Below are positions 1 to 64,000 of a DNA stretch of 64,000 nt, piece by piece. A program made the translations under genes and the position numbers. Each line of letters opens with the position of its first letter. Positions within the stretch are counted from its first letter, which is position 1. The DNA is taken from assembly GCA_963669155.1 (NCBI GenBank), contig OZ022595.1:4500642-4564641 (forward strand), in the 5' to 3' direction. The notes beneath the pieces are model-generated. The model did no database searches. It had not been told where the DNA came from and worked only from the letters and a program-made list of their open reading frames with translations. Origin of the DNA: Arbacia lixula. Lineage: Eukaryota > Echinodermata > Echinoidea > Arbacioida > Arbaciidae.

Positions 1-368
1 TATTCATTTCTGTGTGTGTGTTTGTTAGTGCAACTTGCATTCTAGTCTGGTGCATCTCTGTGTGCAGGGTGTATCATAATCCAAGACTTAACCAACATGA
101 ATCACTAGAAACAAACTATAAAATTAGAATAAGTGTTAATTACACTTCTTTTACCACAACTTGATAGATTTGTTCATGCACTTTCTGTTTCCGATAGGTG
201 ATGTCTGAATGCAGAGCTGCCAAGATAGTCTTCTTGATTTTGCAAGTGGATTTTATCAAATCACCCGATCTATTGATAATTGATAAATAATTTTCATTAG
301 GTTGTGTGCATTCGATAAACATCTCTCAGTTTAATGAAATTTCCCCAGGTCTTTTAGCCTTATGGCTT
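1..368. other. AT-rich flank, no supported gene
   Basis: I see no splice-flanked coding exon here. A 60-codon open frame on the minus strand (140-322) looks mildly protein-like, but it has no good splice sites and no recognisable motif. The segment just left of 369 borders a foldback element. Confidence 0.4.
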
Positions 369-877
369 GAAAACGGCCTCAATGATTTGGGTTGGTAAGC
401 TGTTTATTAGGATAAGCTGAGTAGAAATTAAAAAAAAGACTAATTACCAAGCTGCTATCATCCTTGAGGAACTGGAATGCCTATTTAATTTAATTTTTGC
501 TTTCTGTTTCAAAATCAGTGATGTAGATGTAGGGAAGTGTGGTTTTTTGCACATTAACTTTGATGGCTTCAAAACAATCGATATTAAGCCCCATTGCCAG
601 TGATATCAAGCCCCGTACAAAAACGTATAAGGTGTCTGCATGATTATTGATAGGGGAAGCCATTTTTTTAAGCCTGCAAATTTCTTGTGCGAAAATCAAC
701 ACTATCCATCTAAATTGGTCACTGATTTTTACACGGAAAACAACCTGCACAAGAAATTTTAAATAGGAATTTCATGTCCTAAAGGATGATTGCAGCTTGT
801 TGAGTAAATTTTTGTTATTTCTTCCCAGCCGTTCTCAATAAACGGCTTACCAACCCAAATCGTCGAGGCTGTTTTCA
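369..877. repeat. Foldback element, arms about 130 bp
   Basis: The first 40 bases from 369 match the reverse complement of 838-877 with only a few differences (shared core GATTTGGGTTGGTAAGC). The match continues inward with small gaps to about 500 on the left and 740 on the right, so the arms are about 130 bp around a loop of about 240 bp. No target duplication is obvious. The loop and inner right arm carry an 86-codon minus-strand open frame (490-750). Part of it (LYVFVRGLISLAMGLNIDCF) faintly recalls the helices of MazG-like pyrophosphohydrolases, but the resemblance is too weak for a gene call. The class of the element is unknown. Confidence 0.7.
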
Positions 878-1463
878 ATAGTTTGGCGCGCGGTCCGGCG
901 TAGGGCTACAAGTCTTCCTTATTATTGGTAGCTCTGTTGATGTTCGAACTTTAGGGTGTTTTCACCGCGAGAGTTAATCCTAGGCCATAGTACAGGGGCT
1001 GGAGTGGGTATAGTGGGTGTCCCCTCGATATTTAAGAATGAAATTTTTAAATACAGACAATAATCTCAATCAGCAATTTTCAACACTTTTTTACCACATT
1101 CCTCTTGCCTGTTTGTCATGACAAACGAAAGGTCACATCAGTGGTTTTTAGCCATGAGCCATAGCTCAACTGTTGGTACACTTTAATAGTCTACCTGTAC
1201 ATGTAGCACCTACATGGTAGCAAGGATGCGTGTCTGAATCTACATGACCACTATCTGCCCATGTGCAGAAGAGCGTAGATAGTTACAAGCCTATGATGCA
1301 TCATGACATAGCACGCTTAATGATAATTTACCACCTATTGAGAAAACATTGGAGGTAAACATTGTGTATGTGGGTGCAGTCATTATCAGTGATATTTTGA
1401 ATATCTAGGATGTTCTCATTGAATACCTCATATTTACAATGATCACTTTTGTTTTTTCAATAG
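878..1463. other. 5' flank of the DUF7869-like gene
   Basis: No exon is recognised here. The stretch ends in a pyrimidine-rich acceptor, TTTGTTTTTTCAATAG, just before 1464. The palindrome TTTGTCATGACAAA lies near 1114. If the gene has an upstream exon, it is either hidden here or lies left of the window. Confidence 0.4.
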
Positions 1464-3745
1464 GAAAACAGCCAGCCATTGGATGTCACCACATGCCTCA
1501 CAGCTTTTGTAAGGTGGCTTTGCTTACAGAAGCAGACATCGCAGATACTTTCCAGGACTGCTACCGGGACTCCAATAAGCAGCGGCAAGATTCATTCATC
1601 ATGTGCCACTTTCAACTCAATCCCATCATGCGCCATCGTGGAAATGGTCCGCAGCCAAAGAGAGAACGGAACTACGCCCCAACATTTCATGTAAGTTTTT
1701 CTGCCTCCGCAACGAGGTGGCCAGAAGCATTATGTTTGGGGGTTGTCGGTCTGTCCTGAATCCGTTTACGCAATATCTTGTAAATCGTTCAACCAGATTT
1801 GCCTCAAATCCGGTAGAGTTATGCATTGCATGAAACCAATTAACTGTATAAAATAGTGATTAATTGTGATTGAGGTCAACAAAGTTTGCACAATTTTTTA
1901 TAAAATTGATGTTTGTCACAATAAATCCAAATCCAATGATGCAATTCCAACCAAACATGGTACAAAGTTAGATCACTACTTGGAAAAAGACCATTGACAT
2001 ATTTGATACAATTCTTTTGATACCTTTGATGCAATAAGTCAGAGGTCAAAGTTCAGTGAAGATTGCCACACTTGGCTAAACATAGAATCTGATGTTAATG
2101 ATGTTAAATACCTAATTGCAATAATGTTCCAATAGTTTTCATTGAGTTTTTTTAGCCTTCTGGATATTCTCCCTGTTTCACTCATACCCAGTTTCATGAA
2201 CTTCTCTAGTTTTAGTAATCAGCCTTTCGTTTCACTTTCAATTCACAGATTACGACACAGGGAGGGGAAAATGTGGAGGTGTGCTCTGCGAGCTTCAGGG
2301 CCATCCTTGCCCTCGGCAGGAAACGCCTTGGCAACTTGATGAAATACGCCTGGTCCAACAATGGCAACCCCAGACCAGAAGGACGAGGAGGACGCCGTGT
2401 GAGTGAAGCGTTCACGCAACTGAGGGAGAAGATCAGAGCCCACATCAAATCATTTAGATGCTTTTCATCCCATTACGGCAGGAACAAGACCCCCCACAAG
2501 CGATACCTGCCAGGCTCCCTCAACATTCAGAAAATGTGGGAGCTCTTTAAGACTGCATACCCGGAGCAGGAGGTAAAGTACCACACGTACTACTCTGTCT
2601 TTGTCGAAGACTTTAATCTTGGATTTGGGAACCCCAAGACGGATGTGTGCTCTTTCTGCACAGGGCACAAGGCCAAGCTCAGCCACGAGGCAGATCAAAC
2701 AAAGAAACGTGCCCTTGTCACCGAGTTGCTGGTTCATCGAAGCAGGTCTAGGAAATTCTACCAGCTCATGTCGACGAAGCCAAATGAGTCAACCTTGATG
2801 CTGTCATTTGATCTGATGCAGAATCAGGCCCTTCCGAAGAGTCCCATTGGTGAAGCGTACTATGCCAGGCAGCTGTGGCTCTATGTACTTGGTATCATCG
2901 AACATAAACCAAGTGGGGAGAAGGGAGTCCCTGGGGTGCAGTCACATGAAGATGTGAATTTCTACACATGGGGAGAACAGGAGATGGGGAGGGGAGCTAA
3001 CCAAGTCGCAAGCGCCCTCAAGCATTTCCTAGACGAAAGACTACAACGGTCACCTCACATCACTAAGGTAGTCCTCTTTAGTGATTCTTGTGTTGGCCAA
3101 AACAAGAACTGTGTTGTCCTTGGAATGCTCAACCTTGTATCGACGGCTCACAAGGTCGAGTTTGAGCATATCTTTCCCGTTAGAGGGCATTCATACATGC
3201 CAGCTGACCGTGCATTTGGTAGGGTTGAGAAGAGGTTGCGACGGGAAGAGACAATCCTGCTACCATCAGAATACCTCGCTCACTTCGCTGCAGTTGGCAA
3301 TGTCCATGTGCATGGCCAGGACTGGCATGCATTGGATTTGAAGAGTGCTGTGGAGAAGGCTGTGAAACGTCCCCTGCCATTCAAGATTACAGATGCCAAG
3401 CGCATCATCGTGAGACCAGCTCCAGCCCCAGTTACTGTCAGCACATACTACAGCTCCCCCGGAGAACAGCACACCATCTTAAAGAGAGGGAAGAAATGGT
3501 GTACCCTTCAAGTCAATCGTCTCCAAATGATGAGCTGTGTAAAACCAGCAAAACGGCAGGATGTCGCTAAACTTCTACATGCGATGGGAGTTGAGCTTGA
3601 AGTGGAACCTCTAGTTGGTTCTGGGCCTCGTACATTTTTGCAGGAAGTCGGACTGTTCTACAAAGAGGTGTGCAACCTAACAGATGATATGGACATTGAG
3701 AGTGATGAGGACGATGAAGGCATTATCGCTGTCTATGAAGATTGA
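1464..3745 (+). CDS. DUF7869-like RNase H-fold protein (transposase-related), two exons, 5' end uncertain
   Basis: Exons 1464-1690 and 2249-3745 join across a GT-AG intron in phase 0, giving at least 573 residues. The first exon carries the helical segment before the core (motif NKQRQDSFIM), and the junction reads NYAPTFH then ITTQGGE. In residues numbered from the GTG at 2273 (exon 2), a C-x2-C knuckle lies at 126-129. The RNase H-like core shows D180 (LSFDLMQ), D271 (FSDSCVGQNKN), H306 and D312 with E319 (ADRAFGRVEK). These acids are spaced like a DDE/DDD catalytic set. The C-terminus is acidic. I recognise the order of motifs as that of the DUF7869 domain family, common in animals and often multi-copy; its function is unproven. 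An in-frame ATG at 1439 would give 582 residues, but the AG at 1463 fits an internal phase-1 exon better. No terminal inverted repeats were found around the gene, so it could be a mobile-element gene or a host gene. The frame has no breaks, which suggests recent constraint or recent arrival. The TGA stop is at 3743-3745. Confidence 0.85.
1691..2248 (+). other. Intron of the DUF7869-like gene
   Basis: The donor is CAT|GTAAGTTTTT at 1691. The acceptor is CAATTCACAG ending at 2248, after a modest pyrimidine tract. The intron is 558 bp, AT-rich, and keeps the reading frame exactly in phase 0. Two stop-free readings meet across it, which is the main support for the two-exon model. Confidence 0.8.
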
Positions 3746-5137
3746 AAACTCTGAAAAACCAAAGCACTTATCAAAGTGTCTTTTTTCCAGGATATTGTTG
3801 TTTGTTACCAGAATCCACATTGTTTTGTGTGTTAATTTCAAAATATTTGATTCAATCCCTGAAAGTGATCGGCCAGTCAACATACCTTTGCTCAAAAGTG
3901 ATATTTCAGACTTCAATCAGATAACATTATCATCATAAAAATCTTTTATTGTTATGTGTGCATTTTTATAGAAAGAGAAATGTGTTAAACTGGTGAAAAA
4001 GGCTTTTTAGCCCATTCTTTTTAGCTCCATTTGTTACAGGACATTTAAGATAAAAGGCCATGATATCATTCTGTCATCACAGGCTAACAGGAGGGATATA
4101 ATCCTTGTGTAAGCTGCATTTGACTTGGGTTTTATTTCACAAAGTTTATAGATCACTTTGATAATTATGTTTTACATTGTGTTATAAATTGGGTGATGAT
4201 TGATTTTAAAATGAAATATCCTGACATCAATGTTACTGAACTTTAAATTGCAGAAGTGGTGCTATACATTGCATACATTGACTAAAACAGAGATAGCTTC
4301 TAAAACATTCATTCATCAAGAGACACATTTGAATGCAATCTTTTTTTATTACACATGTGTGCATTTTGTTGTACACTGGTACATGAAGCTTCAAATGAAA
4401 ATGTACTTAACAATCATGCATGTTCACAGATAATTGATATCTGGCACTTGCTACCTTGATTGTATAATAACTTTTATGTTGGCCAATATCAGAATTATAA
4501 AGTAGATTGTATGGGCTCAAGTTTATTGTTCCTATTTTCATAGCAGACATTTTGTTAACATATCGGTATAATTCAAATGTATCTGCAGAATCAGTACCGG
4601 TACTCCATTGTTTACGGTAGTGAATGATAAGTAATGTGTGTGGTAATGTAAGGGTTATCGTCTAGACATTTTTCATGTTAAATAAACTGTAATGGAAACT
4701 ACACTTAAATGCAAGTTTGTGTACATGTCATGATCGACTCACCATAATGACATCAGATAACGAGTAAAGCAAATTTACAAGTTTTTCAATTCTTATATTA
4801 AATTAGTCTTTACTGCTTGTTTATTTTGTCAAGTTAAAAATGTGCTGCAAGGTTGTTTTTCAGCTAAGTAGTGAGAGAGCAATTTCATGATTGAAGTTAC
4901 CTGTGAAATGGTTTGTGAAGTATGTAAAATTTTGATTTTCCATGGATGTCTTGAATGATGAGATGTAAGAAGTATGTTCAACATAGTCGAGGCTTTGAGT
5001 GTGTTTCATGGAATGTGTGTGTTATAACCTGAATTATTATTTAAAGAAGTCTAGATTGTGGTCTTATATCAGAACATTAACATTATGTAAGTTTAAAACA
5101 GTTCAGAAGTTGAAATGTGAAATGATGCTTGAAATTT
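3746..5137. other. 3' flank of the DUF7869-like gene, AT-rich
   Basis: No coding sequence is supported. The 3' untranslated region should start here. The nearest canonical AATAAA I noted is at 4681-4686, which would make a 3' UTR of nearly 1 kb; a variant signal closer to the stop is possible. Confidence 0.4.
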
Positions 5138-5387
5138 TAGTTCCAAAAGGCGCTAAATCCTTCTTTAGTTCCAAAAGGCGCTAAATCCGAAAAAATAAAA
5201 TTGAAAAAAAAATATTAAAAAAAAACTACTATAGCAGGATTTCTTTCAGTATTATTTTAATGATAGTTTGGGGTATATCTTTGAACTGTGTGAAAGTTTT
5301 GCAGATTCATTGAAGCTAAAGTGGTCTAACAGAAAACTTTGATTTACTTGAAAACACCAAAAGTGGATTTAGCGCCTTTTGGAACTA
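5138..5387. repeat. Small MITE-like inverted repeat with duplicated left end
   Basis: The 23-base end TAGTTCCAAAAGGCGCTAAA(TCC) occurs at 5138-5160, again directly at 5166-5188, and inverted at 5365-5387. The inner pair encloses an AT-rich 176 bp core, giving an element of about 222 bp. The extra left end could be a tandem terminal duplication or a second element truncated at the junction. The ends include TTA/TAA, so any target duplication cannot be separated from the repeat. Confidence 0.75.
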
Positions 5388-6480
5388 AGCTCTTCATATG
5401 TAGAAATTACCTATTCAGGATGGAATCCTTCAGGAAGCATACACTGCACCTTGCTGTATTTCATTTGAACAGATGAAAGGTGAAACACTAAAAAGAGATA
5501 TTCTGTTTGCTCTTGTGGATGTTTTTTTTAGGACCATCGGAATATTAAAACGACAATTTGAGGATCAAGAGGCACAGACACTTCTGTGAAATTATGAACA
5601 ATTGAACAAATAATGCGGCGTGGGAGAAGCAATCGTGTTGAGGTGATCCTCGGGAAGCTATCACCCACAACCTCTGGGGAGACACACTAGCAAACAGCCC
5701 TCTCACTCTAGGGGGATTGTTTGTCCAATTGCCCCACATTTCAAAGGCAATCATGAGATTAATTCACTCATTTGTAGCAAGTAAGCAAGCATGCATTACC
5801 AAGAAGATTGAAGTATTATTAAGTCTATGTGAACCAACGTCACACAATTTTGCACCAGTGGCACACACACATAAAACCATGCAGCAGTATTTTGTCTGGT
5901 AGGTCAAGCTTCAAGCCCATGTATATGTGTGTCCTCCAAAATACATGAATTATTCATGCAATTTCCAGTGCCCTTTTCATTATAATTTTTGCTCATGAAT
6001 ATGATTTCCACTAGTGTCTTGTACACAGAATATATGAGAAGAGGCAAGACTTATTAACAATTTGGTAACAAACAATTCATTATTGTTTTTTTTTTCATTA
6101 TTGGTCTTTAAAAATGCATGTCCCCTTGTATTCATTCATGTCATCAGTATAGATGGATTAATGAATATCAAAGTAGAGAAATATAAATGTATGAATTATC
6201 TTATATATTCATATAGAGGGAGAAATAAATGTATGCATACTTATACATTGATGAATAGACATACAAGCACATGTAGATGAGATGGATTGCGATGGAGCAA
6301 TATTTAGTAATAACTCCCAGACCACAGCCATACAATGTACATACTATACATGTCAAGTATTGGTATATAACTGATCAATGTCCTTTGTTGCTGGAGCCAA
6401 ATTAGCTGGACATCCAATTACGTTATTGATATATGTACTACCCTGATGGGTTAATTGCTGATGTGCATGTGAACAATGCT
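5388..6480. other. No gene seen
   Basis: The stretch is AT-rich. A more GC-balanced block at 5530-5730 is not part of any repeat I recognise and could be conserved noncoding sequence, but it has no supported exon. Confidence 0.35.
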
Positions 6481-6656
6481 TGAGGGAGACACACGGAGGA
6501 AGAGGGAGCTTGGTGAAGATGGAGGGATGGAGGAAGGGGAGAAGGGGGAGAATAAGGCAGGAGTTTGGAGATTAGTTATAGAGAGAGAAATATGAATCAG
6601 GACATAGGAGAAAACATTGATCATGGATTTTGAAATATGACATAGAATGAGAGGGG

Positions 6657-6715
<59 letters not shown>

Positions 6716-7073
6716 CAAGAGGAGTGTAAAGGAGAGGATGATAATTTCAAGTGCACTTATGCGGATATGATACACAGTGCGATAGGAAGAGAGAGAGAGA
6801 GAGTGAGGGGGGGGGTGGGGTTGGGATGGAGAGAGTTTGGGGGGGGGGAGAGGGGGGAGGGGGTGGGGAGGGAGAGGGAGATACAAACAGAGAAAGACAG
6901 AGAGAGGGAGAGAGACAGACAGAGACAGTGAGAAGCCTCTGGCTTTCAATTTAGTTTAGACAGAGACAGAGAAACAGAGCGAGTGAGAAATAGAGGGACA
7001 GAGACAAAGAAACGGAGAGAGAGAGATAAAAACAGAGGGACAGAAACAGATAGACAGAAACAGAGAGACAGAA

Positions 7074-7120
<47 letters not shown>

Positions 7121-7140
7121 AAGAAGAGAGATACCACAGG
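6480..7140. repeat. Purine-rich GA microsatellite block
   Basis: Pure GA runs at 6664-6712 and 7081-7119 are embedded in GA/GGGA/GACA-rich sequence, with G runs near 6806 and 6840. Long open frames here are simple-sequence artefacts (poly RE, SL). Confidence 0.9.
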
Positions 7141-7741
7141 CCATGGACTGAAAGTAGAGAATGTGAATGTCAAGGCTAGATGACATTCCATTTTTCAGCT
7201 CTGATCGATTGTGATGGGTCCTCTAGGCTGGCCACAATACGGTTTCATGCTCGCGGGCTCGTCCACATGGACAACATTCTGAGCCACCCGCTGTGAGGGA
7301 AGGCCATCGAGCCCAAAAAGAAAAGCAAACCACCCAATTTGAGTTGTAACAAAATGATAGATCTTCAATCAATCCCCCCTTAAAATGGTCTATTTCAGAC
7401 AAATTCTGATAACCAACTGTGTATACTATTCATGCGATTGAAGTAAATGCTGGAACCATTGTTGTATGAAAGACATACCAGGAATTTGTAAGTAGGTAGG
7501 AACTACATCAAGAGCGTATGGCTTCATACATGTTGTTATCCCCTTTTTAAAGGTCAGAAGAAATTACTCATATGGCAAGGACTATGTGCGTAGCGAACAG
7601 AGAAATACAAATGTTGATATATTCTGCTTAATCCTGATCAGTGGGTTATATCCTTGAAGATACATTAGTGATGAGACCCCATTTAGAATAACAAAGACTT
7701 TTCTTAAGGATGGTACCCTCTGTAACTTGTAAGCCATTGAA
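7141..7741. other. No gene seen
   Basis: A GC-richer patch lies at 7220-7310. No exon with paired splice sites was found. Confidence 0.35.
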
Positions 7742-7987
7742 GCATTTTTACACTGGTAATACTCAGCACACATATAAGGTAGTTTGGAGTCTGACAGAGA
7801 AGGAGTTAACTATTTCAGGCACCATTCAGGCATTTTCGCACTGGTAATACTCGCCACGCATATAAGGTAGTATGGAGTCTGACAGAGAAGGAGTTAACTA
7901 TTTATATGCATCATTCAGGCATTTTTGCACTGGCAATACACACCAGTCTCATAGGGCAGTTTGGAGTCTGGCAGAGAAGGAGTTAAA
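7742..7987. repeat. Three-copy tandem repeat, 88-89 bp unit
   Basis: Units start at 7742, 7830 and 7919. Each contains GCATTTTTGCACTGG, an AATAC(A/T)C segment, TAGTTTGGAGTCTG and GAGAAGGAGTTAA. The unit looks like a version of the TTAA-bounded short element found elsewhere in the window, so the array may have grown from one such insertion. Confidence 0.85.
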
Positions 7988-8365
7988 TATCAAGTTCATT
8001 TCATGATACTATGGTCGTGTTGAATGAGTAAAAAACCACTGGAAACTCCGGGCAATTTAGCCCTGTTATTGAACGCTTGTCCAATAACATGATAACCCAT
8101 GTGAAAAATGCTTTGTTTTCTCTTAGGGTAAAAAGCACAACATTGTTCAAGATGCTCTTTTTAGATGTCAAGCTCAAACACTAGCCCACACAAATTTCAT
8201 TTTTCTTTTTTCTTTCTGCAATGCACTGTAATAAAGGGTAATGAGGTTGAAAATGATCAACCTGTCAACAATCTTGGGGTAATTAATTCAGTAGTCCTTC
8301 TCTCACATTTCTACTGCAGTCTTTCATTAGTGCACAGTGTGGGGTGCATATGTAGGTTGTCTCTT

Positions 8366-8455
8366 TTAACCTTTATGTGTCACATAAACAGCTGCTCAAT
8401 GGGATTTGTGTGTATTTCTTGTGAAAGAGGGCGTGCATAGGACATAAATAGTTAA
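8366..8455 (+). mobile_element. TTAA-bounded short element (piggyBac-like MITE)
   Basis: It is bounded by TTAA at 8366 and 8452. The left end is TTAACCTTTATGTGTCA, followed by the family core GGGATTTGTGTGTATT; the right end is degenerate. Length 90 bp. TTAA target sites and CCCT-type ends are features of the piggyBac superfamily; applying that here is inference. Confidence 0.6.
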
Positions 8456-8689
8456 GGTAAGCCTTTAACATTGGTGTGTGTGCACTGCCAAAGTCTTCAA
8501 GCTCTGAGGTTTATGTGATATGCATGCACGACTTTGTTTTATATTTTGCAATTGGGGCTATGTGGACGTGCCTGCACGCGAGGGCCGATTGCATGCATTT
8601 AGATAAATAATGATTGATCTGAATATATCGCCTCACCTCTGCGTATCGATTACAGTTGAAATCAAACCACGAGGGGCGCACAAACTCAC

Positions 8690-8787
8690 CCCTGGGTGCA
8701 CCCTCCCGCCATTCTGGGGTCATCTTCCACCCCTCGTCAACGTCGAGTGAAAACATAGCGGCATCCAGCGCAGATTTAGCTTTTCTC
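8690..8787 (-). CDS. Candidate internal or first coding exon, unknown protein
   Basis: On the minus strand a pyrimidine-rich acceptor, CAGTTTTTCACCTCCAG, ends at 8788. The donor G|GTGAGTTTG begins at 8689. The 98 bp between are open in one frame and encode 32 residues ending DVDEGWKMTPEWREGAPR, with entry phase 2 and exit phase 1. Base composition is richer in GC and CpG than the flanks, and the peptide is charged and well mixed rather than low complexity. I do not recognise the family. Alternatively, an internal ATG (GCCGCTATGTT) could make this a first exon starting MFSLDVDEG. No phase-matched partner exon was found on this strand in the window. Both splice sites are good and the frame is clean, so a real exon is likelier than chance. 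Confidence 0.5.
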
Positions 8788-9608
8788 CTGGAGGTGAAAA
8801 ACTGAATTCATTGAGTAAAGTTTTCAATTTTGGTAATTGCATCATATGATGGAATATTATATGCATGTAAACTGGACAGTTATTGAGCGTTGAAATTGCT
8901 GATTGGGTACTTGGGCAATTCATGAACGATGTATGAGTTTATTTTTGTGCTTCCCTGCATACGACAAGCAGCACAGGCAATATTCATGCTGAAATACATA
9001 CTGCGGGTGTTTGCAGTTTTTAGGATGAATAACTAAAATATGACTTTCTGAGTTGTTGGCTAGTAAACATTTACAGTCATACAATGTACCAGCATGGAGT
9101 GTCTACTAGAAAGTTTCTCCCCCCCCCCACATTTCGTAATATTTGTTTTGTACAATTTTTGCTCAATCTAGCATATTGTGATGGAGAGAGAAAAGCAAAA
9201 TAAACAGAATCCATGTCCTTGTTCTAGTAATAGTGTGTAAGTGTGTAAGTTCACATATTAAGTGGGACTGCATCTTTGAAAACTATACTGGATCTAAATT
9301 GTCCACTCTGAGTTTTGTTTCTGGTATAAATTTCAAATTTGTGGTAATTGCCTCATTTAATGGATGTTGTACGTTGGATAAGAAATTGAGGTTTGAGGAA
9401 ACCACAGCGGATGGGAAAACAATTTGTGTGGGCTATTTAATATGTGTGTGGTATCGTGAAACATACACATTGATTAACACTGTGCATTATACCTCATGAG
9501 AGCATTACATTTTTCATGGGGGCTCTTTTGAATTATAATACTATGGGGACTCACTTTTTATAGTTTGGGGACTCTTTTTCCCTGAGCCCTGTGAATCACT
9601 CTCACTGG
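8788..9608. other. No gene seen
   Basis: AT-rich sequence with a C run at 9120-9129. Just before the element at 9617 lie several GGGGACTC-type phrases, perhaps an older repeat remnant. Confidence 0.35.
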
Positions 9609-9616
9609 GGTTCAAG

Positions 9617-10080
9617 CCCGGGGGGGGCACTCACATATATTGGTGGTACGGGGACGTGCCGCTTTGAAGACCCCCTTTTTGAGACCTCGATATCCGTTCT
9701 TTAGATCCTCTATTTCCTACGCATGGCGAAAGTTCCGCGAAAAGTTCCGCTCCTTAGCCTCCCCGCTGTGCCCCTCCCTCCGTTCCCCAGGTCCGCGGCT
9801 TGCGTGCAGCTTGCTACGCGTACGCTTCAACATCAACCCGGCCGCCCGACCCGCCGGCCGAGCGAGCTGCAAGAAAACCCTGACGTACACAACGCGTCGC
9901 ATGTGCAGCGAGGATCGTTCTGTAGACCCTGTTTTTCACAATGCCGGGCGGTATATTTTTAGTTCCTAAGACCCCACATTTTACGCGGATTTTACCCTTG
10001 TAGTCAGTTCCTTAGACCCCCATTTCAGGGTTTCGTGAGGCACACCCCCATCAAAATATAATTTGAGTGCCCCCCCCGGG
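9617..10080. mobile_element. 464 bp nonautonomous DNA transposon with 8 bp target duplication
   Basis: The perfect 17 bp terminal inverted repeat CCCGGGGGGGGCACTCA at 9617 pairs with TGAGTGCCCCCCCCGGG ending at 10080. The 8 bp GGTTCAAG is directly repeated on both sides (9609-9616 and 10081-10088). The interior is unusually GC- and CpG-rich for the window (9740-9900) and encodes no recognisable transposase. An 8 bp duplication is typical of hAT-type elements; the superfamily is inferred from that alone. Confidence 0.85.
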
Positions 10081-10229
10081 GGTTCAAGGGTAACACTTTT
10101 ACATATACTGAACATTCAGACAATAGTCAAAAGGAAAAACATTAATTGTCTGCATCTGAAGCCATTTAAAAATAGCTAACTTGTCCTTCCCCTTTCTCAC
10201 CAAACCTGACAAAGCAATGCTGTAAAGGA

Positions 10230-10740
10230 AGACGATCATCCAATTCCTAATGTGCTTAATCACTCTGCGGTGTAAACTGCAATATCTACCACAGAAGAAC
10301 AGCCTTCATCAGCTCAAAATGGTAACATAGCTAGCTAATTGCGTCTTCATGAGCACGATCTAGCAAAAAAGCTATTTATTTGGTGAAGAAATCTTCCCCC
10401 TAAATCTTGGGCTAGATGCCAAAATAGGTCTGTAATTTGCAATGAAGCATATTTTTTTGTGGACCGTCTTCATTACGCTTAAATCTAAACCGAGTTTGCG
10501 AGCTCTCTTTGTTCAATGATGTGGGGCGGGCATGGCTTTGCATTTCGCAATGGTAGCAGCCGCGGCCTTTCAACCCCACTGCTTGCTTCAGTGTGATGAA
10601 GACACAATCGTAACGTCGTGCTAATTTCTAGAATCACAAATTAGCCAGCTATTTCGTCAGCTTTGGGCTGATTGAGACGTAGCTCGTCTGGCGGCAAAGT
10701 TCACTCCTCCTCAAGTGGATTACCGCCTAAATCGTGACCT
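10230..10740. promoter_or_regulatory. Candidate conserved noncoding element
   Basis: This stretch is complex and repeat-free, with GC and CpG above its flanks. It holds homeodomain-like TAAT cores (GCTAGCTAATTGC), an imperfect palindrome TGCTAATTTCT...AAATTAGCCA near 10620, and GGCGGCAAAG/TTACCGCC ends near 10690. No open frame with splice sites fits. The regulatory role is inference from composition only. Confidence 0.3.
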
Positions 10741-11280
10741 TGGCCTGCTGTCTTTTCAACACTAAATTCTGAACTTACTATCAATTTCCTGGAGAATTTC
10801 CTCAAATTTTGAGCTTATAGCTTCTTCCGTTTTGTGGTCCTGCAGCTCAATGGTTTGTAAGTCTCCAAGGTCATGCAATGATTTGTAATCCATGTTTGTT
10901 CTGAGGGAGTCATTTCTTCTTTTGATCACCTCATGATTGAAAGTGTCTTTTGATTTTGTTACCAAAACATTTTAGTTTCCTTCTTTATTACAACACATCA
11001 ATTATTTTTCTTGTAGTTTGTGTGATAATGTGTTGCAATTGATGTTGCTGTGTGCTGTCTGACGTCAATATTACCCACAGGATGTGTCCTGTCTACAGCA
11101 TACTCACCCCAATCTTTACTGAGCCTACATGTATGCTGTTTTTTGCCACTCAGATACTTCGCAACACACGACTCCCACAAAACCTGCTATTCTGACAATA
11201 GACAACAGGCTATGAATAAACTTTGAATACGTTTTTAATATAGGACACAATGATATTAAGCCACACCCCTTTGGTTACTG
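10741..11280 (-). repeat. Dispersed repeat fragment with minus-strand coding remnants
   Basis: On the minus strand the 11270-11150 part (GGGGTGTGGCTTA, then AGTTTATTCATAGCCTG, then TTTTGTGGGAGTCGTGT) matches plus-strand 25740-25860. The unit is therefore a repeat. Downstream on the minus strand, two frames look protein-like. The first, 11180-10998, contains SGKKQHTCRLSKDWGEYA and has an embedded GTGAGT after its DWG codon. The second, 10965-10762, contains DLQTIELQDHKTEEAISSKF, is coiled-coil-like, and is followed by donor-like GTAAGTTC. They may be decayed exons of a transposon gene. No domain is recognised. Confidence 0.45.
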
Positions 11281-11289
11281 CAATTATGT

Positions 11290-11472
11290 ACTATGACTAT
11301 TTGTTATTGTATTTATCTTGTTTCTACGTATTATGACTATTTATGATTATATGTATCTTGTTTATATGTAGTGTGATATTTATTGTGCAGGGCATGCTGG
11401 TAGAGCACCTTTTTAAACTGAAAGGGCTATCCTGTTGAAAAAAAAACCCTGAATAAATACGTAAATAAATAA
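11290..11472 (+). mobile_element. Non-LTR retrotransposon-like 3' tail
   Basis: The sequence runs through TATTTATTGTGCAGGGCATG, TGGTAGAGCACC, an A run, CCCTGAATAAATACG and ends in an AAATA-type tail. This order is typical of 3' ends of LINE-like elements in invertebrate genomes. No reverse transcriptase coding is present, so it is a 5'-truncated copy if the assignment holds. Confidence 0.45.
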
Positions 11473-11511
11473 AAACTGCAGTTCCATGGCAGATTTTGAC
11501 ATACATGTATC

Positions 11512-11883
11512 TATACTGGACCAAGGCTCACAAAGTCAGTAAATCTTACCATGAGCAACAGGTTAATACATCTTTATATACACTACAGCTCAAAGGAATT
11601 GGCACAGGAAAAGGGAAAGGGAAGAAAGAGAAGGAGCCGCAGTTTTCAACCATGGTATATTTTGTCCAGTTCAGCATGAAACATGATGCATTAGCCTAAG
11701 TAGCATGGTGTTTCATGCTGAACTGGACCAAATATACCACGGTTTAAAACTGCGGCTCCTTCCCTTTCTTCCCTTTCCCTTTCCCTATGCCAATTCCTTT
11801 GAGCTGTAGTGTATATATACTGGACCAGGGCTCACAAAGCCAGTAAATCTGACCGTGACAATGGGTTCATAAATCTTTATATA
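11512..11883. repeat. 69 bp direct repeat split by a foldback insertion
   Basis: 11512-11580 and 11816-11883 are direct copies starting TATACTGGACCA and ending TCTTTATATA. With the intervening foldback and one TA removed, the copies become a head-to-tail dimer, so the foldback landed exactly at the junction of a tandem duplication. Confidence 0.8.
11581..11811. mobile_element. Foldback MITE, copy 1 (231 bp)
   Basis: The arms of about 110 bp are almost perfectly complementary. The left end CACTACAGCTCAAAGGAATT pairs with AATTCCTTTGAGCTGTAGTG at the right. Both arms carry a purine or pyrimidine block next to GGAGCCGCAG / CTGCGGCTCC. TA flanks both sides. TA duplications are typical of Tc1/mariner-type elements. 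A second copy lies at 46907-47143. Confidence 0.85.
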
Positions 11884-11884
11884 G

Positions 11885-11968
11885 TATGTGCATCATTGAT
11901 GTATTTTTGAACTAGTAATACACACAAAACCTATAGAGCAGCAGATTATCTGGTACACAAGAGGTTAA
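11885..11968 (-). mobile_element. TTAA-type short element, partial
   Basis: AATACACACAAAACCTATAG, then GCAGCAG, then GGTACACAAGAGGTTAA match the family core and terminus in reverse orientation. The far end is degenerate. Confidence 0.5.
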
Positions 11969-12380
11969 AGTCAAACACTTGTGTACATCTATGGTTCTCC
12001 GCATTATGCCATTCAGTCATAATTCATGAATTAGCTGACTAACCATACTACACTGTGAACAGATAGTTTGTATCAATACTGAGGAAAGACCTTGGTTTAG
12101 TCATTACTGTAAGTCATCACTGTAAGTTATTTTTTTAATTTGAAAAAAAAGTGAATTATTAGGATCAAGCAATTTATCATTTTTTTTATGGCTGATTAAT
12201 CTTTCTCAGATGTGAAGTAAGAGGGGAAATTTTGGGAATAAAATTGCCTGGAGTATGATGTAATGTTTCATTACTCATGTAGGTTCTTTGTATATATCTG
12301 GATTGGGTGTTGATGAATATTATGAATATTCATGTCAGATCTTTACATGGGCAATTGTATATATCTTTCTATAATTTCAG

Positions 12381-12455
12381 GTGGAAATCAGTACCAGGGT
12401 GGCTACTATGGCGTTCCAGAATACCAGCAGAGGGCTTGGAAAGGCTCCGATAAAG
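12381..12455 (+). CDS. Candidate symmetric internal exon, unknown protein
   Basis: The acceptor CTTTCTATAATTTCAG ends at 12380 and the donor AAAG|GTAATGG starts at 12456. The 75 bp between have one open frame with entry and exit both in phase 1, encoding 24 whole codons that include QGGYYGVPEYQQRAWKG. The flanking frame continues open by chance a little way, but its composition turns AT-rich at both borders, as expected for exon edges. A phase 1-1 exon divisible by three can be skipped without a frameshift. I do not recognise the family. The Gly/Tyr/Gln-rich start resembles linker or low-complexity parts of RNA-binding proteins, which is only an impression. It lies on the same strand as the candidate first exons at 36, 44 and 49.8 kb. 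Confidence 0.5.
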
Positions 12456-13456
12456 GTAATGGAAACATTTTCATGCTCAATTTTTGTGATTTTCATATCA
12501 CCATCATCAAAAAGGGACGGAACATGAATAAATACTTTATCTGCACAATAGTGAAACAATCGAGAAGCAGGTATGTTTACGTTTGAAGAAGAACAGGCAA
12601 GTAATAAAAAAGTTATGAGGTTTAAAAATGTAACTACTAATGCTCAGTCTCATTTTATGTAAACCATAAGGGGTGTAGTACCTTTGTTACAATGTGCAAG
12701 ATATGATGAATGGTTAATGTTGTGTGAAAATTTTAAGTTAAATGGACCTTGTATGGCAGAGTAATGAGCAAAGACGCAAATTCATATAATTCTTGCACTT
12801 ACTTTGTAAACGGTTTTCATGGTACCGTGGATGATTTAACATATGAACACTTCAATCATAAATATTTTTTTAATGAATGGCAAATTTTGAAAATCAAAAA
12901 CCTGTCCCATGCTTTTATTGTAAATATGAATACAACATGATGTGAGGGAGCCGCTAGTATTCCAATTGGATTTTAAGGATTTGTCGCTTAGTCTCTTTAA
13001 TCTGCCTCACTAATTGTTCCTCTGGAAACATGGAAATGGTACATGCATACTGTCAAATACTCATGAAAAGGTCAACCATAGGTTTCTTTGTAGATTGACC
13101 GCTTTATTTATGAGACTGTTTCTCATATGTATTTTGAGAGCTGATCAAAATTAAAAATGCAGGTAGTCTACATGACTGTGTTCCATCTAAGTAGCATCTG
13201 TCAGTCTATTAACTTGTATTAGATTGGAGTTCAAATGGCCTTTAGCGTGTATGCAAATTTCTGTGGGTTACAATAAGGAATATGATTGTACATTCAGGTA
13301 TTCAAAAGGGAAATCTTAGGATATGGTCCTTCAAATTTCATGAGCAGCTGCCGTACAATTTTTGTGTGTTTACATTACTCTCCCCAAATCAAGCAGTTCT
13401 GTTAGAGATCATGGGTTTAAACTTCCTCAGGGACATAAGGATGACAGTGTTGAAAT
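12456..13456. other. AT-rich, no gene seen
   Basis: No splice-flanked frame was found downstream of the 12381 exon. Confidence 0.35.
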
Positions 13457-13494
<38 letters not shown>

Positions 13495-13660
13495 TGATGA
13501 CAGTAATGATGACGATGACGATGATGATGACAGAAAGCATTATAGTACTGAAGCATTATGAAAATGATGATAATGACAATTATTACAACAATGGTAGAAT
13601 GTCAATGATGATGATGAAGATTATGAAAATTATAAAAATGAGGAAATTATATTTGTAATG
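13457..13660. repeat. GAT/GAC triplet repeat
   Basis: A pure GAT run at 13457-13494 is followed by degenerate ATGATGACGATG sequence to about 13660. Confidence 0.9.
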
Positions 13661-14615
13661 ACGATGATGCTGGCAAGTATGGTAATTATTGTAATAATCG
13701 TAATGATCAGTGATCAACAAGGAAGATGGTGATGTCTACAATGATACTAATTAATGCTGTTTAACGTTTTCTTAATGATCACCTTCCTGTGGAAAGACTG
13801 CTGATGTATACAAATCATGTTTGAAAACACACTGACCATCTTTGAAGCTTTGAAATGTACTTCAGTAGTTCAACCTGTGTATATGGACCAATAGAATATT
13901 GTTGTTGGTTTCAAATCTTTCAATATTTTTGAGATGTGTACTGAATTTATTCTCAGTTACAAGGCTTAGAAAGCTTTTAAAGGCGACATTCATGTTCATG
14001 TGGTAGGTACCTTTCAAGCTGAGCATTGTGAAATGAACATATTGAGCCACTATATGCATTATGCTGTTTGAGAAATATCAACTGTTCTCACATCTGTTTT
14101 GATGTATTTTTGTTGTACATATATACCTTCTATACAGGAAAAAAACATATCGTCTAAACTCTACCTAACTGTGTCATAGTTGCTATTACAGCAATTTTAC
14201 TTTTTAGGTTAAACTATTTTTGCTGGTACTTATTCAGTCCAATTCATGGAGATGTAATAAAATTATGCCCATTAAATTTTTAGGTCCCCCCCCTCATATC
14301 CTCCGACAGATATGACTCATAATGGATCAGGTTACAGTTGAAATAACTGTGTAATGTGGGTGAGAAGAAAATGAGAGATTAAGTGTGGAGGTAAGCCTAC
14401 TTACGCTGGCTATTGCTAATGGGTTTCTTCAGTGTACCATAATGTAATGAATAAAGCATACCTTCTCGACTAGCTTGTCCTACTTTCTCATTCACCTCTC
14501 CCAATCAGTGTATGTTGCAGCATACAGAACATGCCACTGGGCAGATAGCCTAAGCTGCAGGCTGCTGGGTATTTTTTATACCCTGCAATCACAATGAAGT
14601 CTAGACATTTACACT
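13661..14615. other. No gene seen
   Basis: AT-rich single-copy-looking sequence. Confidence 0.35.
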
Positions 14616-14940
14616 AGTGTGTTCTCTCCTTCTCACTTTTTCCTTCTTTTCTCTCTCTATTTCTCCTTCTCTCCTTCCCGCTATATTCCTCTCGCTCTAT
14701 TCCTTCCTCCTTTCTTCCTTTCCCAATGTTCTTCTCACCCTCTATTTCTTTCTCTCTCTCCTTCCTAGCCCTATATTCCTCTTTCCCTCTATCTTTCCTT
14801 CTTCTCCCTGGAATTCCTCTCTCCCACTATCTATCTCTTTTTACCTCTTTTCTTCCTTGTATTATACTCTTCTCTCCTTCTCTTCTCTCTCTTTTTCTTT
14901 CTTTCTCTCTCTTTGTGCGCCCCCCCCCCCCCCCCCCAAG
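14616..14940. repeat. Pyrimidine-rich block ending in a C run
   Basis: Degenerate CT sequence ends in 18 consecutive C at 14920-14937. Confidence 0.85.
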
Positions 14941-14980
14941 GAGATAATGTTGAAGGAAGGGGGCCCTGATTCATGTGTCC

Positions 14981-15052
14981 AGACTTAGTTGTACAGGAGA
15001 CAGAAACAAACCAAACTCTGACAGCCTGGAACCTAGTCTACCCTCTAGATAG
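14981..15052 (-). repeat. Remnant of the CTAGCCTAGG foldback family
   Basis: GTCCAGACTTAGTTGTACAG and ACAGCCTGGAACCTAGTCTA match, in reverse, the family best seen at 41236-41445. Confidence 0.4.
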
Positions 15053-17373
15053 CACAACAATACGATATCACAGATTACACATTCATACATATGCTCTGTA
15101 CGATCACTAGTATGTACATGTTTAGTCTTCTGTTCCAATGTTATATGGGGCGCTTTCGTCTGTACAATTCTTCTCTTTCCTGCCCTTCCCGGCTTGATGG
15201 ATTTGGTACTTGATTGAGAACAATAAAGCACTCATGAGGGGAGCTTCGACTATGCCCTATCTTTAACATTTACTGGGTCACACCGCTTGCCACACAAACA
15301 AACTTTGACTGGATTGATTAGACTCACTCTCAAGTGAATCAAATCCCTGATCTCTTTGTGAAATGCAATGTACCATGAAGATAGCAATCAGAGTCGTGCT
15401 TATTGGTGGTCTATGCCTAGCTGTGTTAACATACCATGCTCAAAATTATAACTTTTGCAGTTATATGCATAATTGTATTGGGAGAGGGGTGCATGTGTGT
15501 GTGTGTGTGTGTGTGTGGGGGGGGGGGGTTGGTAAGGTATGGCCTGTAACATTAATCATGGTAAAACTTCTGCAATTATATAGAGCTCGTTTACTTTCTG
15601 TGACCTTCTCATTTTAAGATATTTTTTTCCTTGTATCCTGAAGCAAGAATCAAACAAGAATCAAACAAGAATGGATCCATGGTCATGGCAAAAAGGCATT
15701 AAATTTATCATAGGTGCGGTTTACCTATGATCAAAATGTTACATGAGGCAGATTATTGTTCCCTTGTCTCGATACATGTTCATGTAGATTGATTCATATT
15801 GGGTACATTGCTGCATGCTCATATTGTGTGGGATTGTTTTAATTGGGGAATATATGATACTGCTTTCACATTACAATATCAGAACAAATTAACCCTCTAT
15901 AGCATGCTTAGATTTTAAACAAGTATGACAAATATGAGGTTTGGATTTTCTTTAAAAATCATAAAAGAAGCATTCCCTGCCAGTATGCATTTAGAAAATA
16001 TATTTTATGAGGTGATTGACATTGAACCTTTCTATTTATAATACATAATTACATCATAACAAGAATTGATGATTTGGACATATACCTCTGTTAAGTTCAT
16101 AGCACTAAATCAAATTAGAGATGCCTGTATGGTCCATTAATAGCCATATGGAATAAAGAAATCACAGACATTGCCCTTTTTCAAAGGTCTGAATTTGTGT
16201 CACTTGATGCTCATTAGCGCCAATAGCTAAACCGTTAAAACAGAAAGTTGTTCAACACTGTTGACATTGGGTAGCTGAACAGGAAATGCCTTTAAGTGCT
16301 CAGCTTTCCATATGAGATGTACTTTTTGCCATTAAAATAACTCAAGTACATTTATGCTACAAAACTACTTGAGTAGTTAATCTTTGTGGTATGCAGGGGA
16401 ATATGTGTATTGACAAAATATGCTGCTTTTCAAGCATGACGCCATAAAATGGAGAGAAGGAATGGAGCTGGGATATTGAACCCTTAAGACAAATCATGAT
16501 TCCACAGGGATTCATTCCTCTTGGATGTGCCCCCCCCCCACACCGTATATTTGTGTCACTGTTACAAATCCTGTATATGTTTAGAAATATTGGGTTAAAA
16601 AGTCCAAGTTTGATGATCATGAAAGCTTTCTTTCCTAGTAAGTAAAAAGGCACTTTGCTGTAGAACTACAGTATGTGAAAAGTAGGACACCATGAAGTGG
16701 GTTAAAAAGAGTAGGGGCCACATACAAGACACCCTAGTTATTGATATGATGCAGCTGTATGCATTGTGGTATAACCTGACTTCATGAATATGGCTAACAT
16801 TTTCTTTAGTTTAAACTATACAATAGGTACTTCATATTTTGTTTAAAACTAGTGATTATTAAGTCAATGTGCGCAATTACTGGGCAAAACATGGCATGCA
16901 CAATAAACACAATTGAGTTTATTTGGTACTAGGGCCTAATGAATTTTAGCTTAGCCCAATATTGTTTAGGATTTGTGACAACTTTGCTTTTGGACATATA
17001 TGTACCTGTAACACCCTCGAGGTCTTTTCACAAGTTCACAGCTAAACATCTCCTACAGATTTCCCAAACAGATATGCTTCTTTCAAAATGGAAAATACTT
17101 GTCTTCTACATTCTGAAAGGAAGTCAAACCAAATATCACCTCATTTCAATCACACAAACATGTTCACGTCTTCTAGGGCAACCCGCAGGCAAAGAAAACT
17201 CCAATCGACTAAGCAAATCAAAAGCTATTGTAGCTCCTTTGTGTGCAAGCAGTAGATACAGAATGAAATATTGTTTGGCGGTGTTTGTATTCATGACTTC
17301 TTTTTATATCTTTGCACCTATTATTCCTTTCTTTGGGTTGACTTTTGTGTAAATCCATGCCCAGATCTGATAC
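15053..17373. other. No gene seen; GT/G run inside
   Basis: A GT run followed by ten G lies at 15497-15528. A C run lies near 16531. A 137-codon open frame at 16939-17352 has no motif and an unremarkable composition, so it is not called. Confidence 0.4.
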
Positions 17374-17511
17374 AGGTTTGATCCACTTTGTCGCACTAGC
17401 CTGCACATTATGTGCCAAGTTATTTGTCAGTTTATCTTGCACATTCTGTGCGGCGGATTCACTCCACATTTTATCGCCGATTTGGCCCATTGAGCGTTTC
17501 AGGCGGGATCT
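17374..17511 (-). CDS. Weak candidate exon, phase 0-0
   Basis: On the minus strand the acceptor GTCTTGTTAGTGCCTCAG ends at 17512 and a modest donor CCT|GTATCAG starts at 17373. The 138 bp between encode 46 residues with no stop, including KRSMGQIGDKMWSESAAQNV, a helical charged peptide. GC is higher than in the flanks. The same frame stays open well beyond the donor, which weakens the call. Conserved noncoding DNA is an alternative. Confidence 0.25.
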
Positions 17512-17532
17512 CTGAGGCACTAACAAGACATG

Positions 17533-17637
17533 CTGTAGCCTAGGTATCAGGCTGTGGATTGTTGTGTGAACACGCTGCTTACATGGACACATAAAACAAG
17601 CCCTGCTATCACAAACTATGTCTGGACCAGAAGACTA
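17533..17637 (+). repeat. CTAGCCTAGG foldback family, half copy
   Basis: TAGCCTAGGTATCAGGCTG, ACATGGACACA and AACTATGTCTGGACCAGAAG follow the order of the left arm of the 41236 copy. Confidence 0.55.
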
Positions 17638-17712
17638 AGTTTTCCTCCTATGAAGTGTGTGAGGTGACCTGGAAAGAAAGGTTTCATGTCTAGACCATGT
17701 TGCATATACGTT

Positions 17713-17828
17713 TCAATTATTCTAACTTACCATCAATGGTATAACTACCATGACAACAGCCAATGAGCTCTTTTTATTGAACCTGTTGCCATGGTAGTTA
17801 CCACTGATGGTGAATTACAATCATTAAA
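17713..17828. repeat. Small foldback, arms about 45 bp
   Basis: TTACCATCAATGGTATAACT...CATGACAACAG is mirrored by CTGTTGCCATGGTAGTTACC...GATGGTGAATTA. The loop is under 30 bp. It is a likely MITE with no clear target duplication. Confidence 0.75.
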
Positions 17829-18640
17829 ATGGCCCAGTAGTCGTTGTGTGTAAGCCTCAATGTCCAGACTGATAACCATCTCAAACAGAATCCATCATCA
17901 AGTGAACTTCTTCAGTTTTAGTGGAGTATTAGTTGAGGTTGCAGTAGTTCATCAAGGAAGACGTGGACAGCACAGCCTTGCACCTAGGCTAGATAGGCAG
18001 GTTTCCTGTCTCGGAGGGGCAAGTTATCCTGCCGCCTTCGCGCCCTGTATGAACGACATAATTGAATGATTTCACACTATTTCCACTGCTCATCAAGTGC
18101 TAACATTCATGTTTTCTCTTTGCTCAGAGGTTGCTCAATTTAGCCGGAAGGCTTGCGAGAGAGAGAGGAAAGAAGGGGTGCTGTTGAAGCTGAGAAAACA
18201 TTTTGCACTTTCTGTGTGTCTTGGCCATCACTGCTGCAGCCTTCATTAACATTTGTAAGGTGATGCTTTGAATGGGCGTACCACCTTTTAACATGTAGTG
18301 ACTGTATTCTCATAATCCAGTATGTGTATTCTGTTCAGAATATCAAGTCAGTTACATGTAATTGTGGTTTGTTTATAAAAAACATACTGAATACGAAAGT
18401 CCAGAGACTAAAGTTATTGAGTTTACAGTAAAGGTGTAGATTGAACAATATATATATTTTCTTAACAATTCAGAGCGTTGAATTCAGCATTTTGCATTCC
18501 ATACTTTCTTTTTGGTATCTTTTCAATTTATTGCATATTCCTACATTGACAAAAAACCTGCATAAGCATTTTAAATGTTATGGTACAAAAACATACTGTA
18601 CATTAACTCATATAAACACCTGCAAATATGTACATGCAAA
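17829..18640. other. No gene seen
   Basis: Single-copy-looking sequence. The 17930-18060 part is GC-richer, but its frame lacks convincing splice sites. Confidence 0.3.
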
Positions 18641-18645
18641 GTTGC

Positions 18646-18870
18646 ACACACACACACACACACACAATTAAACATACACATACATTCATACATGCACATA
18701 CATACACACATGCATACACACATACATACATACATACATACATACATACATACATACATACATACATACATACTGTATACACATACATACAAATATACAT
18801 TCATATACATATACAAACATACATGTCTGTACACATATATCTATACATGCAAACACACATATTCATAAAC
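18646..18870. repeat. CA and CATA microsatellite
   Basis: A CA run at 18647-18666 is followed by CATA repeats, with a pure stretch at 18720-18772 and degenerate flanks. Confidence 0.9.
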
Positions 18871-19063
18871 ACTTAATGTATCCATCGTTACTACACCACA
18901 ACAAACCAAACAGACAGACAAACAACGTGAGTGAGGAGGTGGAGAAAGCAAAAGGGCAAGTTCTTGCTGGTGTCTACTACACTCCTGTGTTCACCCCAGC
19001 TCCCCTGCATGGTCGTTGGCTCGCTTCGCAGCTGTCTCGTTAGAATAGCCCGTCCATGGAACA

Positions 19064-19242
19064 ATGTGTGACCCAGTAAACCATTATGAGCAGTCAGCGA
19101 GAGGCAGATATTGGGAGCAGGAATGTCAGAGAGCTTCGATCCCGCCCGATAATCATCTATGTTATTGTATAGGGAGATTACCCACTGTCGACATTGCCTG
19201 CACTATTATCATAAGGAATGAATTGGCGAACATAAAGACTGG
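19064..19242 (+). CDS. Weak candidate first exon
   Basis: The ATG at 19064 has A at -3. The frame is open for 59 codons, including YEQSARGRYWEQECQRASIP, and ends at the modest donor GG|GTAAATG in phase 2. GC and CpG are above the local level. Upstream ATGs at 19017 and 19054 weaken the initiation argument, and no TATA-like box is placed well. Its exit phase would match the exon at 45702. Conserved noncoding DNA is equally possible. Confidence 0.2.
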
Positions 19243-19948
19243 GTAAATGATTGTGCCGTGGGGGGAGGGACGGAATAGTAAATAATGATGTTTTTTTGTT
19301 TGGGAAAACTAGAGCTTAATCCTTTCTCCCACGATTTATTCCCTCCTTTTTGTGTGAGTCTAATGAGGTCAGAAACGGAATGAACTCTAGAGAGAATGAT
19401 GTTCAAAATTTGAACAAGTAGTCTCATTTCATTCCAACATTTTGATTTTTTCCCCTTAATTTTTACCACATTCAGCCTCTCATTACTCATTTTAAACTAC
19501 AATTGTAGAGTAGAAAGCATTATCCCATAGAATTTAAACTTGCAGATCAACAAGCTGAATGCTCACAAACATATCAAATTAGGTGGGCACATTTGTCCAT
19601 AGTTAGACCCATCCCAATCTCCCCCCTTTCACCATCTACAAGTCAATAACAAGTTTGAAGCTAAAAAAGCTTGTAAATACATTTGTGATAAGATACACAG
19701 CGATGGAAAGACTGACAAACTAATGTGTTTTATCACACAGATTCTGCTTATGATGTGGAGGGCATGCTAAAGTGATTGCTAAACTGAGAGTGGTTATTTG
19801 CCTTTGATCTGAAACCTGAAATGATATGGACCAAAAAAAGAACAATTTGATTGCTATGACTGGAGGAAGAGGAAGCGATGGATGGACAGAGAGTTGGAGA
19901 GAGAGAGAGAGAGAGTGAGCAGGCGAGAAAAAGAGGGGGAGAGAGATA
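19243..19948. other. No gene seen; short GA run
   Basis: A GA run lies at 19896-19915, directly before the inverted-repeat element. Confidence 0.4.
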
Positions 19949-20419
19949 AACCCTGTTCATATACACCGTCTATCCGCAAAAAAGGCGCAATATTTACGGC
20001 AATTTTGCTGATGCATTACCGATAGCTGCGTATATGAATGGGAATCACCCAAATAATGCGGTATTTGCTTCCTCCTTTTTAGCGCTTATCTTGCAGGTAT
20101 TTTGTGGATCGAGACCTAGTGATAATACCGCAATATTGCAGTAAGCGAATCTTATAAACTGCGTCCGCAAAATAGCCGTAAATGTTGCGCCTTGTGCATC
20201 GCACTCTGGCATGTGGGTCGCTAATCCTACCGCTCGTATGGCTGAGCGGAACATGTCACCATCGGTTTGGAGAGAGTCCAGCTATCCAAAACACTACAAT
20301 ATTACGGCTTTTTTGGTTTTTTATGAACAGTGCTTTTGGCGGCTCCCTAGAAACTTGCTTACCAACGTGCAGAGGTAATAATAGTGGTATCATCATGGTT
20401 ATGGTATATGCACAGGGCT
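19949..20419 (-). mobile_element. CCCCGTTCATATAC element, copy 1 (about 471 bp)
   Basis: This is the reverse orientation of the copies at 31131 and 40543. It starts AACCCTGTTCATATACACCG and ends GTATATGCACAGGGCT. The interior shares GCTGAGCGGAACATGTC, the CTCTGGCATGTGGGTCGCTA stretch and TTGCTTCCTCCTTTTTAGCG with the other two. No coding is recognised. It is the most diverged copy at its ends. Confidence 0.85.
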
Positions 20420-20856
20420 ATAGAGAAAGAAAGAGAGTGGGGGGGGGGATAGAAGGATAGAGGGAGGGAGAGGGGAAGAAGAAGAAAGAGGAACAGAGGA
20501 AATACAGGGATAGAATAATAGAGGGAGAGGCAGAAAGACAGAGACAGGGACAGGAAAAAAAGAGAATAATAAAAATGAACCTTTGGACTCTATAGATGGG
20601 TGAATGGTAATCGAATGTACATTTCACGATATTCTAGGTCAGATATGTACATATTGACTTTGTGCTATAAAAATACCCCCACAATGTCACAGCAACCTCT
20701 AAAAGTACATGACACATTCATTTCGTGATACAAAATCCATAACACAAATCTGTGCCAATGCCCTGCTGGTCCGTCATTCCAATCTTTGGTTGTTGTTTTT
20801 TATGTGGAAAAGAGATTGAGAATGTATACTTCAAAGAAATATTGAATGTCGTGGTA
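20420..20856. other. Purine-rich then AT-rich, no gene
   Basis: G run and GA-rich sequence at 20437-20560, then nothing recognisable. Confidence 0.4.
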
Positions 20857-20936
20857 TTAACTCCTAATGTGCTATACGTCTATTGTTTTTACCAATAATG
20901 CATGTAAGAAGGAGCATCTTGCACATGAAGGGTTAA
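20857..20936. mobile_element. TTAA-bounded short element (80 bp)
   Basis: TTAACTCCTAATGTGC at the left pairs imperfectly with GCACATGAAGGGTTAA at the right. A clear example of terminal inverted repeats plus TTAA at both ends. Confidence 0.7.
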
Positions 20937-21008
20937 AGGAAGAAGTGGTATATTCCCATTCTACAATGTTGGGTTGTGGTTATTTTATCTACAGTCCCTA
21001 TATTCCTT

Positions 21009-21116
21009 GGGCCATATTCATGAAACCTTACTGAGCCTAGTTAGTTACTAAACTGCATTGAAATGCATGTATTGTAGTAACCAACTAGGCTAGTAAGCTT
21101 TCATGAATATGGCTCT
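21009..21116. repeat. Foldback element GGCCATATTCATGAAA, copy 1
   Basis: GGGCCATATTCATGAAACCT pairs with AAGCTTTCATGAATATGGCTC. The inner parts TTAGTTACTA and TAGTAACCAA also pair. The arms are about 45 bp with a short loop. A second copy is at 38909-39008. Confidence 0.8.
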
Positions 21117-21123
21117 TGCTGTT

Positions 21124-21199
21124 TTAACTCTCTCACTACAAAACTATGAGATGCCGGTGTGAATGATAGCATGATGTATTATGAGGCTGAGAGGCTTAA
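21124..21199. mobile_element. TTAA-bounded short element, second family
   Basis: TTAACTCTCTCACTACAAAA at the left; GAGGCTGAGAGGCTTAA at the right. 76 bp. Confidence 0.45.
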
Positions 21200-22370
21200 T
21201 GGTAGGAGAAACTCTCATATGAGATTATCCTTCATACCTAGTGAAGTGTAATGTATGTTACGGTTTGAGCAACTCATTATTTTGTGCAAGTGGAAAACTA
21301 TAGTAAAATGGCGAGGCATGATTTCCATTATTTTTGCCTGGGTGGTTTTCCATAAAGAATGTTCAGCTAGAGAAAAACATGAACACTCAATATCCCCAAA
21401 GCTTAAATACATCGATGGATTTCATATTGTACATTGAGAACATTTTTTACTGAGGTTGCAAAGGAATATAACATTCCATTTGTCAAACAAATTTCTGAAC
21501 TCTTGTTACAAATCATTGGTGCATTTTCCACCAATACTTAAATATCCACAAATTTGGCACGCGTGAATGCTTAAGACGGAGGGAAAGTCTTTGGGGCTGC
21601 ACTTGGAAAGTGCATTTCATCTTGAAAAAAGATGCCACAGTGATAGACAAATGACCATACCACTTAAATTTACAAAAAATTGAGTGCATCTAAAAAGATA
21701 TCATTACATTAAACTACTCCATTGTAATGGATGCAGTAAGCATTTATTATCGTCAGAAACTGAAGAGCTTAGTATTTTCTAAAAGCAGACCTTGGTTTCT
21801 TTCTGCAAACGAGTGTGATGCAGCACGTAAATGGCACTATATTATATTGACTCCCATATTAAGCCAACCACATATTAAAACAGTACTAACAGCACCATCA
21901 ATCCCGTCATATACATCAATAAAAATATGAATTTTTGATTTATGAAAAGCTCTCCAAACGACCAATGCTCTGTATCATTTCCCTAGACAATAGCATTTTT
22001 TTTAAAGGCTTCATTACAAAACCACCTGTAAGTGGCTATGATTTATAATTTGACCTCACAGCACAAATGATGATTAGAAGTTATTTTCCTGGATCCTTGA
22101 ACTGACTCGCCAAATTACATTTGGATAAAGGTTCATCCACCACCACTGCACTGCCAGTCAAAAGGAGATTTCCTCCCCTTTGCTAGTCTGTCTGCTGCTG
22201 TATCCTTGTCTGCTTCATGTGAAGATCCAGGAGGAGTGGGAAGAGGGTGGTGGTGGTGGAGGGGGTGGGTGGGGGGAAGGGGGATGGTGGAGGTTGACAT
22301 AGTAGGTGGTAACACTTACACCTTGGCCAATGAATATAATCTGATTTTATCACTTATACACCCCTCCATA
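21200..22370. other. No gene seen
   Basis: AT-rich. A G/T-rich patch lies at 22236-22300. Confidence 0.35.
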
Positions 22371-22458
22371 ATCCCTTGTATGCCAGATAAAATGCTTCTC
22401 TATGTGATTCATGTGTATCATTTAGGTAAAAAGTTGCATGTGGGACACAAAGTGTTAA
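22371..22458 (+). mobile_element. TTAA-type short element
   Basis: CCCTTGTATGCCAGATAAAA at the left, GTGGGACACAAAGTGTTAA at the right. The left TTAA has decayed to ATAA. Confidence 0.6.
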
Positions 22459-22529
22459 AAAAGCAAGAAATAAAAACAACAACCAACACACCATCAACTA
22501 CAGGGATAGCAACTTCAAGTCTTTGTGGG

Positions 22530-23010
22530 GACAAGGTTCTTTCCATTGTCCATACCCCACTCCTCTTTTCTGTTGTCCCTGTCCTGCCCTCTCCCTCTCC
22601 CTTTCCAATCTTCCTGTCCCATCTGAATCCCCCTCCCCTTTACCCTGCCTTCTTCCCCCTCCCCGCTCATCCCCCTTACTCATTCATATTGTCAGTGTTA
22701 TTCGTACCATCAAATCTGTGAGCTCTGCACTATACAGATTCACTGGTTCCTAAAAAAAATATATGCTGGATCTGCTGCACTCCTACATGAATTCCTCCCA
22801 TCCATCATCGTTTGTGCCCCCATCCTTTCTGTCCTCCCTTCCCTCTTCCTCTCCCTGTCCACTCTGAATCCCCCTTCTCTCACCCCCCACCCACCCCTCC
22901 CTTCCCTCCTCCCTCCCACCCCTCATTTCAACATCTTGAAGCCTCCACTGGTTCTGCGCTAGCTGTGTGTTCCCTTCCATCCACCATCGTTTGGCCCTCC
23001 ACCTCACATG
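22530..23010. repeat. Pyrimidine-rich duplicated block
   Basis: Two CT-rich halves share CTGAATCCCCCT, and CCATCATCGTTTG / CCACCATCGTTTG flank the second. This indicates a degenerate duplication of about 180-250 bp. Confidence 0.5.
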
Positions 23011-23111
23011 TTTAAGGGTGAATGATTCATTGGTCTCTGATGAGACAGGTCAAAATATTGTGAATGGAAACAGGAGAGGTGCAACCATATACCTGAGAAG
23101 ACTGATTTCTC

Positions 23112-23203
23112 TTAACCCTTCGTGTGTCACCTGTGCCTGTTTTTCACAAGTAATGCACACAAATCCCATAAAGCAGCAGTTTATGTGGCACACAAAGGGT
23201 TTA
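23112..23203. mobile_element. TTAA-bounded short element (92 bp)
   Basis: TTAACCCTTCGTGTGTCAC at the left is mirrored by GTGGCACACAAAGGGTTTA at the right. The inner core (CACAAATCCCATAAAGCAGC) recurs across the window. This is the best copy for defining both ends. Confidence 0.75.
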
Positions 23204-24997
23204 TGGAGTTATAACTGTTACTAGCGAGCATGAACCAATTGTGTTTGTAAAGATAAATGAGATTAAAAGGGTGGCAGTGAAATGTAACAAAGAATAAATA
23301 TTGTTTGCTGTGAAAGAAACCACTGTTAGAACATGTTTGGATATTGTATACTGGTGTAGTGGAGACGATGGGTCAAGATATGAATACCTGTGGGAGGAAA
23401 GTTGCAACGAAAAGATGTAACTGACTTCTATGAGGGAAGATAAATTGTTACTACGATAAAGGAAAACCACTTTTTTGATATTGTTGACAAATCTAATTGC
23501 CCTGACTAGCTTTGCCCCCAATACCAAAACCTCTACCTTGGAACGCACAAAGAAATCGCTCCGTGCATCTGCAGTTATGGGGCTTCCCACTTTAAGCGAT
23601 GCGTAATAATGCGAAGGGCGAAGCAGAGCGAGAATCACGCTCTCCAGCGGACAGGTCTGACCGACCGGGGTGGCGATATGATGGGGTGTTGTGCTTTAAC
23701 TCTCTTAGTACCATACTACGAAAGCTGGTATCAATACCAACACAGTTTAGCACCTATGGGACTGAGGGGGTCAACGGGAGAGAAATGATCACATGATCAG
23801 ATTGGGTGTTATGTGGCCAGGACTGGGGGGCTAAGTTGCACAATGCACTGACAGTATTGTACCAAACCCACTTGCTAATCTGCTGGCCTGTTGACGTGGG
23901 GGTGCTGACACGTGCGCGCTATTGAATAGCCAGTGAGCATGCACGGCTATCTTTGTGAGCAATGCGTTTTCTCTCTGGTCAGTTTGCTTCCCCCGGGAGC
24001 TCTCTGCTTTAGTTACAAAGTGTATCCTTTCTCCTTCCTCTTCTTCTTTTCTCCTAAAAAAATGTGGCCAGTTGATCTTAACTCCTTCATTGTTAGATCA
24101 TGCAATTCTGCTCTTAATGAGTTGTGTATTACTAATGACATTGGTACTTTGAGAGTTAACTCATATGCCAGGCAAAGAAATATAGGCTTTATGTATCATG
24201 TTACTTCAATACTAGTTTAAATGAGAAACATTGTTCACAGAAAACAGTAAATGTAGCCTTCATAGATAGGTGGTGTCTGAAACAGCTTGCATGACCAAGT
24301 TGGAGTAAGAATTTTTGCTTGTGATTTTGCCCAAGCTACGTTATTCATAATACCAGGAGCAAGTATTTTTGTAATATTCGGTCTACCCCTAAGTTGAAAA
24401 AGGACCTCACAGATTCTGATATGGATGTTATCAGTGATCAGGGATATAGGAGGCATGAAGAAGTACACATGCTGTGATATTAAGTGGACTAATTCTAGTT
24501 CTTGCGAGCTATTCCTGCCACAATGCCTGCCCAACCGTTCTCAATTAATGACCGTTTTTGTTATGATTAAGCCCCATGACTACTCCCAGCCATTCTTCCT
24601 CCCTTAAATGGATGAATTTCATTTGTGTGATTTGCCCATTTTTCTCCTCCCTCACCAGAGAAGCTCACTCTCTTGGATTTGATTAATCACGTTAACAATG
24701 TCCTCCCTGTCCTGACCAATCATAGAGAAAGGAGAACTAGGGAGAGGGTTTATGGCCCCCGCTGCTGGCCCAGTGGCTAATTTTATAGGCAACTAAGAGG
24801 GGTGGAGATGCAATGGCCATTGCTAGCTGATTGTTGCTGGGAGACTGGGAGAAGAATACATGGAAGAGAAAGGAGAGAAGAAGGGATGGATGAGGGAGAT
24901 GTGTAGAGGGAGGAGGGGAGAGATGGGAAGATAGGAAGAAAGGAGAGTGGGAGTGCAGGAGACAGATAAGGGGCATCAGAGTAGGAGGGTAGGAGAG
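23204..24997. other. No supported gene; two TTAA-type elements
   Basis: Two short TTAA-bounded elements lie at 23696-23775 (TTAACTCTCTTAGTACCA to GGGGGTCAA) and 24078-24159 (TTAACTCCTTCATTG to GAGAGTTAA). CpG-bearing patches lie at 23560-23690 and 23890-23960, but no exon with both splice sites was found. Confidence 0.4.
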
Positions 24998-24999
24998 GA

Positions 25000-25086
<87 letters not shown>

Positions 25087-25099
25087 GAAGAGAGAGAGA

Positions 25100-25132
<33 letters not shown>

Positions 25133-25171
25133 GAAGAGAGAGAGAGAGAGTGAGAGAGAGAGAGAGAGAGA

Positions 25172-25211
<40 letters not shown>

Positions 25212-25219
25212 GAGAGAGA

Positions 25220-25263
<44 letters not shown>

Positions 25264-25264
25264 T

Positions 25265-25321
<57 letters not shown>

Positions 25322-25325
25322 AAGA
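24998..25325. repeat. 330 bp GA microsatellite
   Basis: Near-pure GA is interrupted by periodic GGAA, GTGA and ATGG variants. This is the longest simple repeat in the window. Confidence 0.95.
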
Positions 25326-25719
25326 TAGATGTACCCAAACATAAATTTACGGTATCTACTACTAAAATACTTTATATAAACACAAATTCTACAACATTCC
25401 CATACAAAGTAAGCCCAAATATCTAATCTTTTGTATCAGTATGAGTATGAGTGTAATAATCCTGGACACCTAGTTCATTGTAAAGTGAGTCATATTGACT
25501 ATGGATATTTTCTAGCCCTAATTGCACACACAGATAGACAGGCTGGGCAGATTCTATGATAAATGTCACAAGACGGCTCATTTGAATAAGCAACTTTTCT
25601 GTATTAGAAGGCCTAAGGGAAAATCTAAAATCTAAAATCTTTGTGGGGTCTACATTTCACGTCTGATGTCATTAAATTAACCTCATGGTCGTATTTAGAT
25701 TTTCGGGCTTTCTTTGGAT

Positions 25720-25880
25720 CTCAGCATTTGCCATAGATCTGCAGTAACCAGGGGGTGTGGCTTATTTGTACTCTATAAGGAATTCTAAGTTTATTCATAG
25801 CCTGCCAGCTATTGTCCATACAGCAGATTGTGTGGGAGTTGTGCTGCTCCGTATCTAACAGGAGAAAAAAACAGACTATG
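25720..25880 (+). repeat. Second copy of the 11.2 kb repeat
   Basis: CAGTAACCAGGGGGTGTGGC, then AGTTTATTCATAGCCTG and TGTGTGGGAGTTGTG match minus-strand 11270-11150. Confidence 0.6.
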
Positions 25881-26560
25881 AATATGTTGGCTCAATAAAG
25901 AGCAAGGTAACACCCTCAGCTATGTGTTGCACTGTACCCTATGGCAAAATGTTTTTTTTTCTTCATCTTCTGAGAGTTAAAATACCTATGAGGGATTTTC
26001 TTTGCACTGGAAGGCCTAAATCAAGTTCCTGTGTATTTTTTTTCACTGGCTAATTTACTTTTCAACATGTGGAATGGAAATTAAAGTTCAGTTCAGAACA
26101 CATTTTTTGTCAACTTCAAACAGGTTTTTGTGATGACTTGTCACATATTTCACGTGGGCTTCACTTATACGCAGACATTGTGTCTGACAGAGAAATGTAA
26201 ATCTAGATCACATTTCATAGTGATTATGTACGAATATTGATTTGTTTGTTTGTGAAAAACATATGAGATTGTACATGTAGGTGATCCGCAGGTAACATAA
26301 TCAACTCCATAACTTCATCTGATATTCAATTTTGTAATCAACATGTTCATATTCTATTTCTGATAAAGTATAGCATCATATTTCAGTGTGAAAATACAAT
26401 TTTTTGTTGATTCTGAAATGAGATCTGATTGAAAAATATTCCCTACTAATGAAAGAATTGATAATAAAGTTAGTTTTAAGGCATTTGTTTACCCTTTAAC
26501 AATGTTGAAATAATGCATGGGCATCGAAATCAAATCAAATGTCCCGCACAATGTCACAGA
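25881..26560. other. AT-rich, no gene seen
   Basis: No structure was recognised beyond short A/T runs. Confidence 0.35.
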
Positions 26561-26563
26561 CTC

Positions 26564-26760
26564 AATTAAAACAGTGTAGCATTACTCTGATTCTTATAGC
26601 GCACAATGGCTACCGTTACCGTCATGCAAATTACTGGATTTGTGATAAGCTGACAAATATTATGTGCTGTAAAGTATGACCCACTTTACAATGGTTGAGT
26701 GTTATTCTTATTCTTTCAGCATACAAGGAGCATTATTACCATCATACAAATTCCTGGGTA
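26564..26760. repeat. Degenerate duplication, about 120 bp apart
   Basis: ATTACTCTGATTCTTATAGC with CCGTCATGCAAATTACTGG recurs as TTATTCTTATTCTTTCAGC with CCATCATACAAATTCCTGG. Confidence 0.6.
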
Positions 26761-26889
26761 GAAGAACATGGGTTGGTGGGGTGGGGTGGGAGGGGACAGG
26801 GTAATTTATGTGTTTATTCTCATGTATTTGTTGATATATTGAAATCTGGATACACAGAGCAATCATACTGTAGATACACTGTACATACT

Positions 26890-27220
26890 CACATTCTGTA
26901 ATGATTAGGCTTACATACTACATATTCAGATGTATTGTTGTTGTATTGAGAGCTATGTGGCAATCATGTTTTCAAATTCTGTAATGCTGACACTTACTGC
27001 ATATTCAGATATATTGTTGTTGCTCTATTGAGTGTGGTGTGGCAATTATAGACTAAATTATTCAAATTTTGTGATGATGAATCTGGTCACTGTACATTCT
27101 CATGTAATGCTATCATTGTATTGAGATTAGAGTGGCAATCACACACTACAGATATTCAAATTTTGTGATGATGGGGCTTGCTCACTTCATATTCAGATGT
27201 GCTGTTGGTTTCGTGCTGGC
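26890..27220. repeat. Four-copy tandem repeat, 78-94 bp unit
   Basis: Units begin at about 26893, 26971, 27061 and 27155 with ATTCAAATTTTGTGATGATG or variants. They continue with CATATTCAGATGTATTGTTG and end near TGTGGCAATCA. Confidence 0.8.
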
Positions 27221-27950
27221 TACACAGGAAGTCCCGTCAACACTAGTAACTGAAATATAATTTCTGCCTTGGAGCCCGCAGTCCAGCGAGCACACAATAG
27301 ACCATGGCTCAAGTAACGACAGCCTCTGATTCCCCCCAAAACGTCAATACTCTGCCAGGCCCTGGCAACAACCAAAAACGACCAAAAAGAGAAAAAGAGA
27401 AAGAAGAAATAGCACAATAGAGACATCAAACAGATGGAAACGCGCAAAATGGACCGTTTTGCCCCAGAAAATCGGCTGGCTCTGCGGAGAGGTGGCGGGC
27501 AAGTAGGGCATGGTCATGTTACCATTGTGCGGGTGTGCTAAGGGGCGCAAATCTGCCCCCATTGTATTGATTACACAAACTGTGTACAATGTGCCTACAA
27601 TGCGCCATTCAGTGCGCTTCAATGCCGAATTGTGGGACCCAAGCAAAACTGGTTTGTCCGCGCTGTTGCAACGATGCTGCAGGGGTTGTGGGTGCTAGCT
27701 AGCTAGCAAGCAAGCAGGCACGGGAAACTGCCATGCAAGATGCCAGCATGCATGCATGGAGACTGCTAAATGCTACATACACACATTCTACTTGATTGCA
27801 GGGGTGCTCATGTGGATGAGATGGAGGAGACCAAGCAGCCATTTTGGGTTACCCGGTCCATGACTCTCACCATAAATCAATTAGGTTTGCGGAGCTAATT
27901 TCTCCCATGTCCGAAAACGTCTCAAATACCTCCATGGCAGATGCCTGCCG
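27221..27950. promoter_or_regulatory. GC-richer block: candidate conserved noncoding DNA, possible exons
   Basis: The block is complex and repeat-free, with CpGs and Sox/Hox-like words (CCATTGTATTGATTACAC). Two splice acceptors stand out. One is on the minus strand after a 45-base pyrimidine tract ending at about 27361 and opens a 46-codon frame without a good donor. The other is on the plus strand (CTTGATTGCAG ending at 27801) and opens GAHVDEMEETKQPFWVTRSM with only weak donors. Neither is called as an exon. Confidence 0.3.
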
Positions 27951-29899
27951 CTGTGATTTTCCACCACACTCACACTTTGGAGATCGAGATCGCGATGCTC
28001 TAAGTCATGTGAATTGCCAACATCTTTTTCTCTCAGCAAAAAACTTCTTATTTTACAAACCGCTAGCATAGAACCTGACATTCTACACACACACAAACAG
28101 GAAATTTTGAAGTTTTTTTTCAATAATTATATTTGCTTTTACATACAAATATGTACATCTGGAAATTTGACAAATATTTCTTGCTGAAAGTCATTGTTAA
28201 ATCATTTATTATTAAACCAAAGTCTCATGTTTGCTGGGCATGATATCCAGCCAGTATTTCATCACCTCATCACTGTGTTATTGGCCATTGTCAGCTCTGC
28301 AAATTAATCTACAAAAGTCATATATGATGTGATAAAAACACTTAAATGCGATAGTTTGATGAGGCAATCATGTCTATTGTATTTTATGTACCATGCAGTT
28401 TGTGTGTAGGTGCTTTTGAACCCTATCAATGCTAGATGCATTGTATTCATTCTACCACACAAAGAATTCGAATGATGAGTGAGCACTCCTTTCATACCCC
28501 ATGTATTTTCAGTTTGTTCAGATATAACAATCTATCCAAATGGCAAATATCTTTCAAAAAGGCATTTTGATATAATTTATGTCATTCATTTCATTTAGTT
28601 CTTTTAAACCCTGACGCCATGAGCTGAACACTAAATTATGATGTGTATAAAAAGAAGCTTACAGTTTTCATATGGGCACTAGTGAAATGTAAAAAGGTCC
28701 TTTTTGCATTGGGGGGGGGGGGGGGGGGTGCTAAATCCCCCTGAGCCCCCATGTATTGGAAGTGCTGCATGAGATCCGGAGTGCATTAAGTGTGAAATGA
28801 ACCCACGCAGGCATTTTATTCCATTGTTCAAAGTAAAACATTGTAGGAGCTTGTGTCCTGTAAAATCACAAAGTCATGTGGCAAAATCGATACATCGTAA
28901 GTGTGCAAATATGTGCAGCGTTAATTCCAAGTGACTTCATTTCTTGTACTTTGTCGAAATAAACAGATTGCAATGGTACATGTCCATCAGATCTAGTCTA
29001 CAGTTAAAAGGCCAACAGGTCGTTACAAAAGCACATTGATTTTAACAAAAGCAGAGAGAGAAAATGCACAATTTCATGCAGGCAAAACAATTAATATGAA
29101 GACAATTGTGTTTAAAATGATTTCCTGCATTAGAAGATTTTTTGGAAATCCAAGAAAACATGTAAAAACTTTTCTCAAATCACCTATTTGGAAAAGGTGT
29201 TGATGGTATTGCTTTTATGAGAATTTTCTCATCAAGTCTTTTGGGGCTCTCGAAGCACAGATCATTTTATGTGGTATAAATGATATATTTGAGAAGCTGG
29301 AGAGTTCATTATTTCTGAACATTGGAGATTGTATACAAGCTATTAAAACCAATCTCTTTAATATGTCTTATTGTACTTAATACAAAAAAGTGAAGGAGTT
29401 TGTTAATATAACTTGTAAATGAATATTTGTATGTCAAAAGGCTTAAATATTGGTTTATTGAAAGTATTCCAGACTCTGATTTGAGATTTGTTTTGGGCAC
29501 AGTCTGCATGCAGATATTATTCATGAATTTGGCTCATATACTAGTTTAAAAAACTTGAGTTGAATCTAATAAATGTATGCATTCATATTTGTTTTCAAGC
29601 TTTCATCTTACCTGGCCTGATTTAGAGCTGATGGAAATTTTCAATGGGGAACATCCTGTATGTAATGTTTATCATACAAAATTATTAATGGAAAACTGAT
29701 TAGTGAGAAAAAACATTTTCTCCTGATGATAGAAAAAAGTCGCTCTTGAAATAAAAACAAAATGTAATCTTCCTATGGATTATGATATTGAGGTTTTGCC
29801 GAAGGGAAATCTGGGAGATGTGTGTTGTGTTGTGAGCTTGCCAGGTTTGTGTGCTGTTTATACAGAGATTAGCATTTCTTGTTGGGTTTTATCAAGCAG
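27951..29899. other. AT-rich, no supported gene; G run
   Basis: Eighteen or more G lie at about 28711-28729. No reverse transcriptase or other domain was seen in the long AT-rich part. Confidence 0.4.
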
Positions 29900-30095
29900 C
29901 CGCGGTGCAATGACATCGCGGAGAAGAGCAACGTGAGATGGGGAAGGCTGAGTGGGTATGGGTGTTGTGGAAACATTCAGGGGGTATGTTTCCATCTGTG
30001 CAGATGGGAGGGTGGGTGTGAGAGTGGGATCCGGGGGTAACCCTAGATCTGGAAATCAAGACCAGGACACTTCCTTCTCATGCCTCTCTTCTCTC

Positions 30096-30097
30096 TT

Positions 30098-30155
<58 letters not shown>

Positions 30156-30577
30156 TCTCTTTCCCTCTCTCATTCTCTCTCTGTGTCTCTTTCTCATTCT
30201 CTCTCTCTTCCTCTCACACACAATCTAGCACTATCTCACTCTCTAGCTCTCTCTCTCTCTCTCTCTCTCCTCTCCTTCTTTCTTTCTCCCTCTCTCCATA
30301 TTTGCCCCTCTCTACTCCTCGTTTTATGCCACTTTATCTTTCTCCATGTACCTTGCTCTATAGCTAACTCCCTCTCTTACTCTCTCTTTCTCACTCACTC
30401 AGTCTTTTGTCTTTTGCTATCTCTCGTTCTCTCTCCGTCTCACTCGCTCTTGCTCTCACTCTCTATCTGGATGTCTCCCTTTCTGTCTCGCTCTCTCTTT
30501 CTGTCTCCGTCTCTGTCCCTCCCTCTCAGTCTCTTTCTCTCTCTCTCCTTCTCTCTCTCTCTCTCTCTCTCGCTCTT

Positions 30578-30617
<40 letters not shown>

Positions 30618-30620
30618 ACC
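30096..30620. repeat. CT microsatellite with terminal CA run
   Basis: A CT run at 30102-30151, degenerate CT-rich sequence to 30570, then a CA run to 30619. Confidence 0.95.
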
Positions 30621-30720
30621 CAAGAAGAAAAACAGGGATTGTATGATGGAGGGAGGTGAGGAGTAGAGTGGAACAGAGATGGATTGAAAGAATAATGTGG
30701 TTCTACAGGGAGCCTCACAC

Positions 30721-30784
30721 TTAACTCTTTCTACTGGTATACGATATTGATGCATTCTTTCAGAAATTCCACCTGAGAGGTAAA
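30721..30784. mobile_element. Possible TTAA-type short element
   Basis: TTAACTCTTTCTACTGG at the left and CACCTGAGAGGTAAA at the right; the right TTAA is decayed. Confidence 0.3.
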
Positions 30785-30879
30785 TTACCACAATTGTATT
30801 TTTCTTAGGGAGAATGACAGAGCCAGAGAGAAGAATGAAATACAGGCAGATGGAATAACATTGGTAGGGAGTGAAAATG

Positions 30880-30908
30880 AAAGAGAGAGAGAGAGAGAGG
30901 GGGGGGGG

Positions 30909-30958
<50 letters not shown>

Positions 30959-31130
30959 GAGGAGAGACAAACACAGAGAGAGAGACAGAGACAGAGACAG
31001 GGAGACAGAGAGAGAAGAGACAGAGAGAGACAGAGACAGAGACAGAGAGTAGGACAGAGAGACAGAGAGATAGAGAGACAAAGAGACAGAGAGACAGAGA
31101 GACAGAGAGACAGAGAGACAGAGAGACAGA
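30880..31130. repeat. GA then GACA/GAGACA repeat
   Basis: A GA run, a G run at 30900-30910, GA to 30953, then AGAGAC-type repeats running directly into the next element. Confidence 0.95.
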
Positions 31131-31571
31131 AGCCCCGTTCATATACCATATACCGCTATTATTACCGATGCACATCGGTAAGCAAGTTTCCAACGAGCCG
31201 CAAAAGCACCGTTCATATACACCCCCAAAAGCCGTAATGTTGCGGTGTTTTGGACAGCTGGACTCTCTCCAAACCAATGGTGACATGCTTCGCTCAGCCA
31301 TACGAGCGGTAGGATTAGCGACCAACAGGCCAGAGCGCAATGCTAAAGGCGCAATATTTACGCCTATTTTGCGGACGCAGTTTATAAGATTCGCTTACCG
31401 CGATATTGCGGTATTATTACTATGTCTCGATCCGCGAAAAAGCCGCAAAATAAGCGCAAAAAAGGAGGAAGCAAATACCGCGTTAATTGAGCGATTCCCG
31501 TTCATATACGCAGCTATCGGTAATGCATCGGCAAAATTTTTCGCGGATAGGCGGTGTATATGAACGGGGTT
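31131..31571 (+). mobile_element. CCCCGTTCATATAC element, copy 2 (441 bp)
   Basis: It starts AGCCCCGTTCATATACC and ends GGTGTATATGAACGGGGTT. Two further copies of CCGTTCATATAC lie inside, at about 31210 and 31498, so the ends are echoed internally. The interior is rich in CG and GCAAAA/TTTTGC words and has no transposase. It inserted in or next to GA/GACA repeat DNA, so a target duplication cannot be read. Confidence 0.9.
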
Positions 31572-32258
31572 AGAGAGAGAGAGAGACAGACAGACACACA
31601 GATGGACTGACAGTGGTCAAGTTAATGGGTTTATTCTCCATGCATGCACTTGAGTGTCCATGGACTTCGTGACTTCTCACCAATGTGATAAAGAATGGAT
31701 GAGGGGTGAGGGAAACCTAGAATGAGGATGATGGGGGAAACAGTGCGAGGAGGATGGTTGTTAAAGGGCAATGGATTGTGATGGTAATAATTACAACCTG
31801 CAATCATGGTAGAACTGTTTTGTCGTCATGGATTCTGTTTAATTTCAACTTTATACCATTTTATACCATTCTGGTACCTTCCTGGTGTCCTGAAACTAAA
31901 CTACAATGGGATCCATGCTTGTGGCAGAATAGCACTTTATTGATTATCGAGCCTGTAAACTTAAAAACTACTACCTCTTATTTCTAAATAGGCGTGGGTG
32001 GCATGTGGAGTGGAAGTATAGAGATTGGAGAGGGGGAAAGTGTGTGTGTGTGTGTGTGGGGGGGGGGGGGGTGTGAAGAAAAGGAGTGGGGGACAGAGAA
32101 GGGATTTAATACATACCCATGCTAAGAGGAGGGTGGTAATGGTGGTGATAAAGAGGAAAGTTATGTGTAAAAAGGAAAAAAAGAAGAAGATAAGGAGATA
32201 AGAGGAGAGGAAAGAAGAGGGGGCAATAGAGATAGAAGGTTAAATGAGCAAGCTCATG
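31572..32258. other. No gene seen; GT/G run
   Basis: A GT run followed by twelve or more G at 32041-32071, then purine-rich sequence. Confidence 0.4.
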
Positions 32259-32970
32259 CAGACATGCCAACCAGTACGATTTAGTCGTATTTAGTACGAT
32301 TTTTAGAACTGAATACGACAGTACGATTTTCCTTTAAAAAATACGATTTTTTTTTTTAAATCTTATTTTGTGTGCCCATTCTGTTTTGTAAAGTATCCTA
32401 CCAGCATCTCACATTAGCAATTTGGGGATGTTCATTGGTTCATCGAGCACACCAGTCATGACAAAATCATGCATATTCAACCAATGCTTCATAAAAAATG
32501 CCTGATGTAGGAACTGTAAGAGACATTGATCCGTTGTTGTTTTTTTAAATCCTTTTTTTGTTGGTAAAATACAACTTTTTGGATTAAAGAATACAGTTTT
32601 TGAACTCCAGAAGTTGGCAGGTCTGGCTTAGGTGACTTCGCTGATCTTTATTCTAAGATCCAAATAGATGCTCTCATACTATTGTGATAGCATGTGTTGC
32701 CACTTATACATTTGCTTTACAGCGAAGATGTCTCCCATTATTGGTAATACTGTAATCGGTATGGGACGAAAAGAGTGAAGATCAGATGAAAGAGCAAACA
32801 TTTCACTTTCCCATTGTGACCAGTAAAACATTTTTCTAACATTTTCCTGGCTTGGGGCTAACAAGCCACTGGTCATGTTGAGTTTTCGTGAAAATCTGAT
32901 TTTTCACTCAAAAATACGATTTTTGAGGATATTCAGTCTGATTTTTTGTGTCAAGAGGTTGGCATCTCTG
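32259..32970. mobile_element. 712 bp inverted-repeat element with TACGATTTT motifs
   Basis: The left end CAGACATGCCAACC pairs with GGTTGGCATCTCTG at the right. CTCATG is directly repeated on both sides (32253-32258 and 32971-32976). Near both ends TACGATTTTT recurs. A third terminus, AAGTTGGCAGGTCTG, ends at 32625, so a shorter element is nested or the element is composite. CAG...CTG ends recall hAT elements, but the 6 bp duplication is shorter than their usual 8. Confidence 0.75.
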
Positions 32971-32976
32971 CTCATG

Positions 32977-34300
32977 TTGAGCAACAAATTATAAGGTAAA
33001 GGTATCACAGACAAGGGATTAATCCTTCATTTCAGTTTCACGGTGGCTTATATATCAAATGTTCATTAGGGTAATTAAGTTTGAAGTAGGATGGGACAGG
33101 AGAGTGTAAGGGGAGGTGAGGGATAGAATGTGTTGTGGATGGTAGCTGAGAGTGAAAAAAAAAAGTCGCAGAGGGGCTCAGGCTGCTTTAGCCTCCCCAA
33201 TGTGAAAAAGTGCCCCCACAAATAACAAAAGTGCCCCTGTAAAAGGAAAAACCCTCATAGGGCAGTATGCAAAACATATTTCAGACTATTTGTTATATAT
33301 CAATCTTCAAAAGTAGTCTTTACAATACACTGATTTTTTTCCTCTGCTGGCTGATATTGTAGGCTTATTCAACACATCATTTCTTTTCAACCCACAGCAT
33401 ACCACAGGTGCGTGACCACACCTGAAATATACAGAAATCCCCTGCAGTGTCCTATCTAGGACTGTAGGGGTTAATCCTGACCAGCCTCATTTGTTCATGT
33501 ATCACTGCGCAATGCAAGTGATCCATCATGACATGAGCCAAAATGTCACCGTCACGACAAGCTCGATGTGTCGATACGTGGACTGCAGGTCCCGCTTTTG
33601 AAATAGGGTAACTAAACAGAACAAGACCTCAGGCCGTTTAATCCTGCTGTATTTTTCTCCTACGTATTTGATTTTAGGATATGTGTACTCTGTCCATGTA
33701 TTCACTGTAAACTAAATGTTATGCATGCAACATTGTATATTTATAGAAGCACCTACTGAGTTAAAGGGATATATGTGGTTATGACACTTCTATGAAAAGA
33801 GATATAATGGACTTGTACATTATTTCAGTACTTGAAATTTCGTTCTAGCTAGCTAGTGAAATAGCTGCATGACCCTTATAGTAAAAATATATATATTTTG
33901 TTGTATGAGATGACGGAAAATAAATTGAAAAATATGAGGTCACCATGACTAAAACATGAAGTGAAGCATTAATATGTATTCAGCAGTCAATTGAAAATTG
34001 AAGGGGACAAACAAATAAAATTGGAGGAAACATCAGAATTTGAGAAAACATCAGCAGATCCCCTTAGAAATATAAAAAAAGGAAATTGTCGTGCAATCTT
34101 GAAGTGACCTGGTCAGGTTTTATGGACAGTTTCCATGGTCGTGAATAACTTATCAAGTGCAGGCAAGAAAAGGGAGTTTGCTTTGTAGCGTTTGTGTGAG
34201 GTCCTGTGTACATGGACAAACTACCTCCGAGTTCCTGTGGTGTGCTTTTTAATCATGCAGCTGGTCACGACTCTCCTGGGTTGGGGGGGAGGAAGGAGGA
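32977..34300. other. No supported gene
   Basis: A more complex, CpG-bearing part at 33400-33620 has acceptor-like CTTTTCAACCCACAG at 33399, but all frames close early. The rest is AT-rich. Confidence 0.35.
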
Positions 34301-34502
34301 GAGGGATGAAGGCTAGTTGGAGAGAGGGGGGGGGGGGGGAGTAAGAGGGACAGGGGAGGGATGAAGGGGGGGAGGAGGAGTAGGGGAGCAATGGAGGGGA
34401 GAATGGAGAGAGAGAGGGGGAGAGGGGTAGAGGAAGAGTAGGGGAGAGATGGAGGGGAGATTAGAGAAAGAAGGTGGGGGGAGAAGAGGGATGGAGGGAG
34501 AG

Positions 34503-34557
<55 letters not shown>

Positions 34558-34890
34558 AGGGAGGAGGGTAGGGATGGGGGGAGGAGGGGAGGGATGGAGA
34601 GGGGGGGGGGGAGATTGGGGAAGGGGGAGAGGAAGTGCAGGGGAGGGATGAATGGGGAGATTGGAGAAAGAAGGAGAGCAGGAGAGGGGTGGAGGGGGAG
34701 ATTGGAGAGGAGGGGAGATGAAGAGCGGAAGTAGTGGGTTAGAGAGTTTGATATGGAGATACAGTGTAGATAGATGGGATAGAAGGAGAAAGAGAGAAAG
34801 AGGGACTGGGAGATTGGAGGGGGTTAGGGAGAGAAACGAGAGAGATGGGGGATAAAGCATACAGGGAGAAGGACAGACAGGAGAATGGAA
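34300..34890. repeat. Purine-rich GA/GGGA block
   Basis: A pure GA run at 34505-34551 lies within GGGAGA-type degenerate repeats. Long open frames on both strands are artefacts. Confidence 0.9.
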
Positions 34891-35640
34891 ACTAAAACAT
34901 ATGAAGGAGCAAATGAGGAAGAGAGGTTTGCGGTTGCCTAAGGTAAGACAAACTGCTGCAACTTGCATCAATATTCAGTGAGAGGGTGTGAGGTGTGAAG
35001 GATTTCCTGGCCAAGTTTGTTTTTCTGATCAAAGCAGAACAAAGAAACCGGCTGTTTTAGGATGTTGCGCGAGAGCGTGAAAGAAGACTGTGGAGTTCAA
35101 ACTCATGTCAGCATGTTTGCATAATGATATATTCTCTTAGTAGGCCAGGTTTGTGTTTAATCCAGCTTAGGTCTTAGGTCAAAGGTCAGATTTGTTTCAT
35201 ATGCAAGTGGAAGAAAACAATTCAAAGGGACACAAACTAAACTAATTCTGATGTGAGCATGCATCATGCTTATACAATTCTATCTTACTTATTTAGTTCT
35301 TCTAGAATGGTTGAATGTCCATCACTTCTTAATATAGTTGAGAAGTCTGCCCTTGATCTTTTTTATTGGGTGCAAATGCATTAAGTGCCCTATTTTTACG
35401 TTTTAATGGCACTAGAATCTCAATGAGGAGTTTTTTGTCTTTCTTTCACTTTGTTCATTATAATGTTCTCCATGAGGGTTATTACCTGTAAAAAGACATG
35501 AACGTGATATAAGAATCGCACATATCAAGCAAAAAACCTCCCATAAAGACTTTGACTACCTCATAGCTGATAACTATAAAATATCTCCCGCCATAATCTT
35601 CAGTAATGTGTACCTGGGAGACGTTTTGCACGAAAACCTA
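34891..35640. other. No gene seen
   Basis: Ordinary AT-rich sequence leading into a CpG-richer block. Confidence 0.35.
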
Positions 35641-35734
35641 CTTTTCTCCTTTTATATCCCCGACATCATAGAGGGACTTTTATCGGCACATTAGCCCGCA
35701 GCCAGGGTACTCTTAGCCTCTTCATGAATATTTG

Positions 35735-35836
35735 ATTTGCATGAAGTTCAGCAAATGCCGTGATCCATGTGGCGCAGAGCACTGGTAGTAAGCGTCTCAT
35801 CACAATGCGCATGCTACTCATACGCGCCTATATTTA
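35735..35836 (+). promoter_or_regulatory. Candidate promoter for the 35961 exon
   Basis: A POU octamer ATTTGCAT lies at 35735-35742, an NRF1-like TGCGCATGC at 35806-35814 and a TATA-like TATATTTA at 35829-35836. A start about 30 bp downstream would give a 5' UTR of about 100 nt with no ATG before 35961. Motif hits are by eye. Confidence 0.35.
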
Positions 35837-35960
35837 GTGCCGACTCCCCCCTCCCCTACTTTCTTTCTTGCTCTTCATAAATCATCCTCAGTAGACGGAG
35901 GGCTTCATTCCTGCAGCAGCCTCTATTCATTGCAAAGTCAACAAACAAGGAGACACGCTG

Positions 35961-36111
35961 ATGCCTGTACTTGTGACTGGGTTGGAAACGCGCCGCCTCT
36001 TAAACATGTTGACACTCAAGAAATTATTCAAATGTCATAATTCATCAGAAGTGCTGTCAAAGGGGAGCAGGGCCAACCTGACTTTCAGTCCCTTTCAGAC
36101 GCCTTTCAAAG
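35961..36111 (+). CDS. Candidate alternative first exon, unknown protein
   Basis: The first ATG after a TATA-like box (35829) opens a 50-codon frame starting MPVLVTGLETRR. It ends with SPFQTPFK plus one base of the next codon, at the donor AAAG|GTAGTATC. Exit phase is 1. The initiation context is weak (C at -3). The exon and its upstream block are CpG-richer than their surroundings. The peptide is basic in its first half (LKKLFKCH), then Ser/Phe-rich. No family is recognised. The exit phase equals that of the candidate first exon at 49780, so both could splice to one phase-1 acceptor beyond the window. The open frame could be chance within a conserved noncoding block. Confidence 0.4.
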
Positions 36112-37300
36112 GTAGTATCATATGTAGTGGATCAGAGGTGTGAAGTAGTTACATTCTTGCTCTGTTTCAATTATGTTTTTATCAGTTTTGTCAGTTTGAC
36201 TGCTCCTATAGCTGTTGAAAGTGTGTCAGATTACCAAGGAATAACCCTCCCCAAATTTGATGAGCAATTTCAATTTACTGACACTTTTATGAAGTTCCAT
36301 CTGCTTTATCTGCAGTGTAAGAAATTGCTCTATAATCAACAATATTCCCAAAATGCACCTGTCCAATGTAATTCCAAGATAACTATTCCTTGCAGGGAAT
36401 AGTATTTGCAAGATATTTGTAAACATGATATCATAAAATGAATACTTTGGACTATTTCCTGCATGATACCCTGTGCTGAAATAAAATTATTCTTTAGGGG
36501 CTCTTTTGTTATTTGTGGGGACTAAATCGGCCTGGGCTCGGCCTATATTTTAACTGATTCCTTAAATAATAATTGAAATATAAGTATGTAACATTAAAAC
36601 CATTTTTAAAAACATTCCATGAGCCACCAGAACAGGATATAGATCAGGTTTGTGAAATATCAAATTTAACATTGATGTAGAATTCAAATAATACATAAAA
36701 AACTTTTTTTTCAGGTTTTTGTTTCAGGCTCAGATTCTTTTTTTCAAGTTGAAAAATGAAGTTTGCACTTTTCTTACCCCTAGTTGTGGGCAATGACACA
36801 GTGCACAGTGTCTTTGTTCATATGCAGCATGCAGAAACCTATGGAGCGGATGTTTCTGCTATCAAAATGGATGAATTATACAAATTAATGTACTCATTAT
36901 ATACCACAGTGACTCTTGTACTTTTATTGTGACTTGTTTGCTGGTAGTAAGGGCAAAATAATAAATAAAATGTGCATCAAAACATATTCCACTTTTTTAT
37001 TTATTTATTTTATTTTTTATGGTAGGTCTATTTTATGTTTGTGGTGGTGGTCTAATTTTTTATGTCAGTATATCAATATTGAGAGAAGGGTAATACTCGT
37101 AGGCCTCCCTATTACAAATACTTAATGAGGACTTTTGTGTTTACTGGTAGCAGGTACGACCTATATCTTATATATAAATAGAAGTTAGAGTACTAAAAAG
37201 TGAGTTGCAATAAATATGCATTTTTTGCTAGTCATCTAGTTCTAGTGAGGCATGGCATAGTACCTTAAGTGAGAATGTTAAAAAATGGAGGTTTTACTAG
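36112..37300. other. AT-rich, no gene seen
   Basis: A phrase like those at 9512-9600 (GGGGCTCTTTTG then GGGGACTAAATC) at 36498-36528 suggests an old repeat. Confidence 0.35.
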
Positions 37301-37310
37301 CTCATTTTTT

Positions 37311-38015
37311 GGTACTCAATGATGATATATCATTCTGGAGTTGAATCATTACCTATGGTGTAGTAAGGGGAGAGTTTTGAACTTACAATCACCCAATCAT
37401 AAAGTTGAATTCTTACGCTGATTAGGTGAAAGGAGAGCTGTGAACTCACAATATTCTGATCATTCAATTAATGCTCAGGGATCCACAAGTGTCCGAGCGT
37501 CGTTCGCCAAGTACTTTAACTTGATGCACGTGTGAAAGGGGATGACTAGAGCACCAAGTGCTATGATGCACATGTGAAAGGGGATTATTGTAGATTGCCA
37601 AGTACTACAATTGATGCATGTGTGAAAGGGGATGAATTAGGTCAGTGTAGATTGCCAAGTGCTATATTTGATGCACATGTGAAAGGGGGTTATTGTACAT
37701 TGCCAAATACTACATTTAATGCATGTATGAAAGGGGATGATTTAGGTCATTGTTCTGGTACTTCATTGCTGCCATATCATTTGGGGGTTAAATCATGGTC
37801 TATAAACTTGTGAAAAAAGAGCTGAAAGCTCAATGCCTCGATCACAGGGTTGAATGATTGCGCTGATCTTGCAAAGGGAGAGCTATTTGAAATTACAATG
37901 CCCCAAATATGAATTCATATTCAGGGACCCAGAACTCTCCAAGTAGTTGCTCGCTTAGTACTATACTTGATGCATGTGTGAGAGGGGATGATTGTAGATA
38001 CATGTTGGTACTCAT
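37311..38015. repeat. Higher-order tandem array, 446 bp period with 42-57 bp subunits
   Basis: GGTACTCAATG at 37311 and GGTACTTCATTG at 37757, and CTCAGGGATCC at 37474 and TTCAGGGACCC at 37920, are both 446 bp apart. Inside the first repeat, TGATGCACATGTGAAAGGGG or variants recur at 37522, 37564, 37612, 37669 and 37718, and again at 37969. The repeat encodes a chance Cys/Lys-rich frame. Confidence 0.85.
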
Positions 38016-38198
38016 TTGACACTCCTACATGGAATTAAAACATTGTCTCTGACTTTCGTCTGCCACCTTGCCAACTTGCTTAACCTGTTCGCTGCCACTG
38101 TCATCATACTCCCTCTTTATCTATTCTGACTCTCAAATGGTGCTGCAAATCTTCTTTGTGAGAATCTTCAGTCTAGTTACATTGACATAGGCAAGCTC

Positions 38199-38274
38199 TT
38201 AACTCTTTGCTTTCTTCAAAAGTAATACACTCAAATTCCATAAAGCGCTATTTGGTCTGGCGCTCAAAGAGTTC
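38199..38274. mobile_element. TTAA-type short element
   Basis: TTAACTCTTTGC at the left, family core AATACACTCAAATTCCATAA, and CAAAGAGTTCA at the right with a decayed TTAA. Confidence 0.55.
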
Positions 38275-38908
38275 ATGAGAGTATACTTCCCTAATCTGAC
38301 AAAAGGAAGCAACTAACAAAAGAGACTTTTCTTGTAAATGAGTAAAATGTGTCTGTTTCTTGCATTGGCATCAGTGCAACACCACATCATGTTAGATTGA
38401 GTATCTCGCAGCAAGATAAACATATATCTTGTCCAGATTTTGCCTGTATGTAGGGAATTCTGGATTTAATCTAAAAATGCCAATAACCCAGATTTAAGTG
38501 ATTTGTCACTTGCTTCCGTTTGTCAGAGTAGGGCACTATACTTCAAGAAGGGGCTGTCTCATTTTGTTGATAGATAATCAATGATATTACAGTCTTTGTC
38601 GTCAAATGTCATGGAGGTCAGGCCATCACCCTGTCAAAGTCATTTTGACAATGTTCCTCATGAAGACATCTTTTAAACAATTAATAACATACAATAGAAT
38701 TAGAACAAAGTGGGGGTAGAGAATGGTTCATTGAAAATACTAAAATAAGCCATGATATATATAAGATATATATACGAAACATACTTTTTCACATCTCAGC
38801 CCCTTACACAACAACTGTGCATTGCTTTACCAAGTTTTTAGTGCGATATAGTTGCCCCTGAAATAAGAAACATACCTCAAAAAAGTATCATAACCTTTTT
38901 CTTTAGCT
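38275..38908. other. No gene seen
   Basis: AT-rich, single-copy-looking. Confidence 0.35.
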
Positions 38909-39008
38909 AAGGCCATATTCTTGAAACCTTACTAGGCAGAGAGCAGTTACTAAAAATGCATACATGTAACCAACTAAGTAGGTCAGAAAGCATCCATGAA
39001 TATGGCTC
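38909..39008. repeat. Foldback element GGCCATATTCATGAAA, copy 2
   Basis: AAGGCCATATTCTTGAAACC at the left, CATCCATGAATATGGCTC at the right, as at 21009-21116. Confidence 0.75.
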
Positions 39009-39139
39009 CTGGGCTCCGGGACAGACAGTGCTAGCGTGTCTCTTTAATATCATTTTTGCTGAGTTATGAATATTGAAAAGGGTCATGATTGATGGTGTAG
39101 TGTGGTGCCCGAATCTGCTCATTTATTAGAAACATAGTA

Positions 39140-39605
39140 TGTATTCATGTATATGCGTGCATAATTATGGTGTATGGGAAGAGAGACGTGTTGCAAATAT
39201 CTTACAGTCATGGTGTACTACGTGTATCTGTACATAAATCCAGGAAAAGTACCGTATGGAGATTTACTTATATACTCATTATTGAATAATGCATTCATGT
39301 ATTTGTAATGTGGGACTTTAATCGAGAGTTACAAAGGAGAGTGATCACTTCTATTGTCATAGCAGTTTGCTGGTTCTTAACAGCATTATTCAAGCAAGAG
39401 GAAAGATTCATTGGTCTGTTGTTGTCTAATGGGGCAAATATCACTGATATGAGTATTACTGTTCATAGCTGCCTACATAGTGTAGAACAAGTTCCTTTGC
39501 CAATTTTTGCCATTGTTATTAATTGTTATATTTCTCCCATGCCCCCATGAGGGGCCGTCAAAGAAATAAATTCATTGTCATTGTCATCGTCATTGTCATT
39601 GTCTT
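39140..39605 (+). mobile_element. Non-LTR retrotransposon-like 3' end
   Basis: The segment ends in a CCCCCATGAGGGG hairpin (39542-39554), AAAGAAATAAA and a (TCATTG)n tail at 39572-39602. A terminal hairpin plus a short tandem tail is typical of CR1/L2-like LINE 3' ends. An 80-codon frame (39308-39550) ends in the hairpin, but no reverse transcriptase motif is visible, so the left border is arbitrary. Confidence 0.45.
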
Positions 39606-40235
39606 TGCAACCTGTCCATTTGACGTCATACTTTGATACTCAATCCACAAGTTATTACCCTGATTTGAGAGCTCTGTGGTAACTGCACATGTATGTGAAA
39701 TCTTAGAGAAAATATTTTATATACTAGGAGCAGTCATTAATTAAACATAAATTTTGGAAAAGCTTGGTTGAGAAACTGTCTTCATTAGCATTCTTTATCT
39801 GTAACAAGTATTGCATGTCCTTGTACTTTAATATGAAATAACTTTTTTTCAGAAACAATGCAATGAAAGAGGGTTATAGGTACTCTTGTGTTGAGTTTCA
39901 GAGTGGCAATACTTCAACTTAAATCCTGCATACAGCTGTGGGAGTAGCTATTGGATACTTTACTGCATTGTACTCTACAGAAAGCAGACCAATAACTATG
40001 TCCAGAGCAGTATAATAAACTATATCCAATTAAAATGCCCTTTTCTCTTTTTCTCTTATATGGCTGCATTCATGGAGAACAACTTTCCATGACAGGGAAC
40101 CATTCCATTAAAAAAATATACCAAATTGCTTTTGCCTGCCTGGCACTCAATGGAAAAACAGTTGGTGGTCCTCCTCCAATGAGGAACCTCCGAGCAATGC
40201 ATGATGGGAATGGCTGCTTTTTGCACAAGAACACT
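39606..40235. other. No gene seen
   Basis: AT-rich. Confidence 0.35.
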
Positions 40236-40327
40236 TTCAACTCTTTATGTGCTATTTGTGTACATTTTTTCACCAGCAATAGTACAAATCCCATAGAGGA
40301 GCATTCTGGCTGATGCATGGAGGTTAA
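40236..40327. mobile_element. TTAA-type short element
   Basis: TCAACTCTTTATGTGC at the left; core ACAAATCCCATAGAGGAGC; right end GCATGGAGGTTAA. Confidence 0.6.
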
Positions 40328-40542
40328 GGACTTTCATAGTGACAAGGTCAGGTTTCATTTATATGGTCATTCACATTATTGTTTGACTGTTCAAGCCAAG
40401 GTCTTTTCATCCACATTTCATAAAATCTTCCCATATGTACTAAGTGGATACTGGGCAGGATTTATTGCTGATCTCCATATTACAACTTCTTTTTAGAGCC
40501 AACATTAGCTTGGCTGAAGTCACTGTGATAACTGAGAGCAAT
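40328..40542. other. No gene seen
   Basis: Spacer between the short element and the next transposon copy. Confidence 0.4.
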
Positions 40543-41000
40543 AGCCCCGTTCATATACCATATACCGCTATTATTACCGATGCACATCGGTAAGCAAGTT
40601 TCCAGCGATCAGCAAAAGCACCGTTCATATACACCTCAAAAGCCGTAATGTTGCAGTGTTTTGGACAGCTGGACTTTCTCCAAACCGATGAAGACATGTT
40701 CCGCTCAGCCATACGAGTGGTAGGATTAGCGACCCACATGCCAGAGCGCGATGCAAAAGGCGCAACATTTACGCCTATTTTGCTGACGCAGTTTAAAAGA
40801 TTCACTAACCGCAATATTGCGGTATTATTACTAGGTCTCGATCCGCGAAAAAGTCGCAAAATAAGCGCAAAAAAGGAGGAAGCAAATACCACATTATTTG
40901 AGCGATTCCCGTTCATATACGTAGCTATCGTAATTCATCAGCAAAATTGCCGCAAATGTTGCGCCATTTTCGCGGATAGGTGGTGTATATGAACGGGGTT
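40543..41000 (+). mobile_element. CCCCGTTCATATAC element, copy 3 (458 bp)
   Basis: AGCCCCGTTCATATACC at the left; TGTATATGAACGGGGTT at the right. It is close to copy 2 throughout, with small indels near the right end (extra GCCGCAAATGTTGCGCC). Internal CCGTTCATATAC copies lie at about 40621 and 40909. Confidence 0.9.
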
Positions 41001-41235
41001 ATTGAGTGCATGGAACTTGCACTTACTAGGAAGCACTAGATAAAAACTGCTGATTATCATGATCATCACTACTATTTAGCCTCTTAAACACAAAGAACCC
41101 CCAAGAATATAACAAAAGAGGCTTCAAGATGACTGGATGTTCCTTATGGTGTATGACGTTCAGAATGGTTCAGTGTCTTTTTTTCTTGATGTAAGGCCTG
41201 ATGTGCAACTCTCTCAATTTGGTTGATATTGTTCT

Positions 41236-41445
41236 CTAGCCTAGGTACAAGGCTGTAAGGTGCATGGACACAACTCAGTCTGTTAATAGCTATGTCTGGT
41301 AACACAGACTATGCCCTAATGACTTCATAGCTCCACTGGATTCTTGAGAGGAGGAGTGAGGATGGGATTGGGGCATAGTCTGTGTTACCAGACATAGTTG
41401 TGAACAGACTGGGTTGTGTACCTCTCTGGTTGGGGTCCTATAGTG
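41236..41445. repeat. CTAGCCTAGG foldback family, best copy
   Basis: The left arm CTAGCCTAGGTACAAGGCTG leads to AACTCAGTCTGTTAATAGC and TATGTCTGGTAACACAGAC. The right arm mirrors the last 46 bp (GTCTGTGTTACCAGACATAG and on). The loop is about 60 bp. Relatives lie at 14981, 17533, 47162 and 53834. Confidence 0.75.
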
Positions 41446-41870
41446 ATGCAAGAAAGATGTGTTTACTATCTAGTATTCAGAATATCATTATTTATTAGGA
41501 TTCAAAGCAAAGGGTATGTGGGATGTGGGGGTATGGATTTCGGGGAGGGGTTGGAGTCAGGTGGGGTATGAGGGGGAGGTGAACTAGAGCACGAGTATGT
41601 CTGCTGTATTATATTCAGGATGCCATTGTGTATCTCTAAATAGCAGCAGCATGCATTATCATAAAGATGCATGATTTATGGATGTGTGGAGTGGGAAGGG
41701 GAGAGGAGAGATGAACTAGAGCATGGATATACATGCCCACTCTATTGTATTCTGAGCATCATTACCCATGTATCGTTGAATAACAGCAATACATGTTTGA
41801 TTATTACACCTGCATGATTCATACCACATGGATGGATAGAGTGGGTTGGAATGGAAGCTATGAACCATGG
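41446..41870. repeat. Degenerate tandem repeat, about 130 bp
   Basis: GAACTAGAGCACGAGTATG (41582) and GAACTAGAGCATGGATATA (41713) each lead into TTATATTCAGGATGCC / TTGTATTCTGAGCATC and a GATGGATGTGTGGAGTGGG-like end. A fainter first unit begins near 41450. Confidence 0.55.
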
Positions 41871-42958
41871 TAAAACAGATGTGTCAGGATGGGGTGTAGA
41901 CTGTACAGATCATAATGATTTGTCTTTAACTAAAGGCCATGCATGATAGCCGGAGAAGCTGCAGGCCCTATTCAATTATACTCCAATGCGGCATGAAAAA
42001 TGGTGGTGCGTGACTTGATGGCTGCTCCCCCATCACACAGGCTGCTCCCCCATTCTACCTCACAATTAATTATACAAAACATTCTCCCCCATTTTTTGTT
42101 TGTTTCTGGGTTAGGGAAGGACACGGTGGTCTGTAAAGGAATCATAACTAAGAGCAATCATCAACTGGTTTAATTTTCAAATATGATGTGGGTAACAGGG
42201 GGGGGGGGGAGAATTATGTTGTCATGTTTTGAGCAATCATTGCTATGTTGGGACATGGGGTGAATGTACTTCCTGTAATGGTGCTGTTTCTCCTCTGCCT
42301 GTTCTACTTGGATGCATGTGCATTAATCCCCAATGATGTAAAATGCATTGATGTCATAATTTTAATGGCATTCCTTGAATTGGAGGGTTTGTTGGTGATG
42401 TGAGGGAGATGTGATAATAAAACTGATGTTAATGAAATGTGACACCATAAGGCTTAGTAATGCTGGAGTTCCTTTTACATGTGATATTATTTACAGATCC
42501 TGCTAGATTTTGGTATTCCCAGTCACTTGGATAAACAATTCAGAATCTTATGCTATATGCTATCAAATATTTCACCAAGCTGTTTTTAATTGAAAATAAT
42601 ATGCACTATGAACATGAACTTTTGTTATGCAGACAAAATTTCAAAGAGTCTTGTTTAAATTTCGTTTGCTTTACAAAAGACCATGTTTATAGGGATTTAG
42701 TGTAATGGAATGATAAAAAAAATAATTAGTTACATTGATTGTAAAATTGAGAGCACTGCTGTTGATAGTGATTAAAATTGAGGATTACTGATTACGTTCT
42801 GATGGATTACAAGTTGCATCTAATGGATGGGATAAGGACTCTGCTACCTGAATATTTTTAAGTATGATTGAGGAAAGAGTAGTGTAATTTAATGATGTGG
42901 ATTTGTGTGTGGGTGTATGTTTGAGAATGAGCAATATACAATGTAATGTCATGTATGT
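41871..42958. other. No gene seen; G run
   Basis: Nine or more G near 42199. Otherwise AT-rich. Confidence 0.35.
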
Positions 42959-43120
42959 GTGTATGTCTGTGTATGTGTGTGTGTGTGTGTGGGAGAGAGA
43001 GATAAGAGAGAGAGAGAGAGAGAGAGGGAGAGATAAGAGAGAGAGAGAGATAAGAGAGAGAAGGAGAAAGAAGAAATGAAAGAGAAGGGTAGAGAAGGAG
43101 AGAGAGACAGACAGAGTGTA
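42959..43120. repeat. GT then GA microsatellite
   Basis: GT run at 42975-42990, then GAGA/GATAAGAGA to 43120. Confidence 0.9.
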
Positions 43121-43399
43121 GAGTGATAGAGAAAAGCACATCAGAATGATCTGATGCTCCAAATTCATGACTTCATGTTAGCAGTCCCACATATTTGTTT
43201 AATCTTAATGTTATTTGCTGAGACTTCAAGAAGAAAATGCTGACTTTTGACAGTGGTTGTAGGGGAGATAGAAGAGTTGAGCGATTGAAGGCCAATTATG
43301 TAAGATAAATGGCCGGTTTGAGTGGCCTATGCCAGAAGTGGGTCAGCTCCTCATCTGTAATCTGCCTCCGACTCATTGGTATGCGGCAGATTGATAGTT

Positions 43400-43900
43400 A
43401 ATAATTTCCCCCTCCATCCACTCTCCCGCGTTAAAGCCTCTTCAAGACCATTCAAGTCATCTCGCCTAGAGTGTAGTAATAGGTTTGAAAATACTCCACA
43501 CGGCAGCCCCGACAGCGCGCCAACCCCCACACGTCACCCACCCCATGCATGCACATGACGTCCCCCCATCACAGTCCCGCTGGTAGTGTTTGGTGTCGGC
43601 TGCTGCAGCACACATACACATTTGCACCCTGGCATCCACAGCCCACTCTCTGTTGTCTCTCGCGATGTATTCTGTCGGGCCAGAGCCCGTTGTGTGCTGA
43701 GTACATACTGCGGGCGTATGAGAAACGTGACCGGCGCGGCGCTGTATCTTGTGCAAAGAGATGGCCCGGCCAAGTGCTGAGCAAACTCCTTGCACGCCAG
43801 CTCTCATGAAAGCGATCTAGCTGTTTAAAGGAGAGAGCGGGAGAGAGAAAGGAGCGGGGAGAGAGAGTGGCGGCTGCATATTGCGCGCCATGTGTGTACA
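43400..43900 (+). promoter_or_regulatory. GC-rich, CpG-bearing block: candidate promoter and 5' UTR
   Basis: This is the most GC- and CpG-rich non-repeat part of the window (for example ACCGGCGCGGCGCTG at 43729-43743). A TTTAAAG box lies at 43824-43830, about 75 bp before the candidate ATG at 43901. GA-rich sequence follows, then GGCGGCTGCATATTGCGCGCC. An ATG at 43890 is out of frame with 43901 and would act as an upstream overlapping start. Promoter function is inferred from composition and position. Confidence 0.45.
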
Positions 43901-43917
43901 ATGGCGCTATCGTATCC
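43901..43917 (+). CDS. Candidate first coding exon (17 bp of coding)
   Basis: The ATG has an excellent context (ACAATGGCG, A at -3 and G at +4) at the end of the GC-rich block. Five codons (MALSY) plus CC lead to the donor CC|GTGAGGA at 43918, exit phase 2. The candidate exon at 45702 starts with the single base G that completes CCG (Pro), keeping the only long frame there. Short first coding exons behind CpG-rich promoters are common in animals. The chain is a prediction; no family is recognised. Confidence 0.4.
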
Positions 43918-44740
43918 GTGAGGAAAATTGAAGAAAGAAAGGACCAGACATGATTGGAATCTTGTATATTTCTTTCCCCTTCACGTCTTCTAATTTGATT
44001 GCTCTTCAAATTCCTGTGTAACGTTTTGAATGTTTTTGCACACTCTGTGCCTCTCCTTTTCTTTACTTCTGCTGTGTAGTTCTCTATGTATATCTTTGAA
44101 TTATCTTTCTCTCCTACTCTATCATATCATCTTTCTCTCTCTTTATCCATCTTTACCTTTTCCCTTCTCTCCTCCGCTCTTACACTCTGCATACCTGTGA
44201 GGATGTTGCTTTATTGAAATAACTTTAAGTGTTTGACAAATCAGTTAAGTGACTATAATGAATACAGGTACACTTTTAAACTCAATTACGTCATTAAGTG
44301 TTTTGGCCATATAGGTAGACTTAACAACATTTTTTAGTATGTCCTTTTTTAATGTCACAAAGCAACATTTATGTACAATTCAAAACTTTAATTCTGCAGT
44401 TTTTTTTACCTGCACTGTTTCAATTTCACTCATATTGAATGTATGTGACTTCCTCATTGAATTGCAGTCATACATTTTTGAAACGCAGACAAAGCTCTGT
44501 ATTTTGTGTGTGATGCAGTAGAATTGCACACATTTACTTTAAATTAACAATGTGAATGTACCTATATTGCATTATGAGTGATAAAATCAAAGGTAAAGTA
44601 ATTAGTTGGTTTTGGTAGTATCAGATGATGTGAAATATTCTATGGTGACACAGCATGCTTTTATGGATCATTTTCAGATTATTTCCTCTCTTTAAAACTT
44701 AATTGACAAAGAATGTTTTTCGTGTACCGTGATATATATA

Positions 44741-44807
<67 letters not shown>

Positions 44808-45701
44808 TTCTCTCTCTTTATAGCATTCTCTCACCCTATCTACCTCCAATATCTGTCCATTTATCTATTTATCTTTCACGCCATACCTGTCCCTTTTTTC
44901 CTGTCATGAAAGCTTGACTCTGGGCACAAATGTGTTGACAGGTTTGAAAAGTAAAGGAGAAAGATGCCTCCGGAGTTTTCTCCAGCATTCATTAGGCAGC
45001 CCCTGAATGATGACTTCATTGGCTGAATGATATATACTCGCAATTAACGTTCCCAGAAATCTTCCGGGTGTTCTACGGGGGCATTAAGGGTGCTGGGAGC
45101 GGACGCGAGTCAAGACCGTGCCTTCAGAATATTAATAAATGTGACAGGGCAGTGTACTACTGCAGCACATGAGTATCAAGCGCTCTTGACCATATGTAAT
45201 CCAATCTCTTGGCAATTCAAGATAAAGAAAATCTGCAAAATCAGTCAAGATGAATGCATACTTACCTCTAATGTGAGTGGTAGACTGGCAATTGCATGCA
45301 AGCAATGAATACCAAGTTATGGAGAGTGTGAGCAACAGAAAAGGAGGCAGTGGTATGTGTGTGTGGACAAATTTGCACAGGAATGGCTATTACAGGCAAA
45401 CTTGTCACCTTTATAGGCAAACAGTCTTTCTATACAGGGTTATACATAATACATTTTCTGAAACTTGAGAATTAGGTTGGCATGGATACACATTTTTATA
45501 GATGATGTGCATTTGAAAATTAAGACCAGTTGACTTTAATGTATTTATAACTCAGTTAGAAGGTGTGTTACTACACAATTTCATTCCTTTGACAACATTG
45601 TATCTTGTATTCCAGACCTAGTTTTAATATTTCCCCTTCTGCCTCTTACATCAGATATATTTTTCTCTTATTTATGATGAGTCTCGTATAATTTCCCTCA
45701 G
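43918..45701. other. Predicted intron with CT microsatellite
   Basis: A CT run at 44742-44802. A CpG-bearing patch at 45050-45260 has a 70-codon frame with a donor-like GTGAGTGG at 45274, but no convincing acceptor in register. Confidence 0.35.
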
Positions 45702-45800
45702 GCGTTTCCCCTCTATCACCAATAATCCAGGAGCACACTTCACAAACAGAGAATTATTAATTCAAGAAGTACACACACAAGGACAAACCTACTATGGCAG
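45702..45800 (+). CDS. Candidate symmetric exon, phase 2-2, unknown protein
   Basis: The acceptor TATAATTTCCCTCAG ends at 45701 and the donor GCAG|GTATGACC begins at 45801. The 99 bp are open only in the frame that starts after one base. They encode 32 whole codons including NNPGAHFTNRELLIQEV and ending QGQTYYG, then AG of a split codon. Entry phase 2 matches the donor at 43918. The peptide is polar with no repeats. No domain is recognised. It is the best splice-flanked exon on the plus strand apart from the DUF7869-like gene. Confidence 0.5.
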
Positions 45801-46906
45801 GTATGACCTGATAGTTTCACATTATGCTATTTCACCTCTTTCTTTGTGTTCATTATTTTCTTTCTATTTTATTATCAGTGTTTATTTGTTCATGATATTG
45901 TCGAGTTGACATCAGCGCGATGATTGATTTGGTTTTATTTGGTAAACTTTACCACCAGCGACAATAATTGAACAATAGATCAATATATTACATTGACAGC
46001 GGGCATTCATTACTTGCAAAGCCCCCAGGGAAGATGTCAGGGGGCAGAGAAAGGGGGAGGTACAGAGGAGAAAGAAGAAGAAGTGGGGAAAGGTGAATCA
46101 AATTGCGAGAATGAAAAAGGAATGAAAGAAACATGAGAGCAAAACTTAATTCCATTCCTTTACAGCTTTAATACTGTAAGCCAATTCTAACAATTATATG
46201 TGCGAGAATAGAAAGGTCTTTTGATTATGTCTACATCATATTTTGTTGGTATGTAAGATTTTGTTTTGATGGAGTCATTCAAAATGATATTCCTAAGAAA
46301 TATTATCTTGTTGCTTGTTGCATTAAAGAGCAATTCGAACTGACCCTTGAGTTGAATGATTATTGTACACATGGACGTTTTTGAAAGGATAATTTTACCC
46401 CTGCTGAGTGTAGATATGGAAATCCTTTAATGAAATATGCATACTTGTGTGTGTTTGTAGTAAGACATCTGAAAAGACACATTTTGCACTTAAAATGCGA
46501 TGTCTCCAGCTGAACCTAGCGGATGAGTTGCGTGGAGTTTATACCGTATGCTTAACAGGAAATGGGAGGGGCAGGAATGGACGGAGCACAAAATTGCAAG
46601 TGCAGGGTAAGTGCCCTTGTTTGAATTATTGAAAGCCAAAATTGACCTACCCAATTAGCTGAGAAACGGCCATAAAATTCTAGGGACAAAGCCGTGGAGA
46701 AATCGCTGAAGACAGATAAATGGTCAGCATGCATTATGGGTAATTGAGAGTCAAGGTAAAGTATGCGTGAGCAGCACAGCAACGCCATTTATATGTTTTC
46801 CTGTTGTTGTTTTATGCTTTTCCCCTCCTCCTCCTGCTTTTCCTCCACCCCAAGCCAAACTAGAGAGCGTAACAGCTAGCTTAGCCTAGGTTCTTGCTCT
46901 CACGTA
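45801..46906. other. No supported gene
   Basis: A stretch at 46447-46607 ends in a strong donor-like GG|GTAAGTG, but its acceptor is weak and its frame does not follow from the 45702 exon. Confidence 0.35.
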
Positions 46907-47143
46907 CACTCCAGTTCGAAGGATTTGGCATAGGGAAGGGGAAAGGGAAGAAAGGGAAGGAGCCGCAGTTTTAAACTGTGGTATATTTTGTTCAGTTCAG
47001 CATGAAGCATAAAGCTTTTTAGGCTAAAGCATCGTGTTTCATGCTGAACTGGACAAAATATACTGCGCTTTAAAACTGCGGCTCCTTCCCTTCCTTCCCT
47101 TTCCCTTTCCCTTTTGCTATGCCAATTCCTTTGAGTTGTAGTG
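46907..47143. mobile_element. Foldback MITE, copy 2 (237 bp)
   Basis: It is homologous to 11581-11811 along its whole length: CACTCCAGTTCGAAGGATTT at the left, CAATTCCTTTGAGTTGTAGTG less its first base at the right, the same GGAGCCGCAG arms, and TA on both sides (46905-46906, 47144-47145). It sits next to, perhaps inside, a CTAGCCTAGG family element: AGCCTAGGTTCTTG lies before it and the rest follows. Confidence 0.85.
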
Positions 47144-47161
47144 TAGAGAGCGAGTAGGGAA

Positions 47162-47260
47162 AGGGTGTAGTCTAATTTACCAGACATAGTTCGTAACAGA
47201 CTCAGCTGTGTTCATGCACTCAACAGCCCAGAACCGAGGCTGCTACTAGCTGGTTGTTTA
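47162..47260 (-). repeat. CTAGCCTAGG foldback family, half copy
   Basis: TTTACCAGACATAGTTCG, AACAGACTCAGCTGTG and GCACTCAACAGCC match the 41236 copy in reverse. Confidence 0.55.
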
Positions 47261-47284
47261 TTCTTTCATACTAGAGCCTGGTTA

Positions 47285-47595
47285 GTAACCCTTTGTGTGC
47301 CAGAAATATGCTCCTCTATGGGAATTGTGTGTATTGATGATTACATGCATGTAATCTACAAATGGCACATCAACCCCTACATTACCAGGCCTTGAAAACC
47401 CGATTGGCTTTCTACACATTTTAATGCCAATGGTAATGAGAGAGTAAACCCTTGCATTACCAGGCCTTGGAAACCCCATTTGCTTTCTACACATTTTAGC
47501 ACCAATGGTAATGAGGGGGTCAAGGGGGTTAACCCTTTGTGGGTTGGGCGAACTGCTGTACCATTTAATGTGTGAGTATATCACTTGCATCAAAT
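47285..47595. mobile_element. Cluster of four TTAA-type short elements
   Basis: Two first-family copies (47285-47350, GTAACCCTTTGTGTGCCAG; 47529-47590, TTAACCCTTTGTGGG) flank two direct copies, 76 bp apart, of another unit (47376 and 47452). The unit starts CCCTTGCATTACCAGGCCTTG, less its last base in one copy, and ends CCAATGGTAATGAG. That unit also occurs reversed at 63592-63670. Confidence 0.7.
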
Positions 47596-47599
47596 GAAT

Positions 47600-48220
47600 A
47601 CATCCTGGGACTTTTGCCTGTTGCCATTGGTGAAAATGACATAATTTTTAGGATGAATCTTCTTTAAACTGGGCTGTAGATCTTGGACCGGAGAGGAGTA
47701 ACAAACCCCCCTTTTTATAATGCGTGGGTGATGAGACTTCAAACTAAAGTAGATGTGAAACTTCTAGGCTATGACATGATTATGTAATCTGCTGAAGTGT
47801 TTGTAACATTTCAAGAGAGAGAGAGAGAGAGAGAGATGAGGGATGAGGGAGTGAGCTTTGTTTTTAGCTGAAGTATTGCAAATCCCTCTCAATGGCACAT
47901 GTATTAGAGAGGTAAATGCTATCCATGTCCATAGCTGGTCAGGTGTCTTTAACCTGTACATCATGTGATTCTTGATTGACCAGTGGTTGCCATCCAAAAC
48001 CACACATGTATGAGAGCTAGGTAGGAAGGTGTTGATATCAATAATTTGATTTCAGAACCACCCTGTGTTTGATCGATTGCAAGCAGTTTTCCTACATTAA
48101 ACTTGGATGTTAAGTGGATTTTCCACTGTGGCTTTTTAGATCCAAACTGACAACTCTGTGAAAGCGAGCTCCTTCCCTGTCAGTGTGCTTGGCAGTGAAT
48201 TTGACAGTGCTCCCCAAAGA
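47600..48220. other. No gene seen
   Basis: A short GA run at 47814-47836. Nothing else. Confidence 0.35.
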
Positions 48221-48222
48221 GG

Positions 48223-48268
<46 letters not shown>

Positions 48269-48300
48269 GAAAGAGAGAGAAAAAAAGAAAGAGAGAGAGT
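48221..48300. repeat. GA microsatellite
   Basis: GA run at 48229-48263 with GAAA-type flanks. Confidence 0.9.
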
Positions 48301-49249
48301 TAGGGATGTGGGGTATACTGTGCCAACAATTGTGTCAGGGCTCGGTCTGAAAAGGGTGTAAGAGGGGAAACACCAGCCTCCCTCACGCAACCATTCTCCC
48401 CCTCAAAGTGCCAATTGTTCCCCTATTGCTCTAAACTACTGAATGCTTACACCTCGCTGCTTAAAGCTGAGGGAGTGCAGCCCCACTCCCCTTTTCTTTG
48501 GACGAGGGCAGGGGGGGGGGGGGGGAGGGGCAGGAGGAGGAAAAAGGGCGCTATGCTACATGTATACAGGGATATGGTGACCTTGGCCTAAATTAGCTTG
48601 CAAGTTCAGACCCAAAGAGGTCAACTTCTTGATGTGCGGTGGAAATGTAGAAGGCTTGGAACCCGGCTGTGCGTGTGTGTAGTGTGATGGAGGAGCGGGT
48701 TATGAGATCATGAATGCATGTGAGCTCACGCACACGCACCGCTCTGCTACTCTTCTGGCTTTTTTCCTGCTGTGGGTCTTGTTTTTCTTCTTTTTTATGC
48801 ACATTGTTGAAAGCTTACTGTTGCATTCATACATGAGTTTATTCAGACTGAAACTGGTACGTATAGGTCAGGGGAGGAAAACAGGGAGGAAGAGAGAAGG
48901 AAGGGGACCGTATGTTTGTTTGTACCTGTGTATGTTTGTATGCATGTCTGTATATTGTATGTATCCAGTATGTATGACTTTGTACTATGAGTTTTTTTTT
49001 TTTTGTATTTATGTGTGTTGTTTACTTGATGTATTGTAGAAGAAAGAAGGATTAAATGATAGAATAGAGTCAGATTGAAATGAATGAATGGTAGCGCATA
49101 GTGGGGATGTGAGGCAATTAAAAGCAAATATTGTAGATTTGTAGAAAATGATAATTTGCTTGTGCGAAACAGTAAAATTGGATTTGAATTGTGAATTTAT
49201 TTGACAGGTATTTAATGGAGAAGAGAGGTTTGAGAAGTGAGGAGGTCAT
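48301..49249. other. No supported gene; G run
   Basis: A run of about 16 G at 48511-48526. A T run and TGTATGT-rich part at 48910-49020. Confidence 0.35.
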
Positions 49250-49420
49250 ATGAGAGAGATGAATGACAAATCCAAAAAGAGAGAGAGAGAGAGAGAGGGA
49301 AAGAGAGAGATGATTGACATATGTAGAGAGAGAGTGAGAGAAATTGAGGAAGAGGGAGAGAGAGAGAGGAAGAGGGAGAGAGAGAGGAAGAGAAAAGGAG
49401 ACATAGCTTGTGATATGTGT
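49250..49420. repeat. Degenerate GA repeat
   Basis: GAGA, GAAAGAG and GAGGAAGAG units. Confidence 0.85.
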
Positions 49421-49723
49421 ATGTGCATGTAGTAACACTCATATATTCACTCATCATCAGCAAAATATTTGTGTTTCCCAGTTTTTACGTGTGCACATTT
49501 GTCTGTTCATGGGTAACATTTCCTAATCATGAGTAAATATAGGGAATATGGGTTGACTGCAAATAGAAATGTACTACTAGGTTGGCGCACCGTGATAGCC
49601 TTCACATGTACAGTCTGTATGGAGGCATAACCTCCATCCAGCTGGGTTTAATGTGTGTGCGTATGTATGTTGATCAATGTAAGGCTCTGTGTGTGTACAC
49701 ATTCATTATGTACTACGTAGGTC

Positions 49724-49730
49724 TATATAG
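49724..49730 (+). promoter_or_regulatory. TATA-like box for the 49780 exon
   Basis: TATATAG at 49724-49730 is followed by GCGCG. A start about 30 bp on would leave about 25 nt of 5' UTR before the ATG at 49780, with no ATG between. Confidence 0.35.
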
Positions 49731-49779
49731 CAGGCGCGTGTGCAAGCTAGCAGGCAGTGTTTTCTGCTGTTTTTCCACG

Positions 49780-49822
49780 ATGGTGTATTTTGGAAGGCCG
49801 ATGCGTGATTTTTCATGTGCCG
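49780..49822 (+). CDS. Candidate alternative first exon, unknown protein
   Basis: The ATG in strong context (CACGATGGT, A at -3, G at +4) opens MVYFGRPMRDFSCA plus one base. It stops at the good donor CCG|GTATGTAA, exit phase 1. A TATA-like box lies 50 bp upstream. Local composition is CpG-richer than the flanks. The exit phase equals that of the exon at 35961, as expected if both are alternative first exons of one gene. The peptide is too short for a family assignment, and chance is a real alternative. Confidence 0.4.
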
Positions 49823-51149
49823 GTATGTAAAGTGTATGCAGTGACTGCTGTAGAGTGGGTGCTATGTGTGGCGTGGAGGTCGGATCGAAGGACTCTCAAC
49901 GTAAATGGGTTTCTTCTTCTTCTTCATGTCCAAAGACGACCGATCGTCTCTTCTCCTTCCCCTGCCATTTATCCAGCATGTTCTCCCTGTCTGTGCTGTG
50001 TGTGGGTATAGGCGTATTGAAGCCCGGATTAAGCCATGTGAGGCCCATTTGGCTTTGCAGGCGATTCTCGGCTATTTGCATTAGGACGAGAAACATATAT
50101 GACCTAGTAATGCGATTGATACTAGCAATACTGCACATGTGTCATTTACAGTCCTTGATTGAGTGATATATTCGGTCTTCCCTTACCTTCCCTGTGCTGT
50201 AGTAATTGCTACTTGAGATTTATGTACACAACAGGAGAAAAAAATAGCACACATGGCACATCAAGAATTAAACAAAGTAGCCCCAACAGTGATCATGCAC
50301 TGCTTTCCCTAGGTAACCTCTGTGTGAATAATATATTTTTACCATGCATGTTTCAAGAATGTCATGGACATTAACACAACATACTGGGGAGAAATGCGGC
50401 AATGAAGCATAGGTTCATAAAGAAGAATAGTCAGACGATGCATGTGAGATGGATTGAGTACATTAATGTCCACATAATTATTTCATTAATGTATACACAT
50501 GATAAGATTGATGTACACATGATTATTTCATGAATATACACATTACATAACATTAACTCCTGACCTGCCGCTGTCTTGGGCACAGAGTGGTTTTACCCCC
50601 CAGCAAGTTAAGGGTTAATGTCCATGGTGTTTCATGGACAAGAACAACACAGAACAGAGTAGAATTGAACATTGGTGGAGAGGTTTTCCTTGAGCCGAGG
50701 AGTGAAATACACATGTAGACAGATGGACCTTGAGCTGAAAGCATGATCCACATTGTGTTACAGTTTCATTGTGAACTGTGTTATCAGTTGATATGCTACA
50801 TGCACAATACACATCACTTAGTACTCAGCCTTGAACCAACTCCAGAATTGCTGCAATCAAACAACATAATTTCTATTATTAGAATGTTTCGATGTACTTC
50901 TTACTTGATTAATGATACGCATTGAATTAGAATTTATATTTTGAAAATTAATCAGAGCACTTTGCAAATATTGTATTATCTTCACAGGAAAGTAAAGATC
51001 ACATATGAATTAATCTTTGTTGTTGTGACATATTTTCATGTAGTGTGGCTTGATGCATTTTTTGAGGACATGTTTGGCATTTAGGCCAAAAAGGTATATA
51101 TTTCGTCCAATCATTTTCAATGATTTACTTTTTAAAGACTCATCTTTAT
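49823..51149. other. No gene seen
   Basis: A small duplication at 50460-50545 (ACATAATTATTTCATTAATG and ACATGATTATTTCATGAATA). Otherwise AT-rich. Confidence 0.35.
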
Positions 51150-51725
51150 TTCACAGCATTTGGCCTCTGATCAGACTAGATCTGATATCACATCAGACTA
51201 AATCTCTGCACTTTCCAACTTCTGCCAGCTCCTTAACTAGGCAAGATGATGTAGCTAATTTCTCCTCAGAAACATTTTGTTCATCTAAGACAAGATCTCT
51301 AAACTGTCTATTCCCTATCAACCTCCTTAGCTGGGCAGTATGGTATGTAAGTCTGACCAAATTATCTTCTCAGACTAGAACTTTGTACTTTCCATACCTC
51401 ATCATCATCAAAGCTGGATGGTATTTGAAATTCTGGCAGAATAATTTCTCCTGAAGAACATGTAGGTCTGCTATTAACTCTTTCTGCGCAATGTGTGTTT
51501 TGTTGACAATTAATACACTCAAATCCCATCAAGCATCATTGTGTGTGGCTCAAAAAGGGTTGAAGACAAGATCTCGCTACTTTCTACCCCCCACCAAAGC
51601 TAGATGATATGATTTAGAATTCCGAGCAAATAATTGCTCCTCAGACTAGATCTCTGTACTTTTCATCCTCCATCACCTCCTCGGCTGGGTGATATGATTT
51701 GCCATTCAGGCTAAGCTGTACATGT
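51150..51725. repeat. Degenerate tandem repeat, about 85 bp unit, split by a TTAA element
   Basis: CAGACTAGATCTCTGTACTT or variants recur near 51171, 51199, 51284, 51368, 51562 and 51640, followed by GCTGGGTGATATGATTTG-like and ATAATTTCTCCT phrases. A first-family TTAA element at 51474-51563 (TTAACTCTTTCTGCGC to CTCAAAAAGGGTTGA) interrupts the array. Confidence 0.7.
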
Positions 51726-52200
51726 ATGCATTCCTGGGCAAACACAGATTATTCCAAATCGCAAGCAAACGCCTGTGATATCCCGCCGGCCCATCCCAGG
51801 ACCACTCCAGCCTCCTTCAGACCCCTCCAAGAACAAATATTAGACCGCTGTAGCCTTTTGGTCTTCTCCATCCTCTGAATCCGTAATCAAGTTTTCTGGT
51901 TAAAGAGCCACTTTGAAATCTCCATGCAGCCATGCATCCTAGCGTTGTTACAGCACACACCCACACATAACATGCGGAAGACAGAATTATCAAAATTCTT
52001 GTACATGCTGATATTGATTTTATTTATTTATCTATTTAATTTACATTTAACGAGAGATAAACAATATAGTAACAAATACACAAGTTTAAAGATATCTTAA
52101 CAACAACCACGAGCAGTGTCTGAGGATTGCTGACGAGAAATGTGAATTTCTGCTTAGAGATTTCTACTCACTGGCTGTTGTTGTACACTATAGAAGAGTG
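51726..52200. other. No gene seen
   Basis: Ordinary sequence; GC-richer at 51770-51860. Confidence 0.35.
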
Positions 52201-52204
52201 AATA

Positions 52205-52478
52205 CAGTTACAGAAGAATAAAATCATATAAATTGCATCTTTATTACTTTAAAAAGATAACAACATAACCTTTACAGCCATGTTGTATACGTGAACATCA
52301 TCTATGAAATGTAGTTTCATATTTAGTACTGTACAGATTAGAAGAATAAAATCATATTAAATGCTCTTTCTTGTATTGCATCTTAATTACTGAGAAAGAA
52401 ACAACATATCTGTAAAGCCTTTACAGCCATGTTGTACATGTACATCATCTATGAAGAATAGTATTGTACAGATTAAAA
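52205..52478. repeat. Tandem duplication, about 127 bp
   Basis: AGAAGAATAAAATCATAT starts at 52213 and 52340. Both copies continue with TTTACAGCCATGTTGTA and CATCATCTATGAA, and end near TAGTATTGTACAGATTA. Confidence 0.8.
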
Positions 52479-52589
52479 TTTTGCTGATGAATTTCCAAAT
52501 AAAATGACTTTCCTGCATGGAGATAAAAATTGGGATTCATCGCACTCACAAGCGCCTTAACCCTGTTGATCTAGTTTGTGGTAATTTTA

Positions 52590-53000
52590 TGCATACTCCA
52601 CAGAGGTCTGTTAGTTCTTGAATATAGAAAAGGTGAAATCCCTTCCTGACAGCAAACCATCCATTCTCTTCCCACTATTTGGACAATCCCTAAAAGCTGT
52701 GAGGGGCCATCCTCTTCCTCCGCTGCAATCTATCCCTCTCTGCGCGCCTCTTTTTCCCGTAACCAGGCGAACCGTAGGCCACATGTTGGCCCATCTAAAA
52801 CCAAAGTCGGTCTCGCGCTATGCATAAAATTCACAGTCATTGCTGCCTGGCCCGGGTTGGGTTTCAGTGCGGGAGGCCCCCGCAAGTGAATTACGCAAAA
52901 AATCATAAGTGAGCAAAACTCCCCCTTTTAGAGCTTTGTCTCGTGCTCTGCTTATTTTATGAGCGCTTTATGGAGTTAAGTTTTTCTTCCTGACACATTT
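52590..53000. promoter_or_regulatory. Candidate conserved noncoding element
   Basis: Complex, GC-richer sequence with homeodomain-like words (AATTACGC, ATAAAATTCAC, TTATTTTATGAGCG) and CCCGGGTTGGG. No frame with paired splice sites was found. Inference from composition only. Confidence 0.25.
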
Positions 53001-53833
53001 TTGCCCAGTTTAACTCAATTTTTGTCTGTTTTTTTATTGTCAGATATAACATATATATTTTTATATTTCATAAAAGTAGCTTACCAGCAGGTGTTACTGT
53101 TATCACATCTTTATTGTATATTGTATTTTAATGTATATTACAATATGTTCATTATGTGAAGGATAGATAGTAATGTGGGGTGAGGTAATCACTAAACAAT
53201 CTGATATTTAGAGAAGCTTCTTTTCAACAAATATCTTTTAGTTTTATATATTGATTTTGTGAAAGGGCTTTCATTCAAACTTACTTAATTCTGCACAATT
53301 GAAGTGTATTGATCAAACCAATCAGCAATTCATTGTACAAAATTAATCTTGTACAATTTATCAAATTGATCAAATAGTGATCTTGGAGTTTGTTTCTAAC
53401 CCTAGCTTTGTGTGTATAACAGATACCAGTACCACCATAGCTTGTTTGACTAGTTTTACTCAATGCTGCAACACATATTACATAACTAAATAAATAGGGA
53501 TGTACAAATGTGTCTGGAAGCTTATGTAGATCACCTCTCATTATGGGCCTTGTAATCTGTTACAGTTTAGATAGATAGATAGATAGAGAAAGAGAGAGAG
53601 CAAGAGAGAGAGATTAAAATGTGTCAGGGCCACAAAATAACCTCTGTTTTGAAAGGAATATTGAGGCGACTGAAGTCTTAATATGAAAACCAAATGTTGT
53701 TGTATACTGACCAGCATTTGGCAAGGCTAAACAGAATTGACCGCACAATCTCCCCCAGTTCACATTTGTCCAGAATTTCCTGTTTTTTTACATATTTTTT
53801 TTTAGCACAAATGCAGAAAATCTGCCAATGGTT
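53001..53833. other. No gene seen; GATA/GA run
   Basis: A GATA then GA run at 53570-53612. AT-rich elsewhere. Confidence 0.4.
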
Positions 53834-53905
53834 TAGCGTAGGTTTTAAGCTGTGGAGTGCATGGACACAACATGTAAACAACTTTGTCTGGTAACAAATA
53901 TTAGG
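53834..53905 (+). repeat. CTAGCCTAGG foldback family, partial
   Basis: AGCGTAGGTTTTAAGCTGTG, GTGCATGGACACAAC and ACTTTGTCTGGTAACA match the left arm of the 41236 copy. Confidence 0.55.
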
Positions 53906-54551
53906 TGCATTCTCCCACAGGTTACCAATGGTAAAGCACTTGATAATATATAATCCATATATTTGTTGTGGCTAAGCTTGAACTGTTTCAGGAAAAGAAA
54001 TAATAAAGGCAGCTGTAAATCCATGAACCAATGGTAATTTCTGATCCAAATATGATATGTTGCTAGGTCAGACATGCTACAGGCAAGTTTCTTTAATAAT
54101 GGACACATTTAATGTTAGTGAAATAGCCATAATATTTTTGTTGCAAATTTACAAAAAGTAAGCTGTGAAATAAGGTGTGTGTGTTTGTGTGTGTGTGTAA
54201 GGGGGAGGGGGGGGGGGGGAGGGGACACATTAGATTGATTGTTTGTATAAATGGGCAATGTGAACAAACCATTTGTTAGCATGGATATTATACTAAGTGC
54301 TCTTCCATGATTGCAATTCATAGTCTTGTCTTTTCATACATAGTTTTTACAAAATGTGTTACGATGTGTCTTATTGATTAATATCATTTTAGAAATTGTA
54401 GTGAAAGCATTTAATTACTCAGGCAAACTCGATACAAGCTCATTGTTGTAAATGATGATGATTATTTTATATCAATGAAATGAAAGTGGTTCGTTTTAGA
54501 TAGAGACCTCAGTGACCACTCAAGGGAATAATGACTCATCCAGATAGACAT

Positions 54552-54554
<3 letters not shown>
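53906..54554. other. No gene seen; GT/G run
   Basis: GT and G-rich run at 54175-54222. Confidence 0.35.
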
Positions 54555-54639
<85 letters not shown>

Positions 54640-54675
54640 GAGAGAGAGAGAGTCAGACAGACAGACAGACAGAGG
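54555..54675. repeat. GA then GACA microsatellite
   Basis: GA run 54556-54650, then CAGA units to 54672. Confidence 0.95.
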
Positions 54676-55305
54676 GAGAGGGGGAGAAATGGGAGGACAT
54701 GTGTTTTCTGGAGATATTGAGCAAGCACTAAGTGTGTAAGTTCATATTGTGTGATATTCTTATCCTCCAGGTCTATCATGAGTTTGCACATAAAATCACG
54801 AACACTTCAAGTGTGTTACATGTTCAAAAGGAAACATTTATACTATGGATGGATGGATGACTTAAAAATATTGAAAGTTAGATTAGTATATGTATGAATA
54901 ACATAGTCCCCCAAATCATGCTTTAAAATCATCAAAACAATGATAAGAATTGTAATCCATTGTATAGAATACTATTGGGATTGCATGTTTTGATATTGGT
55001 ACCTGTCAAACTATCGATAACTATTTATTCATTCATTTTTATCTTCTTTACCCAGAAAAGATAACAGGATAGGCTCTGCAAGAATGCACACAAGGCCTTT
55101 TATCTCACGTCTCACAGAGTATGAAAGAAAGAGGGGAATCCTTTAATCGCCACGAAGAATTTTGACAGATAATGGATCCCCAGGTCAATTCCACCTGTCA
55201 TAGAAAGATTACCAGCCTGTAACAGAAGATTGCATGTGCATAATGATGGTATTAAAGTGAATCCAATCGACTTGTAGATGATGTCTGGAAATCTTGGAAC
55301 CCATG
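54676..55305. other. No gene seen
   Basis: AT-rich. Confidence 0.35.
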
Positions 55306-55515
55306 CCACTAACCTTGCTTCCAGGCTTTTAGACTTTTTAAAAAACAAACTCACAGAATGGAGTCTAGTATGCACAAGACTAGTCACTCTATTGTTCTCC
55401 TCTTTTCGCCCTCAGGAGGGAGAAATGAGAATGATTAGTCTAGTGCAGCCTGACCCATTTATTGAATCTTGTCCTTTGGATTTAAAATGCCCAACAGCCT
55501 GGAAGCCAGACTACC
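55306..55515 (-). mobile_element. Diverged copy of the 60356 element
   Basis: In reverse relative to 60356-60570 it carries CTTGCTTCCAGGCTTTTAGA, then AGACTAGTCACTCTATTG, GCAGCCTGACCCATTTATTG and AATGCCCAACAGCCTGG in the same order. Target duplication not seen. Confidence 0.6.
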
Positions 55516-55620
55516 ATTTCACACACGGCTTGGGAACCTATTGTAAGTTGATGTGACAGATTGATTGTCTGCTTTGACCAATCACAGCACATTACAGTGA
55601 GCTACTCTACTGTGATGGCA

Positions 55621-56144
55621 TTAACTCTTTATCTGCCAGATGAGAATGTTGTGTGCTGCATGATTGCATAATTTGCTTTTTTTCATAGAGGTATGTGTGT
55701 AAAAACGTGTTTCTAATGATGTGTTAAATGCACAGTGAAAAGGATGCATTTCTTTTTTTTAGAAAATGGACATTTTCAAAAAAATATCGTACACAACATA
55801 TGGGAGAGCACCTCGCACATGACGTCACAAAATGAACAGTTTAAAAGATCATAAACTTTCTTATCCTTTGATGGATTTTCATGAGACTTACACTTATGTA
55901 TTTCTTTCATGTGTCTGCTTTTATTGAAACCAACTCAATTTCAGGATGAACTATCCTTTCAACTCCTGTGTTAGGCAGCATGCTGCCTTATTGGATGTGA
56001 GTGTGTTTAACAATTGCTCCCATGTGACACTCAAAGGGTGCATAATAACCTACAAAATCCATTTAACCCGTTCCATGCCAAACAAGTGGTTTCTATGACT
56101 ATTTGCATGTATGACATGAATGAATGTGGTATTGAAAGAGTTAA
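55621..56144. other. No gene; TTAA-type elements
   Basis: TTAACTCTTTATCTGCCAGA at 55621 looks like a truncated first-family end. 56063-56144 (TTAACCCGTTCCATGCC to TGAAAGAGTTAA) is a complete 82 bp TTAA-bounded element of a different sequence. Confidence 0.5.
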
Positions 56145-56593
56145 TGTCTATTATGGCTTACTGCAAAAACATCTTTCTCCTCATCTGGTTCTACTTTGCG
56201 CTAGCCTGTAAATGATGTGACCAAGTAATTAGAACCAGGCCGGTGAGGGCTCAATGCAAATTTCCATGCATTGTGGCTGACATATTTGTGAGAGATAGCT
56301 TATGAATGTAAATCTTTCATTTCCATGGGTGAAGGGTGTGGCACTCTCTCATGATATTGACCCGAGAATGTCTTAAGGAATGCCATTGAGGTGTATACAT
56401 GAATGTCGTAACCAAAGGTGCAGTGGAAGTGAAAGGTGGAATGTTGGGTATTGAGAATTCTTTTGAAAAGGGAGGAGTTATGAGTAGATATAATGTGGAC
56501 ATTTTTCTAAGGGATAGAGTCAAGAGGGAGGAGAGAGGAAGAGAGATGAAGAAAATGAAAAATTTAAAAAGAAGGGGGAGGGGGAGAAACAGA
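56145..56593. other. No gene seen
   Basis: Becomes purine-rich to the right. Confidence 0.35.
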
Positions 56594-56835
56594 GAAACAG
56601 ACAGACATACATACATGTACATACTCATATCCATACTCACATGCTTACATCCACTCTCGTATACATACATACATTCATACATACAAACATACAACAGACG
56701 TACATACATACACACACATACACACATACACACATACACACATACATACACACACACATACATACACATACATACACATACATACACATACATACACACA
56801 TACACACATACATACCTTTACATAGACAGACAGAT
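56594..56835. repeat. CATA/CACA microsatellite
   Basis: ACATACATAC and ACACATACAC units with one short interruption near 56690. Confidence 0.95.
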
Positions 56836-57180
56836 GGGAATTCAGAGAGTCCAAAAGAAAGAAAGTTAGAGGGGTATGTCTCAAGACATTTTCAAAACAT
56901 AGAACATGTATAAGATATGAGGAATGTGAAAGGAAAGAAGAAAAGAAGCCAGAAACAAAATTTGTACAATTCTCAAAAATAGCTAAACACAATTCATGAG
57001 GAATAAATACAAATTATGATGTACATTCTCTACAGATGTTGAACACAGATGGCTCTTTAAAAGGGGAAAACGGCTTGAGTGATTAATTAATGGTAGTCTT
57101 TTTGAAAGGCAATACTCTCGATCATACGTGAGATGACAAGCGAATGGGAAGCTTACAAAAGAGAGGTGGCATTGGCATGG
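56836..57180. other. No gene seen
   Basis: AT-rich. Confidence 0.35.
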
Positions 57181-57515
57181 AACAGGATGAGGGTGACATG
57201 AATGGCAAGGAGAGGGGGAGAGAGAGAGATAGAGAGACTGAGAGACAGAGAGAGACATAGAGAGAGGGAGAGAGAGAGAGAGAGGGGGGGGGGGTGGAGG
57301 GAAATTGGTGGTGAGTACAAAAGAAAGAAACATTAATTAAAAAAATCAAGGACATGAACGGAAAGGGGGAGGATTGGAAAGAAAAACATGTGAAAGACTG
57401 TATATGTTGAGAGAGGATAGAGGGAAAGGAAAATGGAGAGGGAGGAGAGAAAGCAGGATAAGACAGGGAGATAGCAAATGAGAAAGAGAGAGAGAGAGAG
57501 AGAAAGAGAGAGATG
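57181..57515. repeat. GA-rich blocks
   Basis: GA and GACA runs at 57210-57282, G run to 57293, GA run at 57485-57512. Confidence 0.85.
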
Positions 57516-58450
57516 GTATGGATGAAATTACTGAAATGATGATATGAAAGGGTGAGAACCAGAACCAGATGTGAAATATGGATATCTGATGATCCCTAGG
57601 GACTGTTTACCATGGTCACTTGTTACTAAGCCCCATTGGTCAGTGGTCAATGAAGGCAGATGGTTTGAGGGGGATGGTCTGCTGACCCTAAATGGCCACT
57701 TGACCCTAAATGGCTACTTGATGTCCAAGTTATTATCCCAGATTAGCCACAGTTACAGCTAGACACTGGCCAGGGTCAACCCATCAGGGCATGAGAGTGT
57801 TGTAAATGACCTCATGCTAAAGGTGTTTGCCACAAAGATGGTCAAAATGAAGATATTTCTCATCATTTCTGACAAGACAATTCATGCTCTCTCATTTTTG
57901 CAAATGCAGCAATTGTTTGATAAATTTCAGTGTGAACAGATTCTATGTACTATAGTTTGCAAAGAACCAGAGTGAATCAAACATGGAAATATTCATCTCT
58001 TTCTTTGCATTTATCTTATGTGATATTCTTACCCTCTTGGTCCAACGTGAGCTGGCACATTAAATCCTACATGTGTTGTTCTGTTTGTGAAAACAATTGT
58101 TTATTTCTAAATACATGGTCAAGGACTGTCATACATTATGTTTGAAATGACTGCATGGCTCCCTAATTGGTCATTCACAAATGCAGCACAATATCCCAAT
58201 CCTATTTTCTTTCCAATTCTCTGCCACCATCTCCTGGTTCCATTTACCCTGCTCAGCATGACGCATCTTCTTCAGTTCCTTTTACCTCTCAGGCCGCTCC
58301 TCCATCCCTTTTGGCTCTTTATTTCCGGTGGGGAGGAGGAAGGAGGAGAGAGAGCGGGAGGGAGAGGAACGGTGTCCAGTCATTTTCATTTACCTCAATT
58401 TGTGTAAGCAGACTGGAAGTATGTTTATCCAACAGTAGCTAATAGCTTGC
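57516..58450. other. No supported gene
   Basis: A short direct repeat, CTGACCCTAAATGGCCACTT / TTGACCCTAAATGGCTACTT, near 57682-57720. The 58140-58440 part is GC-richer, but its two open frames lack motifs. Confidence 0.35.
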
Positions 58451-58451
58451 T

Positions 58452-58745
58452 GGGGCGTTCACACGTGACGATGCCCTGCCACAAAGAACGTTTAATTGAA
58501 ATGTAATATAGATTCATGGTCTCAGTGGCTGGCTGTAGAGTACCTCTACGCTGGCATGTTTACATGTTGCAATGCCTCATGATGTACATTTCATTAAAAC
58601 GTAATATTGGTTTACGGTCTCATTGGCTAGCTGTATTGACTCCATGCTGATGTGTTCACATGCAGCAATGTCTCTTTGTGAAGTGTGTTCAATTAAAACA
58701 TAAAACGAAATATTGGTGCTTCGTCTCAGTGGCTGTCTCTAGGTT
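58452..58745. repeat. Three-copy tandem repeat, 95-101 bp
   Basis: Units at 58452, 58553 and 58648 contain GTTCACATGCAGCAATG-like starts, TTCAATTAAAACGTAATAT, and end GTCTCAGTGGCTGGCTGTA or variants. Confidence 0.8.
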
Positions 58746-59788
58746 AACTAGTTCTGCCTCACTGTTGCAGTTTTGAACATAATCATACACACAAATCTAA
58801 TTGATATTTATTTTATCTGGCATAGAATGACTTAAATCCTTCTGGAGATACAAAATGCAGACAATTATTTCTAGAAGCAACTGCAAAGTAAAATCCAAAG
58901 CAGAAGAGCTGTCTATACATATATCTACTACAGGGATCACCTAAACATGAAAAATAATCCCTGCACGTTTTTATACAAATGCTGTAAGGATTTTGTTGTA
59001 ATGGACTAAGACACTTCCCTGGAGAAGTAGGTACTTGATAAAACTATATTATGGCTATTTTGATACCAAAAAGAGGATTGTTTGAAGAGGGAAATTTTGC
59101 TGAAAGGGACTCTCTCGGTTCATTGGCATGTCACATTGTTTTAGGCTAGTTGTAGAAAACAAACATCTGTAGCTTGTTTGAAGCTCTAATGGTTCTAAGA
59201 ACATGTGTGTTTCTTCTACTCTCCTCTCTTTTATATGAAGACTGAATCTTTCCTTACCTTAGACAAGCAATATGCCTATTTTATTCTCAAATTATATGTG
59301 CACGCATGCCTTTCCAATTAGTACTCCTCAGTCTCTTGTCAGTCTCTTGTAAATTATATCAAACTATGAACTATATCAAAGTTTAATGACCAAAATAATT
59401 ATTTATTTCACTTTCCCAAGTTAGTTTGACTGCTTGATTTTGAGCTTACCATTATCTTGATTGCTTTAGGTTATCATAAGTGTGTTTTTTCTTGTTATTC
59501 GAGTAGGGTCTGTGGTATAGACTACTAGAGTATGACGTCTTCTTGACCATGGTTCACCTTTGGTTGCAGAGAGGGGAGTCCATCCCCCCTCAATCCAGCG
59601 GCACGTGCCCCCTTACACCTTTATACCTCCCCCCTTAGCTCCTTTAGAATCATTTCCTTTCAGGAGAACTTACTTTTTAACTCAGAAATCATTGCAGATT
59701 TGGGCAATCTTATATGTTCTGTTCTCTTTTGCCTTTCTATCAGGTTTCCTCTGATTATGCAAACACCTCATTTAGTGTAGTCCCTGCA
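58746..59788. other. No supported gene
   Basis: An acceptor-like CACCTTTGGTTGCAG at 59571 opens a Pro-rich frame in phase 1 (RGVHPPSIQRHVPPYTF), but no good donor closes it and the sequence is C-run-rich. Not called. Confidence 0.3.
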
Positions 59789-59927
59789 TTAACCCATAGT
59801 GTGTCAGAACATTCCAAAACTCTATGGGATTTGTGTATACAGTGGGTGTGCCAAAATGCTTCAGTAACGAAAATTGAGTTAAAGATTTTATTTTGTTAGG
59901 CAGATTGTCTGGCATGTAAAAGGTTAA
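59789..59927. mobile_element. Two overlapping or nested TTAA-type short elements
   Basis: TTAACCCATAGTGTGTCAG at the left, core TATGGGATTTGTGTATAC, an internal GAGTTAA at 59878, then ATTGTCTGGCATGTAAAAGG before TTAA at 59924. Confidence 0.6.
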
Positions 59928-60355
59928 AACTTTCCCAAAGATCAGCATCATATTGTGCTGTCTGCTCTGAGTGTGCAATACTATTCTCTATCCACCTCGT
60001 TGCAATCCTCAGGTGAAAGAAAAATAAAAACAAAGTCAGTAATGGTTGGGCCAGACATAGAGTGTATAAGGTGTTGCAGTGCAAAGAAAATAGATTCATA
60101 TTGATATATCTTGATTGTGCTTCACCCAAATATTTTGGATGATATCCGATTTCAATTTGTCCTGGGACTAGGGGGCAATGCATCGTCTGCCCCTCTTTCC
60201 TGGACTCTTAATGGCTTCCACTGGTTTCAAGACATGGGTGCATTCACACTAGAGTTAAACACCCTGTATTTTGCTTAACCCAATGTGTGCTTCACGAAGA
60301 ACTGCATACAAATACCACACAGTAAATGAAGAGTGTGAACAGGAAAGCTTAGTGT
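59928..60355. other. No gene; one TTAA-type end
   Basis: TTAACCCAATGTGTGC at 60275 begins a degenerate first-family copy to about 60342. Confidence 0.4.
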
Positions 60356-60570
60356 CTAGCCTGACGTCCAGGCTATTGGGCATTTAGAAACCAAACTATT
60401 CACTTTAAAACGGGTCAGGCTGCAGTAGGTTTATCATTCTTAATTTTCTTCTCTGACTCACATCAACGTTGAGAAAAAAGGAGAATGATACCGTGACTAG
60501 TCTTATAAGTTCCAGACTCTATATTTCAGGTTGGATTATAAATGTCCAACAGCCTTAAAGCTAGGCTGGG
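60356..60570. mobile_element. 215 bp inverted-repeat element with 6 bp duplication
   Basis: The ends CTAGCCTGACGTCCAGGCTA and TTAAAGCTAGGCTGGG belong to an imperfect inverted repeat of about 35 bp that also pairs TTGGGCATTTA with TAAATGTCCAA. TAGTGT is directly repeated at 60350-60355 and 60571-60576. The interior has no coding. Confidence 0.75.
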
Positions 60571-61238
60571 TAGTGTTAGTATGCACCCCCCTGTTGCCGT
60601 TATTCAAGTTGACTTAATGTTTTGGTTGAATCACCTTGTTGATATCACTGGCCTTCATTGAGTGGGCACAAATAGTGTTAAATGTAAAGACCATAAAGAA
60701 TTATACAATTTATGCTTAGTGGGTGACTGTTTGTTATGATATAAGGTCATGTTTTAGAACTGTATTAATAATTAGAGCCTATGTTGTCATTTCATAATAA
60801 CATAGTTCTAACTTGTGAAGATTTATTTTGATATTTTAAATTTGAATATGGCTCCTGGTTATGACATAACTTCTGTAAACAAAAATTCATAATTTGGAAT
60901 ATTAGGCTGGACTGTGAATTGGGGTGATTTTGTCATCATTACACAGGTTATTTTCTTTGCTCCAACTGAAGCAAAATATGTTATTGTATACATTGAACTT
61001 GATGTTACATATGCATCTCTACATACAATATCCATGTTGGCAAAACAACTGCCAAAATAGAACTATCAGAAAACATATTGTTGAAAAGAAATTTGGGATC
61101 TTAGGGCATGGAGTGTGAACGAACTGATGTTTAGATTTCAATTTGGCTGGGGCCGGGATTTAAAGCCAAACTTGTCTTGATGCATTCCTGTGCGCCCTAG
61201 AATAAAAAAGAGGGGAAAATGGTGTTTTTTATTTGCAG
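60571..61238. other. AT-rich, no gene seen
   Basis: Ends in a strong pyrimidine tract, GGTGTTTTTTATTTGCAG, before 61239. Confidence 0.35.
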
Positions 61239-61406
61239 AGGCGCAGACCTAGGGGATGTCTGCATATGTGTGATGGTTTCCTCTGCCTTGCAATGGTGTT
61301 TGACCCAGGATTCCTTAAAGGCAATGGGCTGTTTTCTTAATATTTCTGAAGACTTGCGCATCTGGAAGTATCAAAGTGCATGTAGATACTGTAGTACAGT
61401 TTATCG
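61239..61406 (+). CDS. Weak candidate exon, phase 2-2
   Basis: A strong acceptor (TGTTTTTTATTTGCAG ending at 61238) opens a 55-codon frame including VSSALQWCLTQDSLKAMGCF, entered in phase 2. A moderate donor TCG|GTAGAAC at 61407 would leave in phase 2, and the frame otherwise stops at once (TAG 61408-61410). It would follow in frame from the 45702 exon (AG|A, Arg). A high Cys/Met/Trp content and no motif make chance plausible. No family recognised. Confidence 0.27.
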
Positions 61407-63591
61407 GTAGAACTGACTGTGTAAAGTGGAGTTCTTATAAAAATGTTCCCCAAAATGTTTCTTTTACATCAAGATTGTAACTATCCATGTTATTCTTTAT
61501 TTTTTAAGATGAATCCCTGGAATGCATTGCTAAAGTAATAATTAAATCAACGTAATTTTATAATATGGGTTCAAGTATGATGATAAGAGAGGTACAATGT
61601 ACATGTATGATGATCATTGTATTGTTCCACATGTAGATGTAGAATATTATACGTATGGTGCATTAATAAGCTTTCTTGAGTTAGAATTTGCGTTTCTATA
61701 TATGCTTTGAAATGCATTTCATTACGTGATCCTGTGTTGCCGCGTTTTTCAACGCTCAGATTCATGATTCTGGCTCATTCATTTTTCCAAACCGTTCTGC
61801 TTTTCAAAACAGTGAGGTTGATCACACAACAAAATGTGGTTGCAATCACCAACTGCAAACATTAGCCTGAATCGGGTTTGAAAACGCTGATTATTACCAG
61901 AAAAGAGTTGATAACACATCCCAAAATGAAGCATTTAATGATGATAAGCCATGGCTTGACAGATGCCGTATGAATTCCTTTAAGTCAGGGCAATGTTTTG
62001 TTTTAATTCCGATGGTTTAGCACTTGAGGTGGTACAGGTGTTCCATGGAAATAGTCTTGAAGAGAAATGTCTCGGAATGTTATCTTTTCACTCAGTTAAC
62101 TCACACCAAATCATGTTTGAATAATGTATTTGTTATTACAAGTTCTTTCAATCTTTGAAGAAGGTCTTCTGCATACATAATGAATACATTTATGTTATCA
62201 GTAATGCAGTGTATTATATTGTTAGACCTTAGTATGGCTGATATGTATCTGATGATAATTTGTAGCACCTCAGAAATCTTGGATTTCGTATTAATCCTCG
62301 TGATAAGATTCAAATCTGTAAAAAACAGTTTATTCATGATGTACTACTTTAAAAATTGCTTCTTAAAGTGATTTGTGATTGTTGCTCAAAAAATGTCATA
62401 ACTTATCAGAGCTTTTATAAGAAGACATGATAAATATATACCAAATGTATTTTACCAGGCAATTGCAAAGGGAATTTATGTATAAACTTGGTCAAATACA
62501 AATACAAAATTGTAGCTTTGGGGCATTTGAGGGCGACCTGTTCCAGCAGTTATTGGGGTTTTGGATTGAATTGCGTAAATAGTTTGATTTTTCTTGAACC
62601 CTCCATTGATCTCATTCATTTGTTGTGCTGCCTTTACAGCAGAGTTAGCTCAGCACCCCCTGCATGGTGTGTGAACCTAAACCCTGACCTGAGATGCAAG
62701 AATTAAAGACAGGGTGTCACTTTTGCAAAAGTCATGAAACTCGGAAGGAATCAGCAGTATACCCTAACAATAACGTGTTTGAAGTCTCACAGTGATACAT
62801 GTAGCTTCACAAACATTTTCAGTAAAAGGGAAAAACTATCCTTGTTTACATTTGAAATGCATTGAGCATAGTCAACATTCATAATCGTATTGTTCCTGTC
62901 AGTGCACTGTGGTGCTAACCATAGTGCGCAGCGGTCTATGGTCTCTAGGCTTTAGGTTTCAGATGACCAGCCTAAAATCTCCTCAAATTCATTCGATTGC
63001 TATAATTTTGCTTAAAGTCAGTTTCCAGTTCTATTATTGAGAAGGAAGTTCTGATGCAGTATCTTCTTCCATTTTGTATTTTGTATTTTTTGACCTGAAA
63101 AAAAAAATGTATTTCTGACCTGCAAAAGGGACACCCTGTCTTTAATCTTGAAGAAGTGCATATTGAATAAACACTCATCTCTTTTGTATCTTTGCATGAC
63201 CTGCCCCCACCACCCCCCCCCCCCCTACACACACACACCTACAGCGGAGAGGAGAGTTTGTATTGACTATGTAAATGCAATTCAAGCTTCAGCTTGTTAT
63301 ATGTATGTCATTCATTTTTTTTTACACTAATGTTCTAGAATATCTACATACAAATTGACAAATGTTTCTACTATTGTATTTTCATTTAATATATTGGAAG
63401 TCAAGCAAAAAATAATCAATCAAATTGTGAGCTCAGTGCTGGCTGTCCCATCAATCAGATTATGTGCACTCTACAAGATTGGCTTCATGAAGTCAACAAC
63501 AAGACATGGGGGCTCAATGTGATGAACATACAGGATTAATGAGTCTCTAAAGGACTAACGTGTCCCTCTGTTAACCTTGATTCTCACTGGG
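61407..63591. other. No gene seen; short inverted pair and C run
   Basis: GACAGGGTGTCACTTTTGCA at 62709 is mirrored by TGCAAAAGGGACACCCTGTC at 63121, with AATTAAAGAC/GTCTTTAATC outside. These are ends of an inverted-repeat element of about 450 bp (62699-63150). A C run followed by CA lies at 63212-63238. Confidence 0.45.
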
Positions 63592-63670
63592 TTAACCCTC
63601 TCATTACTAATGACATGACAATGTGTAGTAAATCAGTGGGAAATTCAAGGCTTGGTACTGTAAGGGTTAA
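63592..63670 (-). mobile_element. TTAA-bounded short element, same unit as 47376/47452
   Basis: TTAACCCTCTCATTACTAAT at the left and GTACTGTAAGGGTTAA at the right. Reversed, it reads like the 47.4 kb units (CAAGCCTTGAA, CTACACATTGTCATG). Confidence 0.65.
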
Positions 63671-64000
63671 AACACACAGCATGGTTCATTCTGTTCATTT
63701 CATGATGTTTGACTTAGAAAGAAGTCACAGCTATTTTATTTTGTCCCTGCTAGCCTGCTTTGATGAATTATTTAATTTACTATTTCAGAGAGAGAGTTTA
63801 AAGCGAATAGTCTAAAGTCATATCCTGTGTTCTCATCTGACTATAGGCTGCCAGTATTTTAGCAGCCTAAAGGTTCTTGACCTTCTACAATTTCTTTGCT
63901 TTGCACAGTCTCGTGCTGGTCTTCTGTCCGTGATTTCACAGTATGTTCCGGCTTGATCCACAAGAAGCTTGAATTACGAGACCGGGGAGGGGGCGTTAGG
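63671..64000. other. No gene seen
   Basis: Ordinary sequence. The last 20 bases are G-rich and cut by the window end. Confidence 0.3.

Follow-up and report, generated by a model that had tools for sequence, protein, structure and literature searches.

Very short TTAA-bounded elements in Arbacia lixula, probably MITEs of the piggyBac superfamily, of uniform length and frequently in head-to-tail chains

Human MER75 and MER85 are MITEs of the piggyBac superfamily, most of whose MITEs are several hundred base pairs long, unlike the families that we describe here from Arbacia lixula. The latter share with piggyBac-superfamily MITEs in general, to which mPok of Daphnia also belongs (PMC4912750), the duplication of TTAA, CCYT-type ends, a non-coding nature and a presumed movement in trans. 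Nearly the same design has been described for the CMITEs of the corals Acropora millepora and A. palmata, namely, units of about 100 bp and uniform size that duplicate TTAA, have variable CCCTTT-type ends of 13-14 bp around a conserved interior, form tandem arrays of full-size units, are known to be missing from one allele, and reside together with piggyBac elements, one of them with similar ends (PMC2872659). However, CMITE units measure 96-108 bp (PMC2872659 Table 1), as opposed to 91 and 79-80 bp, including both TTAAs, in our families; their copies number about 1600 (PMC2872659), whereas our rough estimate for family A in the genome, of tens of thousands, looks far higher; and the host studied here belongs to another phylum.

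Two further systems provide a reference for length. First, the ends that suffice for the looper piggyBac, LE35 and RE63, add up to 98 bp (PMC7351741), a sum that the length of our families approaches. Second, domesticated piggyBac-family enzymes of Blepharisma and Paramecium act on short internal eliminated sequences of about 65-115 bp, but these are removed during development, are mostly TA-bound and non-repetitive, and have lengths about 10 bp apart (PMC9942856), whereas our families are repeated, mobile and TTAA-bounded, without an established length periodicity. Six echinoderm genomes have been mined for piggyBac elements with MITEs excluded (PMC10813416), and in the literature that we searched, as judged by titles or the opening of abstracts, no report of families A, B or C in any echinoderm was found. 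The elements are of a known kind, and what is notable about them is their shortness, uniformity and frequent chaining.

The window, that is, the whole stretch of 64,000 nucleotides that was analysed, contains 26 distinct places recognised by profile models at E<0.01, with 20 matches to family A and seven to family B/C (Table 1); these models were trained partly on window copies, and gave no match of either kind in the reversed window. A preliminary description had proposed a dense family of TTAA-bounded mini-elements on the basis of 18 listed sites, and such a family is real, as 14 of these sites match models built from elsewhere in the genome, with nothing in reversed controls. First, model A2, comprising 30 genome copies that were collected with a consensus initially drawn from window copies and that include window copy 23112, gave 15 matches at E<0.01, of which ten are listed sites (8366, 11885, 22371, 23112, 38199, 40236, 47285, 47529, 51474 and 59789). 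Second, model Bi, comprising 31 units, none taken from the window, recovered 47376, 47452 and 63592. Third, a lone family-C copy from another contig recovered 23696 when used as query. Among the remaining sites, 20857 and 24078 gave weak matches (A3 E 8e-4 and 0.004), and the one model to recover 21124 and 56063 was trained on those very sites. Eight copies beyond the list were added, starting at 5820, 7727, 7806, 7894, 33389, 50183, 55964 and 58744.

Table 1. Short TTAA-bounded elements located in the window, with the evidence for each.
Element	Position	Strand	Evidence
Family A, diverged	5820..5908	-	A3 E 3.1e-9; A2 E 8e-4
Family A, first unit of three-unit head-to-tail chain	7727..7809	-	A3 E 7.8e-10; repeat D13
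Family A, second chain unit; shares a TTAA with each neighbour	7806..7897	-	End pair, repeat, A3 profile
Family A, third chain unit	7894..7986	-	End pair, A3 profile; A2 E 3.8e-7
Family A	8366..8455	+	A2 E 1.7e-16
Family A, decayed at one end	11885..11968	-	A2 E 2.9e-13
Probable family A, weak	20857..20936	-	A3 E 8.1e-4; absent from A2 list
Possible B/C-group copy	21124..21199	+	Only model trained on 21124 copy
Family A	22369..22458 (listed before as 22371)	+	A2 E 1.9e-16
Family A, 94% to typed consensus	23112..23203	-	A2 match; belongs to A2 training set
Family C	23696..23774	+	One C copy from another contig, E 8.7e-7
Probable copy, A-like core, weak	24078..24159	+	A3 E 0.0043; Bn trained on 24078 copy
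Family A, diverged	33389..33474	-	A3 E 9.1e-8; A2 E 3.9e-4
Family A, shortened	38199..38275	-	A2 E 1.4e-9
Family A	40237..40327 (listed before as 40236)	-	A2 E 2.7e-8
Family A, heads mixed chain	47285..47374	+	A2 E 2.3e-10
Family B, unit of mixed chain	47370..47448 (listed before as 47376)	+	Bi E 1.8e-22
Family B, unit of mixed chain	47445..47523 (listed before as 47452)	+	Bi E 1.6e-19
Family A, partial	47529..47596	+	A2 E 0.0089
Family A, diverged	50183..50271	+	A3 E 8.5e-8; A2 E 2.5e-4
Family A	51474..51563	-	A2 E 6e-13
Family A, diverged	55964..56039	+	A3 E 1e-6; A2 E 0.0014
Possible copy, TTAA-ended	56063..56144	+	Only model trained on 56063 copy; end pair
Family A, diverged	58744..58835	-	A3 E 6e-9; A2 E 0.013
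Family A	59789..59882	+	A2 E 2.6e-4
Family B, clean TTAACCCT ends	63592..63670	-	Bi E 6.8e-18; exact end pair

The count was complemented with statistics on the ends themselves. When at most one mismatch was allowed at either end, the lengths spanned by TTAACYCT and AGRGTTAA pairs in the window peaked at 70-99 bp, where 15 pairs were counted and 20 dinucleotide shuffles of the window predict about 1.65; zero-mismatch pairs amounted to one, against none in the shuffles, and single one-mismatch ends exceeded expectation only a little (147, with 126.6 expected). Genome-wide, TTAACCCTTTGTG occurs 2463 times, compared with 18 in the reversed control. Of the three outcomes that the preliminary description had named as refuting it, two, a lack of excess over shuffled sequence and a lack of common termini upon alignment, did not occur, and its pairing of TTAACYC with GRGTTAA ends at nearly constant length stands, except that 11885 and 22371 have no clean left TTAACYC. 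Based on the excess over controls, the sharp size, an empty site and co-resident piggyBac transposases, we assign the short elements to non-autonomous piggyBac-superfamily MITEs without coding room, with a probability of about 0.93.

Two interior groups can be distinguished, namely, family A, of 91 bp, and a second group of 79-80 bp (B and C), such that the segment between the two TTAA target duplications is only about 71-87 bp, with inverted ends of 14 bp. The family-A consensus has CCCTTTGTGTGCCA at each end (inverted-repeat match 14/14), the family-B consensus has CCCTTACATTACCA and CTCTCTCATTACCA (11/14), and both fold into hairpins through these ends. B and C, which look alike by eye, seem on the strength of their full-length matches to be branches of a single interior distinct from that of A; when only their interiors were aligned locally, the similarity fell short of significance (p 0.32). 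One of six comparisons yielded p 0.005, for the interiors of A and C. Of the three or more unrelated interiors claimed initially, more than one can be upheld, but most copies have the A core, and B and C look like a single alternative to it. Family A occurs once per 3.8 kb in the window and once per 5.8 kb in the surroundings of other A copies, and is sparser in the remaining loci examined; locus L039 was left out of counts on pooled loci since it overlaps the window.

Genome places with these ends fall mostly within one size class, with 70 at 69-99 bp (24 of them at the modal length of 91 bp), three at 38-68 bp and two at 100-130 bp, as sampled by an exact-end pattern that retrieves only the best-kept copies. 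A ten-base periodicity of lengths was considered, as the 91 pooled places become sparse at lengths of 84 and 96, and it is not claimed, because few places lie off the main mode and indels blur the lengths. Thirty family-A copies whose flanks are unrelated were aligned; TTAA is adjacent on both sides in 20, on one side in eight and on neither in two. One of the latter two, from L055, sits inside a repeat, and the homologous repeat in L004 shows just one TTAA at this point, which is a clean empty site; the joined flanks, used as query, match through the joint at 41 related places with 89-94% identity, all of these being places within the same genome rather than alleles from other individuals. 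Five copies of a young, near-identical family-A subfamily differ at 1-3 of 91 bases. In 38 family-A copies chosen without consensus or pattern, albeit with a profile that may favour the core, conservation is 0.778 in the core and 0.657 at the ends (p 4e-4), with the core higher in 31 copies, equal in four and lower in three; as in CMITEs, the interior is the better conserved part. That the elements are conserved pre-miRNA-like small-RNA hairpins, as their 80-90 bp size, pairing ends and folding A and B consensuses might propose, is hardly credible, given that Rfam has no family at threshold within the window, that the many dispersed copies, the TTAA duplication and the empty site are characteristic of transposons, and that the ends of old A copies are less conserved than the middle, which is the opposite of a conserved stem.

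The superfamily assignment can be examined against the piggyBac elements of the same genome, in which we found at least 120 matches to PF13843, after scoring 116 of 178 candidates; among the 30 first-listed matches, 29 are free of internal stops, and multi-copy families occur with open frames and copies up to 99.8% alike. Several have TTAACCC- or TTAACTC-type ends, namely, PB1 (TTAACCCTTTCCTGCCC), PB5 (TTAACTCTTAGTGTGCCA), PB6 (TTAACTCTTTATACG) and PB8 (TTAACTCTTTCCCAACTG). The ends of PB1-PB4 were defined by where copies stop matching and the left end of PB5 from two loci, while terminal-repeat matching alone defined the right end of PB5 and, for PB6 and PB8, the ends on either side. These transposases with similar termini, together with TTAA duplication, CCCT-type termini and the clean empty site, support the piggyBac reading first put forward from the termini. 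Kolobok-superfamily MITEs would be a very improbable alternative: Kolobok also duplicates TTAA, as in the T2-MITEs of Xenopus, which are likewise short, abundant and long-lived (PMC6004289), but its ends carry a terminal RR, with AGGRR as the T2 motif (PMC6004289). This motif is absent from the ends of our MITEs, which are of the CCCTTT type and terminate in CCC/CTC, in keeping with the CC[C/T]T signature of piggyBac (PMC2872659), and elements of piggyBac itself with similar ends co-reside in the genome.

The longer autonomous element with identical termini that the preliminary description recommended seeking was not encountered, as none of seven piggyBac families with both ends read, nor one candidate end (L030), has the exact A or B ends, in a search that covered a minority of the 120 transposase matches and in which L020, L025 and L031 yielded no clear ends. 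This weakens the claim of a named partner and leaves superfamily membership unaffected. By eye, the left end of PB5 is, among the ends read, the closest to the A ends (12/14 bases). The two ends of PB4 are each similar to one half of the A core (p 0.001, or 0.004 when 14 tests are taken into account) in a split test designed after the match had been noticed; an initial, undirected test gave p 0.012 as the best of 26, which is not significant after correction, and the terminal bases of PB4 (CCACTTGACTGC) differ from those of A. Against 15 piggyBac end sequences of 200 bp, profile A3 gave E 0.024 for PB4_L and 0.056 for PB5_L, and the best value for the family-B profile was E 1.1; against piggyBac loci, A and B profiles gave nothing under E 0.1.

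Family B often occurs in head-to-tail chains, with one TTAA common to adjoining units, and such tandem arrays of full-size units are a further CMITE-type feature. At least two matches were present in 30 of 40 family-B places, a proportion biased upward because these were the best 40 of 1090 candidates. The overlap is exactly four bases in 63 of 83 joints, and orientation is mixed in none of the 30 chains; repeated insertion into flanking TTAAs was rejected as the probable origin of the family-B chains, since it would predict mixed orientation. Of 41 units, 17 have their nearest relative within their own locus, compared with 4.0 with shuffled labels, such that relatedness is partly local. These chaining features, namely, head-to-tail order, uniform orientation, four-base joints and local relatedness, are what would be expected if the elements were minisatellite or satellite monomers, similar to transposons in looks only and spread by tandem amplification and recombination. 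We nevertheless regard this as highly unlikely, given that the chained share of family B is inflated by selection, that fetched family-A copies are mostly single and dispersed, one with a precise TTAA empty site, and that in six fetched chains unit ends coincide by eye with chain ends or lie near them, and both outer TTAAs are clean in the chains of L085 and L087.

If the elements are piggyBac-superfamily MITEs, a transposase from an autonomous element of the same genome would bind both ends; as these are nearly adjacent, the entire MITE would amount to little more than a left end fused to a right end. The enzyme, acting in trans, would cut the MITE out at its TTAAs and put it back at another TTAA; recent bursts from few source copies would yield near-identical subfamilies; and some copies, mainly of family B, would multiply locally by tandem duplication, rather than repeated independent insertion, into TTAA-sharing head-to-tail chains. 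It is tempting to go further, although we consider it unlikely, and to speculate that these MITEs are the smallest form that piggyBac accepts, with fused ends and a total length that the geometry of the synaptic complex would hold fixed, such that the unrelated A and B/C interiors, and coral CMITEs, would converge on about 75-100 bp, with TTAA-sharing head-to-tail chains as a regular second mode of multiplication.

A length lock, if real, would make this genome a natural experiment on how short a DNA can be and still be synapsed, cut and inserted by a piggyBac transposase, with consequences for the structure of the transpososome and for compact gene-delivery vectors. Our results suggest that the design of coral CMITEs has a counterpart in a second animal phylum, where copies look more numerous, and the many tandem chains offer material for following the change from a dispersed transposon to a satellite-like array.

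When each end is allowed no more than one mismatch, the window has 15 TTAACYC/GRGTTAA end pairs of 70–99 bp, where 20 dinucleotide shuffles lead one to expect about 1.65; one pair has no mismatch at all. Profile models, whose training set consisted partly of window copies, found 26 distinct copies (E<0.01); the reversed window yielded no hit. With A2, the family-A profile trained on 30 genome copies (one of them window copy 23112), 15 copies were found at E<0.01; with Bi, the family-B profile trained on 31 units, none from the window, three were found, and a lone family-C copy used as query recovered the site at 23696. Of the 18 sites of about 75–92 bp listed in the preliminary description, 14 were recovered by these three means; the other four are weaker, namely, 20857 and 24078, which are weak matches, and 21124 and 56063, which match solely the model trained on them.

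The family extends throughout the genome (607 Mb, 590 contigs), where TTAACCCTTTGTG occurs 1204 + 1259 times and its letters read backward, as a control, 12 + 6 times. A 92-base family-A query gave at least 40 matches (best 40 of 2125 candidates). Thirty fetched copies, 88–95% identical to a common 91-bp consensus with core CTCTATGGGATTTGTGTGTATTACTTGTG, have unrelated flanks and carry TTAA on both sides (20), one side (8) or neither (2); the consensus ends match each other at 14 of 14 bases. Five of the thirty (L043, L046, L051, L052 and L066) differ pairwise by 1–3 of 91 bases, so part of the movement is recent. Chance-met copies are older than the fetched thirty, with 64–92% identity to the consensus in 22 non-chosen copies. 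Family-A density was 17 copies per 64 kb in the window (E<1e-3), 14 per 81 kb in the flanks of other family-A loci, 1 per 22 kb in pattern loci and 3 per 146 kb in piggyBac loci, which are mostly transposon interior. Since some 2450 exact ends exist genome-wide, yet the exact 13-base end is in none of 38 chance-met copies, family A must be many times more numerous, in the tens of thousands as a rough estimate rather than a count.

Length varies little. The ends TTAACCCTTTGTGT...AAAGGGTTAA spanning 69–99 bp in total gave 87 matches at 70 places, the total length being exactly 91 bp in 24 and 88–94 bp in 49; the 38–68 bp range gave three places, and 100–130 bp two, one containing a long A/T run, with no reversed-pattern match in any range. 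Shorter ends, TTAACCCTTT...AAAGGGTTAA, spanning 80–110 bp gave 131 places (control, 0); by eye, most of the 50 listed have the family-A core, which is lacking at C2:37941234 and at C3:21266700, the latter a family-C copy.

The preliminary description spoke of at least three unrelated interiors; more than one is indeed present, and they are better described as two groups, A and B/C. Family B (79 bp) has at least 123 matches (best 40 of 1090 candidates) and family C (80 bp) at least 57 (best 40 of 310). Because the lone family-C copy also matches window family-B copies (E 2.9e-5, 0.006 and 0.013), the two families probably branch from a single interior; local alignment of the B and C interiors alone gave no significance. 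In 38 family-A copies picked neither by consensus nor by pattern, agreement with the consensus was 77.8% in the core (positions 31–58) and 65.7% in the ends (p 4e-4), the core being higher in 31 and equal in 4, although the profile that found them may favour the core. Coral MITEs (CMITEs) similarly have conserved middles and variable ends, according to the excerpted text of PMC2872659.

Movement is documented by the family-A copy in L055, which sits inside a fold-back repeat of the host. In L004 the homologous sequence is without the copy and has a single TTAA, and the other arm of the L055 repeat also matches through the joint; with the joined flanks as query, 41 of at least 43 matches cross the joint at 89–94% identity (best 40 of 701 candidates, search matches alone). 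The L055 copy is a precise TTAA insertion, whose two target copies have later mutated at one base each, to TTAG and TTAT. It is the one clear empty site among 68 copies tested against the loci fetched; weaker joint-spanning matches (68–73%) were found for L051, L063 and window 51474, and the remainder were a copy's own neighbours or chain units.

Family-B units form chains. The 123 matches fall in 40 places, 30 of which hold two or more and none of which is of mixed orientation, and at 63 of 83 joints the overlap is exactly four bases, that is, one TTAA (best 40 of 1090 candidates). Family C forms chains at three places (best 40 of 310). By eye, both termini of six fetched chains lie at or near unit ends; L085 and L087 have clean outer TTAAs at either end, and other chains have decayed ones. 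All neighbouring pairs in fetched loci share orientation (28 B-B, 5 A-A and 3 A-B, the sign in A-B pairs being a convention). The nearest neighbour by similarity lay in the same locus for 17 of 41 units, more than chance would give (a mean of 4.0 and a maximum of 12 in 300 label shuffles), but identity was high between loci too (0.80, as compared with 0.84 within, counting the window as one locus). Repeated insertion leaves the uniform orientation without explanation; tandem duplication would produce it. Replication slippage has been proposed for coral CMITE arrays in the excerpted text of PMC2872659.

The piggyBac DDE domain (PF13843) has at least 120 matches in the genome, 29 of the first 30 listed being without internal stop. 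Exact family-A or -B ends are absent from the seven piggyBac families with both ends read and from one further candidate end near L030. The left end of PB5 is identical to the family-A end at 12 of 14 bases. Right subterminal DNA of PB4 resembles the left half of the A core and its left the right half, in consistent orientation (p 0.001; 0.004 over 14 tests), values that are optimistic because the split was devised post hoc; in a prior undirected test the best of 26 reached p 0.012, and with a simple profile the PB4 and PB5 left ends scored no better than E 0.024 and 0.056. PB2 and PB3 (L013–L019, L021–L023) have unequal ends and copies up to 99.8% identical, and were likely active recently.

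Locations and ends of piggyBac families and other features
Feature	Location	Length	Ends (left/right)	Remarks
PB1		3.59 kb	TTAACCCTTTCCTGCCC/TTAACCCTTTCCCGCCC	
PB2		4.0 kb	TTAACCCTCTCTTG/TTAACTGGCACAG	
PB3		4.0 kb	TTAACCCTATTCC/TTAACCTTCTTGC	
PB4		3.29 kb	TTAACCACTTGACTGC at both ends	
PB5		5.2 kb	TTAACTCTTAGTGTGCCA/TTAACTCTTAGCCTGCCC	right end by terminal-repeat matching alone
PB6		4.97 kb	TTAACTCTTTATACG/TTAACTCTTTGTGCG	terminal-repeat matching alone
PB8		4.47 kb	TTAACTCTTTCCC/TTAACTCTCTCCC	terminal-repeat matching alone
Family-A copy	L055:1502-1590			
Longest family-B chain among matches listed	G000:C8:11591537-11592489			13 matches
Family-B chain continuing into family-A units	L086:1724-1850			via common TTAA, single orientation
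Open frame	window 2273-3745 (+)	490 aa		DUF7869 match, E 3.2e-7; possibly part of another transposon
Fold-back repeat	window 11575-11817, 46893-47154			inverted self-match; family-A copy near each
Longer dispersed repeat	window 31131-31519, 40543-40930			92-95% identity; distinct from mini-elements
Local repeat family	window 37500-37991			unit sizes 46 and 85 bp

Mitochondrial COX1 (L088, contig C590) has 12 in-frame TGA codons; aligned by eye with the bovine protein, both AAA codons fall at Asn, and the nine ATA codons at Ile (6), Leu (2) and Val (1), none at Met. Together with a tRNA-Lys anticodon of CTT, this codon usage is consistent with the mitochondrial code of echinoderms (table 9), which some flatworms also use. 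The rRNA, nad4L and cox2 genes, named by eye, adjoin COX1, a gene order that we take to suggest a sea urchin or sea cucumber.

As for how such short elements might move, ends of 35 and 63 bp, 98 bp in total, suffice for looper piggyBac activity (excerpted text of PMC7351741), and ciliate piggyBac-family enzymes cut DNA of about 65–115 bp, in lengths spaced by about one helical turn (excerpted text of PMC9942856). Because of these precedents, it is plausible by analogy that a transposase could physically act on an 83–87-bp element. The mini-elements, with about 71–87 bp between TTAAs, are close to two fused ends, and a geometric limit would naturally explain their narrow size. That they are piggyBac-type MITEs of CMITE-like design, real and ordinary in kind, in a host that is probably an echinoderm, is well supported; what goes beyond routine is their shortness and narrow length, their abundance, and their chains with one common TTAA.
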